Shown here one piece after another: positions 1 through 64,000 of a stretch of 64,000 bases of DNA (within the stretch, counting starts at the first letter, position 1; every line of letters starts with the position of its first letter). The stretch is from NCBI GenBank assembly GCA_017744365.1, contig JAGIBL010000003.1:434001-498000 (forward strand), read 5' to 3'. The DNA is from Nocardioidaceae bacterium. Its GTDB lineage: Bacteria; Actinomycetota; Actinomycetes; Propionibacteriales; Nocardioidaceae. Made by a program: the position numbers and the translations under genes. The notes below the pieces were generated by a model. The model worked only from the letters and a program-made list of their open reading frames with translations. It had not been told where the DNA came from and did no database searches.

Positions 1-506
1 TAGAAGACGACACGCATGCCGATCGCCTCGGCCATGTTGGAGAGCTGGGTGCCGATGTTGCCGTACCCGACGATGCCCAAGGTGCGGCCGCGCACCTCGT
101 GGCTGCCGCGCGCGGACTTGTCCCAGACGCCGGCGTGCATCCGCTCGGTCTTCTCCGGCAGCCGCCGGGCCAGCGCGATGATCTCGCCGATGACCAGCTC
201 GACGACGCTGCGGGTGTTGGAGTACGGCGCGTTGAAGACGCCGATCCCCTGGCGGGACGCGGCGTCCAGGTCCACCTGGTTGGTGCCGATGCAGAAGCAG
301 CCGATGGCGAGCAGGCCCGGGTGCTCGTCCAGGACCCGCGCCGTGACGTTGGTGTTGGACCGGATGCCGAGCGCGTCCACGCCGTCCAGCGCCTCGATCA
401 GCTCGCCCTCCGCGAGGGATCCGAGGCGCAGGTCGACCTCCCAGCCGCGGGACTCGAGGGTCTCGACGGCGGCGGGGTGGATGCCTTCGAGCAGCAGTGC
501 CTTCAT
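1..506 (-). CDS. serA: D-3-phosphoglycerate dehydrogenase, N-terminal part (cut by window edge)
   Basis: The first 168 codons are visible and the 3' end lies outside the window. The enzyme oxidises 3-phosphoglycerate to 3-phosphohydroxypyruvate with NAD+, the entry step of serine synthesis, in the cytosol. The protein starts MKALLLEGIH and shows the SerA signature GCFCIGTNQVDL (residues 69-80), NAPYSNTRSVVELVIGE (92-108) and the Rossmann loop GYGNIG (147-152). These match E. coli-type SerA better than a generic D-2-hydroxyacid dehydrogenase. ATG at 506 is chosen because a TAGCGT box (515-520) sits 8 nt upstream, consistent with a leaderless start. It is divergent from the VOC gene at 564. The catalytic Arg/Glu/His and any ACT domain lie in the missing part. 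Confidence 0.9.
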   Translation of the reverse strand, partial: MKALLLEGIHPAAVETLESRGWEVDLRLGSLAEGELIEALDGVDALGIRSNTNVTARVLDEHPGLLAIGCFCIGTNQVDLDAASRQGIGVFNAPYSNTRSVVELVIGEIIALARRLPEKTERMHAGVWDKSARGSHEVRGRTLGIVGYGNIGTQLSNMAEAIGMRVVF

Positions 507-563
507 GAGGGTCAACGCTAGTCGCCGCTGTGCGAGGTGCCGGTTCGGGTCTACGGTGGCGAG

Positions 564-1061
564 ATGACCGAGCTGGACCTGGCCGCCATCGACGCCGAGC
601 GCGACCGCATCCGCGCGACGTACCTGCAGCCCGAGGGCGACCGGCCGCTCTCGACCGCCCGCGGCCTGCACCACTTCGCGGTGGTCGCGCGCGACGTCGA
701 GGAGACCGTCCGGTTCTACCAGGGCATCCTCGGCTTCCCGCTCACCGAGATCTTCGAGAACCGCGACTACCAGGGGTCCAACCACTTCTTCTTCGACATC
801 GGCAACGGCAACCTGCTGGCCTTCTTCGACTTCCCCGGCCTCGGCGTCGGGGAGTACGCCGAGGTGCTCGGCGGCCTGCACCACATCGCGATCTCGGTCG
901 AGCCGGGGCAGTGGGAGCGGCTGCGCGCCCGCCTCGACGAGGCCGGCGTGGAGTACCTGCTGGAGAGCGGGACCTCGATCTACTTCCGTGACCCCAACGG
1001 CGCCCGGCTCGAGCTGATCGCGGATCCGCTCGGGGAGATGTACGGCACCAAGGTCCTGTGA
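564..1061 (+). CDS. VOC family protein (glyoxalase/dioxygenase fold)
   Basis: A 165-residue vicinal-oxygen-chelate protein. After a polar N-terminal helix, RGLHHFAVVARDVEETVRFYQGILGF (in pieces, residues about 33-58) is a typical first beta-alpha-beta-beta-beta half. LGGLHHIAI plus YFRDPNGARLELI (near the C-terminus) forms the second half, giving the usual His and Glu metal-ligand positions. The substrate cannot be inferred; the fold covers glyoxalases, extradiol dioxygenases, epimerases and resistance proteins. ATG 564 is chosen over an in-frame upstream ATG (537) because TACGGT (552-557) lies 6 nt before it, fitting a leaderless start. The next small gene overlaps its stop codon (GTGA), so the two are probably co-transcribed. 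Confidence 0.75.
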   Translation: MTELDLAAIDAERDRIRATYLQPEGDRPLSTARGLHHFAVVARDVEETVRFYQGILGFPLTEIFENRDYQGSNHFFFDIGNGNLLAFFDFPGLGVGEYAEVLGGLHHIAISVEPGQWERLRARLDEAGVEYLLESGTSIYFRDPNGARLELIADPLGEMYGTKVL

Positions 1062-1333
1062 TCGAACCCGGTTCGCGCGGCCGCCGGGTCACGATCGCGG
1101 TCGTCGTGGTCCTCGCGGTCGTCCTCGTCAGCGGGTTCGTGGTGGCCCTCGACGATGCCGGGGTGCCGATGCCTGTGGCGCTGGTGCTGGTCGCGGGGCT
1201 GGTCTGCCTGGTGGCGATCGCGACGGCCGGTGTCGTCGGCTACCGGGCCAGCAGGCGCGAGGGCCGCGGCGTCGTGCCTTCGATGGGACGCGGGCTTCGT
1301 ACGGCGGTTCGCGTGTGGTGGGACCTGGGCTGA
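1058..1333 (+). CDS. Small two-helix membrane protein
   Basis: A 91-residue protein of unknown function. The GTG start overlaps the stop of the VOC gene (GTGA), which suggests translational coupling. Two hydrophobic stretches (about residues 12-30 and 38-60) are separated by a short polar turn containing DDAG. A basic cytoplasmic tail (RASRREGRG, then RGLRTAVRVWWDLG) follows. No catalytic motif is visible. Codon use and GC content match its neighbours. It is supported mainly by the overlap, the clean double-transmembrane pattern and the lack of a competing frame. Confidence 0.55.
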   Translation: MIEPGSRGRRVTIAVVVVLAVVLVSGFVVALDDAGVPMPVALVLVAGLVCLVAIATAGVVGYRASRREGRGVVPSMGRGLRTAVRVWWDLG

Positions 1334-1414
1334 ACCAGGGTTCCGCCGGGCGCGCGAAGTTTGGTGACCCGCACGCGTAAAATCCGGACGACACGGGCTC
1401 CGGCCGGAGTGAGA

Positions 1415-2755
1415 ATGCCCGGGATGACTTCCACGATCTCGGGCTCACGACCAGGGTTCCTCCGCCGGCTCATCCCGCCGACGCCGATGTCGCGTCGGCT
1501 GGCGACGCAGTCGATGCTCTTCTCCACCGGCGAGGGCGCGTTCAACACCGGCAGCGCCGTCTTCCTGACCCAGGTCGTCGGCATGTCCGCATCCCGCGTC
1601 GGTCTCGCGATCACCATCACGGGCATCGCCGAGTTCCTGTTCGCCTACCCCGCCGGGCGGGTGGTCGACCGGTTCGGGCCGAAACGGATCTGGGCGCTGA
1701 CCACCTGGGGCCGCGCGCTCTGCTTCGTGGCGCTGCCGTTCGTGGGGTCGTTCAGCGAGTACCTGCTCGTCGGCCTGATGTTCGCGGTCGCGGGCTCGGC
1801 CGGTCACTCCAGCTACCAGGCGTACGTGCTCGACGCGCTGCCCACGAAGGAGCGGATCGAGACCCAGGCCTACATGTACTCAGCCCTCAACGTCGGGTTC
1901 ACCGTGGGCGCGATCATCGGCGGCGTCTCGCTCGCCTTCGACAACCTCGACGTGGTCCGCTGGACGCCGCTGTTCGCCGCCGCCCTGATGGCGACCACCG
2001 CCGGGTGGATCCACCGGCTGCCCCAGGCGCCGCACGACCTCCGCGTCGCCAGCGGTGAGGTCCGCGAGCCCGTCCCCGGTCCGGGCCCGCTGCGCAACCC
2101 CGGCTGGATCCTGGTCACCTTCTTCAACGGGGTGCTGTGGACCAACCAGGTCCTGCTCAACATCGTGATCCCGCTGTGGCTGGTCGAGGCCACCGACGCC
2201 CCGCACGTGCTGCTCGCCTGGCTGTTCGGCACGAACACGGTGCTGTGCATCTTCCTGCCGGCGTACACCTCGAAGGGCGTGCGCAACCTGGACGACGCGA
2301 TGCGCTACGTGTGGATCTCGACCGGGTTCTTCGTCGTCTCCTGCCTCATCACGATGGTCACGCACTCGACGGTCGGGCTGGTGACGGTCCTCCTGGTCTG
2401 GCTCGGCCACGTCACGGTCACCGGCGCCGAGCTGTACGTCTCCGGGGCGAGCTGGTCGTTCCAGGCCGAGCTGATGGACCCGCGGCGACGGGGTGAGTAC
2501 CAGGGAGTCGCCGACGTCACCCGCACCCTGGGCTCCATGTGGGCCCCGGCGCTGTACACGTTCCTCGCCATGGACTGGGGCTCCGAGGGCTGGCTGGTGA
2601 TCGGCGCGATCGTGGTCGTCGCGGCGATGGGGCTGTCCCCGTCGGTACGCCTGGCCTCGCGGTTCGCCTCCCGGCACTTCCCGGCGGAGGAGCCTGCTGC
2701 CACCCCCGAGGAGCCGGACCCGATCACCGTGACGGACCCGGCGCCCTCGGCGTAG
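1415..2755 (+). CDS. MFS transporter
   Basis: A 446-residue major facilitator superfamily permease with about 12 predicted membrane helices in two six-helix halves joined by a polar loop (residues about 205-225, with VREPVPGPGP). The loop after helix 2 carries the MFS A-motif as GRVVDRFGPKRIW. The C-terminus is Pro/Glu-rich and cytoplasmic. The substrate is unknown; drug or metabolite efflux is most likely. ATG 1415 is chosen because GGAGTGAG lies just upstream (1405-1412); an in-frame ATG follows at 1424. It stands alone, downstream of the VOC pair and upstream of the SOS-box HNH gene. Confidence 0.8.
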   Translation: MPGMTSTISGSRPGFLRRLIPPTPMSRRLATQSMLFSTGEGAFNTGSAVFLTQVVGMSASRVGLAITITGIAEFLFAYPAGRVVDRFGPKRIWALTTWGRALCFVALPFVGSFSEYLLVGLMFAVAGSAGHSSYQAYVLDALPTKERIETQAYMYSALNVGFTVGAIIGGVSLAFDNLDVVRWTPLFAAALMATTAGWIHRLPQAPHDLRVASGEVREPVPGPGPLRNPGWILVTFFNGVLWTNQVLLNIVIPLWLVEATDAPHVLLAWLFGTNTVLCIFLPAYTSKGVRNLDDAMRYVWISTGFFVVSCLITMVTHSTVGLVTVLLVWLGHVTVTGAELYVSGASWSFQAELMDPRRRGEYQGVADVTRTLGSMWAPALYTFLAMDWGSEGWLVIGAIVVVAAMGLSPSVRLASRFASRHFPAEEPAATPEEPDPITVTDPAPSA

Positions 2756-2805
2756 AAAGTCGGGTCTCGGAGGCCTTGTTCTCGGCGGGGCTCACGGGAT
2801 TTCGA

Positions 2806-2811
2806 TAGAAT
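2806..2811 (+). promoter_or_regulatory. -10 box (TAGAAT) of the DUF222/HNH gene
   Basis: TAGAAT fits the TANNNT sigma-A -10 consensus and lies about 38 nt before the ATG at 2850. It abuts the LexA-like palindrome at 2811, so a repressor bound there would cover the transcription start. I see no good -35 hexamer 17 bp upstream. Confidence 0.5.
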
Positions 2812-2826
2812 CGAACATACGTTCGG
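2811..2826 (+). promoter_or_regulatory. LexA-like SOS box
   Basis: TCGAACATACGTTCGG matches the actinobacterial/Gram-positive SOS box TCGAAC-N4-GTTCGA at 11 of the 12 fixed positions; the last base is G instead of A. It sits directly after a TAGAAT -10 box and 23 nt before the start codon of the DUF222/HNH gene. 13E12-family genes in Mycobacterium tuberculosis are known to carry LexA boxes, which supports a functional assignment. Confidence 0.7.
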
Positions 2827-2849
2827 ACAACCGCGCTCGGGAGGTGCTC

Positions 2850-4025
2850 ATGGCTTGTGACACGACACAGCCGGTCCCCTCTGCTGCTGCCGCGATCATC
2901 GACGAGCTGCGGGCCCTGGAAGAACAGAAGTGCCGCATCGAGGCACGCCAGGCTCAGTTGTCGGTGGTGCTGAAGTCGTTGCGTACGGCGCAAGGTGATG
3001 ACGCCGCGTTCGCCGAGGTCGCGCTGGCCCGCCGGGTCTCCCCCTACAAGGGACGCCAGCTGCTGTCGCTGGCCACGGTGCTGGATCGGGAGCTGCCCTG
3101 CACGAAGGCGGCCTTCGAGGCCGGGCTGATCAGTCAGTGGCGCGCCCAGATCATCGCCCGCGAGACCGGCTGCCTCTCACTCGAGCACCGGATGCAGGTC
3201 GACGAGATCATCGCCGCCGACCCGGTCGCGCTCTCCCAGCGTGGGGATCGGGAGACCGTGGCCGCGATCCAGGAGATCGCCGCCCGCCTCGACGCCGCCT
3301 CCCTGGCCCGCCGCCGCAGGTACGCCGAGTCAGAACGCCGGATCGGCATCCGCCCCGCCCCGGACTCGATGGTCTTCCTCACCACCCTGCTCCCCATGGC
3401 CACCGGCATCGGGGTCTACGCAGCCTTGAAGGCCCACGCCACCACCGCGGTCGGGAACGGGCAAGCCACCAGCATCGGTGCCGCGATGGCCGATGAGCTC
3501 GTCCGACGCATCACCGGCGTCACCGCCACCCACCCCCAGCCCGTCACCCTGCGCCTGACCATGCCGGTCGAGGTGCTCTTCGACCACACCGACGACCCGG
3601 CCCATCTCGAGGACCACGGCATCCTGCCCGCCGAGGCCGCCCGCACCCTGCTCGCCGACAACCTCGACACCAGCGCGAAAGTCTGGCTCAAGCGACTCTT
3701 CACCCACCCCGAGACCGGCGACCTCATCGCCATGGACTCCCGAGCCCGGCTCTTCCCCCCAGCACTCGCCGAGTTCCTCGACATCCGCGACCGCTGGTGC
3801 CGCACCCCCTGGTGCGACGCCCCCATCCGGCACCACGACCACGTCAAGTCCCACGCCGAGGGTGGAGAAACCTCCGCCCTCAACGGCCAAGGACTCTGCG
3901 CCACCTGCAACCAGGCCAAGGAAGCACCCGGATGGAGCGCCCGACCAGAACCAGGGCCGAGGCACACCGTCGAGATCACCACACCCACCGGGCACCGGTA
4001 CCGATCACGCGCACCCGCCGCTTGA
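2850..4025 (+). CDS. DUF222 / 13E12-repeat family protein with HNH endonuclease motif
   Basis: A 391-residue member of the actinobacterial DUF222-HNH family (related to the REP13E12 proteins of mycobacteria). A helical DUF222 region covers most of the protein. The C-terminus has a zinc-type HNH cluster: CRTPWCDAPIRHHDH, then GGETSALNG and CATCNQAKE, with the paired Cys residues and the His-Asp-His and Asn of a beta-beta-alpha metal nuclease. The substrate and role are not known for the family; DNA cleavage is inferred. ATG 2850 is chosen for the GGGAGG ribosome site at 2839-2844. The LexA-like box at 2811-2826 predicts DNA-damage induction. These genes are often multi-copy and can mediate recombination. 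Confidence 0.85.
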   Translation: MACDTTQPVPSAAAAIIDELRALEEQKCRIEARQAQLSVVLKSLRTAQGDDAAFAEVALARRVSPYKGRQLLSLATVLDRELPCTKAAFEAGLISQWRAQIIARETGCLSLEHRMQVDEIIAADPVALSQRGDRETVAAIQEIAARLDAASLARRRRYAESERRIGIRPAPDSMVFLTTLLPMATGIGVYAALKAHATTAVGNGQATSIGAAMADELVRRITGVTATHPQPVTLRLTMPVEVLFDHTDDPAHLEDHGILPAEAARTLLADNLDTSAKVWLKRLFTHPETGDLIAMDSRARLFPPALAEFLDIRDRWCRTPWCDAPIRHHDHVKSHAEGGETSALNGQGLCATCNQAKEAPGWSARPEPGPRHTVEITTPTGHRYRSRAPAA

Positions 4026-4040
4026 ATCGAGGATGGTGCG

Positions 4041-4763
4041 CTACGACAGCTGCGCGGTCAGCCGATCCGTCGCGATCTTGACGTACGTCGAGAGCTCGTC
4101 GGTCCCGAAAGGTGAGAACGATGCCTGGGCGGTGACCGTGGTCGCGGCCCGGCCGACGCGCACGGCGACGTAGTCGAGGGCCACCTCCACCGACGTCCCC
4201 TGCGTCTCGAGGTTCGCGGTCACGCGGAAGGCGGTGGTCTCGTCGCCGTACTCGTCGAAGGAGACCTCGTTCAGGCTGATCGTGCCGAGCTTGACGTCGT
4301 CGTCGATGTTCTTCTTGATCCCCGCCTTCACCTCGGTGAGGGCGCACGCGCGGTACTTCTCCGACGAGATGAGCGCGAAGATGCTCTTCGCCCGGGCCTC
4401 GTCCTCGGTGACTACGACGTTGTTCGAGATCTCGTCGTCGTCCTCCGACTCGAAGGTCTTCGAGTGCGCCGTCGCCTCGGAGCTCTTCGCGTACAGGTCC
4501 TCGTAGGCGACCCCCATGCACGTGGCGATGTGGTGCCGCGCCTTCTTGTCCTCGTCCTCGTCACCCAACGTCGTCGCCTCCCAGCCGCTCGGGAGGTCGG
4601 CGAGCACGAGCAGCGATCCCTTGGCGATGGCGACGTCGGCGGGGTCCGCCTTCTCAACTGGAGTGGTCGGTCCCGAGCCGGAGCTCTTCGGGCCTTCGCT
4701 CCCGCAGCCGGACACCAGCGCGGCCAGGACGACGAGGACTGCCGCCGCCTTCTTCGTCTTCAC
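4041..4763 (-). CDS. Putative secreted lipoprotein of unknown function
   Basis: About 240 residues. The GTG start at 4763 is preceded by GGTAGGAG with good spacing and gives a basic n-region (KTKK), a hydrophobic core and the lipobox LVSGC, followed by a Ser/Gly/Thr linker. This indicates a lipoprotein anchored to the outer face of the membrane. The mature part is rich in Asp/Glu/Lys (DEDEDKKAR, ESEDDDE) with two Cys residues (TCMG, RACAL) that may pair. No enzyme motif is visible. It converges on the HNH gene with a 15-bp gap and is divergent from the ECF sigma gene. I do not recognise the family. Confidence 0.6.
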   Translation of the reverse strand: MKTKKAAAVLVVLAALVSGCGSEGPKSSGSGPTTPVEKADPADVAIAKGSLLVLADLPSGWEATTLGDEDEDKKARHHIATCMGVAYEDLYAKSSEATAHSKTFESEDDDEISNNVVVTEDEARAKSIFALISSEKYRACALTEVKAGIKKNIDDDVKLGTISLNEVSFDEYGDETTAFRVTANLETQGTSVEVALDYVAVRVGRAATTVTAQASFSPFGTDELSTYVKIATDRLTAQLS

Positions 4764-4897
4764 CAGTTCTCCTACCCACGCAGTCGACACATCGGGCAGC
4801 AGCCTGACAGGTCCGTGCGAACTTCGCCTCCTGCGCCGACGAACCGGATGGGTCACCATCGGCGTTAGAGGGGTGTGACGACGAAACGGGGTGAGCG

Positions 4898-5407
4898 ATG
4901 AGCACGGAGCACGACTTCGTCGAGTTCGTCGCCGCCCGGTGGACGTCGCTCTACCGTCTCGCCTACCTGCTCACGGGATCGCCGAGCGCGGCCGAGGACC
5001 TGCTGCAGACCACCTTCGAGAAGGCCTACGCCAGCTGGCCACGGATCAGCCGGATGGACTTCCCGGAGGCATACCTGCGGCGGATGCTCACCAACGCACT
5101 GGCGTCGAGCCGCCGACGCGCCTGGCTGCGCGAGGTGTCGTCCGACGCCGTACCGGAGGGCGCGTCCGACGCCACCGATGTCGGCGTGCTCGACCGGTCG
5201 CTGCTGTGGCCTCTCGTGTGCGCGCTACCCGTACGACAGCGGGCCGTGATCGTCCTGCGCTACTACGAGGACCTGACCGAGGCGCAGATCGCCGACGTCC
5301 TCGGGTGCGCCCCGGGAACCGTGAAGTCACAGACATCGGCAGCGATGAAGACTCTCCGGCGGGCACTGGCCGCCGCGGGAGTCGGGGAGGTCTTGGGCGA
5401 GTCATGA
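4898..5407 (+). CDS. ECF RNA polymerase sigma factor, SigE family
   Basis: A 169-residue sigma-70 family protein with only regions 2 and 4. Region 2 reads FVAARWTSLYRLAYLLTGSPSAAEDLLQTTF in consecutive pieces (residues about 9-40). Region 4 contains LPVRQRAVIVLRYYEDL and an HTH in EAQIADVLGCAPGTVKSQ (residues about 107-145). This is the actinobacterial SigE-family ECF group, typically paired with a membrane protein instead of a classical ZAS anti-sigma. GGGGTGAG precedes the ATG at 4898. The stop codon overlaps the ATG of the next gene (ATGA), implying co-expression. The target promoters are unknown. Confidence 0.85.
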   Translation: MSTEHDFVEFVAARWTSLYRLAYLLTGSPSAAEDLLQTTFEKAYASWPRISRMDFPEAYLRRMLTNALASSRRRAWLREVSSDAVPEGASDATDVGVLDRSLLWPLVCALPVRQRAVIVLRYYEDLTEAQIADVLGCAPGTVKSQTSAAMKTLRRALAAAGVGEVLGES

Positions 5408-6261
5408 ATCTCGAAGAGGAACTCAGAGCGGCACTCACTCAGGAGGCAGCCATGCGCACGACACCCACGCCCGATCTCGACCGCATCGTCACTGGCGGGC
5501 AGGACCGCCTCCGCCGCCGCAACACCACGCGGATCGGCCTCGCCGCCGCGGCGGTGCTGATCGCCGGCGGTGGCGCCTACGGCATCGCCCAGCTGGGGGA
5601 CAGCGACTCCAACACCGACGTCACCGACGTACCGCCCTCGCCCGTCAACCCGCGGCACTGGGCGGACTTCGACGGGGAAGCGGCGGACCCTGGCGCCTAC
5701 CGGATCCCGGTCGGCACCCAGGCGGACGGCAAGAGTCTCGACGCGGACTTCTCCATCCAAGGCTCGAACTGGACCGCCTCCAACCTCCCGGTCGCGTACT
5801 CCGGCGCGCAGTTCGCCGGCTTCGGCGCCTACCAGGCCGAGTCCGTGGCCGGCGGCTGCAAGATGGAGGCTGGTCTCAAGCCGGCGGCGACCCAGCCGCA
5901 GCAGCTGGTCCAGCAGCTCGCTGCGATGCCGCAGAGCCAGGTCCTCCAGCAGCCGGCGCCGGCCACTGCGTTCGGGCACAGCGCCACCCATCTCCAGGTG
6001 CGCGTGAACGCAGCCTGCAGCCAAGCGGCCGGCCCGACGGCCTACGTCGTGGCCGAGACCGCGGAGGCAGACACCCGCGCGGTGAGCTACTTCGCCGACG
6101 GCGTCCCGGCCGACTCCGGCGCCGTGGTCATCGACTTCTGGGTGCTGGACGTGAACGGCACCACCGTCGTGGTCGACATGTTCCGCAGCGAGGGCGCGTC
6201 GCAGGCTCTGGCGGACCAGGCGGCCGAGGGCCGGGAGTCGATCGCGTTCGTGACGGAGTAG
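5404..6261 (+). CDS. Single-pass membrane protein, candidate anti-sigma partner
   Basis: A 285-residue protein translationally coupled to the sigma gene by an ATGA overlap. Its N-terminal cytoplasmic segment of about 45 residues (MNLEEELRAALTQEA..., then DLDRIVTGGQDRLRRR) precedes one hydrophobic helix (residues about 47-65, IGLAAAAVLIAGGGAYGIA). An extracytoplasmic domain of about 215 residues with two or more Cys (GGCKMEAG, NAACSQAAG) and a Gln-rich stretch follows. This topology is typical of proteins encoded next to SigE-family ECF factors, so a role in holding or signalling to the sigma factor is inferred. No zinc anti-sigma motif (HxxxCxxC) is present. Confidence 0.65.
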   Translation: MNLEEELRAALTQEAAMRTTPTPDLDRIVTGGQDRLRRRNTTRIGLAAAAVLIAGGGAYGIAQLGDSDSNTDVTDVPPSPVNPRHWADFDGEAADPGAYRIPVGTQADGKSLDADFSIQGSNWTASNLPVAYSGAQFAGFGAYQAESVAGGCKMEAGLKPAATQPQQLVQQLAAMPQSQVLQQPAPATAFGHSATHLQVRVNAACSQAAGPTAYVVAETAEADTRAVSYFADGVPADSGAVVIDFWVLDVNGTTVVVDMFRSEGASQALADQAAEGRESIAFVTE

Positions 6262-6302
6262 CAGGCCGTCGCGAGACCCACGCCGCCCGCTACCCTCGCG
6301 GC

Positions 6303-7223
6303 GTGGATCTCGCAGCGCGGATCAAGGCCGGCCACGGAGGCTTCCTTCTCTTCGCGGTCACGCCGCCCCGGCAGTCGACTCCCGCCGAGCGGCTGCCGGC
6401 GATCGCGCAGGCGACCATGAAGCGGTTGCGGGACCTCGACCTGGACGGCCTGGTCCTGTACGACATCGACGACGAGAGCTCGCGCAACCCGGCCGAGCGG
6501 CCGTTCCCGTTCAGCCCGACGATCGACCCGGCCCGGTACCTGGCCGAGCACCTGCAGGGCTGGCCGACCCCGGTCGTCGTCTACCGCGCCGTCGGCAAGT
6601 ACCAGCGAGAGGGTCTGCGAACGTGGGTCGCCTCGCAGGACCCGCTTCGAACCTTGACCGTGATGGTCGGTGCCGCCAGCAGCGGTACGTCGGCGCCCTT
6701 GTCCCTGGCCGACGCGCAGGCACTCCGGACCGAGGCGAACCCAGAACTGCTGCTCGGAGGAGTGGCGATCCCCGAGCGGCACAGCCGCCGCGAGAACGAG
6801 CACCTGCGGCTGATCGCGAAGCAGGAGGCCGGTTGCCGGTTCTTCGTCACCCAGGTGGTCTACGACCTCAACGCCGCCAAGAACCTCGTCTCCGACTACC
6901 GCTACGAGTGCGCGTCGCGAGGGCTGACCCCGGTGCCGATCGTCTTCACCTTCTCGGTGTGCGGCTCGATGAAGACCCTGGAGTTCCTGCGCTGGCTCGG
7001 GGTCGACGTCCCCCGGTGGATCGAGAACGACCTGCGGCACGCGACGAACCCGTTGCGTGCTTCTTCGGAGCAGGCAGCGGCGACGGCCGCCGAGCTGGCC
7101 GACTTCTGCCGCCGCCTGGACGTGCCCTTCGGCCTCAACGTGGAGAGCGTCTCGATCCGGCGGGAGGAGATCGAGGCCTCGGTCGAGCTCGCGGGGCAGC
7201 TATCCGAACTTCTTCGTTCTTAG
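6303..7223 (+). CDS. Methylenetetrahydrofolate reductase-like protein
   Basis: A 306-residue TIM-barrel protein related to 5,10-methylenetetrahydrofolate reductase (MetF, COG0685). The segment EAGCRFFVTQVVYDLNAAKN (in part) resembles the MetF barrel region with its conserved Gln, and LLGGVAIPERH matches the strand preceding it. However, the N-terminus (FAVTPPRQSTPAERL) and the C-terminal WLGVDVPRWIENDL differ from true MetF. A side branch of one-carbon metabolism or a different substrate is therefore possible. The GTG start has TACCCT (6291-6296) 6 nt upstream, suggesting a leaderless mRNA. It has no obvious operon partner. Confidence 0.6.
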   Translation: MDLAARIKAGHGGFLLFAVTPPRQSTPAERLPAIAQATMKRLRDLDLDGLVLYDIDDESSRNPAERPFPFSPTIDPARYLAEHLQGWPTPVVVYRAVGKYQREGLRTWVASQDPLRTLTVMVGAASSGTSAPLSLADAQALRTEANPELLLGGVAIPERHSRRENEHLRLIAKQEAGCRFFVTQVVYDLNAAKNLVSDYRYECASRGLTPVPIVFTFSVCGSMKTLEFLRWLGVDVPRWIENDLRHATNPLRASSEQAAATAAELADFCRRLDVPFGLNVESVSIRREEIEASVELAGQLSELLRS

Positions 7224-7416
7224 AGGCGTGTGGGGTGCGGACGTGGGCAGGTCTGTATGACCTCGATCGCGGCGAAACGACGCTTGCCCTGACGCCTCCG
7301 CCGCTAGGGACAGCGACCAGCCGCCCCCACCAGGTCGTCCGCGAGCAGCACCCTCAGGCCCGTAGGTCGATCACGTCCGTGACGGAGAAAGAAGCAGGGC
7401 GATCCCCCGCGACGGA

Positions 7417-8076
7417 CTACGCCCGCCGGAGGTAGGCGAGGACGGCTGAGACCCGCCGGTCGGTGCCGTCGGGGAGCGCGAGCTTCGCGAAGATGTTCCC
7501 GACGTGCTTGCGGACCGCGGCCTCGCTGACGACGAGCATCTCGGCGATCGACCGGTTGGTGCGCCCCTCGGCCATCAGGGCGAGCACGTCGCGCTCGCGG
7601 TCGGTGAGGTTGGCGAGGGGACCGTCGTCGCGGCGGCGAGCGAGCAGGCCGCGCACCACGTCGGGATCGATGACGGTGCCACCCTCGGCCACCCGGTCGA
7701 GGCTGCTCAGGAAGTCACGGACGTGACCCACCCGGTCCTTCAGCAGGTATCCGACGCCTCCTCCGGAGGTGGACTCGAGCAGCTCCGGCACGTATGCCTC
7801 GGCCACGTACGCCGACAGCACCAGGATCGCGATCTCGGGATGGGCGGCCCGGATCGTCGTCGCGGCACGCAGTCCGTCGTCCGTGTGCGTCGGCGGCATC
7901 CGGATGTCGGTGATCACGACCTCGGGCTGCTCGCGGTCGACGTACGCGAGCAGCGCATCGGCGTCGCCGACCGCGGCGACGACCTGGTGGCCGGCTCGTT
8001 CGAGGATGCCCACCAGGCCTTCGCGCAGCAGGGCGGAGTCCTCGGCGAGCACGATTCTCAAGTGTCGATCCGGCAC
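7417..8076 (-). CDS. LuxR/NarL-family response regulator
   Basis: A 219-residue two-component regulator. The receiver domain has the acidic pair ED (12-13), the phosphoacceptor Asp57 in VVITDIRMP, Ser/Thr in LVLSAYV and the conserved Lys in YLLKDRVG. The C-terminal NarL-type HTH reads LTDRERDVLALMAEGRTN and SIAEMLVVSEAAVRKHVGNIF. The start overlaps the end of the upstream kinase gene by 19 bp, so both are made from one transcript. The closest candidate target is the ABC exporter at 9456-12085, whose upstream gap holds a perfect inverted repeat. Confidence 0.9.
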   Translation of the reverse strand: MPDRHLRIVLAEDSALLREGLVGILERAGHQVVAAVGDADALLAYVDREQPEVVITDIRMPPTHTDDGLRAATTIRAAHPEIAILVLSAYVAEAYVPELLESTSGGGVGYLLKDRVGHVRDFLSSLDRVAEGGTVIDPDVVRGLLARRRDDGPLANLTDRERDVLALMAEGRTNRSIAEMLVVSEAAVRKHVGNIFAKLALPDGTDRRVSAVLAYLRRA

Positions 8077-9347
8077 GGGCTCTCCATCCTGACCTCGGTG
8101 GGTCCTCCGCTCGGGCTGGTCACGCTCAGGGTCCCGTCGAGCGCTTCGAGGCGCGTGACCAGACCGGCCAGCCCGCTGCCCGAACCCGGATCCGCTCCAC
8201 CGACGCCGTCGTCGCTGACGGTCAGCAGCAGCCGGCCACCCAGGACACGGCCGGTGACCCGTGCTTCGGCCGCGTCCGCGTGCTTGACGACGTTGGTCAG
8301 CGCCTCGCTCACGACGAAGTAGGCCGCGGCCTCGATCGCCGCATCGAGCCGACCCGGAAGCTCCACGTCGACGCGCACCGGGACCGGTGAGCGATCAGCA
8401 ACCTCGTGCACCGCCGCGACCAGGCCGTGGTCGACGAGGACCTGCGGGTGGATTCCGCGCACGGTCGCGCGCAGCTCGGCCAGGGCCTCCTCCGCCTCGC
8501 GATGGGCGCGCTCGACCAGTGCCAGCGCCGGGCCGGGCGGGGTCTCGAGCTCGGCGCTGCCCAGGGTCATCGTGAGTCCGACGAGGCGCTGCTGGACACC
8601 GTCGTGCAGGTCGCGCTCGATCCGGCGGCGCTCGGTCTCGAAGGCGTCGATGAGCCGGATGCGGGATCGTCCGATCTCGCGCACCCGCTCGGCCAGCACC
8701 GCCTCCGGCGGGCTCAGCAGGATCTGCGCGAGCGAGGCCTGGGCCGCGGCAACCACGGTCAGCACGTACGCCGCCGCCACGGCAAGGACCGGCGCCCCGA
8801 CCAGCGCCAGCGGCAGCGCATCGACGGGGCGGTCGACGTGCCAGAAGAGGACGTCGACCCGGTCGAAGCCGGCCAGGACCGGCGAGACCAGGAGGACTCC
8901 GGGCAGGAACACGGCGTTGAACGCCACCAGGGCGTCGACGAACCAGAGCACCAGCGCGAGCAGCACGGCGTACCCGAGCTCGCGTCCGGAGGCAGGCTCG
9001 CGGCGCGCCGTACGGAGGCGCCCCAGCGGGGACGCGCCGCGCACCGGGGATGCCGGCAGCGCAGGGACGTCGATGCGCAACCAACGCAGCCGCCGCCGCT
9101 CCACTCCGGCGACCGCCGCACCGAGCTGCGGAACCGACCCGAGCAGGAGGAAGCCGACGACGACCACCGCCGTCAGCACGCCGAACCCGACCAGCACGAA
9201 GAAGCCCACCAGCGTGACCAGCCCGACGATCGCGCCCGAAGCGAGGTAGGCCAGCGAGCGCCACGGCCAGGACGAGGTCAGGAACCGCCACGGGTTGCCA
9301 CCCAGCGCCTTCCACGCGCTGTCAGCCCGCGCGCTCGCCGATGACAT
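8058..9347 (-). CDS. Sensor histidine kinase (HisKA_3 type) with membrane sensor domain
   Basis: A 429-residue membrane kinase. The N-terminal half contains a PF13796-like sensor region with at least four hydrophobic helices (SLAYLASGAIVGLVTLVGFF, VVVGFLLLGSVPQLG and two more around residues 125-200). Dimerisation and phosphoacceptor segment: RRIERDLHDGVQQRLVGL with His248. The HATPase has an N-box SEALTNVVKHA and a G-box GGADPGSGSGLAGL. ATG 9347 has TACGCT (9354-9359) 6 nt upstream, indicating a leaderless start. Its partner is the overlapping response regulator. Such pairs often sense envelope stress or antibiotics and control a neighbouring exporter (inference). Confidence 0.88.
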   Translation of the reverse strand: MSSASARADSAWKALGGNPWRFLTSSWPWRSLAYLASGAIVGLVTLVGFFVLVGFGVLTAVVVVGFLLLGSVPQLGAAVAGVERRRLRWLRIDVPALPASPVRGASPLGRLRTARREPASGRELGYAVLLALVLWFVDALVAFNAVFLPGVLLVSPVLAGFDRVDVLFWHVDRPVDALPLALVGAPVLAVAAAYVLTVVAAAQASLAQILLSPPEAVLAERVREIGRSRIRLIDAFETERRRIERDLHDGVQQRLVGLTMTLGSAELETPPGPALALVERAHREAEEALAELRATVRGIHPQVLVDHGLVAAVHEVADRSPVPVRVDVELPGRLDAAIEAAAYFVVSEALTNVVKHADAAEARVTGRVLGGRLLLTVSDDGVGGADPGSGSGLAGLVTRLEALDGTLSVTSPSGGPTEVRMESPCRIDT

Positions 9348-9380
9348 GGGTCCAGCGTAGGGACACCACCACGGTCACGG

Positions 9381-9398
9381 GGTAGCGCGCACGCTACC
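9381..9398. promoter_or_regulatory. Perfect inverted repeat between kinase and exporter genes
   Basis: GGTAGCG-CGCA-CGCTACC has 7-bp arms and a 4-bp spacer. It lies in the 108-bp gap between the divergent kinase gene and the ABC exporter operon, about 58 bp before the exporter ATG. NarL-type regulators bind inverted repeats of this size, so it is a candidate site for the adjacent response regulator. Confidence 0.5.
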
Positions 9399-9455
9399 TC
9401 CGCTGTCGCGTGCGGGTCAGCGACGGCACCGGTCCTCGGGCGGTTCGCTGAATGC

Positions 9456-10193
9456 ATGACGATCTCCTCGACACCGTCGGTGTACCTCGACGGCATCACC
9501 AGGACCTACCGGTCGAAGGGCGGCGACGTGCACGCGGTGCGTGGCGTCTCCCATGCCTTCGGCCGCGGCACCTTCACGGCGATCATGGGGCCGTCCGGCT
9601 CGGGCAAGTCGACGATGCTCCAGATCGCCGCCGGGCTCGACCGGCCGACGTCGGGTCGGGTGTTCATCGGCGACACCGACCTGGGCAGGCTCAACGAGAC
9701 GGCGCTCACCAAGCTGCGTCGTACGTCGATGGGCTTCGTCTTCCAGTCCTACAACCTGATGGGTGCCCTGACGGCGTACGACAACGTCGTGCTGCCCCTG
9801 CGCCTGACCGGGCAGCGCGTCCACCGCCACGCGGCGCGCGAAGCGCTGGCCCGTGTCGGCCTCGCCGACCACGTCCGCCGGCGTCCGGCCGAGCTGTCCG
9901 GCGGCCAGCAGCAGCGGGTGGCGATCGCCCGGGCGCTGCTCACCCAGCCGGCCGTCCTCTTCGCCGACGAGCCGACCGGCGCACTCGACCGGGGCACCGG
10001 ACGCGAGGTGCTCGACCTGTTGCGCGAGCTCACCGACGACCGCGGTCAGACCGTCGTCATGGTCACGCACGACCCGCTTGCGGCCTCGTACGCGCACGAG
10101 GTCGTCTTCCTCGACGACGGCCTCGTCGTCGGATCGCTGCGTGGCGCTGACGCCGGCCGGATCGCCGCCGAGATGAACCGGCTCGAGCGATGA
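9456..10193 (+). CDS. ABC transporter ATP-binding protein (LolD/MacB type)
   Basis: A 245-residue nucleotide-binding subunit. Walker A is GPSGSGKST (45-53), the Q-loop is FVFQSYNLM, the signature is [15 protein letters not shown], Walker B is [13 protein letters not shown] and the switch His is [26 protein letters not shown] and ADEPTGALD are typical of the LolD/MacB/BceA group that works with FtsX-type permeases. It overlaps the permease gene by 4 bp (ATGA), so it forms a two-gene operon. It probably powers export or removal of a lipophilic compound or peptide and may be controlled by the divergent two-component system. Confidence 0.92.
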
Positions 10194-12085
10194 TGCACCT
10201 CAGCCGGCACACGGTGCGGCAGGGCTGGCCGCCGTACGTCGGGTCCGCGGTCGCGATGTCCCTGGGCGTGACGCTGATCTTCCTGACGGTGAACCTGCTC
10301 CGCGCGGTCGATGCCACCTCGTCGCGCGCGGGCCTCGCACGTGACGTCAAGACCCAGCTCGGCGACCTGGCCACCCTCTTCGGGATGATGTCGAGCGTCT
10401 CGATGTTCATGGCGCTGTTCGTGGTGGCCAGCACCTTCGGCTTCGTGGTCGCCTCGCGCAGCCGCGAGCTCGGGCTGCTGCGCCTCGTCGGGGCGACGCC
10501 GAGGCAGGTGCGGCGACTGGTGCTCGGCGAGTCCCTCGTCGTGGCAGTCCTCTCGGCCGCGATCGGCTGCGGGCTCGGCCTGCTGTCGACCCCGGGGATG
10601 CTGTGGCTGCTGGATCGTCGCGGGATCACCCCCGTGCTTCTCGGGACGCCGAGCCCGTGGACCGCGATCCTGGTCGCCGTACCGACCGGGATGACCGTGG
10701 CGCTGGTAGGTGCGTGGCGGGCGTCGCGCCGGGCGGCCCGGATCTCGCCGATGGCGGCGCTGCTCGAGTCGTCGGTCGTACGCCGCCGCGTCAGCGTCGG
10801 TCAGCTCGTGGTAGGCGTGCTGTGCCTGGGCAGCTCGGCGACCGCGGTCGCGCTGAGCTCGCAGCTGGACCCGCTGTTCGCCCTGGTCGCCTCGATCCTG
10901 GTACCCGAGGTGGCGGTGATCGGCCTGGTCTGCTTCGGCAGCGTCCTGTTCCCGCTCCTCGCCGGGTGGCTGGCCGCCCCGTTCGTACGCCGCGACGTGG
11001 CGGCTCGGCTCGCCCGCGATCAGGTCCGTACGGCCGCCCGGACCACGGCATCCACGGCAGCCCCGATCCTCGCCATCGCCGCGATCGCCGGCGCGATGAT
11101 CCTGAGCATCAGCTTCACGGCCGACTGGACGACCGCGCTCGACCGCGAGCAGCTCCGGGCCCAGATCGTGATCGAGACCGGCGGCACGGCCGCGCCCGTG
11201 AAGGTCGTCGCCGCCGATCCGGACGTCGCGGTCGTGGACCAGCGCGCGATCACCACCGCCAGATGGGGACCCGAGCACGAACCGACCCCGGTCGAGGGCA
11301 TCGACCCGTCCGCCGCAGCGGCCGGACGCGGCCTGACCGCGGCTGAAGGAGACCTGGACACACTCGCGCACGGCGGCGCTGCGGTCTCGGAGTCCTTCGT
11401 CAGCGACGCGGGAGTGCACCGAGGCGACCGCCTGGTGCTGCACTTCGGCGCGGAGACGGTCCGGCTGCGGGTCGGCGCGATCGTGAAGGATGCCCCGGAC
11501 CTGCACGAGGACGTGATGGTCCCGCTCGGCGTCCTGCACCGCCATGCCCGGCACGTCGCGTCCGACACCACCTTCGTCACGCTCCGCGAGGGCGCCGACT
11601 CCGCCAGCGTGCGCGCCCGGCTTGCCTCGACACTGCGGCAGAGCCAGGTGCTGCGGTCGCCGGACTGGATCGACGTCGTGGACGCCAGGAACCGGAAGAT
11701 GAACGAGATCGGCCTCTGGGTGCTCCTCGGCCCGTCCGGCGTGTACGCCGGCATCGGCGTCGTCAACACCATCCTCATGGGAGCGCTCCAGCGCCGGCGC
11801 GAGCTCGACGCGCTCCGCCTGGTCGGGGCCACCCGCTCGCAGGTGCGACGGATGGCGCTGTGGGAAGCCGGGCTCGTCGGGACGGCCGCGCTCCTCGTCG
11901 GTGGGCTGGTGACCGGCGTGCTCGGGTGGATGGTCCGGCACGCGATCGCCCAGGACGTCGCGAGCGCCGGGTTCACCATCCCGTGGACCGCGATGGTCTC
12001 GATCGTCGTCACCGCGCTCAGCCTGGTGCTCGCGGCCGGACTCACCGGCTCCCTGGTCAACGGCCGACGAGGCACGCCGGTCTGA
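10190..12085 (+). CDS. FtsX-family ABC transporter permease
   Basis: A 631-residue permease with two FtsX domains. The first has an N-terminal helix (about 20-42) and a three-helix bundle at residues about 65-190, including the motif SRSRELGLLRLVGATPRQVRRLVLGES. A long extracytoplasmic segment spans about 320-500. The second FtsX domain, with RRRELDALRLVGATRSQVRRM, covers the C-terminal 130 residues. Extra helices around 205-300 make it the longer, ten-helix type found with actinobacterial LolD-like ATPases. The ATG overlaps the stop of the ATPase gene. No signal for its own promoter is seen. Confidence 0.88.
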   Translation: MMHLSRHTVRQGWPPYVGSAVAMSLGVTLIFLTVNLLRAVDATSSRAGLARDVKTQLGDLATLFGMMSSVSMFMALFVVASTFGFVVASRSRELGLLRLVGATPRQVRRLVLGESLVVAVLSAAIGCGLGLLSTPGMLWLLDRRGITPVLLGTPSPWTAILVAVPTGMTVALVGAWRASRRAARISPMAALLESSVVRRRVSVGQLVVGVLCLGSSATAVALSSQLDPLFALVASILVPEVAVIGLVCFGSVLFPLLAGWLAAPFVRRDVAARLARDQVRTAARTTASTAAPILAIAAIAGAMILSISFTADWTTALDREQLRAQIVIETGGTAAPVKVVAADPDVAVVDQRAITTARWGPEHEPTPVEGIDPSAAAAGRGLTAAEGDLDTLAHGGAAVSESFVSDAGVHRGDRLVLHFGAETVRLRVGAIVKDAPDLHEDVMVPLGVLHRHARHVASDTTFVTLREGADSASVRARLASTLRQSQVLRSPDWIDVVDARNRKMNEIGLWVLLGPSGVYAGIGVVNTILMGALQRRRELDALRLVGATRSQVRRMALWEAGLVGTAALLVGGLVTGVLGWMVRHAIAQDVASAGFTIPWTAMVSIVVTALSLVLAAGLTGSLVNGRRGTPV

Positions 12086-12115
12086 CGGAGCCTGTCTGCG
12101 AGCTGCCGCTCGCCC

Positions 12116-14212
12116 TCACGCCTCGGTGGCGAGGGCGAGCGGGAGCACCTCGTCGGCGCCCGCCTGCCGGAGCCAGTGCGATGCCAGGGTCATCGACCAG
12201 CCGGTGTTGATCAGGTCGTCGACGAGGAGGACGCGCTGGCCGGTCACGTCGCCGATGTCGAGGGACAGGCGACGCGAGACCGCCGCGACCCGCTGCGCGG
12301 AGTTGGTGGCGCCTTGACCCGGCGCGATCCCGTCGTCCCGGATGACGACTCGGCCGGCGACCGGGATGCCCAGGTAGCGCGACAGCCCGGAGACCAGGCT
12401 GTCGACCACCAGCGGCCGCGAGGCGGACGTGAAGCCGACGATGACGTCCGGTGCAGGGTTCCAGTCGGACAGCGTGGCGATGACTCCCTGGACGATCTCG
12501 GCGGGCACCTCCTGGTCGGGCTCCCCGGGCCGGAACAGCGCGCGCAGGGACTGGCCCAGGCCGAGATCCGTCAGCCGGGCGACGACGCGGCCCTCGGAGG
12601 CCCCCAGGGTGATCTTCCCCTTGAGGTCGACCCCCAGGTTCGCCAGCGCGGTCGGCCAGAGCTTGCGCGGCTCGACCGCGACGCCGGGGCGGGTCAGGCG
12701 GTCGCTCGCCTGCGTCACGGCGGCCGAGGTGACCGACGCGGAGAGTGCCAGACCGCCGCAGTTGTCGCACCGGCCGCAGTCCTCGGCGCCCGGGTCGTCG
12801 AGCGCCTCGCGGAGGAAGCGCATCCGGCACTCCTTCGTCGCGATGTACTCGAGCATCAGCGCCTGCTCGTCGCGGCGGGCGGCGGCGACGCGGTCGTAGC
12901 GGTCCTGCTCGTAGACCCAGTCCTGGCCGGTCCCGACCCAGCCGCCCTGCACCCGTCGTACGGCGCCGTCGACGTCGAGCACCTTGAGCATCATCTCCAG
13001 CCGGCCCCGGCTCAGGTCGACGTACGTCTCCAGGGACGCCAGCGACAGCGGGGTCGGCGAGTCGTTGAGGACCTTGAGCGCGACCCGGACGTGCTGCTCG
13101 GCCGGGAAGGCCAGCGAGGCGAAGTACTTCCAGATGTCGCGGTCCTCGTACGCCGGCAGCAGCACGACCTCCGCGCTCGGCGTCCCGCGACCGGCCCGGC
13201 CGACCTGCTGGTAGTAGGCGACCGGCGAGGCGGGGGCGCCCACGTTCACGACGAACCCGAGGGTGGCGTCGAAGCCCATGCCCAGCGCACTGGTCGCGAC
13301 CAGGGCCTTGAGGCGGCCGGCGAGCAGGTCCTGCTCCAGAGCGAGCCTCTCGGTGGGCTCGGTCTGGCCCGAGTACGCCGCGACGGCATGACCGCGGTCA
13401 CGCAGGTACCCGGCGATCTCCTGGGTCGCCGCCACCGTCAGCGTGTAGATGATGCCGCTGCCGTCGAGCTCGCCGAGGTGGTCGGCCAGCCAGGCCAGCC
13501 TCTCCTCCGGGCGTTGCAGCGAGAGCACCGCGAGGCTCAGCGACTCGCGGTCGAGCGACCCGCGCAGGACCAGCACCTCGTCCGTGGTCGACAGCTGCTC
13601 GGCCACGTCGGCGGTGACGCGGGCGTTCGCGGTCGCCGTCGTGGCGAGCACCGGGATGCCGGACGGAAGGTCACCGAGCATCTGCCGGATCCGCCGGTAG
13701 TCCGGGCGGAAGTCGTGGCCCCAGTCGGAGATGCAGTGCGCCTCGTCGACCACCAGCAGCCCGGCGGACTCGGTCAGCCGGGGCAGCACGTCGTCGCGGA
13801 AGTTCGGGTTGTTCAGCCGTTCCGGGCTGACCAGGAGCAGATCGACCTCGCCGGCGGCGATCCGCTCGTGCACCTGCTGCCACTCCTCGACGTTGGTCGA
13901 GTTGATGGTGACCGCGTGGATGCCGGCCCGGTCGGCGGCCTCGATCTGGTTGCGCATCAACGCCAGCAGCGGCGAGATGATCACCGTCGCGCCGGCGCCG
14001 CGCGCACGCAGCAGCGCGGTCGCGATGAAGTACACCGCCGACTTGCCCCAGCCGGTGCGCTGCACCACCAGCGCTCGACGACGGTCCGCGACCAGCGCCG
14101 AGATCGCGGCCCACTGGTCCTCGTGCAGCCGGGCGTCGTCGTGGCCGACGAGCGCGCGCAGGTGCGCCTCGGCCTCCGCGCGCAGCGTCTGGTCCTGCAC
14201 AGCCTCACTCAC
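12116..14212 (-). CDS. RecQ-family ATP-dependent DNA helicase with C-terminal phosphoribosyltransferase-like domain
   Basis: A 698-residue protein. Helicase core: VVQRTGWGKSAVYF is Walker A (about 49-62), then SPLLALMRNQ, VVDEAHCISDWGHDFRPDY (motif II and the RecQ aromatic loop, about 155) and QQVGRAGRG (motif VI). A RecQ-type zinc cluster CRMRFLREALDD...CGRCDNC is present. Beyond residue about 510 there is no HRDC domain; instead the C-terminus ends in a phosphoribosyltransferase signature, RVLLVDDLINTGWSM (about 656-670). It unwinds DNA 3'-5' in repair or recombination (family knowledge). The role of the PRT-like tail is unknown. The GTG start overlaps the upstream gene by 8 bp. Confidence 0.88.
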   Translation of the reverse strand: MSEAVQDQTLRAEAEAHLRALVGHDDARLHEDQWAAISALVADRRRALVVQRTGWGKSAVYFIATALLRARGAGATVIISPLLALMRNQIEAADRAGIHAVTINSTNVEEWQQVHERIAAGEVDLLLVSPERLNNPNFRDDVLPRLTESAGLLVVDEAHCISDWGHDFRPDYRRIRQMLGDLPSGIPVLATTATANARVTADVAEQLSTTDEVLVLRGSLDRESLSLAVLSLQRPEERLAWLADHLGELDGSGIIYTLTVAATQEIAGYLRDRGHAVAAYSGQTEPTERLALEQDLLAGRLKALVATSALGMGFDATLGFVVNVGAPASPVAYYQQVGRAGRGTPSAEVVLLPAYEDRDIWKYFASLAFPAEQHVRVALKVLNDSPTPLSLASLETYVDLSRGRLEMMLKVLDVDGAVRRVQGGWVGTGQDWVYEQDRYDRVAAARRDEQALMLEYIATKECRMRFLREALDDPGAEDCGRCDNCGGLALSASVTSAAVTQASDRLTRPGVAVEPRKLWPTALANLGVDLKGKITLGASEGRVVARLTDLGLGQSLRALFRPGEPDQEVPAEIVQGVIATLSDWNPAPDVIVGFTSASRPLVVDSLVSGLSRYLGIPVAGRVVIRDDGIAPGQGATNSAQRVAAVSRRLSLDIGDVTGQRVLLVDDLINTGWSMTLASHWLRQAGADEVLPLALATEA

Positions 14213-15491
14213 GGGTCGTCACCACTCCTCCGGTGTTCGTGACCACGCCGATCAGCTTGTCGGTGACGGCCAGCTGGTACGGCCAGTACGTCGTGCGGAT
14301 CCCGTCGGTCGGCAGTGGGAAGGCCACGTCGGTCCCGTCCCGTACGTCGAGCACCCGCAGTGCGGACGTCGTCGGCATCAGCACGTGCGCCTCGTCGAGG
14401 GACGGCATCTGGCCGAGCGAGAAGCCGTACGGGAAGTAGGTCGAGGACGTCGGGACCACCCGGTGCCAGAGGGCGCGCCCGCTCGCGACGTCGTACGCGT
14501 CCAGGCCTGCCTTCGAGCGCATCAGCACCACGCTGCCGCGGACCGTCGACTCCACCGCGCTGTCGCGGGGGTGGATCGTCCAGACCGGCTTGCCGTCCGA
14601 CAGCGCGCTCAGCGAGGAGCCACCGGCCGAGGCGGTCACCAGGATCACCCGGCCGTCGACGAGCCCGGCGACGTGACTCCGCGACCCGGGCTGGTCCGCG
14701 TAGGTCCAGCGCGGCTTGCCGTCCGTGGCGCCGAAGGCGGTCAGCACCCGGGCGCCCGACGACGGAGCCGGCTGCGCGAGCCGGTACTCCTCCACGCCGC
14801 CGAGCACGACGGTGTCGTCGTCCAGCGCACCGAGGAAGTCGCCGCGACCGACGCCGGTGAACGTGTGCGTCCAGCGCGCCTGCCCGTCACCACCGCGCAG
14901 GCTGGTGACCTCGATGTTCTTCCCGGACGGCAGCGCGACCAGCACGTCGCCGTTGTCCAGGAACGTCGTCGCCACCGGCTGCCCGTCGCGGTGGCGGGCC
15001 GAGACCTCCACGCACCAGCGCTCCTCGCCCGAGCTCAGTGCATACGAGCCGACCCGGGTCGCGCGGTCCTTCGCCAGGTCGAGCAGGACGAACCGGTTCG
15101 CCGAGGCGTCCCAGGCGGTCCGCTTCGCCGCCGGCCGCAGCGCCCAGCGGGCCCGCAGCGAGGCGTCCAGGAACACCATCGGCGCGTTGTTCTTGGTGAG
15201 CGCGAGCAGGCCGTCGCCGACGCCGTACAGGTGCAGCCACTGGCCGTAGTCGTAGCCGACGCCGGCGCGCACCGGTCCGAACGGCGCGGCCATCCGGCCT
15301 ACCGCCGCGCTCAGCGTGTCCAGCCGGTCGTCCGGCTGCTCGCGCATCCCGGCGACCGAGAGCAGCGGGCTGCCGTTCGCGGCTGAGGACGCGCAGCGCA
15401 GCGGCGAGGACCGGAACGCGAAGACCACCACCAGCCCGGCGGCGACCAGCCCGAGCGCCACCAGGAACGGGAGCCAGGAACGGTCCCGCAC
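14205..15491 (-). CDS. Membrane-anchored PQQ-type beta-propeller protein
   Basis: About 428 residues from the GTG at 15491. One N-terminal hydrophobic helix (WLPFLVALGLVAAGLVVVFAF) is followed by an extracytoplasmic domain built of repeated beta-sheet blades with Trp at blade ends: RWTHTF, RWTYADQPG, VWTIHPRD, ALWHRVV. This resembles PQQ-like/BamB-type propellers without visible quinoprotein catalytic residues, so a binding or scaffolding role is more likely than dehydrogenase activity. The start at 15491 lies 5 bp after the M13 peptidase stop; an in-frame ATG at 15542 would overlap that gene. It is in one operon with M13 (upstream) and recQ (downstream). Confidence 0.6.
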   Translation of the reverse strand: MRDRSWLPFLVALGLVAAGLVVVFAFRSSPLRCASSAANGSPLLSVAGMREQPDDRLDTLSAAVGRMAAPFGPVRAGVGYDYGQWLHLYGVGDGLLALTKNNAPMVFLDASLRARWALRPAAKRTAWDASANRFVLLDLAKDRATRVGSYALSSGEERWCVEVSARHRDGQPVATTFLDNGDVLVALPSGKNIEVTSLRGGDGQARWTHTFTGVGRGDFLGALDDDTVVLGGVEEYRLAQPAPSSGARVLTAFGATDGKPRWTYADQPGSRSHVAGLVDGRVILVTASAGGSSLSALSDGKPVWTIHPRDSAVESTVRGSVVLMRSKAGLDAYDVASGRALWHRVVPTSSTYFPYGFSLGQMPSLDEAHVLMPTTSALRVLDVRDGTDVAFPLPTDGIRTTYWPYQLAVTDKLIGVVTNTGGVVTTRE

Positions 15492-15495
15492 GAGG

Positions 15496-17433
15496 TCACC
15501 AGATCCGGACGCGGTCCTCCGGGTCGAGCCACAGCCCGTCACCCGGGGCGGTGCCGAACGCGGCGTGGAACTCGTCGAGGTTGCGCACGATGTTCGCGCG
15601 GAACTCCGGCGGGCTGTGCGGGTCGGTGGTCAGGTACTGCTGCTCGAGCTCCTTGCGGCGCTTGGTCCGCCAGCAGTACGCCCAGTTGGTGAAGAGCACC
15701 TGCCGCTCCTCGACGGACGCCTCGCCCTCGCGGGCGATCTGGTACGCCGTGTGCGCGATGGTGAGTCCCCCGAGGTCGCCGATGTTCTCGCCGACGGTGA
15801 GCGAGCCGTTGACGTGCTCGCCCGGCAGGTTGCGCGGCTCGAAGCCGTCGTACTGCTCGATCAGCGCCTTGGACTTCAGCTCGAACGCGGCCTTGTCGTC
15901 GGCGGTCCACCAGTCGTTGAGGTTCCCGTTGCCGTCGTACTGGGCGCCCTGGTCGTCGAAGCCGTGGCCGATCTCGTGACCGATCACCGCGCCGATGCCG
16001 CCGTAGTTCTCGGCCATCTCGGCGTCCGGGTCGAAGAACGGCTTCTGCAGGATGCCCGCGGGGAAGCAGATCTCGTTGGTGCCCGGGTTGTAGTAGGCGT
16101 TGACCGTCTGCGGCAGCATGAACCACTCGTCGCGGTCGACCGGGGCGCCGATCTTCTGCAGCTGGCGGTCGGTCTCGAACGCCGCGATGTTGACCACGTT
16201 GCCGAGCAGGTCGCCGGCGTCGATGGACAGCGACGAGTAGTCGCGCCACTTCACCGGGTAGCCGATCTTCGGCCGGAAGGTGTCCAGCTTGTCGTACGCG
16301 CGCTGCTTGGTCTCCTCGGTCATCCAGTCGAGCTTGGCGATGCTCTGCCGGTAGGCCGCGAGCAGGTTGGCGACCAGCTCGTCCATCAGCTCCTTGGACC
16401 GCGGCGGGAAGTGCCGGGCGACGTACTCGCGCCCGACCGCCTCGCCCAGGCCACCCTCGACCAGGCCGACGCCGCGCTTCCAGCGGGCCCGCAGCTCGGG
16501 GGTGCCGGACAGGGTGCGGCCGTAGAAGTCGAAGTTGGCCTCGACGAACTCGTCGGTCAGGTACGCCGCCGCCGAGCGGATCGCGCGCACGGTGAGGAAC
16601 GCCTTCCACTGCTCGAACGGCGTCTCGGTGAGCACCGTCTCCAGGTGCTCCAGGTACGACGGCTGCCGCACGATCGTCTCGGCGAAGGTGGCCCCGTCGC
16701 CGCCGAGGTTGCGCACGTAGACGTCGAGGTCGAAGGAGGGCAGCAGCGCACGGAGCTCGGCGACCGGCATCAGGTTGTAGGTCTTGATGACGTCGCGGGT
16801 CTCCGCGCGCTCCCAGTGCCCCTGGGCCAGCCGGGTCTCCAGCGCGAACACGGTCTCCGCGGTCGCGCGCGGGTCGGGGCGCTCGGCGAGGGTGAGGATC
16901 TTCTCCAGGTAGTCCAGGTACTTCGCCCGGATCTCGGCGAACTTCTCCTCGCGGTAGTACGACTCGTCGGGCAGCCCGATGCCGCCCTGGGTGACGTTGA
17001 CCAGGTAGCGGTCGGAGTCGCGGTCGTCGGTGTCCACGAACGAGCCGAACAGCCCACCGCCGCCGGTGCGCTCGAACTCGCCGAGGAAGGCGGCCAGCCC
17101 GCGCAGGTCGGTGAGGTCGTCGATCGCGGCGAGCACGCCCTGGATGGGGCTCAGCCCGAGCTCGGCGATGCGCTCCTCGTTCATGAAGCTGGCGAAGAGG
17201 TCGCCGATCTTCTTCGCGTCCTCGCCGTCGACCCTGCCCGCCGCGGCGTCCTCGATGATCGCGCGCACGTGCTCCTCGGCAGCGTCGGCGAGCATCACGA
17301 ACGGGCCCCAGGAGGCCCGGTCCGAGGGGATCTCGGCCTCGGAGAGCCAGGTGCCGTTGACGTGACCGAACAGGTCGTCCTGCGGTCGGATGCTGAGGTC
17401 CATGCCCGGGCGGGCGTCATCAAGGATCGTCAC
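15496..17433 (-). CDS. M13-family zinc metallopeptidase (neprilysin/PepO type)
   Basis: A 645-residue enzyme of normal length for soluble bacterial PepO. Zinc site: HEIGH at 486-490 in VIGHEIGHGFDDQGAQYD, third ligand Glu549 in ENIGDLGG. The substrate-binding NAYY motif appears as VNAYYNPGTNEICFPAG, and the C-terminus ends in VRIW, as M13 proteins end in a conserved Trp. There is no signal peptide or membrane anchor, so a cytoplasmic oligopeptidase is inferred. The GTG at 17433 has TAGAGT (17440-17445) 6 nt upstream, overlapping the stop codon of comB: a leaderless promoter inside the gene junction. Confidence 0.92.
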   Translation of the reverse strand: MTILDDARPGMDLSIRPQDDLFGHVNGTWLSEAEIPSDRASWGPFVMLADAAEEHVRAIIEDAAAGRVDGEDAKKIGDLFASFMNEERIAELGLSPIQGVLAAIDDLTDLRGLAAFLGEFERTGGGGLFGSFVDTDDRDSDRYLVNVTQGGIGLPDESYYREEKFAEIRAKYLDYLEKILTLAERPDPRATAETVFALETRLAQGHWERAETRDVIKTYNLMPVAELRALLPSFDLDVYVRNLGGDGATFAETIVRQPSYLEHLETVLTETPFEQWKAFLTVRAIRSAAAYLTDEFVEANFDFYGRTLSGTPELRARWKRGVGLVEGGLGEAVGREYVARHFPPRSKELMDELVANLLAAYRQSIAKLDWMTEETKQRAYDKLDTFRPKIGYPVKWRDYSSLSIDAGDLLGNVVNIAAFETDRQLQKIGAPVDRDEWFMLPQTVNAYYNPGTNEICFPAGILQKPFFDPDAEMAENYGGIGAVIGHEIGHGFDDQGAQYDGNGNLNDWWTADDKAAFELKSKALIEQYDGFEPRNLPGEHVNGSLTVGENIGDLGGLTIAHTAYQIAREGEASVEERQVLFTNWAYCWRTKRRKELEQQYLTTDPHSPPEFRANIVRNLDEFHAAFGTAPGDGLWLDPEDRVRIW

Positions 17434-17442
17434 GCGGCGACT

Positions 17443-18138
17443 CTAACCGCCGGTCCCGAACCAGCGCTCCTCGTCGAGCACCGGGACGACGCTCGACCGG
17501 TCCAGCTCGCCGGCGATCTCGACGTCCTCGGCGAACCCGCGGTCGACCAGCTCGCGGCCGCTCGCACAGGCGGCCAGGGCTGCGGGGAGGTCGGCGGCGG
17601 CGAAGGCATCGCGTGCCATCCGCGCCTCCGGGGAGAGATCGGACTCGATCCTGGCGATCACCGCCCCGGCGCCCCAGAGGTCCTCGACAGCCGGGCGCAG
17701 CGACCCGTCGGGCCAGCGCTCGCCGCCCGCGACGACGGCGACGTGCGCTCCCCCGGCGATCCGCGGGGCCAGCCACGCGGCCACGGCAGTGGCGTTGCGC
17801 AGGCTCGCGCCGACCACGGTCAGACCCGCGTCGGCGAGCAGGGTGCAGATCGTGGAGCCGTTCGGCGAGGGCAGCACCAGCCGGTCTACCCCGGACGCGC
17901 GGCGCATGCTGGCCGGGGAGAGCCCCGGCACGTCGAGGCGGCGGACCTCGGCCCTGCCGTCGTCCCAGAGCGCCGGCTTGACCGCGATCCCCTGCTCGAG
18001 CGCGACCGTCACCGTCGTGGTGAAGGAGAGCACGTCCACGACCACGGCGATGTCCGCGCCGTCGGCGATGGCGGCGGCCCCGGTCGGGCCCCACTCCAGG
18101 CGGACGCCGTACGACGTCTGCCGATGCGCCTCGATCAC
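17443..18138 (-). CDS. comB: 2-phosphosulfolactate phosphatase family protein (ComB-like)
   Basis: A 231-residue member of the ComB family, which dephosphorylates 2-phospho-3-sulfolactate in coenzyme M biosynthesis. Conserved features: VVVDVLSFTTTVTVAL (about 31-46), LPSPNGSTIC, GASLRNATAVAAWL and VVAGGERWPDGSLRPAVEDLWGAG (quoted in part). The GTG start overlaps the stop of the upstream oxidoreductase (GTGA), so both are translated from one mRNA. No comA, comC or other coenzyme M gene is nearby, so the actual substrate in this organism is open. Family membership is clear; function is inferred. Confidence 0.8.
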   Translation of the reverse strand: MIEAHRQTSYGVRLEWGPTGAAAIADGADIAVVVDVLSFTTTVTVALEQGIAVKPALWDDGRAEVRRLDVPGLSPASMRRASGVDRLVLPSPNGSTICTLLADAGLTVVGASLRNATAVAAWLAPRIAGGAHVAVVAGGERWPDGSLRPAVEDLWGAGAVIARIESDLSPEARMARDAFAAADLPAALAACASGRELVDRGFAEDVEIAGELDRSSVVPVLDEERWFGTGG

Positions 18139-19127
18139 CGGACCCGCAGGACGGTCTTGCCCAGCGTCTTGCGCTCGTCCATCTCCTGCAGCGCCCGCCC
18201 CATCTCGGCCAGCTCGTACGTCGCTACCCCGAATTGTTGGCTCAGCGGTGGGTCGATGACGCCACTGGCCATCATCGGCTCGAGCTCGCGCCACTGCTGG
18301 GCCATGTAGCCGGGACGGACCATCGCGTAGGCACCCCAGCCGACCCCGCGGACGTCGATGTTGTTGAGCAGCAGCCGGTTGACCTTGACCTCGGGGATCG
18401 CGCCGGCGGTGAACCCGACGACCAGCAGCCGGCCCTGGGCGCCGAGGGAGCGCAGCGAGTCGGTGAACGCCTCGCCCCCGACCACGTCGACCACGACGTC
18501 GACGCCCTGGCCGCCGGTCAGGTCCCGGACGGCGTCGCGGAAGCCGTCGACCAGCACGGTCTCGTGCGCGCCGGCCTTGCGGGCGACCTCGGCCTTCTCC
18601 TCGGTGGAGACGACCGCGATCACGCGGGCGCCGTACCCGCGGGCGACCTGGATGCTCGCCGTGCCGACACCCCCGGCCGCGCCGTGGACGAGCACGGTCT
18701 CGCCCTCGCGCAAGCCGCCGCGCTCCTTCAGGGCGAACTGCGCGGTGAGGTAGTTCATCGGCAGCGCCGCGCCCTGCTCGAAGGACAGGTTGTCCGGCAG
18801 CGCGAAGACGCTGTCGGCGCCGAGCCCGACCGTCTCCTGGGCGCCGCCGTGGGGCAGGCAGCAGGCGACCCGGTCGCCTTTCCGGAGGCCCGTCTCCTCG
18901 GGGGCGCTGCGCACGACCCCGGCGAAGTCGACGCCGAGGGAGAACGGGAGCTCGGGCTTGAGCTGGTACTCGCCCTTGCTGAGCAGCAGGTCGGGGAACG
19001 AGACGCCGACCGCGTGCACGTCGACGAGGACCTGCGGGCCGAACGGCCCCTCGGCGGTCGGTTCGGGGATTTCGCGGATCTCGACGGCGCCCGGACCGTC
19101 GAGGCGGGTCACCTGGGCTGCGCGCAT
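18135..19127 (-). CDS. Zinc-independent medium-chain reductase, NADPH:quinone oxidoreductase type
   Basis: A 330-residue MDR-family enzyme. An N-terminal GroES-like domain (FSLGVDFAGVV, GDRVACC) precedes a Rossmann domain with HGAAGGVGTASIQVARGYGARVIAV (shown in part, about 148-170). No structural or catalytic zinc cysteine pattern is present, which fits the QOR/enoyl-reductase-like branch. It reduces quinones or activated double bonds with NADPH (family knowledge). The ATG lies 6 nt after a TAGCGT box that forms half of the palindromic divergent promoter at 19133-19147. It is the first gene of an operon with comB. Confidence 0.85.
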   Translation of the reverse strand: MRAAQVTRLDGPGAVEIREIPEPTAEGPFGPQVLVDVHAVGVSFPDLLLSKGEYQLKPELPFSLGVDFAGVVRSAPEETGLRKGDRVACCLPHGGAQETVGLGADSVFALPDNLSFEQGAALPMNYLTAQFALKERGGLREGETVLVHGAAGGVGTASIQVARGYGARVIAVVSTEEKAEVARKAGAHETVLVDGFRDAVRDLTGGQGVDVVVDVVGGEAFTDSLRSLGAQGRLLVVGFTAGAIPEVKVNRLLLNNIDVRGVGWGAYAMVRPGYMAQQWRELEPMMASGVIDPPLSQQFGVATYELAEMGRALQEMDERKTLGKTVLRVR

Positions 19128-19132
19128 GGGGG

Positions 19133-19147
19133 CACGCTACTAGCGTG
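19133..19147. promoter_or_regulatory. Back-to-back divergent leaderless promoters forming a palindrome
   Basis: CACGCTA-C-TAGCGTG is a perfect 7-bp inverted repeat with a 1-bp spacer. Each arm contains a TAGCGT -10 box, one per strand (19134-19139 minus, 19141-19146 plus). Each box ends exactly 6 nt before a start codon (ATG 19127 minus, GTG 19153 plus). Each promoter's -35 region would lie inside the other gene's coding sequence. Confidence 0.65.
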
Positions 19148-19152
19148 GCGCC

Positions 19153-19911
19153 GTGACGATCTCCCCCGGCTGGCCGGTCGCCATCGCGCTCGCGCTGCTG
19201 CTCGCGGTCGCACTGGGGGCGCACCTGATCGCGGGCTACCGGCTGACCCGGTCGGCGTTCGTCGCCGCGGCGCGGGCGCTCGTCCAGCTCGCCGTGGTGG
19301 CGCTGCTGATCCGCGCCGCCGTCGCGCACCTGTGGTTGTCTTGGATCCTCGTGCTGGTGATGTTCGCGGTCGGGGTCTTCACGACCTCGCGGCGGATCGA
19401 GGCGCTGCCGGCCTGGCCGTGGTCGGCCTTCGCGATGGCCTGCGGGGTGGTCCCGGTACTGATCGTCGTCCTCGCCTCGCAGGCGGTGCCGTTCGAGGGG
19501 ATCGCGATCATCCCGGTCGCCGGGATCATCGTCGGCAACGCGATGACCGCGAACACGCTGGCCGGGCGGCGGATGTTCGCGGCGCTGCGCGAGGAGCACG
19601 CGCAGTACGAGGCCGCCCTCTCGCTGGGGATGCGGCCGGCGCTGGCGATCGCGGAGTCCGTGCACCGGCGCGCGCCCGAGGCGCTGCTGCCCGGGATGGA
19701 CCAGGTCTCCACCACCGGCCTGGTCACCCTGCCCGGCGCGTTCATCGGCGTCATGCTCGGCGGCGGGACGCCGGTGCAGGCAGCCACCACGCAGGCCCTG
19801 GTGCTGTTCGGGATCATGGCCGCCCAGACGATCACCGTCCTGGTGGACGAACGCCTGGTCTGCGCGCGCCGCCTGGTGCCGGCCGACCTCAAGGTCTCGC
19901 TGATCGACTGA
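19153..19911 (+). CDS. FetB/YbbM-family (UPF0014) membrane permease
   Basis: A 252-residue, mostly hydrophobic protein with about 6-7 predicted helices. Family hallmarks include RALVQLAVVALLI near the N-terminus, IIVGNAMTANTLAG (about 121-134), a central cytoplasmic loop EEHAQYEAALSLGMRPALAI, and the block LLPGMDQVSTTGLVTLPGAFIG (in part). E. coli FetB pairs with the ATPase FetA for iron export. No fetA-like ATPase gene is adjacent here, so the partner must be elsewhere. The GTG at 19153 is leaderless, from the divergent promoter at 19133-19147. Confidence 0.8.
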   Translation: MTISPGWPVAIALALLLAVALGAHLIAGYRLTRSAFVAAARALVQLAVVALLIRAAVAHLWLSWILVLVMFAVGVFTTSRRIEALPAWPWSAFAMACGVVPVLIVVLASQAVPFEGIAIIPVAGIIVGNAMTANTLAGRRMFAALREEHAQYEAALSLGMRPALAIAESVHRRAPEALLPGMDQVSTTGLVTLPGAFIGVMLGGGTPVQAATTQALVLFGIMAAQTITVLVDERLVCARRLVPADLKVSLID

Positions 19912-19913
19912 CC

Positions 19914-20059
19914 GCCGAGGCGTCACAGGTGAAAGAGCAGAGCACGCCGAGGCGTCACAGGTGAAAAGCCCCGGCTTCATCTGCGCCGCCTCGGCGGGTG
20001 CCGGGCTTTCAGATGAGACGCCTCGGCAGGTGCGGGGCTTTCAGATGAGACGCCTCGGC
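19914..20059. repeat. Block of 32-bp-period direct and inverted repeats between convergent genes
   Basis: Two copies of GCCGAGGCGTCACAGGTGAA begin at 19914 and 19946 (32 bp apart). They are followed by copies in the opposite orientation: a degenerate one ending at 19995 and two matching ones, TTTCAGATGAGACGCCTCGG, at 20007-20026 and 20039-20058, again at 32-bp steps. The forward and reverse copies can pair to form long stem-loops. The block fills the gap between the stop codons of fetB (plus) and the M15 peptidase (minus), so it probably acts as a bidirectional terminator that expanded by tandem duplication. Confidence 0.7.
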
Positions 20060-20062
20060 GGG

Positions 20063-21253
20063 TCAGCGCACCTTCACGATGCGGGCCAGCTCGAAGTGCA
20101 TCGGGTCGGTGTACCTCCAGGTGCCGCCCCAGTTGAAGCCCCAGCGGTTGAAGATCTGGACCACCTGGCGGTCGATGAGACCGGCGGTGCCGCGCTGGTT
20201 CTCCGGGACGTTGAGGTCGATGGCGGTGCCGAAGGTGTGGAAGGAGAGGCCCTTGCTCGGGTCGCGGGCGATGAACCGGGGCACGTAGCAGCCGCCGTAC
20301 TGGTTCTTGTGGATCTTCGCGGCCAGGCCGAGCCGGGCGATGTCGGTGAGGGCGGCGCGCAGCTGCGGGAGCATCGCCTTGTTGCAGCGGACCGCGCCGA
20401 GGATCGGGACCTGCTCGGTGCGGATGTAGTCGCGTACCCAGGCCGGGTCCGGGTTCACGGTGCCGTCGGCGTTCACGGTGTAGGTGAACGACCCGACCGC
20501 CCGGGCGACCGATCCGCCGGTGAGCACGGCGCTCAGCGCGACACTCGTGTCCAGGTTGGGACCGAGGATCTGCACGCTGACGCCGCGGCCGGCGAGCCCG
20601 ATGAGCTTCTTCTGCAGCGACTGCGGCGAGGTCTGCCCGGTGTCGACCAGCATCGCGTTGCCGGCCGGCAGGTCGAGACGCTTCGCCCAGGACTGGTCGA
20701 GCACGGCGTCCACGTAGTGCTGGTGGAAGGGCGGGGTGAGCTCGGCGAGCGCGCCGACGTGCACCGACTCCGCGTCGTCGCCGTTGCCCAGGGTGAGGTC
20801 CCCGTCGGCGTCGACGATCTGCTTGGCCAGGTCGGGACGGATCGCCAGCTCGCCGTCGGTGACCCGGCCCCACACGTCGTCGGTGCGGGCGGTACCCACC
20901 GGGGTGAACCGGCGGAACGCCTGCGGATCGACCGTGGCGTAGGTGACCGACTGCTCCTCGACGTAGAACTGGCCCATCGAGAACACCGTGGTCGCGGCGA
21001 CGCCGGGCAGCGCGCCGACCCCGCGCACGACCTTCGCCGGCAGCGATTCGCGGCTGAGCACGAGCAGATCGGGCGAGAGCAGCGGGGCGTCCCCGCCGTC
21101 GGCCGGAGTCCCGCTCGGGCTTGCGCTCGGGGACGGGCGCGGGGAGGCAACGGTCTTCTTGACCTTCGACCCGCCGCACCCGGACGCGAGCACGGTCACC
21201 ACCAGGGCAAGCAGCAGCGCGAGCGCGCGCACGCCCCACCGCCTGGTCAGCAT
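20063..21253 (-). CDS. Secreted lipoprotein with M15-type D-alanyl-D-alanine carboxypeptidase domain
   Basis: About 396 residues from the ATG giving MLTRRWGVRALALLLAL; a longer in-frame start exists 10 codons upstream. A signal peptide with lipobox VLASGC is followed by a Pro/Ser linker (SPRPSPSASPSG), a middle domain of about 200 residues of unknown type, and a C-terminal peptidase M15 domain. The zinc-site motifs are SFHTFGTAIDLN (His...Asp) and YTDPMHFEL (His). It likely trims peptidoglycan stem peptides outside the membrane. The large middle domain makes it longer than typical VanY. It ends next to the repeat block at 19914-20059. Confidence 0.78.
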   Translation of the reverse strand: MLTRRWGVRALALLLALVVTVLASGCGGSKVKKTVASPRPSPSASPSGTPADGGDAPLLSPDLLVLSRESLPAKVVRGVGALPGVAATTVFSMGQFYVEEQSVTYATVDPQAFRRFTPVGTARTDDVWGRVTDGELAIRPDLAKQIVDADGDLTLGNGDDAESVHVGALAELTPPFHQHYVDAVLDQSWAKRLDLPAGNAMLVDTGQTSPQSLQKKLIGLAGRGVSVQILGPNLDTSVALSAVLTGGSVARAVGSFTYTVNADGTVNPDPAWVRDYIRTEQVPILGAVRCNKAMLPQLRAALTDIARLGLAAKIHKNQYGGCYVPRFIARDPSKGLSFHTFGTAIDLNVPENQRGTAGLIDRQVVQIFNRWGFNWGGTWRYTDPMHFELARIVKVR

Positions 21254-21316
21254 CGATCCCTCGTTCCCCCCGGACCGGTCCATGCTAGCCAGGAGGGGAC
21301 ATATCGCCCGGGTTTC

Positions 21317-22072
21317 TCAGGCGCTCTCCTTGCGGAACGTGGCTGTGCCCCACCAGACCGCCAGCGCGCAGAGCAGCAGGGCCCACCCGGTGCCCCAGAA
21401 GATCTCCGATCCGCCGAAGTCGTCGCCGAAGCTGGACCGCACGGCGTCCACGATGTGCCGGAACGGCATGAAGTCGCTCGCGTTGAGCAGCCAGTCCGGC
21501 CCGATCGTCATCGGCAGCAGGATCCCGGAGAGCAGCAGCACCGGCATCATCACCATGTTGATGACCGGGGCCATCACGTCCTCGCTCTTGGTGGCAAGGC
21601 CGAGCGCGTTGGACGCGGCCGCGCAGGCGGCTCCGACGACCAGCGTGAGCGCGATGCCGAAGACGGCCCCGCGGAAGGAGGCGTTCATGCCGAGCGCCCA
21701 GCCGAGAAGCACCAGGATCAGCGCCTGCACGAACAGCTGCAGCACGTCGCGCCAGAGCCGGCCGACCAGCAGCGCCGTCCGGCTGGCCGGGGTGACCCGC
21801 TCGGCCTCGATGACGCCCTCGCGCCACTCCCCGATCAGGCTGAACCCGGCGAAGAAGGCCCCGAAGATGCCGAGCTGCACCAGCAGCCCGGGCACGAAGA
21901 AGGTGTAGGCGTTGTCCGCACCGAACTGCTTGACCAGCGGCTTGAGCAGCGGGCCGAACAGCAGCAGGTAGAGCACCGGCTGCAGCATCCCGATGATGAC
22001 CCAGGCGGGGTTGCGCAGGTTCATCCGCAGCTGGCGGCGGAAGACGATGAACGACTCACGCAGGAACCTCAT
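21317..22072 (-). CDS. ABC-2 type transporter permease (DrrB-like)
   Basis: A 251-residue permease with six predicted helices: an N-terminal cytoplasmic segment MRFLRESFIVFRRQLR, a helix from about 22, then FVPGLLVQLGIFGAFFAGF, a loop GEWREGVIEAERVTPASRTALL, and a PMTIGPDWLLNASDFMPFRH loop before the last helix. This matches daunorubicin-resistance DrrB-type exporters. The start overlaps the ATPase gene end by 17 bp. With its ATPase it should export a hydrophobic compound or lipid. Confidence 0.87.
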   Translation of the reverse strand: MRFLRESFIVFRRQLRMNLRNPAWVIIGMLQPVLYLLLFGPLLKPLVKQFGADNAYTFFVPGLLVQLGIFGAFFAGFSLIGEWREGVIEAERVTPASRTALLVGRLWRDVLQLFVQALILVLLGWALGMNASFRGAVFGIALTLVVGAACAAASNALGLATKSEDVMAPVINMVMMPVLLLSGILLPMTIGPDWLLNASDFMPFRHIVDAVRSSFGDDFGGSEIFWGTGWALLLCALAVWWGTATFRKESA

Positions 22073-23078
22073 CGGCCGCTCCTTCCTCGTTGGTGGCCTC
22101 CGAACCGGCCTCGTCGGCGTCGCGCAGCGACCGCCCGGTCAGGGTCAGGAAGACGTCGTCCAGGGTCGGCCGGACCACCTCGATCGACTCCAGCTCGATG
22201 CCGGTGCGGTCGAGCTCGCGGAGCAGGCCCGGCACCGCCCGGCCCGCGCGAGCGACCCTGCCGCGCACCTGGTTGCCCTCGACCTCGACCTCGCCGGCGA
22301 GCCGCTTCAGCTCGTCGGCGGCTGCCCCGATCCGGGAGGAGTCCGCGACCTCGAGAGCCACCAGGTCGCCGGAGACCTGCGCCTTGAGGTTCTCCGCGGT
22401 GTCGCTGGCCACGATCCGGCCCTTGTCGATGATGACGATCCGGTCGGCGAGCGCGTCGGCCTCGTCGAGGTAGTGCGTGGTGAGCAGCACGGTCGCGCCG
22501 CGCTTGGTGCGCAGGTCGGCGATGTGCTCCCACAGGTTGGCCCGCGCCTGCGGGTCCAGGCCGGTGGTGGGCTCGTCCAGGAACACCAGCGAGGGCTCGT
22601 GGATCAGGCCCATCACGATGTCGAGGCGGCGCTTCTGCCCGCCGGACATGTTCCGCGGCATCCGGGTCCAGAGGCCGTCCAGCTGCAGCTGGGCGAAGAG
22701 CTCCTTGCCGCGCTTCTCCACCTCGGCCTTGCTGCGGCCGTAGAGCATGCCGTGGTCCATCACCTCGTCACCGGCCCGCGCGCCGGAGAAGACGCCGCCG
22801 GTCTGGGAGACGTAGCCGATGCTCCGCCGTACGTCCTCGGACTGGGTGACCACGTCGTAGCCCGCCACCTTCGCGGTGCCCTCGTCCGGGTGCAGCAACG
22901 TGGTCAGCATCCGCAGCGTGGTGGTCTTGCCGGCGCCGTTGGGCCCGAGGAACCCGACGACCTCGCCCTCGGCGACGTCGAGGTCGACGCCGTCGACCGC
23001 GCGCACGCTCTTCTTCTCGCGTCCTTGCTTGGTGTGGAACTCGTGGACCAGGCCCCGAGCCTCGATCATCAAGGTCAT
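22056..23078 (-). CDS. ABC transporter ATP-binding protein (DrrA-like)
   Basis: About 340 residues. Walker A GPNGAGKTTTL, signature NMSGGQKRRLDIVMGL, Walker B SLVFLDEPTTGLDPQ, switch LLTTHYLDEADALADRI, and the C-terminal DrrA extension ending in VVRPTLDDVFLTLTGRSL, which is diagnostic for the DrrA/CcmA group. Start ATG 23078 (MTLMIEARG) is chosen because TAGGGT (23086-23091) lies 7 nt upstream, a leaderless arrangement; no Shine-Dalgarno is visible. It is transcribed ahead of the overlapping permease gene. The tetR gene at 23124 lies directly upstream on the same strand. Confidence 0.9.
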   Translation of the reverse strand: MTLMIEARGLVHEFHTKQGREKKSVRAVDGVDLDVAEGEVVGFLGPNGAGKTTTLRMLTTLLHPDEGTAKVAGYDVVTQSEDVRRSIGYVSQTGGVFSGARAGDEVMDHGMLYGRSKAEVEKRGKELFAQLQLDGLWTRMPRNMSGGQKRRLDIVMGLIHEPSLVFLDEPTTGLDPQARANLWEHIADLRTKRGATVLLTTHYLDEADALADRIVIIDKGRIVASDTAENLKAQVSGDLVALEVADSSRIGAAADELKRLAGEVEVEGNQVRGRVARAGRAVPGLLRELDRTGIELESIEVVRPTLDDVFLTLTGRSLRDADEAGSEATNEEGAADEVPA

Positions 23079-23123
23079 GCCGGTGACCCTAGGAGGGACC
23101 GCCGACAATCACGAGGCGTTTTG

Positions 23124-23747
23124 TCAGGACAGGACGCGCGCGGCGATGAAGGCGATGTCGTCCGCGGTCTTCTCGGGCGTGTCCGCCGGCGCGGTCACGT
23201 GCGAGAGGACCAGCCGGATCACCATGTCGACCAGCGCGTCCACCCGGTCCTCCGGCAGGCGCACGTCGTACGAGCCGAGGTGTCCCTTGATGAGCCCGTG
23301 GGCCGCGTCGATGATCGGCTCGACGTGGGTGGTCAGCAGCGGCAGCAGCTGGCTCTCGGCGCCGTGGCTGGCGGAGAGGACCGCGTGCAGCAGCGGGTTG
23401 CCGCCGGCGTCCCGCAGCACCCCCGCGGCGGCGGCACGGATCGCGGCGACCAGGTCGTCGGGGTTGTCGTTGAAGGCGGCGTCCACGCCCTGGAGGAAGA
23501 TCTCCAGCTCGTGCATGATCATCGCCTCGGCGAGCTGCTGCTTCGAGCCGATCTCGTTGTAGACCGTCTGCCGGCTCACACCGACCCGGTCGGCCAGCTT
23601 GGCCATCGTGATGGCCTGCCAGCCGCCGGACCGGGTCAGCTCGGCGGCGGTGGAGATCAGCCGTTCCCGCCAGGTGCTGCCGCCGGTGCCCTCGGCGTAC
23701 CCGGGCAGCAACCTGCGCAGGCCGGGGCGGGGGGTCACCTGGGACAT
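23124..23747 (-). CDS. TetR-family transcriptional regulator
   Basis: A 207-residue repressor. N-terminal HTH: RLISTAAELTRSGGWQAITMAKLADRVGVSRQTVYNEIGSKQQL (shown as one family block, residues about 25-68; key part VGVSRQTVYNEIG). The C-terminal helical domain is ligand-binding. It is the third gene after alkB and the ferredoxin gene, starting only 4 bp after the ferredoxin stop, so it is probably autoregulated with the alkane operon through the palindrome at 25495-25519. The inducer may be an alkane or a fatty derivative (inference). It could also affect the ABC genes downstream. Confidence 0.85.
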   Translation of the reverse strand: MSQVTPRPGLRRLLPGYAEGTGGSTWRERLISTAAELTRSGGWQAITMAKLADRVGVSRQTVYNEIGSKQQLAEAMIMHELEIFLQGVDAAFNDNPDDLVAAIRAAAAGVLRDAGGNPLLHAVLSASHGAESQLLPLLTTHVEPIIDAAHGLIKGHLGSYDVRLPEDRVDALVDMVIRLVLSHVTAPADTPEKTADDIAFIAARVLS

Positions 23748-23751
23748 GGGC

Positions 23752-23949
23752 TCAGTCTTGCAGGCTCAGGGCAAGAGCCGGGCAGGCCTGCACGGCAGCG
23801 TGCACCTTGGCGCGCTCGGACTCCGGCGGGTTCTCGTCGAGCACGGTGAGCCGGTCGTCGTCGTCGAGCTCGAAGAACTCGTGCGCCATCGCCTCGCACA
23901 TGCCGTGCCCGTCGCACTTGTCGCGGTCCAGGACGATCCTCACGGTCAT
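23752..23949 (-). CDS. Small ferredoxin, 3Fe-4S or 4Fe-4S single-cluster type
   Basis: 65 residues. Cluster ligands follow the pattern DRDKCDGHGMCEAMAHEFF (Cys at about 12 and 18) and QACPALAL (third Cys). With three cysteines and His/Gly between the first two, a 3Fe-4S cluster of the P450-partner type is most likely. The ATG shares one base with the alkB stop (TGATG), so it is translationally coupled. It probably delivers electrons to the hydroxylase or its rubredoxin domain. No ferredoxin reductase gene is adjacent. Confidence 0.88.
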   Translation of the reverse strand: MTVRIVLDRDKCDGHGMCEAMAHEFFELDDDDRLTVLDENPPESERAKVHAAVQACPALALSLQD

Positions 23950-25448
23950 CACACCTTCGCCGGGTCGACCGGCATGAAGTCGACCTTCTCGCGGACGCCG
24001 CAGTCGGGGCAGCACCAGTCGTCGGGGATGTCCGCCCACGCCGTACCGGCGGCGAAGCCCTCGAGCTCGTTGCCCGCGGCGACCTCGTAGGTGTAGCCGC
24101 AGCCCGGGCACTTCGCGGCGAGCACCTCGGTGGCGTTCATCGCGGCCACGCTGACGTCGTCGCTGAGCGTGTGGTCGTGCTCGGTCACGCCCCACTTCTT
24201 GTAGAGACGCGCACGCTTGCGCTCCTGGATGTTCGCCAGGGTCAGATCGCCGTCGAAGTGCGCGTACACCTTCGGATCCATCACCCGGCGCCACAGCGGC
24301 GGCACCAGCGCGAGCACGATCATCCCGGCGTACCCGGTCGGCAGCACCGGCGACTCCTCGAAGTCGCGCAGCGTCTGGTAGCGACGCGTCGGGTTCGCGT
24401 GGTGGTCGCTGTGCCGCTGCAGGTGGTAGAGCAGCACGTTGGTCGCGATGTTGTTGGAGTTCCAGCTGTGCGAGGGGTCGACCCGCTCGTAGCGCTGCCG
24501 GTCACCCACGCCGACCTTCTGCCGCAGCATCCCGTAGTGCTCGAGGTAGTTGACGACCTCCAGCAGCGAGAAGCCCATGATCGCCTGGATCACCAGGTAC
24601 GGCGCCACGCCCCAGCCGAAGGCGGCGATGATCGCGCCCCACAGCACCGCCGACATCAGCCAGGCGTTGAGCACGTCGTTGCCGAGGTGGAACGGGTGCG
24701 TGTGCTTGCGGGCGTACCGCTTCTTCTCCAGGTGCCAGGCGCTCTTCAGCGAGCCACCGACCGTGCGCGGCCAGAACTGATAGAAGTTCTCGCCCATCCG
24801 GCTCGAAGCGGGGTCCTCCGGGGTGGCGACGCGCACGTGGTGGCCGCGGTTGTGCTCGATGTAGAAGTGGCCGTAGAAGCTCTGCGCCAGGGCGATCTTG
24901 GAGAGCCAGCGCTCGTTGGCCTCGCGCTTGTGGCCGAGCTCGTGGGCGGTGTTGATGCCGATGCCGCCGATCGAGCCGATCGAGATGGCCAGGCCGATCT
25001 TGTCGACCACGGAGAGGCCGAGGTCCTGGGCCATCAGCCGGTCGCCGAAGGGCAGCCCGTGGCCCCAGTCCCCCAGGCCGAGCAGGTTCACGACCCAGCC
25101 GGCCGGGTTCTCCCCGGCGATCACCGCGAAGGCACCGACGAAGCCGAGGTACTGGATCGGCAGGAAGAAGTAGGTGATCCAGCGGTAGTACTTGTCGTTC
25201 TCCAGCGCCTCGATCACGTCGTCCGGCGGGTTCGACTGGTCCAGGCCGGCGAACAGGTCGATGGCCGGGACCACGCCCAGGATGATGATCGGGCCGATCC
25301 AGAGGAACGCGCCCCAGCCGGTGGCGATGAAGGCCCCCGCGGCCACGAACGCCAGGCTCGGCACCACGAGGCCGATCAGCCACAGGTAGCGCTTCTTGTC
25401 CTTCCAGACCTCGGTGGATCCGGCAGGAATCGTCTCGTTGACCGCCAT
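23949..25448 (-). CDS. alkB: Alkane 1-monooxygenase fused to rubredoxin
   Basis: 499 residues. The membrane di-iron hydroxylase part (about 1-420) has six hydrophobic helices and the three His boxes HELGH (169-173), HNRGHH (199-204) and HSDHH (346-350). After a linker containing KKWGVTEHDHTLSDDVS, a complete rubredoxin domain follows with CPGCGY (447-452) and CPDCG (480-484). The enzyme hydroxylates n-alkanes at the terminal carbon. AlkB-rubredoxin fusions are known from actinobacteria such as Dietzia and Nocardioides. ATG 25448 has GAGGAGAG upstream. A sigma-A-like promoter with a palindromic operator lies at 25495-25531. It is the first gene of the alkB-ferredoxin-tetR operon. Confidence 0.95.
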   Translation of the reverse strand: MAVNETIPAGSTEVWKDKKRYLWLIGLVVPSLAFVAAGAFIATGWGAFLWIGPIIILGVVPAIDLFAGLDQSNPPDDVIEALENDKYYRWITYFFLPIQYLGFVGAFAVIAGENPAGWVVNLLGLGDWGHGLPFGDRLMAQDLGLSVVDKIGLAISIGSIGGIGINTAHELGHKREANERWLSKIALAQSFYGHFYIEHNRGHHVRVATPEDPASSRMGENFYQFWPRTVGGSLKSAWHLEKKRYARKHTHPFHLGNDVLNAWLMSAVLWGAIIAAFGWGVAPYLVIQAIMGFSLLEVVNYLEHYGMLRQKVGVGDRQRYERVDPSHSWNSNNIATNVLLYHLQRHSDHHANPTRRYQTLRDFEESPVLPTGYAGMIVLALVPPLWRRVMDPKVYAHFDGDLTLANIQERKRARLYKKWGVTEHDHTLSDDVSVAAMNATEVLAAKCPGCGYTYEVAAGNELEGFAAGTAWADIPDDWCCPDCGVREKVDFMPVDPAKV

Positions 25449-25494
25449 CGATCTCTCCTCACGCCTCGTCGTCGGCCGGTGAGCCGCCAACCAC

Positions 25495-25519
25495 TTGACA
25501 TTAAGGTAGGCAATGTAAA
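25495..25519. promoter_or_regulatory. Palindromic operator over the alkB -10 box
   Basis: Arms TTGACATT (25495-25502) and AATGTAAA (25512-25519) are inverted repeats with one mismatch and a 9-bp spacer. The spacer contains the alkB -10 box. The AT-rich arms stand out in this GC-rich window. It is a candidate site for the TetR regulator encoded at the end of the operon. Confidence 0.6.
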
Positions 25520-25531
25520 GCGACTTGACAA
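25503..25531 (-). promoter_or_regulatory. alkB promoter
   Basis: On the minus strand TTGTCA (25526-25531) and TACCTT (25503-25508) are separated by 17 bp, close to the sigma-A consensus. The predicted start is about 45-50 nt upstream of the alkB ATG. Confidence 0.65.
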
Positions 25532-25564
25532 GACCCTGTGATCTGTAAAGTTCCGTGGCCCAGG

Positions 25565-25987
25565 TCACAGGCTCCGCGGGTCGTCGGGCGCGAGCGGGCG
25601 CCGGCGGCGGTACCAGGCGAGTGCGAGCACGACCAGCAGGAGGGCATCGGCGCCGAGGGCGACCACGAGGAAGAGCGGGTTGCCCGACTCCCCGGCGGGC
25701 CGGTTGCTGCCGGGCTTGCCGGGCAGGACCCGTACGTCGAGCCGCTTGGTGCGCAGCGCGCGGTCGTAGGCGTCGCGCTCGAGAGCCGCCGAGAAGGTGC
25801 GCTGCCGCGGGTCGACGTCGCGCGGGAGCCGGTAGTCGACCAGGTTGCTCCCCGCCGTACGACGCCCGTCGAGCACCGTCGCCACCACGTCGCGGCCCTT
25901 GCTCGCCAGCTCGTGGTCGGTCCACTTCTCGTGCGCGGCCGGCAGGTTGACCAGGACCACCACGAGGAGGAGCAGCAGCCGGCGCAC
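25565..25987 (-). CDS. Membrane protein of unknown function with extracytoplasmic loop
   Basis: About 140 residues from GTG 25987. A signal-anchor-like N-terminus (RRLLLLLVVVLVNLPAA), a soluble segment of about 80 residues (HEKWTDHELASKGRDVVATVLDGRR..., then DRALRTKRLDVRVLPGKPG) and a C-terminal helix (FLVVALGADALLLVVLALAWY) before a basic tail. No known family is recognised. TACGCT (25994-25999) lies 6 nt before the start, suggesting a leaderless mRNA. It is divergent from the GNAT gene and sits upstream of the alkB promoter region. Confidence 0.6.
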   Translation of the reverse strand: MRRLLLLLVVVLVNLPAAHEKWTDHELASKGRDVVATVLDGRRTAGSNLVDYRLPRDVDPRQRTFSAALERDAYDRALRTKRLDVRVLPGKPGSNRPAGESGNPLFLVVALGADALLLVVLALAWYRRRRPLAPDDPRSL

Positions 25988-26024
25988 GGGACGAGCGTAG
26001 GGACTGGCCACTAGGTTGGGCGCC

Positions 26025-26330
26025 ATGAGCGACGTCGTGGTCACCGACAACCCCGAGCAGCACCGCTACGAGGCACGGATCGGCGGTGAGCTGGCCGGGT
26101 TCGCGCAGTACGCCGTCCGGCCCGGCGCCATCGTCTTCATCCACACCGAGGTCGACCCGGCCTTCGAGGGCCAGGGCGTGGCGTCCGCGATCGCGCGGCA
26201 GTCCCTCGACGAGATCCGGGCCAAGGGTAGGCTCGAGGTGTTCCCGCTGTGCCCGTTCTACCGGGGCTGGATCGCCAAGCACCCCGAGTACGACGACCTG
26301 GTGAACACGGAGTACCGGGAGCAGCGTTGA
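26025..26330 (+). CDS. Small GNAT-like N-acetyltransferase (YidJ/GCN5-related)
   Basis: A 101-residue protein of the short GCN5-related family. It shows HRYEARIGGELAGFAQY, IVFIHTEVDPAFEGQGVASAIAR (shown in part, about 45-65; the acetyl-CoA loop is EGQGVAS) and the C-terminal CPFYRGWIAKHPEY typical of this group. The substrate is unknown. ATG 26025 follows TAGGTT (26012-26017) by 7 nt, so it is probably leaderless. The next gene starts inside its stop codon (TTGA). Confidence 0.85.
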   Translation: MSDVVVTDNPEQHRYEARIGGELAGFAQYAVRPGAIVFIHTEVDPAFEGQGVASAIARQSLDEIRAKGRLEVFPLCPFYRGWIAKHPEYDDLVNTEYREQR

Positions 26331-27223
26331 GCTTCACTGCCGCCGACCTGCCGGACGTCACCGGCACGGTCGCGGTGGTCACCGGGGGCAACTCCGGGAT
26401 CGGCTTCCACACCACGCGCGAGCTGGCCCGCCAGGGCGCCGCGGTGGTGCTGGCCGTCCGGGACACCGACGCCGGCGCGGCCGCCGCGGCGAAGATGCCC
26501 GGTGACGTCCGCGTCGAGAAGCTCGACCTCGCCTCGCAGGCCTCGGTGCGCGCGTTCGCCGAGCGCTGGGACGGGCCGTTGGACCTGCTGGTCAACAACG
26601 CCGGCGTGATGCGCCCGCCGAAGTACCGCCAGACCGAGGACGGCCACGAGCTGATGTTCGGGACCAACCACCTCGGCCACTTCGCGCTCACCGCCCGGCT
26701 GCTGCCCGCGCTGCGCGCCTCGGCCACCCCGCGGGTGGTCACGGTCGCCTCGATCGCGCACCTGCGCGGCGACGAGCACGTCATCGACGCCAACCCGGAG
26801 TCGGCGTACGACCCGGAGAAGTCGTACTGCCAGAGCAAGCTGGCCAACGTGCTGTTCCTCCGTGAGCTGCACAAGCGGACCGTCGAGGCGGGCAGCCAGC
26901 TGGTCTCGACCGGTGCGCACCCCGGCGTCTCGGCCACCGGCCTGGTCGGTGACCCCAACGGGATGGGCGCGAACCCGGTGGTGCGCGCGCTGGCCCCGTT
27001 CTTCATGCCGGTGCTGTTCCAGTCCGCGGCGGCCGGCGCCAACCCCAGCCTGTACGCCGCCACGCTGGCCGAGCCCGGCTCCTACACCGGGCCACAGCGG
27101 CGCGGGGAGAGCCGCGGCCCGATCGGGCCGGCCAAGCTCAACCGGCACGCGCGCGACGAAGACCTGGCCGCCCGGCTGTGGGCGCTCAGCGAGGAGAAGA
27201 CCGGAATTTCGTTCGCGCTCTGA
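26327..27223 (+). CDS. Short-chain dehydrogenase/reductase
   Basis: A 298-residue NAD(P)-dependent oxidoreductase. Cofactor loop TGGNSGIG near the N-terminus, NNAG at VNNAGVMRP, catalytic Ser in VTVASIAH and the Tyr-x3-Lys motif YCQSKLAN. It resembles the retinol-dehydrogenase/WW-oxidoreductase-like SDRs with a C-terminal extension (GPIGPAKLNRHARDEDLAARL). The start is probably the rare TTG at 26327, which overlaps the GNAT stop and gives MSFTAADLPDVTG, a common N-terminus for this subgroup. It is translationally coupled to the GNAT gene. The substrate is unknown. Confidence 0.85.
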   Translation: MSFTAADLPDVTGTVAVVTGGNSGIGFHTTRELARQGAAVVLAVRDTDAGAAAAAKMPGDVRVEKLDLASQASVRAFAERWDGPLDLLVNNAGVMRPPKYRQTEDGHELMFGTNHLGHFALTARLLPALRASATPRVVTVASIAHLRGDEHVIDANPESAYDPEKSYCQSKLANVLFLRELHKRTVEAGSQLVSTGAHPGVSATGLVGDPNGMGANPVVRALAPFFMPVLFQSAAAGANPSLYAATLAEPGSYTGPQRRGESRGPIGPAKLNRHARDEDLAARLWALSEEKTGISFAL

Positions 27224-27247
27224 CGCCGCAGCGCCGAGAGTGACCCC

Positions 27248-28513
27248 ATGACGGAGGTGCGGCTGCGGCGCGCGCTCGGACCGTTCCGGTCCGGGCCCTA
27301 CCGCAAGCTCGCCCTCGCCCTGGTGCTGAGCACCTTCGCCAGCGGCGTCTGGCTGGTCGCCCTGGTCTGGGAGGTGATCCGCACCGGCGGCGGCCCGGGT
27401 CAGCTCTCCGTGGTCTCCACCTGCTCGGCCATCGGCGTGCTGCTGCCCGCGCTGCTCGGCGGCGTGGTCGCCGACCGGGTCCCGCAGAAGCTGATCCTGC
27501 TCGGCGTCGCTCTGCTCGAGCTCGCCGGGATGTCCCTGGTGGCGCTGCTCTCGCTGGCCGACCTGACCGAGGTCTGGCACCTGGGCGCGGTCTCGTTCGT
27601 CACCGGGATGGGGATGGCTTTCTACTACCCGGCGTACTCGGCCTGGCTGCCGGCGCTGGTCGACGAGCAGGACCTGATGGCCGTCAACGGGTTCGAGGGC
27701 ATGGTCCGCCCGACCATCGGCCAGGCCGTCGGGCCGGGCGTGGCGGGGGTCGTGGTCGGATCGGTCTCACCCGGCGCGGCGTTCGTGGTCGCCGCCTCCG
27801 CCTCGCTGGCCGGGCTGGTCGCCCTGAGCGCCGTCCCGCAGACCCCCGTACGGCGAGACCTGACCTCGCTCGCGGGCACGCACCCGGTGGCCTCCGCGCT
27901 CGCCGACATGGCCGAGGGCTTCCGCTACATGGTGCGCACCCCGTGGCTGCTGGCCACGCTGCTGTTCGCCTCGCTGATGATCCTGGTGATGATGGGCCCG
28001 ATCGAGGTGCTGCTGCCGTTCCTGATTAAGGAGAAGCTCGGCGGCGGACCCGGCGACCACGCGGTGGTGCTGGCCGCCTACGGCATCGGCGGCGCGGTCG
28101 GATCGCTCCTGATGGCGTCGCGGTCGATGCCCCGGCGCTACCTGACCTGGATGAACCTGCTCTGGGGCGTGGGCTGCCTGCCGTTCGTGGTGATGGGGTT
28201 CACCGGTCACATCTGGGTCGTGGTGGCCTGCGCGTTCGTCCTCGGCACGGTGTTCTCGGCGCCGATGGTGATCTGGGGGACCCTGCTGCAACGTCGAGTC
28301 CCACCCGCCCTCCTCGGCCGGGTCGCCTCGCTGGACTTCTTCGTCTCGGTCAGCCTGATGCCGGTGTCGATGGCGCTGGCCGGCCCGGTCGCGGACGCGA
28401 TCGGGCTGCGCAACACGTTCCTGATCGCCGGGGTCGCCCCCGGCGCCTTCGCCGTGCTGGCGATCCTGATCTGGCGGCTGCCGGAGGACGAGCTCGCGAA
28501 CCCGCTGACCTAG
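27248..28513 (+). CDS. MFS transporter (MFS_3/EntS-like)
   Basis: A 421-residue permease with about 12 helices. The A-motif after helix 2 reads GGVVADRVPQKLI, and the central loop is VRRDLTSLAGTHPVASALADMAEGFRYM (in part). The layout fits the transmembrane-secretion-effector/EntS-like branch, often siderophore or macrolide exporters. ATG 27248 lies 24 bp after the SDR stop. Its stop overlaps the stop of the convergent MMPL gene by 4 bp (CTAG). The substrate is unknown. Confidence 0.82.
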   Translation: MTEVRLRRALGPFRSGPYRKLALALVLSTFASGVWLVALVWEVIRTGGGPGQLSVVSTCSAIGVLLPALLGGVVADRVPQKLILLGVALLELAGMSLVALLSLADLTEVWHLGAVSFVTGMGMAFYYPAYSAWLPALVDEQDLMAVNGFEGMVRPTIGQAVGPGVAGVVVGSVSPGAAFVVAASASLAGLVALSAVPQTPVRRDLTSLAGTHPVASALADMAEGFRYMVRTPWLLATLLFASLMILVMMGPIEVLLPFLIKEKLGGGPGDHAVVLAAYGIGGAVGSLLMASRSMPRRYLTWMNLLWGVGCLPFVVMGFTGHIWVVVACAFVLGTVFSAPMVIWGTLLQRRVPPALLGRVASLDFFVSVSLMPVSMALAGPVADAIGLRNTFLIAGVAPGAFAVLAILIWRLPEDELANPLT

Positions 28514-30669
28514 ACGGGAACGGGCTCGGGCTCCGCGGTCGGGTCCTCGGAGTGCACCTGCGAGGGCGGGATCCGCAGCACCCGGGCCACCCAGTCGGGC
28601 AGCCACCAGTTCCAGGAGCCGAACAGCGAGACCAGCGAGGGCACCAGCAGCGACCGCACCAGGGTGGCGTCGAGCAGGATGCCGAAGCCGAGTGCGGTGG
28701 CCATCACCTTGAGGTCGGTCCCGGGTCCCGAGGCCAGGGCGGCGAAGGCGAGGAACAGGATCAGCGCCGCCGAGGTGACCAGCCGGCCGGTCCGCCCGAT
28801 GCCCTCGATGACCGCCTCGTTGGTGTTGTGCCCGTTGTCGTACTCCTCGCGGATCCGGGCCAGGATGAACACCTCGTAGTCCATGGAGAGCCCGAACAGG
28901 AACGCGAAGACCATGAGCGGCACCCAGAAGGTGACCGCGCCGGTCTCGGCGATCCCGAACAGCTGCTCGGACCCGTGGCCGTCCTGCCAGAACAGCACCA
29001 TCGCGCCGTACACGGCGGTCAGCGAGATCAGGTTGAGCAGCACCGCCTTGATCGGCAGCAGGATCGAGCGGAACGCCCGCACCAGCAGCACGAAGGTGAG
29101 CAGCGCGATGATCGTGAGCATCAGCGGGAAGTTGCCGTAGACCGCGTGCAGGAAGTCGACCTGGGCGTTGCCGAGGCCGGTCACGCCGATCACGCCCGGA
29201 GTGTCCTCGGCCGCGTCGCCGACGCCGCGCACCACGTCCACGGTCTTGGAGTTCACCGTCTCCTTGTTCGGGATCAGGACCACCACGGTCCGGTCGCCGG
29301 CGTTGCTGGTCGGGCCGGTGGAGACCAGGGCGTGGTCGATGCCCTTGACCGCACCGAGCTTCTCGGCGATCGCGGGGGCCTTGTCCTTCTCGGCGAGCAC
29401 CTCGATCGGGGTGAGCGCACCGGTGGTGACGCCGCCGTCCTTGAGCACCTGCAGCGCGTCGTACGCCTTGCCGTTGCTGGCCAGCGAGTCCGAGGAGGCG
29501 ACGCCCACCCGGATGCCGGTGAAGGCGGCGAAGAGCAGGCCGAGCACCACGAACGCGGACCCGGCCGCGACCCAGCGGTGCTGGACGACCAGGCGCGCCC
29601 AGGCGGTCCAGCCGCGGCTGGCCTTGTTCTCGTGACGGATCTTCGGCCGGTCCAGCCAGGGACCGATGCTGCTCAGGATCGCCGGGGTCAGCGAGAGCGT
29701 GACCGCCACGCTGGCGAACGGGATCAGCGCGCCGCCGTACCCGATGCTGCGCATGAACGGCACCGGCAGCACCACCAGCGCCAGCAGGCCGATCGCCACG
29801 GTGATGCCGCTGAAGAGCACCGCGTGGCCGGCGGTCCGGACCGCCTCGCGCACGGCCTCGTGGTTGTCCTTGCCGTGGTCGCGCTCCTCGCGCCAGCGGT
29901 TGACCAGCAGCAGCGAGTAGTCGATGGCGACACCGAGGCCGATCAGCGCGACCAGGAACTGCACGATGAAGGAGACGTCGGTGGCGTAGGTGACCGGCAG
30001 CAGCAGGAGGAAGGTCGTCATGATCGAGACGGCTGCCACCAGGATCGGCAGCAGCGCCAGGAACGAGGCGAACACGAAGATCAGCACGACCAGCGCGCCG
30101 ACGCCACCGAGCAGGGTCTCGACGAGCACGCTGTTGCCCGCGTCCTCGTCACCGATGGCCAGCGCGTCCTCACCGGTGACGCCGACCGTCGACCCGGACG
30201 GCTTGACCGACTCCAGCGCCTTGCGGAGCGGGTCGGTGGGCGGCTTCTCGGTGGCCGAGGTCGGGAACGGGTAGAAGACCATCGCGTAGGCGGTCCGGTC
30301 GTCGTCGGTGCGGAACGCCTTGTCCCCGGTGTTGGCCTCGTCGAGGACCCGGAACTGCTTCTTCTCCGCGGACGCGGCCTTCGCGACCGCGTCGTCGAAC
30401 GCCCGGCCGAGGGCGTCCTCGTTGCCGGTGACGGTCTGCCCCTGCGGCATCGTCACCGAGATCAGCATCGGCGCGGTGTCACCGCCGTTGTGGAAGGCGG
30501 CGATGATCTTGTTCGCCGCGTCGGTGCCCGGCTGGCCGGGCAGCGAGAAGTCGATGGTCATCCGGTCGCTGGTGGTCTTCGAGACGGCGCCGCCGGCCAC
30601 GAAGATCACGACCCAGAACAGCACCACCCAGAGACGGTGCCGGAGAACGAAGTCAGCCCAACGCTCCAT
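28510..30669 (-). CDS. MMPL-family RND transporter
   Basis: 719 residues. An N-terminal helix (HRLWVVLFWVVIFVAGG) precedes an extracytoplasmic domain. Two MMPL blocks of about 5-6 helices each follow, with GLGVAIDYSLLLVNRWREER in the first half and FGLSMDYEVFILARIREEYDNG in the second (both in part). These GxxxDY motifs contain the Asp-Tyr pair used for proton coupling in MmpL3-type exporters. They move lipids or hydrophobic compounds. ATG 30669 has AAAGGAG upstream. The mycothiol-type gene ends 14 bp before it, so the two are probably one operon. Confidence 0.9.
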   Translation of the reverse strand: MERWADFVLRHRLWVVLFWVVIFVAGGAVSKTTSDRMTIDFSLPGQPGTDAANKIIAAFHNGGDTAPMLISVTMPQGQTVTGNEDALGRAFDDAVAKAASAEKKQFRVLDEANTGDKAFRTDDDRTAYAMVFYPFPTSATEKPPTDPLRKALESVKPSGSTVGVTGEDALAIGDEDAGNSVLVETLLGGVGALVVLIFVFASFLALLPILVAAVSIMTTFLLLLPVTYATDVSFIVQFLVALIGLGVAIDYSLLLVNRWREERDHGKDNHEAVREAVRTAGHAVLFSGITVAIGLLALVVLPVPFMRSIGYGGALIPFASVAVTLSLTPAILSSIGPWLDRPKIRHENKASRGWTAWARLVVQHRWVAAGSAFVVLGLLFAAFTGIRVGVASSDSLASNGKAYDALQVLKDGGVTTGALTPIEVLAEKDKAPAIAEKLGAVKGIDHALVSTGPTSNAGDRTVVVLIPNKETVNSKTVDVVRGVGDAAEDTPGVIGVTGLGNAQVDFLHAVYGNFPLMLTIIALLTFVLLVRAFRSILLPIKAVLLNLISLTAVYGAMVLFWQDGHGSEQLFGIAETGAVTFWVPLMVFAFLFGLSMDYEVFILARIREEYDNGHNTNEAVIEGIGRTGRLVTSAALILFLAFAALASGPGTDLKVMATALGFGILLDATLVRSLLVPSLVSLFGSWNWWLPDWVARVLRIPPSQVHSEDPTAEPEPVPV

Positions 30670-30682
30670 GACGGAGCTCCTT

Positions 30683-31306
30683 TCAGCGGGTGCGCTTGCG
30701 CAGGGTCTCGAGGCCGGGGCCGGACAGGTCACCGCAGGGCGACCGCCGGCCGGTCATCGCCATCAGCAGCGGCAGCATCGGCCCGGAGACCTCCGCGCCC
30801 TCGCCGTGCGACCAGTCGGTGTCGGTGGCTCGCAGGCTGAGTCCGGCGATCCGGTTCTTGGTGCCGATCAGCGTGTTGGAGCCCTTGTAGAAGTCGGCGA
30901 CCCGTCGTACGGACTCGGGGTCGTAGGTGTGCTGCAGGCCCAGCGGGCGGCGGATGTCCTCGGCGTGCACGATCGCCTCGCCGAGCCAGGAGGCGGTCGG
31001 GCCCGGGGGCGCGGTCCGGGAGTGCTGGACCTCGGCGAAGCCGGCCAGCGTCGCTTCCGGGTCAGCGCCGAGGCGCTTGCGGATGTTCTTGTTGGCGAAC
31101 CGCTCGAAGTTGAAGCCCGAGCTGGCGAAGCTGCCGAGGAAGCCGGCCGGGCTCAGGTGCGCGGTGGCTGTCATGTGGGCGAGCACGTCGCGCACCGACC
31201 AGCCCTGGCACAGCGACGGCGTCCGCCACTGCTCCTCGCTCAGGCCGGCGAGGTCGGCGGCGAGCGCGCCACGCTCGGCGGCCACCGCGTCCCAGAGATC
31301 ACTCAC
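30683..31306 (-). CDS. Mycothiol-dependent maleylpyruvate isomerase-like (DinB-fold) protein
   Basis: A 207-residue protein of the actinobacterial TIGR03083/MDMPI family. The N-terminal DinB-like four-helix bundle has LCQGWSVRDVLAHMTATAH, where the His and Trp are conserved, and WLGEAIVHAEDIRRPLG provides the metal-site His/Asp/Glu region. The C-terminal SCP2-like part is short. It may use mycothiol for isomerisation or conjugation (family inference). The GTG start at 31306 is chosen because no credible start lies upstream. It precedes the MMPL gene. Confidence 0.8.
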   Translation of the reverse strand: MSDLWDAVAAERGALAADLAGLSEEQWRTPSLCQGWSVRDVLAHMTATAHLSPAGFLGSFASSGFNFERFANKNIRKRLGADPEATLAGFAEVQHSRTAPPGPTASWLGEAIVHAEDIRRPLGLQHTYDPESVRRVADFYKGSNTLIGTKNRIAGLSLRATDTDWSHGEGAEVSGPMLPLLMAMTGRRSPCGDLSGPGLETLRKRTR

Positions 31307-31374
31307 GGAGCGAGCGTGACAGCGACCACCGACAGGTGGCAACGCTTTAGCGCGCAACCACCTGGTGAGGGGTC

Positions 31375-31446
31375 CTACCGGCGGGCGAGCCGGCGCAGCT
31401 GACCGAGCCCGAGGGCGATCAGCACGATGCCGAAGGCGAGCGTCAT
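31375..31446 (-). CDS. Possible 23-residue membrane microprotein
   Basis: An ATG at 31446 opens a frame encoding MTLAFGIVLIALGLGQLRRL and three further residues (ARR). It has one hydrophobic helix with a basic C-terminus, the look of a membrane microprotein. There is a G-rich but not convincing ribosome site. No homologue is recognised, so treat it as tentative. Confidence 0.25.
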   Translation of the reverse strand: MTLAFGIVLIALGLGQLRRLARR

Positions 31447-31579
31447 GCCCCCACTGTCCCCCGCGCGGGCGCGCGTGCGCGGACGACACGCGGGTACCGC
31501 CGTACCAGGGAGTGGACACCTCGTGTCCGTTTCACCCGTTTCGCCCGCGAGAACCCGCCCCTGGAGGCCAATCCACGAA

Positions 31580-31607
31580 TTGCACACTTCTTCAACTCAT
31601 GTAGCGT
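31580..31607 (+). promoter_or_regulatory. Candidate pckG promoter
   Basis: TTGCAC (31580-31585) and TAGCGT (31602-31607) with a 16-bp spacer, about 85 nt before the pckG ATG. The surrounding sequence is unusually AT-rich for the window. Confidence 0.5.
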
Positions 31608-31694
31608 TCAAGGCGCGCCAGGCACAATGCCTCCGGCGACACCGAGCCGCCCGTCCGGAGGGCGGCTCCCGGGCCGAACCCGAAAGGACTCACG

Positions 31695-33518
31695 ATGGGC
31701 GACCTCCAGGCCGCGATGGATGCGGCGGGACTCACCAACCCCCACGTGCGCGAGTACGTGCAGCACTGGTTCGAGGTGACCGGTGCCGAGCGGATCGAGG
31801 TGGTCAGCGCGGCCGACGACGCCCGCCTGGTGGCCGAGGCCCTGGAGACGGGCGAGCTGCTCCCCGCCGGTGACGGCCTCTACTACTCGCGGTCCTACTA
31901 CAAGGACACCGCCCGCGCCGAGGAGCGCACCATCGTCGCCACCTCCGACGAGCGCGAGAAGGGCGTCTACAACAACTGGAAGCTCGCCGCGGAGATGAAG
32001 CCCAAGCTCGTCGAGCTGATGACGGGCGCCTCGAAGGGCAAGACCATGTACGTCATCCCCTACCTGATGGCGCCGCAGGGCTCGCCGCTGGAGAGGTTCG
32101 CGGCCGGTGTCGAGCTCACCGACAACCGCTGCGTGGTGCTGCAGATGATCCGGATGGCCAGGGTCGGCGCGGAGTACGTCAACGACCTCGGCGACTCCTT
32201 CGTCAAGGCCGTGCACGTCACCGGCGACCTGGAGAACCTGGGCCAGGGCACCCCGGAGGACCAGCGCTACTTCGTCACCGTCGCCGACGAGCGGACGATC
32301 CTGCACTTCGGCTCGTCGTACGGCGGCAACGCGCTGCTCGGCAAGATCGCCCACGGCCTGCGCCAGGGCTCCTACGACGGCTGGAAGAACGGCTTCCTGG
32401 TCGAGCAGTTCATGCTGCTGGGCATCACCGACAAGGAAACCGGCGCGAAGTACAACATCTGCGGCGGCTTCCCGAGCGCCTCGGGGAAGACCAACCTGGC
32501 GATGACGCTGGCTCCGGACGCGCTGGGCGACCGCTACTACGTCGAGTTCTACGGCGACGACATCGCGTGGCTGTGGGTCGGCGAGGACGGCAAGCTCTAC
32601 GGGATGAACCCGGAGAACGGCGTCTTCGGGGTCGCCAAGGACACCAACGAGAAGACCAACCCGACCGCGATCGACTCGATCGTCCCGGGCACCGGCGCGA
32701 TCTTCACCAACGTGGCCTACAACGAGAAGACCCAGCAGGTCTGGTGGGAGGGCCGCGGCGACAAGCCGGCGGACCTCGACGGCTGGCTGGACTGGAAGGG
32801 CGAGCGGATCGCGGACCGCACCGGCGACGACGTCGACGCTCCGTGGGCCCACCCGAACAGCCGCTTCACCACCACGCTGGCCAACGTGCCGAACGTCGCG
32901 AAGGACTTCGAGGACCCGCAGGGCGTCGAGATCCACGGCATCATCTTCGGCGGCCGCACCCGTGACCGGGAGCCGCTGATCCGCGCGATCGACGACATCG
33001 CCGAGGGCGTCTACGACGGCCTGACCCTGGGCGCCGAGGCGACCGCCGCGGCCGACGGGCTGGAGGGCGTGCTCCGCTACGACCCGATGTCGATGCGGCC
33101 GTTCATGTCCTACCCCGAGGCCGACTACGCCGCGCACTGGCTCAAGGTCATCGGCGCCGCCGCGGAGAAGCCGATCTTCGCGCACGTGAACTGGTTCCAG
33201 CGCGGCGAGGACGGCCGGTTCCTGTGGCCGGGCTACCGCGAGAACCTGCGCCCGCTGGTGTGGCTGATGCAGCTGAAAAACGGCGAGGTCTCCGGCGTGG
33301 AGACGCCGGTCGGCGTGATCCCGGCGCGCGAGGAGCTCAACCTCGAGGGCCTCGACGAGCAGACCCTGGCCGACCTGGACACCGTGCTGACCATCGACGT
33401 GCCGCGCTGGCAGCAGGAGATCGGCTACCGAGAGAAGCACCTGGCCCAGTTCGACGGGCTTCCCGAGGAGATCTGGGAGGCGCACCGCCGGGTGGCCAAG
33501 GCTCTCGACGAGGCCTGA
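31695..33518 (+). CDS. pckG: Phosphoenolpyruvate carboxykinase (GTP)
   Basis: 607 residues, standard length for GTP-PEPCK. It converts oxaloacetate and GTP to PEP, GDP and CO2 in gluconeogenesis. The P-loop with the reactive Cys region is ICGGFPSASGKTNLAM (about 254-269). The Mn site and kinase loops include YVEFYGDDIAWLW, and FGGRTRDREPLI carries the omega-loop region. VRWFQ-like HVNWFQRGEDGRFLWPGYREN (in part) is the guanine-binding stretch. GAAAGGACTC precedes the ATG. It is monocistronic and ends in the strong hairpin at 33539-33572. Confidence 0.97.
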   Translation: MGDLQAAMDAAGLTNPHVREYVQHWFEVTGAERIEVVSAADDARLVAEALETGELLPAGDGLYYSRSYYKDTARAEERTIVATSDEREKGVYNNWKLAAEMKPKLVELMTGASKGKTMYVIPYLMAPQGSPLERFAAGVELTDNRCVVLQMIRMARVGAEYVNDLGDSFVKAVHVTGDLENLGQGTPEDQRYFVTVADERTILHFGSSYGGNALLGKIAHGLRQGSYDGWKNGFLVEQFMLLGITDKETGAKYNICGGFPSASGKTNLAMTLAPDALGDRYYVEFYGDDIAWLWVGEDGKLYGMNPENGVFGVAKDTNEKTNPTAIDSIVPGTGAIFTNVAYNEKTQQVWWEGRGDKPADLDGWLDWKGERIADRTGDDVDAPWAHPNSRFTTTLANVPNVAKDFEDPQGVEIHGIIFGGRTRDREPLIRAIDDIAEGVYDGLTLGAEATAAADGLEGVLRYDPMSMRPFMSYPEADYAAHWLKVIGAAAEKPIFAHVNWFQRGEDGRFLWPGYRENLRPLVWLMQLKNGEVSGVETPVGVIPAREELNLEGLDEQTLADLDTVLTIDVPRWQQEIGYREKHLAQFDGLPEEIWEAHRRVAKALDEA

Positions 33519-33538
33519 GACTTCCGTCGTACGACGTA

Positions 33539-33581
33539 CGAGCGGGCGAGGATGCGCATCCTCGCCCGCTCGGTGCGTTTT
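33539..33581. terminator. Hairpin terminator between pckG and the arsR-type gene
   Basis: CGAGCGGGCGAGGATG (33539-33554) pairs perfectly with its complement at 33557-33572 across a 2-nt centre. The plus-strand run GCGTTTT follows. The 16-bp stem is symmetrical, so it probably stops transcription from both convergent genes. Confidence 0.85.
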
Positions 33582-33608
33582 CGGGGCGACAAAGTGCCCG
33601 GTCGGGGG

Positions 33609-33941
33609 TCAGCGGATGTCGCGGGTGAGCTCGGGTTCGAGGTCGGCCTGGCTGGCGGCCATCACGCCGAGGATCTGGCGGGCGGCGACGAGCAGGTCGC
33701 GCACCTCGGGGACGCTGACCGAGTAGATCACCTCGCCGTCGTACCGGCGGGAGGCGACCAGGCCGGTACGGCGCAGCACCGCGAGCTGCTGGGACAGGTT
33801 GCTGGGCTCGATGGCGATCTCGGCGAGCAGCTCGTGCACGGCGTGGTCGCGGTCGCTGAGCAGCTCGAGGATCCGGATGCGGGCCGGGTGGCCGAGAGTC
33901 CGGAAGAACTCGGCCTTCGCCTGGTACAGCGGCACGCTCAC
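33609..33941 (-). CDS. ArsR/SmtB-type transcriptional regulator
   Basis: A 110-residue winged-helix repressor. HTH: LGHPARIRILELLSDRDHAVHELLAEI and the recognition segment IEPSNLSQQLAVLRRTGLVASRR (each in part). The wing is YDGEVIYSV. No CVC metal-binding motif in helix 3 is present, so it is not a typical arsenic or cadmium sensor and the signal is unknown. GTG 33941 is chosen for the GGAGGGAGGG stretch just upstream. A 14-bp palindrome at 33966-33979 upstream suggests autoregulation. It lies downstream of the kinase gene on the same strand. Confidence 0.85.
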   Translation of the reverse strand: MSVPLYQAKAEFFRTLGHPARIRILELLSDRDHAVHELLAEIAIEPSNLSQQLAVLRRTGLVASRRYDGEVIYSVSVPEVRDLLVAARQILGVMAASQADLEPELTRDIR

Positions 33942-33965
33942 GGGCCCTCCCTCCGCTTGTTCATG

Positions 33966-33979
33966 TGAAGAACTCTTCA
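33966..33979. promoter_or_regulatory. Palindromic operator upstream of the arsR-type gene
   Basis: TGAAGA-AC-TCTTCA is a perfect 6-bp inverted repeat with a 2-bp centre, 25 bp upstream of the GTG. It is AT-rich against the local background. ArsR-family repressors usually bind such repeats near their own promoter. Confidence 0.5.
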
Positions 33980-33991
33980 TCCAGCCTAGCG

Positions 33992-35410
33992 TCAGGACGA
34001 GCGGTCCAGGGTCAGCACGAAGACCGCGCCGCGCGGGTCGCCGTCGCGGTGGGTGACGTCGCCGCCGTTGGCGCGGGCGAGCTCGCGGGAGATGAACAGT
34101 CCCAGGCCGCTGCCGCGGACCAGGCCCGCGGTGCCGTCGTCGCGGCTGAACCGCTCGAAGAGCCGGCCCCGGAACGCGTGCGGGACGCCGGGCCCGCCGT
34201 CGACCACGGCCACCTCGACCCGGCCCCCGTCGGTCGTCCGGGCGACCAGCCGGGTCGCGCCGCCGGCGTACTTGTCGGCGTTGCTGAGCAGGTTGGCCAG
34301 GATCTGGTCCAGGTGCGCGGCCTGGACCTCGACGGCCAGCCCGTCGGGGCACTCCACGGCCGGCCGCTGCCCGTTGCTGTGCGCGGCCGCGGCGGCACGC
34401 AGTCGCGGCTCCAGCGGGCAGGTCTCCCGTACGGCGGTGAGCCGGCCGCCCTCGCTGGTGACCAGGCCGAGGATGTCGAGCAGCACCCGGCGCATCTGCT
34501 CGGCGTTGCGCTCCACGACCGCGAGCGCGTCGCGGGCCCCGGCGACGTCGTCGCGCGCCAGCGCCTCGGCGCCGAGGTGGGCGAAGCCCTGGATCGAGGT
34601 GAGCGGGTTGCCGAGCTCGTGGCCGAGCATGCCCATCAGGTCGATCTTGAACTGGTTCGCGCGCTCCAGCTCGGCCCCGCGCTGGCGCAGCGGCTCGTGC
34701 AGGGCGGCCCGCTGGGCGAGCGCGTAGATGGGCACGAAGGTCAGCGCGAACCAGGGGCCGCCGGTCCACACCGCGGAGAGCAGCCCGCCGATGAGCAGCA
34801 CCGCGGTCTCGGTGCCGTAGAAGGACCAGCCGGTGAGCATGCTGCGCAGCCAGGCCTCGTCCTCGGCGTCGTTGATGATCGCGACGATCCCGAACAGCAC
34901 CGTCTCGGCGGCCAGGAACGCCAGCGCCGCCAGCGCCATGGTGAGGAAGCCCCGGCCGCCGTCGGCGGCCATCCAGTTCGCCTCCTCGCCGAGCATCGCC
35001 TCACGGACCTGGCTGGCCGCCACCCCGGCCAGGACGACGAACCCGGCCGAGCCGACCCACTTCCACAGCGGCACCACCAGGCCGCGCCAGCGCGCGTGCG
35101 CGTAGGTGACCGGGACGATCACGAGCAGCCAGGGCGGCGGCAGCAGCAGCGCGCTCGCGAACGCCCACGCGGAGAGGGCCTTGTGCGGCTGGTTGGTGGA
35201 GGAGAGCCCGCCGGCCAGGACGCGGCCGAGCTCGATGTTCATCGCCGAGATCGCCACGAGCACGCCGGCGGTGAGCCACGGCGGCGTCAGCGCGTGCATC
35301 GACCCGGGCGCGAGTGCGGCGAGCACGACCGCCGCGACCAGCACCACCCCGAGGTAGAGCTGGACGCGCAGGGGTGTCCGCCGGAATGCGGTCCACGCCC
35401 CCTCAGCCAC
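33992..35410 (-). CDS. Sensor histidine kinase with multi-helix membrane input domain
   Basis: 472 residues. About eight hydrophobic helices fill residues 15-225. A linker helix (LHEPLRQRGAELERANQFKIDLMG) leads to the HisKA phosphoacceptor His264 in MLGHELGNPLTSIQGFAHLG. HATPase motifs: N-box LANLLSNADKYAG, G1 VVDGGPGVP and G2 GLVRGSGLGLFISREL. No response regulator is adjacent, so it is an orphan in this window. The GTG start has CATAGT 7 nt upstream, possibly leaderless. It may be co-transcribed with the arsR-type gene, separated by 50 bp. Confidence 0.87.
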   Translation of the reverse strand: MAEGAWTAFRRTPLRVQLYLGVVLVAAVVLAALAPGSMHALTPPWLTAGVLVAISAMNIELGRVLAGGLSSTNQPHKALSAWAFASALLLPPPWLLVIVPVTYAHARWRGLVVPLWKWVGSAGFVVLAGVAASQVREAMLGEEANWMAADGGRGFLTMALAALAFLAAETVLFGIVAIINDAEDEAWLRSMLTGWSFYGTETAVLLIGGLLSAVWTGGPWFALTFVPIYALAQRAALHEPLRQRGAELERANQFKIDLMGMLGHELGNPLTSIQGFAHLGAEALARDDVAGARDALAVVERNAEQMRRVLLDILGLVTSEGGRLTAVRETCPLEPRLRAAAAAHSNGQRPAVECPDGLAVEVQAAHLDQILANLLSNADKYAGGATRLVARTTDGGRVEVAVVDGGPGVPHAFRGRLFERFSRDDGTAGLVRGSGLGLFISRELARANGGDVTHRDGDPRGAVFVLTLDRSS

Positions 35411-35555
35411 GGCAGCGACTATGCCGATCCCGGCAGATCAGGGCAACTCCCGTCACAGCATGCGCAGGTCGCCCGCGGGACCCACTGGTCCGTACCACTT
35501 CGGCCCCGCCAGCGGTAGCGTGGAACGGCTAGGTGTCACACAACCGGGGGCGGCC

Positions 35556-36212
35556 ATGTCACCAGGGACACCGCCTGTGCAGACTCGGCCGTACAAGGGC
35601 GTACCCGCAGAACAACGCCGCGCGGAGCGTCGCGAGAAGCTCGTCCGCGCCGGGTGGGAGCTGTTCGGCACCCGCGGCATCCACGGCACCCGTGTCGACG
35701 ACGTGTGCACCGAGGCCGGGCTGACCAAGCGCTACTTCTACGAGTCGTTCACCGACCTCGACGACCTGGTCGGCGCGGTCGTCGACGAGGCGATCCGCGC
35801 GCTCGCCGACGTGGTGGTGCCGGTGATCGCCGAGCACGGCTGGCGCAACCCGCGGCCGGTCTTCGAGGCGTTCGCGAGCGCGCTGCTGGCCGACCCGCGC
35901 ACCAGCCGGCTGCTGGTCGAGGAGTCCGGCAACCCGGTGCTCGCCGCGAAGCGGCAGGTGCTCATCGACCAGGCCGTCGACCTGTGGCTCGACGCGGACC
36001 CGGACGCCGACCCCGACCCCGACCGGCTCGCGCTGCAGCGGCTGCTCGCGCACGCGATGGCGGGGGCCGCGGGGGAGGTCGCGGTCGCCTGGGCGCACGG
36101 GCGGATCGACCTCGAGGGCGACGTGGTGATCGACCACCTGGTGCGGATCTTCGAGCGGATCACGCCTGCTAGGTTGTCTCCGTCCACACGGGAGTCCGAG
36201 GCATCGGGCTGA
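35556..36212 (+). CDS. TetR-family transcriptional regulator
   Basis: 218 residues from ATG 35556. N-terminal HTH: RAGWELFGTRGIHGTRVDDVC and AGLTKRYFYESFTDLDDLVGAV. The C-terminal domain is helical with a DADPDADPDPDR run. The stop codon UGA (36210-36212) is part of the CUGAGA core of the TPP riboswitch, and the last codons (LSPSTRESEASG) are riboswitch sequence. Transcripts from this gene would read into the thiamine operon. The target and ligand are unknown. A TAGGTT -10-like box (36170-36175) for thiE lies inside the coding region. Confidence 0.83.
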   Translation: MSPGTPPVQTRPYKGVPAEQRRAERREKLVRAGWELFGTRGIHGTRVDDVCTEAGLTKRYFYESFTDLDDLVGAVVDEAIRALADVVVPVIAEHGWRNPRPVFEAFASALLADPRTSRLLVEESGNPVLAAKRQVLIDQAVDLWLDADPDADPDPDRLALQRLLAHAMAGAAGEVAVAWAHGRIDLEGDVVIDHLVRIFERITPARLSPSTRESEASG

Positions 36213-36272
36213 GATGGGGCTGACGCCGTCCCGACCGTTGAACCTGATCCGGATCATGCCGGCGAAGGAAGT
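36185..36272 (+). ncRNA. TPP riboswitch (THI element)
   Basis: Conserved elements in order: ACACGGGAGTCC (P1/P2 5' side, 36186-36197), CTGAGA (36209-36214), then GTTGAACCTGATCCGG (36237-36252) and ATGCCGGCGAAGGAA (36256-36270). This is the standard thiamine pyrophosphate aptamer. The aptamer's 3' strand, AAGGAAGTGAG, ends just before the thiE GTG at 36281 and also looks like its ribosome-binding site, so control by hiding the ribosome site is likely. It governs the seven-gene thi operon. Confidence 0.95.
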
Positions 36273-36280
36273 GAGCGGTT

Positions 36281-36873
36281 GTGTTCGTGCCACGTTTTCA
36301 CGTGCTCTGCCCGGTCGTGCCGGTCCCTGGGCTGCTGGCTCTCGCCGAGGCCGGGGTCGAGGCGGTCCAGGTCCGCGACAAGGACGCTGACGACCGGGCC
36401 CTGCTGGCCTTCGCCACCGCCGCGGTCGCCGCGCTGCGCCCGCTGGGCGTCCGGGTGATCCTCAACGACCGCGTCGACCTGGCGCTCGCCGCCGGGGCCG
36501 ACGGGGTGCACCTCGGCGCCCAGGACCTGCCGGTCTCCGCGGCCCGCGCGCTCGCGCCCACGCTGTTGATCGGGGCCACCTGCCGGTCGCGGGCCGCGGC
36601 CGTCGCCGCGGCGCGCGAGGGCGCCGACTACGCCGGGGTCGGGCCGGTCTTCGCCACCACCAGCAAGGCCGGGCTGCCCGCGCCGCTGGGGGTCGAGGGC
36701 CTGGCCGAGGTCACCGGCGTGCTGCCGGTGGTCGCGATCGCCGGCATCGACGCGGGCCGGGTTCCGGCCGTCCTGGCCGCGGGCGCGCACGGCGTCGCGG
36801 TGCTGGGCGCGGTGACCAACGCGGCCGATCCACCCACGGCAGCAAGGGAGATCGCCGCGGCGCTGCGCGCGGC

Positions 36874-36877
<4 letters not shown>
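36281..36877 (+). CDS. thiE: Thiamine-phosphate synthase
   Basis: 198 residues. It joins HMP pyrophosphate and thiazole phosphate to give thiamine phosphate. TIM-barrel motifs: VQVRDKDADDRALL (pyrophosphate side), VRVILNDRVDLALAAGADGVHLGAQDLP (in part, about 50-80; NDRVDLA binds the pyrimidine), YAGVGPVFATTSK and VAIAGIDAGRVPAVL. All family positions are present, so this is the functional ThiE, unlike the short paralogue at 38830. First gene of the riboswitch-controlled operon; GTG start right after the aptamer. Confidence 0.95.
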
Positions 36878-41470
<4,593 letters not shown>

Positions 41471-41490
41471 CCGCGGGCTAGCCTCCGGTC

Positions 41491-41769
41491 ATGTGCGTGC
41501 CCCGGTTCAACGCGGTCGACGACGAGCAGGAGATCCGCGCGTTCGTCGCCGCCGCCGGGGCGGCCGAGGTCGTCACCACCGGCGCGGACGGGTACCCGCT
41601 GGCCACGCTGCTGCCGGTGGTCTGGGAGGGCGACCGGGTGGTCGCGCACTTCGCGCGGGCCAACCCGCACTGGCGGCAGATCGGGCCGGACGCCCCGGTG
41701 CTGCTGGTGGTTCGGGGCGCCCAGGCCTACGTCTCGCCGTCCTGGTACGCGCGGCCGTCACCGCGCTGA
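41491..41769 (+). pseudogene. Truncated PaiB-like FMN-binding protein
   Basis: 92 residues aligning with the N-terminal half of PaiB-type FMN-binding split-barrel proteins (normally about 200 residues). Recognisable parts: MCVPRFNAVDDEQEIRAFV, HFARANPHWRQ and QAYVSPSWYA. It stops right after SPSWY with RPSPR. The usual C-terminal half (P-x-NY and VH motifs) is not found in any frame downstream, so this looks like a deletion, not a single frameshift. It may be a remnant. It lies 20 bp after thiC and could be transcribed with it. Confidence 0.65.
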
Positions 41770-41837
41770 CCAGATGCGCTCCGCGCTGCCTGAGCCTCCG
41801 GGGGACTGAGGTCGGGCGGCACGGGTACGGGGGACGG

Positions 41838-41954
41838 ATGACCACGACACCCCCGCCCCCAGCCCCCGACGTCGAGCCCGTGCCCGACCCCACCCAGCCG
41901 ATCCCCGTGCCCGACCCCGGCACCCAGCCGGAGCCCGCCCCGGACCCGCTGTAG
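41838..41954 (+). CDS. Small proline-rich protein (possible)
   Basis: 38 codons: MTTTPPPPAPDVEPVPDPTQ followed by more PxPD repeats ending APDPL. It is nearly all Pro, Asp, Glu and Thr and is preceded by a G-rich stretch. No signal peptide is seen. Such composition may come from a real disordered microprotein or from repeat-driven open frame. Tentative. Confidence 0.3.
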   Translation: MTTTPPPPAPDVEPVPDPTQPIPVPDPGTQPEPAPDPL

Positions 41955-41992
41955 CCGGCCGTTTGCGCGCTCGCACGGCGCGCTCACGCCGC

Positions 41993-43396
41993 TCAGGCCG
42001 CGAGCTCGACCTCCGGGCGCACCGGGTCCTTGCGCAGCAGCGTGGCGGCGGCGAGGGCACCGGCGAGGGCCACGATCGCGGCACCGACGAAGGCGGCGGA
42101 GTAGCCGTCGGTCAGCGCGCGGGGGTCGGTGGCGCCGGCCCCGTGCGCGGCGGCGACGGCGGTCATGATCGCGAGCCCGAGCGCGGAGCCGACCTGGTAG
42201 CTGGTGTTCACGATGCCCGAGGCCAGCCCGCCCTCGTCCGGGCGCGCCGCGGAGATGGCGGTGCCCAGGGTCGGGATGAACGCCAGCGACATCCCGAGCG
42301 CCGCGACCAGCGAGCCGGGCAGCACGTCCACCACGAACGACCCGTCGGCGTCGACCAGCGACAGCCAACCCATCCCGGCGGCGAGCAGCAGCAGCCCGGC
42401 GACGGTCGCCGCCTTGGCCCCGACCGCGGCCGTCACCCGCGGCGCCAGCACCACCATGCCGAGCATGATGAGGCCGGTCATCGGCAGCAGCGCGGCCCCG
42501 GACGGGAACGCGGAGAAGCCGAGCACCTGCTGCAGGTAGAGGTTGAGGAAGAACCACATCGGGATCCAAGCCGCGCCCAGGAGCACCTGGGCCAGGTTGG
42601 CCGCGGCCAGGTTGGGCGCGCGGAAGATGCCCAGCCGCAGCAGCGGTTCGGCCCGCCGGGCCTGCGAGGCCACGAACGCGACCAGCAGCACCGCCGCGCC
42701 GGCCAGCCACAGCCAGGTCCGGCCGGCGCCCCAGCCGACCACGGGTGCCTCGACCACGGCGTAGACCGCGGCGCCGAGACCGGCGGTGACCAGCACGCCG
42801 CCGAGCACGTCCACGCGACGGCCGTCCGCAGCACCGCCGGCCGGCATCGCCGAGGGCACCAGCGCCAGGATCAGCAGCGCGACCGGCACGTTCACGAGGA
42901 ACACCCACGGCCAGGACAGGTACTCGGTGATGACGCCGCCGAGGAACACCCCGGCCGTCCCGCCGGCGGGGGCGGCGGCGCCGTACAGGGCCAGCGCCTT
43001 GGTCAGCTCCCCGGGCGTGCTCCCGAACAGCAGGAACAGCAGCGTCAGGGCCGAAGGCGCGATCAGCGCCGACCCGGCGCCCTGGATCGCCCGGCCGGCC
43101 AGCTCGGTCGCCTCGTTGCCGGCCAGGCCGGCGAGCAGCGAGCCGGCGATCAGCACCACCCAGCCGAGGCTGAAGACCCGGCGCGCCCCAAGGACGTCGG
43201 AGAGCTTGCCGCCCAGCAGCAGCAGGCCGCCGAGGGCGACGACGTAGGCGTTGAACACCCAGGACAGGCTCTCGGGCGAGAACCCGAGATCCGCGCCGAT
43301 CTCGGGGAGCGCGACGCCGATGATCGAGGTGTCCATGATGACGATGAACTGGGCCGCCGCGATCAGCGCGAGCCCGACCCACCTGTTGCTCGACAT
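41993..43396 (-). CDS. MFS drug exporter, DHA2 (EmrB/QacA) family
   Basis: 467 residues, 14 predicted helices. N-terminal VGLALIAAAQFIVIMDTSII with the Asp of DHA2 helix 1, A-motif GGKLSDVLGARRVF, and GGVITEYLSWPWVFLVNVP in helix 5-6 as in EmrB/QacA. It expels toxic hydrophobic compounds by proton exchange. ATG 43396 is preceded by AAAGGAAG. Its regulatory gap is shared with the divergent AraC-type gene and holds two C/G-rich palindromes, the nearer 22 bp upstream of the start codon. Confidence 0.9.
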   Translation of the reverse strand: MSSNRWVGLALIAAAQFIVIMDTSIIGVALPEIGADLGFSPESLSWVFNAYVVALGGLLLLGGKLSDVLGARRVFSLGWVVLIAGSLLAGLAGNEATELAGRAIQGAGSALIAPSALTLLFLLFGSTPGELTKALALYGAAAPAGGTAGVFLGGVITEYLSWPWVFLVNVPVALLILALVPSAMPAGGAADGRRVDVLGGVLVTAGLGAAVYAVVEAPVVGWGAGRTWLWLAGAAVLLVAFVASQARRAEPLLRLGIFRAPNLAAANLAQVLLGAAWIPMWFFLNLYLQQVLGFSAFPSGAALLPMTGLIMLGMVVLAPRVTAAVGAKAATVAGLLLLAAGMGWLSLVDADGSFVVDVLPGSLVAALGMSLAFIPTLGTAISAARPDEGGLASGIVNTSYQVGSALGLAIMTAVAAAHGAGATDPRALTDGYSAAFVGAAIVALAGALAAATLLRKDPVRPEVELAA

Positions 43397-43418
43397 GGTT
43401 CTTCCTTTCGTGAGGAGA

Positions 43419-43435
43419 TATACCCCCTGGGGGTA
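43419..43435. promoter_or_regulatory. Palindrome A in the exporter/AraC gap
   Basis: TATACCCCCTGGGGGTA: five C and five G arms around one T, flanked by TA. Together with palindrome B it resembles operators of the CsoR/RcnR/FrmR repressor family, but no such regulator is encoded nearby. Confidence 0.55.
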
Positions 43436-43443
43436 GGCAGATG

Positions 43444-43462
43444 TATACCCCATGGGGGTATA
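43444..43462. promoter_or_regulatory. Palindrome B in the exporter/AraC gap
   Basis: TATACCCCATGGGGGTATA, almost perfectly symmetrical, 26 bp centre to centre from palindrome A. It covers the expected -35 position of the araC-type promoter, whose -10 box TAGAGT is at 43476-43481. Confidence 0.6.
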
Positions 43463-43488
43463 GAGCACAACCGGGTAGAGTTCCGGGC

Positions 43489-44181
43489 ATGGCCGAGGCA
43501 TGGCGTGGCGAGCTGCGCATCAGACCCGGCGTGGTCGCGTTCGCCGGGCAGATCGGCGCCGCCGCACCGCACGTCCACGCGGCGGTCCAGGTCTACCGCT
43601 GCGAGCAGGGCGCGGTCCGGGTCACCGGCGAGGACGGCGCGAGCGTGACCGCCCCGGTCGTGGTGATCCCGGCGGGCGCGAGCCACCGGGTCGCGGTCGC
43701 CGAGGGCGTCGTCGGCTCTACCGTGTTCCTGGACCCGTCGAGCTCGTGGGCACCCGAGCGCGGCGACTGGGAGCGGTCGGTGCGGGGCTGGGCCGACGAG
43801 CGCCGTACGTCGTACGCCGAAGCCACCCTGCGCCGGCTCGACCGGCACCCGCCGGCACCAGGCTTCGGCGCCCGGATCGAGCAGTGGGTCCGCGACCGGC
43901 TTCCCGAGCGCGTCCAGGTCGGCGAGCTCGCCGAGGCGCTGGCCGTCTCCGAGGCGACCCTGCGCCGCCGCGCCCGCGCGGACCTCGGGCTGAGCGTGCA
44001 GGCCTACACCCGCTGGGTCCGGCTGCTGCTCGCCCTCGAGCAGATCGCCGCCGGCGCCTCGATCACCGACGCCGCCACCGCGGCCGGGTTCGCCGACGGC
44101 TCGCACGCCACCCGGGCCTGCCGGGAGATGTTCGGGCTGTCCCCGTCCGAGGCGATCGCCGGGCTGCAACTGGAAGGCTGA
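43489..44181 (+). CDS. AraC-family transcriptional regulator
   Basis: 230 residues. An N-terminal cupin-like sensor domain (PHVHAAVQVYRCEQGAVRV, IPAGASHRV) and a C-terminal double HTH: LAEALAVSEATLRRRARADLG and ITDAATAAGFADGSHATRACREMFGLSP (in parts). The sensor resembles AraC regulators of antibiotic or metal responses. ATG 43489 follows TAGAGT (43476-43481) by 7 nt, so it is likely leaderless, and palindrome B overlaps its -35 region. It probably controls the divergent exporter. AraC proteins usually bind direct repeats, so the palindromes may belong to another factor. Confidence 0.83.
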   Translation: MAEAWRGELRIRPGVVAFAGQIGAAAPHVHAAVQVYRCEQGAVRVTGEDGASVTAPVVVIPAGASHRVAVAEGVVGSTVFLDPSSSWAPERGDWERSVRGWADERRTSYAEATLRRLDRHPPAPGFGARIEQWVRDRLPERVQVGELAEALAVSEATLRRRARADLGLSVQAYTRWVRLLLALEQIAAGASITDAATAAGFADGSHATRACREMFGLSPSEAIAGLQLEG

Positions 44182-44228
44182 TCGTTTCGTCCAAGCCCGG
44201 CACGCACGGGCGAGGACACGATCGGGTC

Positions 44229-45179
44229 ATGCGCTCCCTGGTCCGTTTCGGCTACGTCCCGTTCGTCTACCTCGTCCTCGGCGGCAGTGCCGTCCTGCTC
44301 GCCGCCCGGCACGCGCCGGTGGGGGCGTTCCCGCTGGTCGTCGTCGCCGGCGTCGCGGTCTCCTTCACGGCCGAGCGCCTGCTGCCGTACGACGACTCCT
44401 GGAACCGCGACCGCGGCGACGGCACCCGCGACGTCGTGCACGCCGTGGTCAACGAGACCCTCGTGCTGGCCAGCCTGGCGGTGATCCCGGCGCTGGCCGC
44501 GCTCGGTCTCGGCGCCGACCGGTGGCCCACGAGTCTTCCCGTCGTGGTCCAGGTGCTCGGCGCGGTCCTGGCCGCCGACCTCGGCATCACCCTCGCGCAC
44601 GTCGCCTCGCACCGGGTCCCGGTGCTGTGGCGGTTCCACGCGGTGCACCACTCGGTCACCCGCGCGTACGGGTTCAACGGGCTGATGAAGCACCCGGTCT
44701 CGCAGGTCCTCGAGACCGGCGCGGGCGTGCTGCCGCTGGTGCTCCTCGGCCTGCCCGGCAACGTCGCCGCCGCTCTCGCCGCGTGCGCCGGCCTGCAGCT
44801 GCTGCTGCAGCACTCCAACGTCGACTACCGGGTCGGGTCGCTGCGCGTCGTGCTCGCTCTCAACGAGGGCCACCGCTTCCACCACCTGCGCTGGGCCGGC
44901 GTCGGCGACGTGAACTTCGGCCTGTTCACGTTGCTGTGGGACCACCTGCTGCGCACCTTCTCCTTCGACCCCGGCCGCCGGTTCAGCAGCGACGACCTGG
45001 GCATGGCCGCCAAGCCGGACTACCCGGTCTCCTGGGCCGCCCAGATGGCCGAGCCGTTCCGTGCGTCGGGGGCCTGCGTGACCACCGCGAACCCGGCAAA
45101 GGTGGCGGACCAGGCGATAGGGGACGGGCCACCCCCATTTGGGGGTATGCCGACCCCGCACACGGGGGTACTGGATTGA
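44229..45179 (+). CDS. Fatty acid hydroxylase / sterol desaturase family membrane protein
   Basis: 316 residues with 4-5 hydrophobic helices and the eight-histidine di-iron pattern: HVASHR, HAVHHS, HSNVDY and HRFHHL. These enzymes hydroxylate or desaturate lipid tails in the membrane using oxygen. The substrate is unknown. ATG 44229 is in good context after the araC-type gene, with a 47-bp gap. The C-terminal tail (GDGPPPFGGMPTPHTGVLD) is encoded by the G/C palindromes at 45131-45170 and seems unconserved; the functional end may be nearer residue 290. Confidence 0.83.
   Translation: MRSLVRFGYVPFVYLVLGGSAVLLAARHAPVGAFPLVVVAGVAVSFTAERLLPYDDSWNRDRGDGTRDVVHAVVNETLVLASLAVIPALAALGLGADRWPTSLPVVVQVLGAVLAADLGITLAHVASHRVPVLWRFHAVHHSVTRAYGFNGLMKHPVSQVLETGAGVLPLVLLGLPGNVAAALAACAGLQLLLQHSNVDYRVGSLRVVLALNEGHRFHHLRWAGVGDVNFGLFTLLWDHLLRTFSFDPGRRFSSDDLGMAAKPDYPVSWAAQMAEPFRASGACVTTANPAKVADQAIGDGPPPFGGMPTPHTGVLD
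45131..45170. promoter_or_regulatory. Two G/C palindromes before the SARP gene
   Basis: ACCCCCATTTGGGGGTA (45131-45147) and ACCCCGCACACGGGGGTA (45153-45170) have the same ACCCC...GGGGGTA arms as palindromes A and B at 43.4 kb, but with 4- and 6-bp centres. They sit in the 3' end of the hydroxylase gene and about 80-115 bp before the SARP-type gene. Possibly part of the same regulon. Confidence 0.4.
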
Positions 45180-45247
45180 CTCCGTCAGGAGCAGGGTGAC
45201 GAAAGGTGCCGCGACTCGGGGTGTGGATGTCGCGAAGGGGGATCGCC

Positions 45248-46135
45248 ATGATCGCTGTGAGGCTGTTCGGAGCAACGACCGTCGAGGTCGACGGACAGGC
45301 GCTACCTTCCGAGGCGCTACGGGGGAGGCCTCGGCAGATCCTCGAGATCCTGGCACTGGCCGCCGGCGCGCCGGTTCCGAAGGACCGGCTGGCCGACCTG
45401 GTCTGGGAAGGCGATCCCCCGGTCTCGCACCACGGCACCCTGGAGAGCTACGTGTGCGTGCTGCGCCGCTCGCTCGGGGTGTGCAGCGGCCGGGCCTCGG
45501 CGCTGGCCACCTCGGCCGGCGGCTACCGGCTGAGCAGCGAGGTCTCCGTGGACCTTGTCCAGTTCCGTCAGCTGGCGCGCGAGGCGCGGGACGCCTCGGC
45601 CGAGCGGGCGGTGCGGGCGATGCTGCAGGCCCTCGACCTGGTCGGCGGCGACCTGCTGCACAGCGAGCCGTACGCCGGCTGGGCGGAGCGCGCGCGCGAG
45701 GTCTTCGCGGCCGACGCGGTGGCCGGGTTCACCCGCGCCGCCGGGCTGGCCAACGGCATCCGCGCGTACGACGACGCCGCCGCCCTGGCCCGCGCGGCCC
45801 TGGGCCACGACCGGCTCTGCGAAGCCGCCTGGCAGCACCTGATCCGCTCGCACTGGCTGGCCGGCCGGCACGGCGAGGCGCTGCGGGCCTACGCCGAGCT
45901 GCGCGCGGTGATGCTCGACGAGCTCGGCGACGAGCCCGGGCAGGAGAGCCGCGCGCTCTACCAGGCGATCCTCGCCGAGCCGGTCGGCGTCACGCACCCG
46001 GCCGCCACCCACGGAGAGCTGCGCACCCTGCTGCGGCTGCTCCGGCAGACCCTGGAGGCGATCCCCGGGGTCCAGGTGCCCGCTCTTGACGCGGGCCTGT
46101 CGGCGGAAGCGATCCGGGTGCTCGGCGTGCGTTAG
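45248..46135 (+). CDS. SARP-type transcriptional activator (AfsR/DnrI-like)
   Basis: 295 residues. An N-terminal OmpR-type winged helix (VRLFGATTVEVDG, LRGRPRQILEILALAAG, DRLADLVWEG, LESYVCVLRRSLG) is followed by a bacterial transcriptional activation domain (about 105-255: LQALDLVGGDLL, AWQHLIRSHWLAGRHGEALRAYAELRAVM in part). It has no C-terminal NB-ARC ATPase, so it is a small SARP. These usually activate secondary-metabolite genes, but no biosynthetic cluster follows. It may control the downstream oxidase locus. ATG 45248 is chosen for the AAGGGGGA upstream. Confidence 0.82.
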   Translation: MIAVRLFGATTVEVDGQALPSEALRGRPRQILEILALAAGAPVPKDRLADLVWEGDPPVSHHGTLESYVCVLRRSLGVCSGRASALATSAGGYRLSSEVSVDLVQFRQLAREARDASAERAVRAMLQALDLVGGDLLHSEPYAGWAERAREVFAADAVAGFTRAAGLANGIRAYDDAAALARAALGHDRLCEAAWQHLIRSHWLAGRHGEALRAYAELRAVMLDELGDEPGQESRALYQAILAEPVGVTHPAATHGELRTLLRLLRQTLEAIPGVQVPALDAGLSAEAIRVLGVR

Positions 46136-46236
46136 CGAACGCCTCATGTGGTCAGATCGGGTCAACACGCTCGCCCCAACGGGGCTATTGCCGCCTGCCC
46201 GAACGGGGGAGAACCTGGGAGGCAAGGGGGAACACA

Positions 46237-46250
46237 CTCACGGGGGTGAG
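46237..46250. promoter_or_regulatory. Small hairpin before the response regulator gene
   Basis: CTCAC-GGGG-GTGAG can fold into a 5-bp hairpin, ending 6 nt before GTG 46257 and covering its weak ribosome-binding region. It could influence translation or be a protein site. Confidence 0.35.
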
Positions 46251-46256
46251 AGAGAG

Positions 46257-46937
46257 GTGTCCCGACCGGAACAGAGAACGAGAACCCGGCCGCAGGCGGT
46301 CGGCGTCCTCGTGGTGGACGACCACCAGGTCTTCGCCCAGCTCGTCGCGATGATGCTGTCGCAGCACGACGACCTGGAGTGCATCGGGATCGCGGCCGAC
46401 GTGGCCAGCGCGCTGGAGATGACCGCGGAGCTGCGACCCGACCTGGTGCTGATGGACGTGCAGCTGCGCGACGGCGACGGGATCGCCGCGACCGAGCAGC
46501 TCACCGCGCTCTACCCCGACCTGCGTGTCGTGGTGCTGAGCGCCTTCATCGACCGGGCGCTGATGCGCCGGGCCGCCCGAGCCGGGGCGTGCGCCCTGCT
46601 GCCCAAGGACGGCGAGGTCGACGACATGCTGCACGCGCTGCGCACCGCCCGGCGCGGCGACTTCGTGGTGCAGCCCCGGCTGCTCAAGGAGCTGGTCACC
46701 GAGAACCGTGGCCATGCGAAGCCACCGCCCCTGACCCATCGCGAGCTGGAGGTGCTCCGCCTGCTCGCCGCCGGCCTGGACACCGGCGTGATCGCGCACG
46801 AGCTCGGCATCTCGGTCAACACCTGCCGCGGCTACGTGAAGACCCTGCTGGCCAAGCTCGGTGCCCACTCGCAGCTCGAGGCCGTGGTGATCGCCATGCG
46901 GCACAAGCTCATCGGCATGGACGATGGCGACGCCTAG
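46257..46937 (+). CDS. LuxR/NarL-family response regulator
   Basis: 226 residues from GTG 46257. Receiver domain: acidic pair at 21-22 (VVDDH), phosphoacceptor Asp67 (LVLMDVQL), conserved Ser in VVLSAF and Lys in ALLPKDGE. NarL HTH: LTHRELEVLRLLAAGLDT and IAHELGISVNTCRGYVKTLLAKLG (in parts). The GTG choice places the receiver domain right at the start; in-frame upstream ATGs exist but give an unstructured extension. The kinase gene begins 14 bp inside its 3' end, so the two are coupled. It may act on the oxidase locus at 48-61 kb. Confidence 0.88.
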   Translation: MSRPEQRTRTRPQAVGVLVVDDHQVFAQLVAMMLSQHDDLECIGIAADVASALEMTAELRPDLVLMDVQLRDGDGIAATEQLTALYPDLRVVVLSAFIDRALMRRAARAGACALLPKDGEVDDMLHALRTARRGDFVVQPRLLKELVTENRGHAKPPPLTHRELEVLRLLAAGLDTGVIAHELGISVNTCRGYVKTLLAKLGAHSQLEAVVIAMRHKLIGMDDGDA

Positions 46938-48282
46938 GCGTCGCACGAGTGCTCGGGCTACCACGACAGAGACCAGGGATCCGGCGCGCCGGGCCTTCTT
47001 CCAGTTCCTGCTGCGCTGCACGACCGCGGTCGTCCTGGTCGCGATCGCGACCTTCCTGGTGTCCCGGTCCGTCTCGGAGCGGCTCGCCATCGACGACGCC
47101 CGCGCGCGCGGCGACGCGTTCACCCGGGGCGTGGTCGCGCCGCTGGTCAACGCCGACATCCGGGAGATGAAGCCGGGCGCCGCCGCCGAGTTCGACAGGA
47201 TCATGCTGAGCCGGCTCAAGACCGGCGCGATCGTGCACATGAAGCTCTGGGACGTCGACGGCACCGTGCTCTGGTCAGACGAGCGCGGCCTGATCGGCCA
47301 GGTCTTCGACCTGGACGCCCCGGTCAAGGCTCGGGCCGGGACCTCGTTCGTGCACGCCGAGCTCTCCGACCTCGACGAGCCGGAGAACGAGCTCGAGAGC
47401 GACGTCGGCAAGCTGCTCGAGGTCTACGTCGGCACCAAGGACGCTGACGGGAACCCGATGATCTTCGAGACCTACTGGTCGGCGTCCCGGCTGCACGCGG
47501 ACGAGCAGTCCGTGCTCTGGGTGATCGCGCCGCTGACCTTCGGGGCCCTGCTGCTGCTGATGCTGCTGCTGGTGCCGCTGGGCGTGACCCTGGCCCGGAC
47601 CTCGACGCGCACCATCCGCGAGCGCAACCGGATGCTGCACCACGCCCTGTCCGCGGCCGACCTCGAGCGCCGCCGCGTCTCGCAGCTGCTGCACGACCGG
47701 GTCGTCCAGGACCTGGCCGGGATCGGCTACGCACTGCCCTCGGCGGCCGAGCACGTCCCGGACGGGCCGGGCTCCGCGGAGGCCCGGGAGATCATCGAGC
47801 ACGCCACCGACGTGGTCCGCGAGGACGTGAACGCGCTGCGCACGATGCTGGTCGACATCTACCCGCCCTCGCTCTCCCTGGGCGAGCTGGCGCCCGCGCT
47901 GCACGAGCTGGCCGCCAAGGCCGAGGAGTCCGGCGTCGTGGTCAGCGTGGAGATCTGGGGCGACGACTCACCGGCCCTGGGCACCAGCCAGCTGATCTAC
48001 CGGATCGTCCGCGAGGGCCTGCTCAACGTCGTCGAGCACTCCGAGGCGAGCCGGGCCTGGGTACGGGTCCGGGTCACCGACCAGAAGGTCGACGTCAGCA
48101 TCAGCGACAACGGCCCGGCGCTGCGGACCGCGGCGGTCCCGGACCGCGACAGCGGGCACTTCGGGCTGCGGCTGCTGCACGACGCGGTCTCCGACCTCGG
48201 CGGCGAGCTGAGCACGTCCGCGGCGCCGGCCGGCGGCACCGTGCTGCGGGGCTGGTTCCCGGTCTCGCTCACCCGGAGCTGA
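46924..48282 (+). CDS. Sensor histidine kinase (HisKA_3 type) with extracytoplasmic sensor
   Basis: 452 residues. First helix TTAVVLVAIATFLVSRSV (about 36-53), an extracytoplasmic domain of about 140 residues, second helix LTFGALLLLMLLLVPLGVTLA (about 205-225), then the phosphoacceptor His257 in RRVSQLLHDRVVQDLAGIGY. HATPase: REGLLNVVEHSEAS and SDNGPAL, ending HFGLRLLHDAVSDLGG. The external domain makes it suited to sense an extracellular signal (CHASE-like, not identified). It overlaps the response regulator gene at its start and the convergent membrane-protein gene by 14 bp at its end. Confidence 0.9.
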   Translation: MATPRRRTSARATTTETRDPARRAFFQFLLRCTTAVVLVAIATFLVSRSVSERLAIDDARARGDAFTRGVVAPLVNADIREMKPGAAAEFDRIMLSRLKTGAIVHMKLWDVDGTVLWSDERGLIGQVFDLDAPVKARAGTSFVHAELSDLDEPENELESDVGKLLEVYVGTKDADGNPMIFETYWSASRLHADEQSVLWVIAPLTFGALLLLMLLLVPLGVTLARTSTRTIRERNRMLHHALSAADLERRRVSQLLHDRVVQDLAGIGYALPSAAEHVPDGPGSAEAREIIEHATDVVREDVNALRTMLVDIYPPSLSLGELAPALHELAAKAEESGVVVSVEIWGDDSPALGTSQLIYRIVREGLLNVVEHSEASRAWVRVRVTDQKVDVSISDNGPALRTAAVPDRDSGHFGLRLLHDAVSDLGGELSTSAAPAGGTVLRGWFPVSLTRS

Positions 48283-48823
48283 CCGCGGCGGCGCTGTCGC
48301 CGTGGTGGTGCCCGCCGCTGAGGGCCGGGCCGAGTGCCCAGGCCGTGACGACCAGCGCGGCCAGGGCCACCATCGCGGCCAGGGCCCGTCCCTGCGGGCG
48401 CGGGACCCCGGCGGCGACGACCGGGTGCCGGCGCAGCAGGTCGGGCGCGGCGGCCAGCACGGTGACCAGCTCCAGGACGGCGCAGAGCACGTCGGCCAGC
48501 CCGACCGGCTCGGGGACCCGGAAGTCGGCCGGCCCGATCGGCATCCCGGCGGTCCGGGAGAGCACCCAGACCGCGACCGGGCCCAGCCCGGTCACCACGA
48601 CGGCCGCGGCCAGGGGGCGCGTCCAGGTGAACCAGGCGAGCACGGCCAGGGCGAGCTGGACCAGCTGGAGGACGAGGAAGAAGACACCGGCGTAGACCCA
48701 CTCGTCGAAGTGCTCACCGGCGACGGCGCCGTGGACGAGCGCGGCACCGAGCAGCGGCACGACGACCGCGACCCGTCGTACGAGCAGGGTGTCGGCAGGG
48801 TCGACCCAGGCGGCTCCGATCAC
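48269..48823 (-). CDS. Membrane protein of unknown function with His-containing tail
   Basis: 184 residues, five predicted helices (VAVVVPLLGAALVHGAVAG, VFFLVLQLVQLALAVLAWFT, PLAAAVVVTGLGPVAVWVL, VLCAVLELVTVLAAA, LAAMVALAALVVTAWALG) and a C-terminal GGHHHGDSAAAVSSG that could bind a metal ion. GTG 48823 has GGTGAG directly upstream. It is divergent from the transglycosylase gene across a gap holding two AGGTnnnnCCAAGG elements. I do not recognise the family. Confidence 0.6.
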   Translation of the reverse strand: MIGAAWVDPADTLLVRRVAVVVPLLGAALVHGAVAGEHFDEWVYAGVFFLVLQLVQLALAVLAWFTWTRPLAAAVVVTGLGPVAVWVLSRTAGMPIGPADFRVPEPVGLADVLCAVLELVTVLAAAPDLLRRHPVVAAGVPRPQGRALAAMVALAALVVTAWALGPALSGGHHHGDSAAAVSSG

Positions 48824-48844
48824 CTCACCAGCATCGGGGGGCGA

Positions 48845-48882
48845 CCTTGGAAGAACCTGGGCCGCGCAAGGTCCGCCCAAGG
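48845..48882. promoter_or_regulatory. Pair of AGGTnnnnCCAAGG elements, opposite orientation
   Basis: CCTTGGAAGAACCT (48845-48858, minus orientation) and AGGTCCGCCCAAGG (48869-48882, plus) face each other in the 80-bp gap between the divergent membrane-protein and transglycosylase genes. The same 14-bp pattern occurs twice upstream of the heme peroxidase (61290-61303 and 61478-61491). Confidence 0.6.
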
Positions 48883-48903
48883 CCGCGGGCGGACGCTGGT
48901 GGG

Positions 48904-50229
48904 GTGAGACACCCTCGCTCCTCGCGCGGCCGCCGGCGGCCCCGGGCCCGGCGCGCGGTGCTGCCGCCGCTGGCCGTGGCCGGCGTGCTCGCACCGCTGC
49001 TCGGAGGAGCCCTGGTGCAGGGGGCCGGCGAGATCGTCGTGGCCGGCCCGGCACAGCCGCCGGCCTCGGTGACGCTGCCGATCCCGCCGGAGCCTCCCGC
49101 GGCCCTGGTGGCGCCGGCGGCCGGCGAACCCGTGATCGACGTGGTGCCCGCGGCCCGGCTGCTCACCAGCGACGTGCCCTGGCAGCTCTGGCAGGCGTAC
49201 TCGCGCGCCGCCGCGGGCACCCCTTCCTCCTGCCACCTGGAGATCAGCCTGCTCGAGGCGATCGGCCAGGTGGAGTCGGGCTCGCTGGCCGGCCGGGCGC
49301 TCGACGCCGGCCACCGCGCGGTGCCCGCCGTCCTCGGACCGGTGCTGGACGGCCGCCGGTTCGCGGCGATCCGGGACACCGACGACGGGCGGCTCGACGG
49401 CAACACCACCTGGGACCGGGCGGTCGGGCCGATGCAGTTCATCCCGAGCACCTGGGCGCGCTGGGGCGTCGACGCCGACGGCGACGGCCGCGCGGACCCC
49501 CAGGACATCGACGACGCGGCCGCCGGCACCTCCGCCTACCTCTGTGCCGGCGGCCGCGACCTCTCCACCGCGGCGGGACTGCGCGCGGCGGTCCTCTCCT
49601 ACAACCACTCGACGGCGTACCTGGCCGTGGTGCTGCGCTGGAAGGCGCGCTTCGACGCGACCGCGCCGGGAGCGGGCGTGGTGGCCCTGCCGATGGCGCT
49701 GCCGGCCGCGCCCGCGAAGCCGCGGCACCCGAAGCCGAAGCCCGCGCCGCACCCGGTGGTGCTGGCCGAGCCGGCTCCCGTGGTGACGAAGCCGGAGCCT
49801 CCCGCACCGGAGCCTCCGGCCTCCCAGCCTCCGGTGGTGCAGGAGCCTCCCTCCGCGGAACAGCCGGCCGAGGAGCCACCCGCCCCGGAGCCGCCGGTCT
49901 CGCAGCCGCCGGTCTCGCAGCCGCCCGCCCCGGAGCCTCCGGCGGAGCAGCCGCCCGCTACCTGCGCGGCACCCGCGGACGAGACCGAGGTGCCGGCCGA
50001 GGAGCCCGCCCCGGGCACCGAACCGGCCGCATCCGCTTCCCCGAGCACACCCGCCGCGCCTGCACCTGCCGAGGATCCGGCGCCGGTCCCTGGCACCGGC
50101 CCGAACGCGTGCGAGACCGACGGCGACGAGGGCGGGGAGCCGGCAGGCGACGTCCCGGACGAGCCGCCCGCCCCGGTGGCCGGGGACCCCGCGGTCCCCG
50201 CGGAGCCCGGGCCGGCACCGACGCCCTGA
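48904..50229 (+). CDS. Secreted lytic transglycosylase with proline-rich tail
   Basis: 441 residues from GTG 48904. A basic n-region and hydrophobic signal (RRAVLPPLAVAGVLAPLLGGALVQG) are followed by a lytic transglycosylase domain with catalytic Glu124 in IGQVESG, AVGPMQFIPSTW (173-184), an EF-hand-like DADGDGRADPQDIDD and AVLSYNHS. This is the MltB-like group that cleaves peptidoglycan glycan strands. After about residue 265 comes a long Pro/Glu/Ala-rich tail (repeats PxPPxPE, PVSQPP) that likely spans the wall. It ends facing the multicopper oxidase gene with a shared hairpin. Two 14-bp elements precede it. Confidence 0.85.
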   Translation: MRHPRSSRGRRRPRARRAVLPPLAVAGVLAPLLGGALVQGAGEIVVAGPAQPPASVTLPIPPEPPAALVAPAAGEPVIDVVPAARLLTSDVPWQLWQAYSRAAAGTPSSCHLEISLLEAIGQVESGSLAGRALDAGHRAVPAVLGPVLDGRRFAAIRDTDDGRLDGNTTWDRAVGPMQFIPSTWARWGVDADGDGRADPQDIDDAAAGTSAYLCAGGRDLSTAAGLRAAVLSYNHSTAYLAVVLRWKARFDATAPGAGVVALPMALPAAPAKPRHPKPKPAPHPVVLAEPAPVVTKPEPPAPEPPASQPPVVQEPPSAEQPAEEPPAPEPPVSQPPVSQPPAPEPPAEQPPATCAAPADETEVPAEEPAPGTEPAASASPSTPAAPAPAEDPAPVPGTGPNACETDGDEGGEPAGDVPDEPPAPVAGDPAVPAEPGPAPTP

Positions 50230-50283
50230 TCGACATCCTGACGCTGTTCATCACGGCTCCCCCCGGACCCAGAACCAGACCCC

Positions 50284-50312
50284 GACGCCAGCCCCTAGCA
50301 GGGGCTGGCGTC
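50284..50312. terminator. Hairpin shared by transglycosylase and multicopper oxidase genes
   Basis: GACGCCAGCCCC (50284-50295) pairs perfectly with GGGGCTGGCGTC (50301-50312) across the 5-nt loop TAGCA. The stem includes the last codons and stop codon (50295-50297) of the oxidase gene. No T-run follows; GC-rich terminators without U-tract are common in actinobacteria. Confidence 0.65.
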
Positions 50313-53300
50313 CACGCGCCGGACGGTGCAGGTGTCCGAGGGCAGCACCCGCTGCAGGCCCCAGAGGCCGGCCGCGGCGAACGGGCGGCGCAGGTCACCG
50401 TAGAAGTAGTCACCCGGACGGCCGCCGCCGGCGCCGCCGACGATGTTCAGGTCGAAGGTCTCCCAGGCGCCCATGCCCTGCGCGCTCATCCAGTTCGAGC
50501 TCCCGGTGTGGCGATCCTGCGGCCAGCGCAGCCCGCCCAGCGAGAACACGTGGCTGTTCTCGCTGCCCGGGGCGCCGACCACGTGCACGACCGTCGGTTC
50601 GCCGGCGTAGCCGGTCAGCGTCGGCACCCCGCCGGGGTCGGTGAAGGTCTCACCGGCCGGGGCGGCGCTGTAGGTCAGCAGCGAGCGGCCCACGTTGGCG
50701 TCCGTCGGGTACGGCATCTGGTCGCGGCCGATGGCGATGTCGTCGTCGGCGACGAACACGGTGTCGTCGCGGTAGTTCGGCTCCGCCTGGCCGGGCGCGC
50801 GGACCAGCACCTGCGGACCGAGGTCCTTCAGCGCGCCGGTCGACGGGTCGCGGAAGATGGTCGGCTGACCGCCGACCGTCGACGTGGGCGCGACCACCAC
50901 GGCGCCGTACAGGCCGCTCTTCATGCTGGTGGCGTTGGCCAGGTCGCCGATCGCGGCGCTGCCGATGTGGTCGGTGGGCACGTAGTACTTGTAGACGCGG
51001 GTGGCGCCCGGGTCGGTGTTCTGCTCCGGGTTGTAGCCGACGTCCACGCCGCCCGAGCCGGCCTCGCGGTCCAGCTTGCCCATCGCGAACCCGACCGGGG
51101 TGAGCAGCTGGTTGCGCAGCGTCACGGTCACGCACTCGCCGGCGACCACGTGCATCACCAGCGGCTCGGGCAGCTTCAGGCGCTGCTTGATCGCGGCGGC
51201 GTCCACGGTCGGCACGTAGGCCGTCCGGGCACCGTTGAACGTGCCGGACCGATCGATCGCGGTCAGGTCGAAGGAGCGTGCGGGGGCTCCGGCCGGGCAC
51301 GGGTCGCCCGGCCCTGCGGCGGCCGGTGGGGCGCCTCCGGTCATCGTCGGCTCCGTGTACGACGCGCTCGGCGTGCTCACGCCCGGCAGCGGCTTCAGGC
51401 CCGGGATCAAGCCGGGCAGCACCCGGACGATGCCCCAGGCGCCCTGCTGGGTGCGGTTCTCCATGCCGTTGGCGTAGAGATAGTCGCCGGGCCGCAGCCG
51501 CATCTCGCTCGGCTCGCCGTTGAGCACCAGCGTGAACCGCTCGCTGATCCCGCTGTGGATCGCGTCGATGATCGTGCCGGCAGGGACGCCGTTGTGTGTG
51601 TAGCGCGGCTCGAGCAGCGTCTTCGCGCCCAGGAAGTGCAGCGTGTCCAGGGACGGCGAGATGCTGATCGTCCTGACCACCAGCGGGTCGTCCGGATACA
51701 GCTTGGGCAAGGGCGTCAGCGGGTCGCCGTACGTCCACGAGCTGAACTGGTGCGCCTTGTCCGGCCGGTCGATCAGCGGGTTGGCCTTGAGGTTCAGCGT
51801 CGAGTAGAGGTCCGCGTCGTTGTCGTTGATCGTCCACAGCGCGAGCTCGCGGAAGCTGCCGTCCACCAGGCCGGGAGCCAGCGGGTTCGAGGTGTGGATG
51901 TCGACGATCGTGCCGGAGTCGACCGGCTGGCCGGTCACCGGGTCGGTCCAGGTCGAGCCTTTCGGCTCGACGATGATCTGCCCGACCAGACCGTGGCCCC
52001 AGCCGTGGATGCCGTCGACGTGGTCGTGCCAGAAGATGTTGTCCAGCAGCACGTCCGGGTACCAGCGGCTCTGCAGGAACTCGGTGCCGGCGAAGTCGCC
52101 CACGTTGTGGGTCTTGTTGAGTCCGGACGTCAGGGTGACCGTGCGGGTCCCGGTGCTCACCGACTTGATCTGCTTGATCTCGATGTTCTCGGTGCCCTGG
52201 CCGATCGCGATCCACTTGGTCGTCGCCTTGCCGTTGGCATCGGTGCCGGTCAGGCCGGCCACTGAGGACAGCTTGACGAAGTTGGCGCCGTTGAGCGGCT
52301 TCTGGGTCAGCGTGGCCTCGACGCGGTTGTAGGGCCGCACGCTGTGCTCGTAGGCGAACCCGGCACTGACACCGTCGGAACCCTGGATGTCGAACTGCAC
52401 GTGGTGGATGTGCATCGAGACCTTGGAGAAGTTGTCGAAGGTCTTGTCGTCGGGGATCTCGCTGTTCAGGGTCAGCGCGACGCAGTCGCCCTGGTTGGCC
52501 CGGATCGCCAGCGGCTCGCCCTTCTCCGGGTCGGCCAGCAGCGCGGCCTTGTTCTTGGCCAGCACGAAGACCTTGCCCTCGTTGTCGACGAAGGTCGGCG
52601 TCCGGCGGATCGGCTTGGCCACCGCGACGATGTTGTAGGTGCGTGTCGTCCTGCCGGCGGGGCAGAGCCCGTCGGTGCGGTGCGCGTAGGGATCGACACC
52701 GCTGCCGGACGCGGAGGCGTCGGCGTTGTTGCCCAGGTACGGCGCACCGGTGTGGCCGTTGCCGGTGAACGGTGGCCGGCCGCCGATGTGCGGGCGCAGC
52801 AGCGGGTACGCCGGCCGCCCGTTGAGCGGGTTGAACAGGATCGTCGGCCGGCCGCTGACGACCCGGCCCTGGTCGACGAGCAGCAGGTTCGGCTGCCCGG
52901 GGACGACCTGCGGGGATCCGGGGGCGACGGTCTGGTCACCGGGCGCACCCAGGTACAGCGGCTGCGAGGTCGTCCCGGCCACCTTCCAGTCCATCACCGT
53001 GGCGTCCTGGTTGTTCGCGGGGACGCCCGAGGGCGGCAGCTGCGGACGGATCCAGGAGTCCAGGTTCTTCGCGGTGATCTTGGTGCCGCCGTAGGTGTGC
53101 CCGATCAGGCCGGCCGAGGTCACCGCGGCGGGCGGGGCCATCCGGTCGCCCAGCGGGACCAGGTCCGGCTGCAGGGTGTCGTAGACCCGCCACAGGGCCC
53201 ACATGCCCGACACGTAGTGCTTGGCGATGTGGCAGTGGAACAGGAAGTCGCCCACCGACTGCTGGACGCCGCCGGCGCCGCCCTCGAGCTCGAGGTTGTA

Positions 53301-54902
53301 GGACTCGCCGGGGCCGATCGACTGCGAGTCGAGCCGCTGCGAGGGAGACAGGGCGGTTGCGGGGTCCTTGCGCAGGCCGGTGTCGGCGTAGTTGTACGTC
53401 GAGTCGGAGACCGGGTTGAACCGCCACCGGTCACCGCCGCCGTGCAGGTGGTAGATGTGGAACTTCTCGCTGCCGGCGTGCATCAGCCGGATCTTGGTCG
53501 GATCGGCGAGGTAGCCGCGCATCATCGGCGTCGAGGGCTCCCCGAAGGTGTAGGAGCTGTACGCGTGGCTCTTCTCCTGCCGGAAGTCCAGCAGCCGGTT
53601 GCGGAAGGGCTCGCTGCGGTAGTTGATCGCGAAGGCGCCGGGCCGGTAGGAGCCGGTGGTGTTGTCGACCAGCGGGACCAGCAGGCCGCTCTTGTCGGTG
53701 ATCTGCTCGTTGTCGTTGCCGATCTCGTGGTGCAGCAGCGCGGCCTCGCGGAAGGCGCAGGTCGGCTGCGGGCTGTCCACCACGCAGGGTGCGTCGGTGC
53801 CGGCCGGCTTGATGATCGCCTCCCATCCCGACGCGAGCGGGGTGGCCGGGTCGCTGGCGTCCCAGTACGTCGACCCCGGCGGCTCGACGTTCAGCGCCCC
53901 GAAGAGGCCGTGGTTGACGTCGGCCCGGTGTCCCGGCCCCGGGTGCACGTAGTGGCCGCCCTCGGCGCGCCGGTCGTCCGGCACCAGGTAGCGGTAGGTC
54001 ACGGTGCCGCCCTGGACCGCGGCCGACGAGGCGTTCTGGCCGACCTGGTCGCCCGAGGAGGAGACCGCGAACTCGAGGCCGTCGATGTGCATCCCGAGCG
54101 GGCCGCGCGCGGTGTCGTTGGTGAAGGTGACCGCGACGCAGTCGCCCTGGTTGGCGCGGATCACCAGCGGCTGGATCGGGTCGTCGCGCAGCCCGATGGA
54201 GACCTGCTGGGTCTGCTCCTGGTGGCGGATCGCGGAGACCTGGCTGGTCAGCGCGTACATCACGCCGTGCGGGTCGTGGTCGCCGAACCGGTTGATCGGG
54301 ATGTCCACGTCGAGCGCGGTCACGTCGAAGCTCTTGTCGGCCGGGCCGCCGTCCAGGCAGCCGGGCGTGGCGGCGGTCGCGGTGCCGACGGGGGTCAGCG
54401 CGATCACCGCCGCCGCGGTGCTGAACCCCATGACGGTGGCCACCAGGCGGCGCGCCTGCCGGGTGCTCGGCACCTGCGCCCGTCGTACGAGCTGGAGGAG
54501 GACGACCAGCGGGACCAGCACGACCAGCGCGGTGCTGGCGTCCCCGAGCACCGCACCCGAGCCGTCGACGTGGCCCTCGGTGACCGCGTGCAGCTGGGCG
54601 CCGAGCGCGACGGTGAAGGCGAGCGCCGGCGCCAGCCAGAGCACCTCGCGCACCGGCGAGTCCGGCTGCCGGCCCCGCTGCCCGTCGCTGCGCAGCAACG
54701 CGAGCAGGACGACGGCGGCCAGCACCGTCTGGGTCATCGAGAGGCCGACCAGCCCGCCGACCTGCGCCAGCGTCGAGCCGTGGCCGTGCCGCGACGGCTC
54801 GGCGAGCACCAGCCAGGCCGAGCCGGCCAGGCAGCACAGCAGGCCGAGCATCGCGTCGGCGAGAAGAGTCCGGATCCGTGCGGCGGCAGGGAAGGGGGAC
54901 AT
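50295..54902 (-). CDS. Giant membrane-anchored multicopper oxidase (MnxG/MofA-like)
   Basis: 1535 residues. The N-terminal ~180 residues hold 4-5 membrane helices, then the chain turns extracytoplasmic at TATAATPGC. Several cupredoxin domains follow. All four copper motifs are present but permuted: HIYHLH (482-487) and HCHIAKHYVSGM (556-567, type 1 Cys557, His562, Met567) come before HIHH (831-834) and HDH (959-961); laccases have the reverse order. A degenerate domain (MHIDG 271-275, HYVHPG 317-322) precedes, and metal-less cupredoxin-like repeats fill 1150-1535. MnxG/MofA Mn(II) oxidases are similarly giant. GGAGG precedes the ATG; it follows the accessory gene by 3 bp. The substrate is inferred, not shown. 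Confidence 0.85.
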   Translation of the reverse strand: MSPFPAAARIRTLLADAMLGLLCCLAGSAWLVLAEPSRHGHGSTLAQVGGLVGLSMTQTVLAAVVLLALLRSDGQRGRQPDSPVREVLWLAPALAFTVALGAQLHAVTEGHVDGSGAVLGDASTALVVLVPLVVLLQLVRRAQVPSTRQARRLVATVMGFSTAAAVIALTPVGTATAATPGCLDGGPADKSFDVTALDVDIPINRFGDHDPHGVMYALTSQVSAIRHQEQTQQVSIGLRDDPIQPLVIRANQGDCVAVTFTNDTARGPLGMHIDGLEFAVSSSGDQVGQNASSAAVQGGTVTYRYLVPDDRRAEGGHYVHPGPGHRADVNHGLFGALNVEPPGSTYWDASDPATPLASGWEAIIKPAGTDAPCVVDSPQPTCAFREAALLHHEIGNDNEQITDKSGLLVPLVDNTTGSYRPGAFAINYRSEPFRNRLLDFRQEKSHAYSSYTFGEPSTPMMRGYLADPTKIRLMHAGSEKFHIYHLHGGGDRWRFNPVSDSTYNYADTGLRKDPATALSPSQRLDSQSIGPGESYNLELEGGAGGVQQSVGDFLFHCHIAKHYVSGMWALWRVYDTLQPDLVPLGDRMAPPAAVTSAGLIGHTYGGTKITAKNLDSWIRPQLPPSGVPANNQDATVMDWKVAGTTSQPLYLGAPGDQTVAPGSPQVVPGQPNLLLVDQGRVVSGRPTILFNPLNGRPAYPLLRPHIGGRPPFTGNGHTGAPYLGNNADASASGSGVDPYAHRTDGLCPAGRTTRTYNIVAVAKPIRRTPTFVDNEGKVFVLAKNKAALLADPEKGEPLAIRANQGDCVALTLNSEIPDDKTFDNFSKVSMHIHHVQFDIQGSDGVSAGFAYEHSVRPYNRVEATLTQKPLNGANFVKLSSVAGLTGTDANGKATTKWIAIGQGTENIEIKQIKSVSTGTRTVTLTSGLNKTHNVGDFAGTEFLQSRWYPDVLLDNIFWHDHVDGIHGWGHGLVGQIIVEPKGSTWTDPVTGQPVDSGTIVDIHTSNPLAPGLVDGSFRELALWTINDNDADLYSTLNLKANPLIDRPDKAHQFSSWTYGDPLTPLPKLYPDDPLVVRTISISPSLDTLHFLGAKTLLEPRYTHNGVPAGTIIDAIHSGISERFTLVLNGEPSEMRLRPGDYLYANGMENRTQQGAWGIVRVLPGLIPGLKPLPGVSTPSASYTEPTMTGGAPPAAAGPGDPCPAGAPARSFDLTAIDRSGTFNGARTAYVPTVDAAAIKQRLKLPEPLVMHVVAGECVTVTLRNQLLTPVGFAMGKLDREAGSGGVDVGYNPEQNTDPGATRVYKYYVPTDHIGSAAIGDLANATSMKSGLYGAVVVAPTSTVGGQPTIFRDPSTGALKDLGPQVLVRAPGQAEPNYRDDTVFVADDDIAIGRDQMPYPTDANVGRSLLTYSAAPAGETFTDPGGVPTLTGYAGEPTVVHVVGAPGSENSHVFSLGGLRWPQDRHTGSSNWMSAQGMGAWETFDLNIVGGAGGGRPGDYFYGDLRRPFAAAGLWGLQRVLPSDTCTVRRVDASPC

Positions 54903-54905
54903 GGT

Positions 54906-55493
54906 TCAACCTCCGTGGTGGGAGTGCCCGTCGGGAGCGGCCGGAGCGGCCGTGTCCACCGAAGCCAGGTCGACCGTCCGCGGGGACCCGCGGACACCGA
55001 GAACGAGGTGGGCGCCGTTGCGCGGCACCACGAAGGTCACCGACCCCTCGACCTGGGCATGCGCCGAGAGCACGCCGCTGCCGAGGGATCCACCGGCCGG
55101 GTGCAGGGTGGCCTTGTTGCCGGACGCGTGCGCGACCAGCCGTCGTACGTCGTACGTCGCACCGTCGCCACCGGCCCGCAGCCGGAGGGCGACGCTGATC
55201 ATCATCTGGTCCTGGGAGACGTAGCCGGAGATGTTGTGGCCCATCCCGCTCATCAGGTCCTTGGCGGCGACTCCGGTGACCTCCTCGACGCCGGTCACCT
55301 GGACGGCGGCACCGTCCATCGGCAGCGTGAGTGGGTCGTCGGGGGATCCGTGGGCGAGTGCAACGGCACGTACGCCCCCGGCCACCATCGCCGCCACCAG
55401 CAGGACCAGCGCCAGCACCTGCACGGCGCCGCCCGATCGGCTGCGCCTGCTGGACGATGACGCGCTCCGGCTCACGGTCCCCCGACTCGTCAT
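54906..55493 (-). CDS. Membrane-anchored accessory protein of the multicopper oxidase
   Basis: 195 residues. A basic Ser/Arg-rich N-terminus, one hydrophobic helix (VQVLALVLLVAAMVAGGVRAV, about 24-44; in part) and an external domain with Met/His features: LMSGMGHNISGYVSQDQMMIS and the end DGHSHHGG. The rest looks like a beta-sandwich (YDVRRLVAHASG, VEGSVTFVVPRNGAHLVL). Met/His clusters suggest copper or manganese handling; Bacillus MnxE/MnxF accessory proteins are also small and metal-binding, but I cannot claim homology. It ends 3 bp before the oxidase ATG, so both are one operon. Confidence 0.65.
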   Translation of the reverse strand: MTSRGTVSRSASSSSRRSRSGGAVQVLALVLLVAAMVAGGVRAVALAHGSPDDPLTLPMDGAAVQVTGVEEVTGVAAKDLMSGMGHNISGYVSQDQMMISVALRLRAGGDGATYDVRRLVAHASGNKATLHPAGGSLGSGVLSAHAQVEGSVTFVVPRNGAHLVLGVRGSPRTVDLASVDTAAPAAPDGHSHHGG

Positions 55494-55515
55494 GCGTCCG
55501 ATACTGCGCCGCGGC

Positions 55516-55529
55516 CCTTGTACGGAACT
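55516..55529 (-). promoter_or_regulatory. Degenerate copy of the 14-bp element before the accessory gene
   Basis: On the minus strand AGTTCCGTACAAGG matches AGGTnnnnCCAAGG at 8 of 10 fixed positions. It lies 23 bp upstream of the accessory gene start. Weak on its own; noted because the other copies surround the same locus. Confidence 0.3.
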
Positions 55530-55543
55530 TGCACGTGAACGCG

Positions 55544-55575
55544 GAGGTGCCCGCGGCCGGAGCCGCGGGCACCTC
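55544..55575. terminator. Hairpin terminator after the heme peroxidase gene
   Basis: GAGGTGCCCGCGGC (55544-55557) pairs perfectly with GCCGCGGGCACCTC (55562-55575) over the 4-nt loop CGGA: a 14-bp GC-rich stem located 20 bp after the peroxidase stop and 50 bp before the accessory gene. It separates the two transcription units. Confidence 0.8.
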
Positions 55576-55595
55576 GTGCTGCGATGCGTTTCCTC

Positions 55596-58500
55596 CTAGG
55601 TGCTGAAGTTCCAGGTCACCGCGACCAGGCGGTTGCCCGCGAGGTCTCGGATCCCGTTGGTCAGGTTGACCCGGAAGGTCCGCCCGGCCGGGAGGTTCAG
55701 CACCGGGTTCAGCGTGGCGGTCAGGCCGTCCGCGCTCAGCGTCACGACTGCCAGGACCCGGACGTTGCCCGTGGTGTTGGTCAGGGTGAAGCTGTTGGCG
55801 GCGAGCGTGACCGGCTCGTTGAACGTGACCACCGTGTTGGCACCCACCGGAACCCCGGTGGCTCCCGGAGCCGGCGTCCTGGTGAGGACGAGCGGCGGGA
55901 TGGTGTCGAGCACCGTCCGGAAGGTCCACGACGTGGTCGCCAGCGGGTTGCCCGCGGTGTCCCGGATCGCCGCGGCTCCGCCGGTCAGCGTGGCCGTGTA
56001 CAGGTTGTTGTTCAGCAGCGGCGCGTTCGGTGTCAGGGTCGCCGTGTTCCCGACCAGGGTGACCGTCGCCGGCACGAGCTGCCCGCTGATCACCCTCCTC
56101 AGCTGGAACGTGGTGGCACTGACTCCGGTCACCGGCTCGCTGAACGTCGCCGTCACCGTGGTGTTCAGCGGGACACCGGTGGCGTTGGCCGCCGGGGTCC
56201 GTGCCGTCACCGTCGGCGGGGTGGTGTCCGCGAGCACCGTCACCGCGTTGGACGGAGCACTGTTCGCGCCCGTGCCCACCGCGTTGACCGCTGCCACCCG
56301 CAGCCGCACCGAGGTGCCGGCCGCCAGACCCGTGACCGTCGCGCTCGTGGCGGCAGGTCCAGCCGTCGTCGAGCCGACCACGGTGTTGGCCGCGTTGATG
56401 GCCTGCACGACGTACCCGGTGATCGCCGACCCGCCGTTGCTCCCCGGTGCCGTCCAGGTGACGCTCGCCGAGTTGACCCCGGCGGTCGCCGTTCCGATGG
56501 TCGGCGCACCCGGAGCCGTGTTCGCGGGCGTGACCGCGTTGGACTCCGCCGAGAACGGGCTGGTGCCGAAGGCTCCGACCGCCCGCACCTTGAAGGTGTA
56601 GGTGGTGCCGTTGGTCAGACCGGTGATGTGCGCGGTCGTGTCGGTCGACGGAGCGGTCCGCAGAGCACCCTGCTGGACGCCTCCGCTGAGCACCTGGATC
56701 TCGAACGAGCTCACCGGCTGACCGGTGGCCGCAGCAGTCCAGCTGACGTCGGCGGAGGACGGTCCGGGCGAGGCGGTCCCGATCGTCGGCGCGTCGGGAG
56801 CGGCCAGCACGACCGTCTCCGTGGTGCCGTCGTCGTTGGTGAACCGCAGCTGCTCGATGTTGCGCAGCTGGTCCGTCCCGTCGCTGACCTTCTGGGCCGC
56901 ACCGAGCGGGCCCGTCTGGTCCACGACGAGGTGGTCGCCCACCGAGGTGACCGTGTAGCTGGACCGCGGACCGAGGTACACCGCCGTGTCGACGGCCGGT
57001 GCCGGGCTGGCGGCCGAGCTCGTCGCATCGCGGTCGCCGGCCGGTGCCGGCATCAGCTGCCGGCCGATGGTCAGCTGACCCGGGTCGACCACACCGGCGA
57101 ACACGTCCTGCTGCAGCGTCCGCGTGCCGTTGGAGTACGTGTGCTCCAGCAGGTCGGTGGTCCCGATGACCGGGCCGGTGCCGTCAGCGTTCTGGTGCAC
57201 GTCGATGCTCACCTTCAGCGAGCGGTCGCCGTCGATGATGTCGTTGGCGCCACGACCGGTGATCGTGTCGCTACCGCCACCACCGATGAGGATCTCGCCG
57301 TCGCCCCAGACGTTCCCGGTCAGCGGGCAGGTGCCCGCGGCCGCGTTCGCGTTGAGGGTGGAGGCGGGAACCGTCAGCATGGCCGGCGTGACCAGGACGT
57401 TCAGCCCGGCGATCCGGTCGATGCCGGCCTGGTCGAGGGCGTCACAGCCGGCGAACCCGGCGCCGCCGAGGGCGGTGGGGGTGTCGTCGGTGCCCCGGAT
57501 GACGTCGTTGAGCGCCGAACCCGAGTTGGCCTCGGTCTCCTGCCAGCGGTCACGGTTGACGACCACCTGGATCGGCACGCCGACCAGGTTGTTGTTGATC
57601 GACATGTCGTCGTCGGCCGGCGTGGTGTCGTACTGGTGGATGGCCCAGTCGAAGCCACCGGCACCGGCGTTGCGGTCGACGAACGAGTTCTGCGACATGA
57701 GGTCGTCGCCGCCCTCGGCGTCGTAGTCGTTCTCGCCGACCTGACCGACCATCACCTCGTTGCCCGGGGCGGACTCGCCCGGGTCGTCGAAGAACGGCGC
57801 ACCGTGGTCACCCTGGATCAGGTCCTGACCGGAGCCGCCCTCCATCCAGTCGTCGCCGCCGTCACCGAAGGCCGCGTCGGCGCCCTGACCGAGGATGATG
57901 AAGTCGGAGCCGGGTCCGCCGAACTCCTCGTTGTCGTTGGCACCACCGTTGAGGACGTCCTGGCCGTCGCCACCGAGCAGCAGGTCGTCACCGATGCCGC
58001 CGTCGCCGGCGTCGTTGCCGGGTCCGCCGGACTGGACGTCCGCTCCGGAGATGTCGGTCATGACATCGTTGCCCTCACCGCCGAGGGTGACGTCGTCGCC
58101 GCCGTTGCCCTCGAGGATGTCGTTGCCCAGAGCACCCCAGAAGGTGTCGTTGTCGTTGCCGCCGAAGACGCGGTCGACACCGTCGGCGCCCATGTAGACC
58201 GACTGGCCGTTGATGCCCGGCGGGTCCACGCTGTTGAACTGCTTGTACTGGATGGTTCCATCCGGCTTGCGCGTCAGCAGCGCGGTCTCGTCGCACTCGG
58301 TCGACGGGTCATCGGCCACGGTGGCACCGTTGGCGGTGAACCCGGCAGCCGTGCCGGCGAGGTTGGCGAGCTGGAACTTGCAGTCGGCGGTCGCGAACGC
58401 GTCCGCCTTCAGCGTGTTCGTGTTGTCGGTGTTGCGCTGGATCAGCTCGGAGAACGAGTTGCTCTCCAGCTGAGTGCGCAGGTTCAGGCCCGGCGTGCGC

Positions 58501-61235
58501 GCCAGGTAGTAGAACCGGTCGCCGTCCTGCAGCCGCTCCAGGTTGGACTGGAACACGTAGTTGAACGTGCTGCCCAGCAGGCCCCCGAAGAGGTTGGTGA
58601 TCTCGGCGAGGCCACCGACCCACAGGTCGACGTCGTCCACACCTGTGGTGGTGACGCCGTCCGGGTCACTGGCCCAGGCACCGGTGCTGAACATGAAGTC
58701 ACCGGCGTCGCCCGGAGGCGTGTCACCCGGCTGCGGGTCGACGATGGCACGAGCCGCGGCACGCTTGCCCGCGATCGTGTCGACACCCGTGATGGTCGGG
58801 TGCTTGCCGTACGCCGCCACGAAGTTGATGAGGGACTCGGGGTGCTTGAGGTGCTGCCCGAAGTCGCTCCAGCTCGTGTACGGCGCCATCTGGCCGTCGT
58901 TGGTGTCCGCGAAGATCTGCCGGCGCAGGTCGTTCAGCGGCGGGATGCCGGCCTCGCGAGCACGCGTCATGTTGATCGTCGGGAGGTCGAGCGGCAGACC
59001 CAGCAGGTTGTTGCGCAGGGTCTCGGTGACGAACTCGTCGAGCTCGTTGCCGACCTGGTCGGAGGAGCCCATGATGATGGACCCCGCGGCCGCCTTCGCG
59101 CCGAGCGTGCCCGCGCTGCCACCGTCGAAGAACTCCGGTGGGTTGAGGAACGCGGTCAGCAGCGGCAGCGAGTTGTCGGAGCCGTCGGCGTTCTTGCGCG
59201 CCACGTCGTCGTCGAGCATGGAGTGCCCGAACCGGTACACGGCGTGCGCGAACTCGGCCACGATCGCCGGGTTGAGGTCCGGGGAGTACACGTGGAACGG
59301 CCGGATCGCCGGCTGGACCTTGCGCGCGAACTCCTCGAAGACCAGGTGCTGGTACTCCATCTCGGTGACGAAGCGCGCGGCCTGGAACAGGCGCTCGCCG
59401 TAGTCGTAGCCGCTGACGCCCAGGGCCTGCCACTGCGCCAGCCGGGCCACGCCGGCTGCCGAGGTGTCCGAGGTGAGCAGGTTGTTGATGTAGCCACGCA
59501 GCCTGTCGTGCTCGGAGTGGAAGATCTGGTGCACAGTCGAGAGCGCGATGTTCTCGTTGCAGCGACCGTCACCGCAGGACAGGTGCATGTTCAGCATCTC
59601 GTCGTCGTACGTGCCTGCCGGCTGGTTGAGGAAGTCGGCCGACGGCTGGTCGTCCGCGTCCGGCGCCGGCGTGCAGTTGCAGGTGCCCGGCCCGGCCTGC
59701 GGGCTCGGGTCTGCGTTGTGCGCGATGTCGCCCACGAACGGCGTGTCGAAGTGCAGCACGTTCGCCGGCACCGGGACCGGGGCAGCGAGGTTGCCCTCGA
59801 CCAGACCGGTCTTGGTCACGTACTGCGGCAGGCCCCGCAGCGGGCCGGGGATGTACTTGCCGTACGGGTCCGTGGCCAGCATCGGGACGTTAGTGACGTC
59901 CGCGTCGGTCAGCAGCAGGCCGAGCTTCTCGGCCGCCTGCTTCTTGACGGCGTACCAGTTGCCGATCGCCTCGGTGCTGTCCGGGGAGCCCGGGTAGACC
60001 GCATTCGCCGCGGGACCGCTGAGGAGCCTGCCGGTGGAGACCGACGCCGGGTTGCCGGCGCCGAACGGGCCGGGCCGGCTGCTCGCGGCGTACTCGCGCA
60101 GGAAGACCTGGTGCGAGGCGTGCGAGGTGTAGGTCTGGCTCTGGTCCACCCACGGGGTGTCGGTGTTGTTGGCGTTCTGGATGTCGTCGGCCGACTCGTC
60201 CGCCGGGGTGCTCGGGTCGTCGCCGAGGATGCCGTCGGGACCGGGCTGGTTCTGGGCGCGGGTGAGCACCATGAACGCCTTGTCCGGGGTCACCTCGTCA
60301 CCGGTGCCGGCCTTGCCGTCCGGGCCGAGCGTGATGAGCGGGTCGTCCGGCTTGAGCGGGACGAACACGGTGCCGCCGCTCTTCACGGTCTGGTCGACGC
60401 CGTGGTCGAAGAACTGGCCGAAGAACGTGAACAGGCTGTTGTACGGCGGCGAGAGGCCGACGTCGGTGGTCACGTTCGGGATGAACAGGGTCTTGTGGCT
60501 GGGCACGCAGTCGTCCGGGGTCCCGTTGGGGTCCGCCGGGGTCGGGTCGATCGTGCACGGAGTCACGCCGGTGGCGCCCTGCGAGCGCACCGGGAAGCCG
60601 GCAGCAGCGATGGCGGCCGGGTTGGTGGAGGTCTGGTCGACGATCAGGTTGCTGATCGTGCGCGGACGCGAGTCGAAGACGTTGCCCTTCTTCTGGGCGT
60701 AGCTCGTCGGTCCCGGAGGCCCGAAGCCCGGGGGCACGTCCTCGGCGGGGCGGAAGCGCGGCGTGGTCAGCCGCGGGAACGGCTGGTCGGCCGCGGACAG
60801 GTAGGCGTCCCCGGCCTTGAGGTTGTTGCAGGATCCGTCGACGGTGCGAAGCCCGTACGACGTGAGGATGTCCGGCACCTGCTCGGTGTCCGGGATCCCG
60901 TCACCCGGCGTGTTCAGCAAGGTGCTGCACGGCTTGTCCGGCGTGCGCGTGAGCGAATGCCGCTCGGCGATCTTGATCTGCTTGAGGATGAAGTCGAGAT
61001 CGCCGGTGGTCACGGTGAACCCGGCGCCCACCGTGTTGCTCACCGCGGCATGCGCGGGCGTGTTCAGTACCTGCATCCCGAGCGCGAACGGCATCACGAA
61101 CGCGCTGACCACGGCGATCAGGCGCGTTCGTCTCGGTGTCGTCCGGCTGGTCCGATGACGAGGTGGATGCGAGCGCCTCCGAGCCAGCGCGGCGTGGGTA
61201 GAACTGGTGGAACTGCCTGAGCTGAACGAAATCAT
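55596..61235 (-). CDS. Giant secreted animal-type heme peroxidase with RTX, FN3 and Ig-like modules (MopA-like)
   Basis: 1879 residues from ATG 61235 (AGGCAGG upstream; an in-frame ATG at 61331 adds 32 residues). Long basic n-region with RRTRLIAVVSAF signal and APAHA-like cleavage (TPAHAAVSN). Peroxidase domain (about 130-900): distal His278 in FFGQFFDHGVD, catalytic Arg621 in AARFVTEMEYQHLVFEEFAR, proximal His671 in YRFGHSMLDDD. RTX/Ca-binding repeats about 1020-1140 (GGEGNDVM, GGDGQDVLNGG) and 1318-1336; FN3 domains about 1479-1570 and 1576-1665; two SbsA/Big_5 Ig-like domains to the end. MopA-type Mn(II)-oxidising peroxidases share the heme-plus-RTX design. Adjacent to the multicopper oxidase operon. 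Confidence 0.9.
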   Translation of the reverse strand: MISFSSGSSTSSTHAALARRRSHPPRHRTSRTTPRRTRLIAVVSAFVMPFALGMQVLNTPAHAAVSNTVGAGFTVTTGDLDFILKQIKIAERHSLTRTPDKPCSTLLNTPGDGIPDTEQVPDILTSYGLRTVDGSCNNLKAGDAYLSAADQPFPRLTTPRFRPAEDVPPGFGPPGPTSYAQKKGNVFDSRPRTISNLIVDQTSTNPAAIAAAGFPVRSQGATGVTPCTIDPTPADPNGTPDDCVPSHKTLFIPNVTTDVGLSPPYNSLFTFFGQFFDHGVDQTVKSGGTVFVPLKPDDPLITLGPDGKAGTGDEVTPDKAFMVLTRAQNQPGPDGILGDDPSTPADESADDIQNANNTDTPWVDQSQTYTSHASHQVFLREYAASSRPGPFGAGNPASVSTGRLLSGPAANAVYPGSPDSTEAIGNWYAVKKQAAEKLGLLLTDADVTNVPMLATDPYGKYIPGPLRGLPQYVTKTGLVEGNLAAPVPVPANVLHFDTPFVGDIAHNADPSPQAGPGTCNCTPAPDADDQPSADFLNQPAGTYDDEMLNMHLSCGDGRCNENIALSTVHQIFHSEHDRLRGYINNLLTSDTSAAGVARLAQWQALGVSGYDYGERLFQAARFVTEMEYQHLVFEEFARKVQPAIRPFHVYSPDLNPAIVAEFAHAVYRFGHSMLDDDVARKNADGSDNSLPLLTAFLNPPEFFDGGSAGTLGAKAAAGSIIMGSSDQVGNELDEFVTETLRNNLLGLPLDLPTINMTRAREAGIPPLNDLRRQIFADTNDGQMAPYTSWSDFGQHLKHPESLINFVAAYGKHPTITGVDTIAGKRAAARAIVDPQPGDTPPGDAGDFMFSTGAWASDPDGVTTTGVDDVDLWVGGLAEITNLFGGLLGSTFNYVFQSNLERLQDGDRFYYLARTPGLNLRTQLESNSFSELIQRNTDNTNTLKADAFATADCKFQLANLAGTAAGFTANGATVADDPSTECDETALLTRKPDGTIQYKQFNSVDPPGINGQSVYMGADGVDRVFGGNDNDTFWGALGNDILEGNGGDDVTLGGEGNDVMTDISGADVQSGGPGNDAGDGGIGDDLLLGGDGQDVLNGGANDNEEFGGPGSDFIILGQGADAAFGDGGDDWMEGGSGQDLIQGDHGAPFFDDPGESAPGNEVMVGQVGENDYDAEGGDDLMSQNSFVDRNAGAGGFDWAIHQYDTTPADDDMSINNNLVGVPIQVVVNRDRWQETEANSGSALNDVIRGTDDTPTALGGAGFAGCDALDQAGIDRIAGLNVLVTPAMLTVPASTLNANAAAGTCPLTGNVWGDGEILIGGGGSDTITGRGANDIIDGDRSLKVSIDVHQNADGTGPVIGTTDLLEHTYSNGTRTLQQDVFAGVVDPGQLTIGRQLMPAPAGDRDATSSAASPAPAVDTAVYLGPRSSYTVTSVGDHLVVDQTGPLGAAQKVSDGTDQLRNIEQLRFTNDDGTTETVVLAAPDAPTIGTASPGPSSADVSWTAAATGQPVSSFEIQVLSGGVQQGALRTAPSTDTTAHITGLTNGTTYTFKVRAVGAFGTSPFSAESNAVTPANTAPGAPTIGTATAGVNSASVTWTAPGSNGGSAITGYVVQAINAANTVVGSTTAGPAATSATVTGLAAGTSVRLRVAAVNAVGTGANSAPSNAVTVLADTTPPTVTARTPAANATGVPLNTTVTATFSEPVTGVSATTFQLRRVISGQLVPATVTLVGNTATLTPNAPLLNNNLYTATLTGGAAAIRDTAGNPLATTSWTFRTVLDTIPPLVLTRTPAPGATGVPVGANTVVTFNEPVTLAANSFTLTNTTGNVRVLAVVTLSADGLTATLNPVLNLPAGRTFRVNLTNGIRDLAGNRLVAVTWNFST

Positions 61236-61289
61236 GGCGAACCTGCCTCGGCATCGAGAGACATTGATCTGGCCACCTTCGGAGCACGC

Positions 61290-61303
61290 CCTTGGGAAAA
61301 CCT
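61290..61303 (-). promoter_or_regulatory. 14-bp element, proximal copy
   Basis: CCTTGGGAAAACCT on the plus strand (AGGTTTTCCCAAGG on the peroxidase strand), 55 bp upstream of the peroxidase ATG. It is identical to the copy at 61478-61491. Confidence 0.6.
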
Positions 61304-61331
61304 TGCGGATGCCGGAGTCCTCGGACAGCAA

Positions 61332-61364
61332 CCGGCCTCCGCGGCACGAGGTCGCGGAGGCCGG
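61332..61364. terminator. Hairpin downstream of the D-2-hydroxyacid dehydrogenase gene
   Basis: A perfect 12-bp stem CCGGCCTCCGCG/CGCGGAGGCCGG around a 9-nt loop. It is a good GC-rich terminator candidate and insulates the peroxidase promoter from read-through. Confidence 0.6.
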
Positions 61365-61477
61365 TCGGACGGTGCTCGAACTGGGGGGAAAAGCACCGCC
61401 TCAGCGCCGTCCCGGGACGGCGCGGGGACGTCATTCCTCCAGAGGTCTAGACGTCCGCCGCCAACGTAGGAAGGGCG

Positions 61478-61491
61478 CCTTGGGAAAACCT
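61478..61491 (-). promoter_or_regulatory. 14-bp element, distal copy
   Basis: CCTTGGGAAAACCT again, 188 bp from the proximal copy and 243 bp upstream of the peroxidase ATG, just past the stop of the D-2-hydroxyacid dehydrogenase gene. Confidence 0.55.
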
Positions 61492-61499
61492 CGAACGTC

Positions 61500-62393
61500 T
61501 CAGCGGACCACGTTGTCCAGCGGCTCGTCCCGCACGTACCGCTCCAGCTGGGCGGTGACGAGTCGCTTCGCGCGCGGCCAGAAGGCGCTGCTCGGCCCGC
61601 CGACGTGCGGGGTGAGGAGCAGGTTCGGCGCGCCCCACAAGGGATGTCCGGCCGGGAGTGGTTCGGGGTCGACGACGTCGAGGGCGGCGTGCAGGCGCTC
61701 GCTGGTCAGCTCGGCGAGCAGGGCGTCGGTGTCGACGATCCCGCCGCGGGCCACGTTGACCAGGAGGGCACCGTCCTTCATCCGGGCCAGGACGTCCGCG
61801 CCCACGAGACGCCGCGTCACCTCGGTCAGGGGCGCGGTGACGACCACGACGTCGGCTCCGGGGAGCAGGCTCGGCAGGTCGCCGAACGCGTGCACGCCGT
61901 CGCGCTCGGTGCGAGCCACCCGGACCACGTCCACCTCGAACGGCAGCAGCCGCTGCTCCAGGGCCTCGCCGATGCTCCCGTACCCGAGGATCAGCACGGT
62001 CTTGTCCGCCAGCGCCGGCCGGAACCCCTGGGTCCAGGCGTGCTCGTCCTGGGCGCGCACGAACCCGGGGATGTCGCGCAGCGAGGCCAGGATCAGCGTG
62101 ACCGCGAGCTCGGCCGTCGAGGCGCTGTGGATCCCGCGCCCGTTGCACAGCGTGACCCCCGCCGGGACGTCGCCGAGCAGGTGCTCGTACCCCGCGGTGA
62201 GCAGCTGGACGACCTCCAGCTTCGGCATCGCCTTCAGGACCGCGACGTCGTCGCGCATGACCCGGTACGGCATCACGTAGAAGGTGATCCGCTCGAGGTC
62301 GGCGGGGTCGGGACCGTCGAGGGACCCGGCGACGACCTCGAGGCCCTCGGGTGCGGCGTCGAGGGAGAAGGGGAGCCACGCGACCTTGGTCAT
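61500..62393 (-). CDS. D-2-hydroxyacid dehydrogenase
   Basis: 297 residues. NAD-binding loop GYGSIGEAL, conserved Arg in VNVARGGIVDTDAL, Glu in DVVDPEPLP and His in LLTPHVGGPS, the standard catalytic triad of this family. The N-terminal half is short and divergent (TKVAWLPFSLDAAPEG), so the substrate (glyoxylate, hydroxypyruvate or other) is not predictable. ATG 62393 has GAGAAT (62400-62405) 6 nt upstream, a leaderless arrangement. It is divergent from the GlcD-type oxidase, which may use or make related 2-hydroxyacids. Confidence 0.9.
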   Translation of the reverse strand: MTKVAWLPFSLDAAPEGLEVVAGSLDGPDPADLERITFYVMPYRVMRDDVAVLKAMPKLEVVQLLTAGYEHLLGDVPAGVTLCNGRGIHSASTAELAVTLILASLRDIPGFVRAQDEHAWTQGFRPALADKTVLILGYGSIGEALEQRLLPFEVDVVRVARTERDGVHAFGDLPSLLPGADVVVVTAPLTEVTRRLVGADVLARMKDGALLVNVARGGIVDTDALLAELTSERLHAALDVVDPEPLPAGHPLWGAPNLLLTPHVGGPSSAFWPRAKRLVTAQLERYVRDEPLDNVVR

Positions 62394-62439
62394 GGGGGCA
62401 TTCTCGCGGACGGTCTCGCCGGCCTGGGAAACTCGCCGG

Positions 62440-63831
62440 GTGACCTGCGACGACACTCCCGGCGACACTGACATCGACGCGCTCTCCGAGCTGGCGGACC
62501 GCGTCGGCGTGCAGAAGGTCGTCACGGACCCGGACATCCTGAGGTCCTACTCCCGCGACATGGCCCCGATCCCGGCCGCCGGCACCCCGGCCGCGGTGCT
62601 GCGCGCGACGTCGACCGAGGACGTCGTCGCGGCGATGACCTGGGCGTCGTCGTACGGCGTGGTCGTGGTGCCCCGCGGGGCCGGCACAGGTCTGTCCGGT
62701 GGGGCCAACGCGCTCGACGGCTGCTTGGTGGTCTCGCTGGAGGCGATGACCCGGGTCCGCTGGATCGACCCGGTGAACCGGGTCGCCGAGGTGGAGGCCG
62801 GCGTGGTCAACGCCGACCTGGGCCGCGCGGTCGCCGAGCACGGGCTGTTCTACCCGCCGGATCCGGGCAGCTTCGAGGTCTCCACCATCGGCGGCAACCT
62901 GGCCACCAACGCGGGCGGGATGCGCTGCGTGAAGTACGGCGTCACCCGGGCGTCCACCCTCGGGCTGGAGGTGGTGCTCGCCGACGGCTCGGTGCTGCGC
63001 ACCGGCGGCCGGACCCGGAAGAACGTGGCCGGCCTGGACCTGACCAGCCTGTTCGTCGGCTCCGAGGGGACGCTCGGCATCATCACCGCCGGGATCATGC
63101 AGCTGCAGCCGGCGCCGCCGCGGCCACCGGTGACCTTCGCGGCCGCGTTCGACACCCTCGCCGAGGCCGGTGCGGCGGTCGGGGCGATCCTCGAGTCCGG
63201 TACGACGCCGAGCGTGCTGGAGCTGATCGACCACGCGACCATCAACGCGATCGAGGACTACCGCTCGATGGGCCTGGAGCGGGACTGGTCGGCGCTGCTC
63301 ATCGGCCAGTCCGACGGGGAGAACGCCGTCGCCGACGTCGAGGCGATGGTGGCTCTCTGCGCGGGCGCCGGCTTCGTCACCCACACCGAGGACCCGGCCG
63401 AGGGCGAGCAGCTGATGCAGGCCCGCCGGCTGGCCGGGACCGCGACCGCCGAAGCCGGCCCGTCGATCACCGAGGACGTCTCGGTCCCGCGCGGCTCCCT
63501 GGTCGCGATGATCGACGCGATCGCGGCGCTGAGCGAGGAGTTCGGCATCCGGGTCGCCACCGTCGGCCATGCCGGCGACGGCAACCTGCACCCGGTGCTG
63601 ATGCTCGACCGCCTCGACGACGACGCGCTGTCCCACGCGCTGGTGCTCGCCGAGCGGATCGCCGCGCACGCCGTCGAGCTGGGCGGCACCGTGACCGGGG
63701 AGCACGGCGTCGGGATGCTGAAGACCGGGTGGGTGCGCGACCAGCTCGGGCAGACCTCGATCGACGTGCACCGCCGGATCAAGGCGGCGCTGGACCCGGC
63801 GGGGCTGCTCAACCCCGGGCGGGGGTTCTGA
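62440..63831 (+). CDS. FAD-linked 2-hydroxyacid oxidase (GlcD/D-lactate dehydrogenase type)
   Basis: 463 residues from GTG 62440. FAD-binding type 4 domain: VVVPRGAGTGLSGGAN, DPGSFEVSTIGGNLATNAGG and YGVTRASTLGLEVVLADG (in part). The C-terminal FAD-oxidase domain includes VGHAGDGNLHPV and GGTVTGEHGVGMLKTGW, the usual active-site His and substrate region. It oxidises glycolate or D-lactate to the 2-oxoacid (family knowledge). The glcE/glcF partner subunits are absent, so it acts alone. It converges on the threonine dehydrogenase gene with a 23-bp overlap. Confidence 0.93.
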   Translation: MTCDDTPGDTDIDALSELADRVGVQKVVTDPDILRSYSRDMAPIPAAGTPAAVLRATSTEDVVAAMTWASSYGVVVVPRGAGTGLSGGANALDGCLVVSLEAMTRVRWIDPVNRVAEVEAGVVNADLGRAVAEHGLFYPPDPGSFEVSTIGGNLATNAGGMRCVKYGVTRASTLGLEVVLADGSVLRTGGRTRKNVAGLDLTSLFVGSEGTLGIITAGIMQLQPAPPRPPVTFAAAFDTLAEAGAAVGAILESGTTPSVLELIDHATINAIEDYRSMGLERDWSALLIGQSDGENAVADVEAMVALCAGAGFVTHTEDPAEGEQLMQARRLAGTATAEAGPSITEDVSVPRGSLVAMIDAIAALSEEFGIRVATVGHAGDGNLHPVLMLDRLDDDALSHALVLAERIAAHAVELGGTVTGEHGVGMLKTGWVRDQLGQTSIDVHRRIKAALDPAGLLNPGRGF

Positions 63832-64000
63832 GGGTCAGGCTGCTGTCCTCGCCGATCACGAAGACGATCTTCATCGCCTGGTCGGAGGACATGAGCGCGA
63901 ACGCGCGTTCGTAGTCCCGGATCGGAATCCTGTGGCTGATGACGGAGTCCAGGTTGAGGCGACCGCCGACGAGCATGTTCTCGACCTGATGCCACGTCTC
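63809..64000 (-). CDS. tdh: L-threonine 3-dehydrogenase, C-terminal part (cut by window edge)
   Basis: The last 63 residues of a medium-chain dehydrogenase: ETWHQVENMLVGGRLNLDSV, then ISHRIPIRDYERAFALMSS and DQAMKIVFVIGEDSS. This corresponds to the Tdh C-terminus (ETWYKM...L...ITH...F..GF..M.SG..GKV). It oxidises threonine to 2-amino-3-oxobutyrate. The zinc and NAD sites are outside the window. The stop at 63809 lies inside the 3' end of the convergent GlcD-type gene. A related zinc alcohol dehydrogenase remains possible. Confidence 0.72.
   Translation of the reverse strand, partial: ETWHQVENMLVGGRLNLDSVISHRIPIRDYERAFALMSSDQAMKIVFVIGEDSSLTLRTPARG

Follow-up and report, generated by a model that had tools for sequence, protein, structure and literature searches.

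The host of this locus is a soil-type actinobacterium in which a single gene cluster encodes two giant extracellular oxidases that, judged from their sequences, are akin to both enzyme types known for bacterial manganese oxidation. Within the window (the whole 64-kb stretch of DNA that was analysed), genes for an animal-type heme peroxidase (PX), a small membrane-anchored protein (SP) and a multicopper oxidase (MCO) lie consecutively on the minus strand, in that order, and are adjoined by genes for a SARP-type activator, for both members of a NarL-type two-component system and for a lytic transglycosylase (LT). If the two enzymes prove to oxidise manganese, this would be, to our knowledge, the first locus to unite both classes of bacterial Mn oxidase.

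Gene content of the locus

The features are listed below, with the evidence for each in brackets.

45206..46135, plus strand: SARP-type activator, BTAD and Trans_reg_C (OmpR-type DNA-binding) domains (domain search)
46086..46937, plus strand: NarL-type response regulator, Response_reg and GerE domains (domain search, synteny)
46924..48282, plus strand: histidine kinase, HisKA_3 and HATPase_c domains (domain search, synteny)
48269..48823, minus strand: MP, membrane protein of 184 aa (similarity to MnxG-like N-termini)
48843..48860, minus strand: SARP-type box, 37 bp upstream of the start codon of MP (box scan)
48867..48884, plus strand: SARP-type box, 37 bp upstream of the start codon of LT (box scan, box-plus-start pattern)
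48904..50229, plus strand: LT, lytic transglycosylase (SLT_2) of 441 aa (domain search)
50295..54902, minus strand: MCO, MnxG-superfamily multicopper oxidase of 1535 aa (domain search, MnxG homology)
54906..55493, minus strand: SP, membrane-anchored Ig-like protein of 195 aa (profile comparison, motifs)
55514..55531, minus strand: SARP-type box, 38 bp upstream of the start codon of SP (weak matrix match, fixed spacing)
55596..61235, minus strand: PX, animal-type heme peroxidase, 1879 aa from the first ATG (domain search)
61288..61305, minus strand: SARP-type box in the PX promoter, the best site of the 64-kb window (box scan)
61476..61493, minus strand: second SARP-type box upstream of PX (box scan)

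Position 45248, which the earlier note gave as the start of the locus, is an internal ATG of the SARP frame. The response regulator ORF overlaps the end of that frame, and the true start of the regulator probably lies inside the ORF. The same note had described, side by side, a multicopper oxidase of 1535 residues with all copper ligands, an operon-linked Met/His-containing membrane protein and an animal-type heme peroxidase of ~1880 residues with RTX repeats. This description holds throughout, the membrane protein being SP, whose gene ends 3 bp ahead of MCO, and the peroxidase being PX, whose N-terminus resembles a secretion signal peptide (judged by eye). What the note missed, and what is new here, is the gene MP and a set of SARP-type boxes common to the promoters of PX, SP-MCO, LT and MP.

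Two plus-strand ORFs (48789-52265 and 48302-48907) were rejected as genes, their translations being Arg/Gly-rich and non-coding-like; the tblastn signal of 48302-48907 is that of the opposite-strand gene MP and not of a separate gene. Another plus-strand ORF (55584-61220) lies opposite PX. The N-terminus of LT looks secreted.

The two oxidases and the small membrane proteins

MCO (~163 kDa) contains Cu-oxidase_3 and Cu-oxidase_2 domains and shows homology to 9bxa, the MnxG chain of known structure (E 1.6e-89); the aligned stretches listed follow the chain from residue 191 on, some of them lying off the diagonal through internal repeats. Its 11 His/Cys ligand positions (H482, H485, H487, H556, C557, H558, H562, H831, H833, H959 and H961) are identical in 59/59 aligned relatives, the window's protein included, and all of these relatives keep MnxG's unusual ligand order, with HxxHxH and HCHxxxH followed by two HxH pairs. 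The N-terminal helices are hydrophobic, and their membrane nature was judged by eye.

The earlier note had called this enzyme MnxG/MofA-type. Homology to MnxG stands, in ligand order as in length, but the enzyme is not of the Bacillus type: in a quick-search tree with SH-aLRT rather than bootstrap support, in which the long branches L114 and L088 were flagged, MCO and a Priestia protein, whose match to the solved Bacillus MnxG spans its entire length, fall into separate major clades (SH-aLRT 100). MCO also scores far below the cut-off of the curated MnxG equivalog NF041487 (121.9 bits against 3100), a model that we regard as narrow because Priestia MnxG itself falls below the cut-off (353 bits). 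By sequence, MCO is homologous to MnxG along its whole length, lies outside the clade of the Bacillus-type enzyme and is encoded without MnxE/F.

SP has a YcdA/DUF4352-like Ig-like fold with a GMxH motif and a C-terminal His cluster. A PDB sequence search with SP gave no useful match, and homology to MnxE/F was rejected, the SP profile matching each of two small Priestia proteins, taken as MnxE/F by their size and their place upstream of MnxG, with a probability of 0.1%. MP, which carries HHHG near its C-terminus, is similar to the membrane domain at the N-terminus of long MnxG-like oxidases (E 6e-8); among the 23 loci that contain SP it was found in 2, both of the Nocardioides type. Met/His motifs such as those of SP would also suit a role of the locus in copper tolerance, with Cu(I) as the substrate of MCO and with SP and MP handling copper, and CopC/CopD genes do flank MnxG-like genes on one Priestia and one Streptomyces plasmid. 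We consider this very unlikely, however: neither CopC/CopD nor a copper pump was found among the scanned neighbour proteins, and PX has no evident part to play in copper tolerance.

PX combines an animal heme peroxidase domain (PF03098, 178.6 bits) with RTX (PF00353), fn3 and Big_5 domains. Its heme-pocket residues Q306, D309, H310, R590, E593 and H703 are kept in 28/28 sequences; the region 'REHNR', in which the Arg had seemed to be lost, was rejected as the Arg motif, the catalytic Arg lying in the conserved CGDGRCNE. A Cys pair (C586 and C591) flanks this Arg in 7/28 sequences, all seven from MCO-linked enzymes. PX shares 43-48% identity with 7 aligned proteobacterial plasmid relatives, and on the PX tree linkage to MCO changes at least 4 times. 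The label MopA-like, given to PX by the earlier note, is apt at the level of the subfamily alone: by domains and size PX appears to belong with the long peroxicins, the group to which MopA is assigned.

The substrate of such a pair of oxidases could differ from manganese. A co-regulated system might oxidise halides (iodide or bromide) or phenols and humic matter in the cell's surroundings, serving competition or the breakdown of organic material. Among solved structures the PX domain is closest to lactoperoxidase, an enzyme that oxidises halides (PMC6247904), and to peroxinectin; MCO lies apart from the Bacillus-type clade; and iodide oxidation is known from another multicopper oxidase, IoxA (PMC9415286). 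Against this, the full-length homology of MCO is to MnxG, and Mn(II) is oxidised by enzymes of the MopA type, which are placed among the long peroxicins (PMC6247904). An IoxA-type iodide oxidase in particular was set apart by size and context: IoxA, at ~62 kDa (PMC9415286), is much smaller than MCO, and the SCO1/SenC genes that accompany it in the iox cluster had no match among the scanned neighbours. On balance we hold a halide or phenol substrate to be possible but rather doubtful.

Conserved linkage and common promoter boxes

The locus is a real unit. The order PX-SP-MCO is kept in 8/79 named MCO loci (two from Nocardioides, five from Intrasporangiaceae and one from a Thermoleophilia MAG), and a SARP match accompanies 16/23 SP-MCO loci but 0/56 of the remaining MCO loci. 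In a sample of 293 genomes from the order, 3 encode MCO and 14 encode PX, all 3 being among the 14. LT is less constant. A wall-cleaving transglycosylase had been counted as part of the locus, and LT does carry the box in three Nocardioides-type loci, but it is matched in only 4/23 loci with SP.

Of the 5 proteins in the genome that match BTAD, SARP is the only short one. Tandem heptamer boxes of the SARP type precede PX, SP-MCO, LT and MP, and at 13 SP (13/16 SP promoters listed), 3 LT and 3 MP genes the box lies 37-38 bp before the start codon. A search of three genomes with the box-plus-start pattern gave 7 matches, 6 of which are SP and LT promoters of this locus type; the reversed control gave 0. 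The top three sites of the window fall in the PX (two sites) and MP promoters, and of the 3 sites in the genome with at most one mismatch, 2 are in the PX promoter. The argument from the boxes rests on position rather than score alone because loci that lack SP also reach high scores by chance (median best 14.3, maximum 22.2 in locus L087). For the same reason nothing is built on a high-scoring box just before MCO in L103, a locus that encodes an MnxG-clade oxidase together with PX. The pattern also has exceptions: in 7/23 scanned loci the two best sites both lie away from the SP and PX upstream regions, the PX promoters of L037, L041 and L051 and the LT promoter of L049 have no box among the five best sites per locus, and in the window the scan returned no notable box upstream of the SARP, response regulator and MCO genes.

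Synteny and promoter boxes together bear out the association of SARP and the NarL-type pair with the enzymes that had been claimed for this locus. The promoters suggest that one dedicated activator turns on both oxidases together, with SARP as the protein predicted to bind the boxes. Such an arrangement might alternatively belong to an envelope programme linked to starvation or development, in which the oxidases cross-link or modify the envelope and SARP drives large secreted proteins and a wall hydrolase. LT has the same box and spacing, and one more strong box, elsewhere in the genome, lies upstream of a gene whose 1726-aa product has an N-terminus like a signal peptide. Exact matches to the pattern are nearly confined to this locus, however, and characterised members of both enzyme families use dissolved substrates, so that we judge an envelope function unlikely.

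It is also conceivable that PX came to lie beside SP-MCO by chance and that the two work independently. Each is found without the other, PX lacking MCO in 11/14 PX-bearing genomes of the order sample and SP-MCO lacking PX in many of the named MCO loci. Yet the order is conserved in two families and in a MAG of another class, boxes stand at both promoters, and the kinds of regulator are shared, with SARP, response regulator and histidine kinase matches also present at the stand-alone PX loci L147, L148, L150 and L152. Chance proximity is accordingly the most improbable of the explanations.

Proposed mechanism and comparison with known systems

Our preferred reading, to which we give a probability of about one half, is that the locus encodes a dedicated system under SARP control for oxidation outside the cell, with Mn(II) as the most likely substrate. 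The NarL-type two-component pair and SARP would act one after the other, and SARP, by binding the tandem 7-bp repeats, would turn on four transcription units (PX, SP-MCO, MP and LT). LT would make openings in the cell wall through which the giant proteins can be exported. MCO, anchored in the membrane by its N-terminal helices, would oxidise a small reductant outside the cell, most probably Mn(II), using O2 at a type-1/trinuclear copper centre of MnxG layout. SP, anchored in the membrane, may stand in for MnxE/MnxF and bind either copper or the metal that is oxidised, with MP as a second membrane partner in Nocardioides. PX would be released, stabilised by Ca, and would either oxidise the same substrate with H2O2 or work on the product of MCO. 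The manganese reading of the locus is partly supported, Mn(II) being the predicted substrate. A search at gathering thresholds in the window and in L035, L036 and L037 found no Mn riboswitch and only a TPP riboswitch, and we know of no strain with this locus that is known to oxidise Mn.

More tentatively, actinobacteria may have evolved a single SARP regulon for a two-enzyme extracellular manganese-oxidising machine that pairs an O2-using MnxG-superfamily enzyme with an H2O2-using MopA-type enzyme, with SP and, in Nocardioides, MP as new membrane partners that replace MnxE/F; a wall hydrolase would provide the exit for the giant proteins. The regulation and purpose of Mn oxidation are described as open questions (PMC11930936), and Actinobacteria as prominent among the strong Mn oxidisers of deeper soils (PMC3772008). 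In our literature search we recognised no paper naming such enzymes in Nocardioides or Intrasporangiaceae. The locus offers named isolates that carry it, Nocardioides sp. Root240 and Terrabacter sp. Root85 among them, a predicted dedicated activator, promoter boxes and two enzymes that can be deleted separately or jointly, and it points to SP and MP, two unstudied protein families, as partners that work with oxidases of the MnxG superfamily. Should the substrate not be Mn, the locus still defines a conserved, SARP-linked oxidase system.

Among known systems, Bacillus MnxEFG (whose MnxG is 9bxa, with a close relative on Priestia plasmids) resembles the locus in full-length oxidase homology, in the order of the ligand motifs and in having a small-protein gene directly upstream of the oxidase gene, as SP is here. 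It differs in that MCO belongs to another major clade, has a hydrophobic N-terminal region and is linked to SARP, while the single membrane-anchored Ig-like SP replaces the MnxE/F-like proteins and Nocardioides adds MP. Known SARPs mostly drive antibiotic genes, from boxes of direct 7-bp heptamer repeats that have an 11-bp period and lie immediately ahead of the -10 region. Actinobacterial clusters under such control share with the locus the direct repeats, their period, their place and a fixed distance to the start; the predicted targets here are instead the two oxidases together with membrane proteins and a cell-wall hydrolase.

Pseudomonas putida GB-1 likewise combines both enzyme classes in one organism with two-component control, the latter reportedly described by Geszvain and Tebo in 2009, but its oxidase genes lie at separate places, whereas here both enzymes have a locus and a type of promoter box in common. 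MnxG, McoA and MopA are all encoded in the GB-1 genome, but MopA activity was never seen in the wild type or in mutants that lack both multicopper oxidases (PMC11930936). The MopA-type long peroxicins of Alphaproteobacteria and Pseudomonas, given as 1600-3300 aa, span the length of PX and likewise join an animal peroxidase domain to RTX calcium-binding repeats. PX is distinguished from them by its signal-peptide-like N-terminus, its C-terminal fn3 and Big_5 domains, its linked MCO and the Cys pair around the catalytic Arg, a feature of 7/28 sequences, all MCO-linked.

Gene layout and conservation of the core

The window's genome (4.76 Mb) encodes an oxidase whose closest named relatives, among the best 80 of 245, are from Nocardioides. 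The genes of the locus and its flank are:

61235-55596, minus: PX, 1879-residue heme peroxidase with RTX repeats, first of three consecutive minus-strand genes
55493-54906, minus: SP, 195-residue membrane-anchored Met/His protein, 102-bp gap after PX
54902-50295, minus: MCO, 1535-residue multicopper oxidase, 3-bp gap after SP
48823-48269, minus: MP, 184-residue membrane protein between the kinase gene and LT, absent from the earlier note
plus strand: SARP, response regulator and histidine kinase, from domain searches
plus strand: LT, lytic transglycosylase, tail to tail with MCO
61500-62537, minus: D-2-hydroxyacid dehydrogenase, flanking PX
62284-63831, plus: FAD-linked oxidase, flanking PX

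Signal peptides of PX and LT and membrane helices of MCO and MP were assigned by eye. Comparison with 11 related MCO loci gave no match for either flanking gene, but one stand-alone PX locus (L146) has a 56% match to the dehydrogenase. Elsewhere in the window, a TPP riboswitch (36178-36287, plus) precedes thiamine genes (ThiG, phosphomethylpyrimidine kinase, ThiC).

Named MCO loci come from one scan of the best 80 of 245 relatives (79 distinct), and locus counts below refer to that sample. SP lies close to MCO in 23 of the 79 by tblastn, and two loci beyond these (L093, L096) carry a distant SP copy about 5 kb off. PX-SP-MCO is found with order and strand kept in 8 of the 23 SP-containing loci, several of whose contigs stop too near SP for the presence of PX to be judged; PX is absent from others (for example L045, L047, L054, L056 and L086) though contig room suffices. 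One locus beyond the eight, L103, joins PX to an MnxG-clade oxidase. The oxidase frame of L051, a Thermoleophilia MAG, has two stops, so this copy may be broken. On the PX tree the label "linked to MCO" requires at least four changes on starred branches, and linkage has therefore been gained or lost several times. Across 293 genomes of the order (E up to 1e-20), MCO occurs in 3 and PX in 14, with all 3 among the 14; independence would give this a probability of 9e-5, a value that is too small because the genomes are related.

LT and MP are matched in only four (L035, L036, L049, L072) and two (L035, L036) of the 23 SP-containing loci, respectively, and so fall outside the wider core. The MP sequence matches the membrane domain with which long MnxG-like proteins begin (L094, E 6e-8; L095, 8e-7; L112, 4e-5; L099, 9e-4). 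That a domain fused there is separate here points to a probable role alongside MCO, in Nocardioides at least. L094 and L095 also have extra copies of this domain elsewhere in the locus, in addition to the fused one.

Regulators and promoter boxes

The earlier note had tied a SARP and a two-component pair to the enzymes, and the wider sample bears this out. A SARP match (tblastn, E up to 1e-8) is present in 16 of 23 SP-containing loci versus 0 of 56 others, and matches to kinase and regulator together in 11 of 23 versus 5 of 56, a comparison that is not a clean control because taxonomy differs. Four loci (L045, L054, L056, L086) have SARP, kinase, regulator, SP and MCO in that order on one strand, and all three regulators are matched in 4 of 11 stand-alone PX loci (L147, L148, L150, L152). 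Of the five BTAD matches in its genome, only the window's SARP is a short protein.

Upstream sequences contain two AAGG units spaced 11 bp, a geometry typical of SARP sites. At up to two mismatches, AAGRTTTNCCCAAGG has 3 matches in the window versus 0.06 expected and 14 genome-wide versus 3 for the reversed pattern; at up to one mismatch there are 3 genome-wide, 2 of them in the PX promoter. When whole loci were scored with matrices trained on other groups, one of the two top-ranked sites fell upstream of SP or PX in 16 of the 23 (PX starts of L035 and L036 being approximate); the exceptions were L042, L043, L045, L050, L051, L054 and L086. With the remaining 300-bp segments of each locus as background, 10 of 23 SP promoters had p below 0.05 (the window's had 0.057), as did the 4 tested among 10 linked PX promoters and 7 of 11 promoters of stand-alone PX genes, whose starts are approximate; regions upstream of the window's SARP, regulator and MCO gave 0.13 to 0.35.

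Score alone proves little, since the top score per locus across L057-L101 has a median of 14.3, and one of these loci reaches 22.2 although it lacks SP. Box position is the stronger argument. Of the 16 SP promoters listed, 13 have the box 37 or 38 bp away from the start codon, and in the window, L035 and L036 it lies 37 bp from the LT start and from the MP start alike. An exact box, spacing and start pattern, composed after these sites had been seen, gave seven hits in three genomes; six of these are promoters of SP or LT in this locus, and the reversed control gave none. So short a distance would imply leaderless transcripts. Outside the locus, a very strong box, CAAGGTTTGTCCAAGGTC (L174 around 7773; genome C8:663774), precedes the gene of a 1726-residue protein with a signal-peptide-like start, perhaps a further regulon member; the adjoining gene's protein has an HEFAH motif.

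The oxidase and its small partner

The match of MCO to the solved MnxG chain of Bacillus, 9bxa, is full-length (E 1.6e-89). Its copper ligands follow MnxG's unusual order and are identical in 59 of 59 aligned sequences; residue 567, the axial position, is a Met in 48 of these and a Phe in 11. In chain A of 9bxa one motif is HCHLYPA, the last residue of which is instead His, a type-1 copper ligand, in the Priestia relative and in the 59 aligned proteins; the chain is perhaps an engineered variant.

The tree covers 59 of 82 gathered rows (23 were removed, as fragments or for run time) and comes from a rapid search, not bootstrapped, in which two long branches were flagged. One side (15 rows) holds long actinobacterial proteins and a Priestia MnxG, which stands in for Bacillus MnxG because it matches 9bxa end to end (1700 bits). 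MCO falls on the other side (44 rows), together with the SP-linked oxidases and many proteins from Chloroflexota and Proteobacteria. Judged from this sequence-based placement, MCO is a member of the MnxG superfamily and not MnxG proper. Its 121.9 bits against the curated MnxG model agree, with a cut-off (3100) that the Priestia protein also fails (353 bits). The earlier MnxG-type assignment is weakened: full-length homology and ligand order stand, but MCO lies outside the Priestia/Bacillus side and below the curated cut-off.

SP is predicted to have a helix (residues 21-47) and an Ig-like sandwich (mean pLDDT 82.9), and the model resembles YcdA (E 3.5e-6) and YjhA (5.8e-4) at modest TM-scores of about 0.4. 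DUF4352 is matched by 15 of 25 family members (E up to 0.1, lowest 9.9e-6); the matches shown do not include the window's SP. Recurrent features of the family are a GMxHG-like motif and a cluster of His at the C-terminus. Two small proteins upstream of Priestia MnxG, taken by size and place as MnxE and MnxF, were compared with SP and are unrelated.

The peroxidase and the candidate substrate

Six PX residues (Q306, D309, H310, R590, E593, H703), which we take to correspond to the lactoperoxidase/myeloperoxidase pocket, are present in 28 of 28 aligned sequences. In 7 of the 28 the catalytic Arg is closely flanked by two Cys (C586/C591 in CGDGRC, about 59576-59559, minus): in the window's PX, 6 of 9 other MCO-linked sequences and 0 of 18 unlinked ones. 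Beside the heme, this pair could possibly form a disulfide or redox switch.

On alphaproteobacterial plasmids, related peroxidase genes lie near response-regulator genes (L117, L118, L141, L142), in Bosea (L118) with an Nramp metal transporter also nearby; control linked to metals may be a general trait of these peroxidases. The best-ranked plasmid relative of PX (L116, Rhizobium sp. RCAM05350) came from wall fouling in a cave.

Conservation and shared boxes together speak for a single system of extracellular oxidation. Among the papers listed in searches of open-access full text, we recognised none describing such a locus. Known bacterial Mn oxidases belong to the enzyme families of both MCO and PX, and Mn(II) would for that reason be the best single guess for the substrate, with a probability of about one half; against it, MCO lies outside the characterised clade. 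For the peroxidase, PMC6247904, on Erythrobacter MopA, assigns MopA to the long peroxicins, which combine a peroxidase domain with a hemolysin-type calcium domain. PX fits this description, and the MopA-like label proposed earlier holds at the level of this subfamily only.
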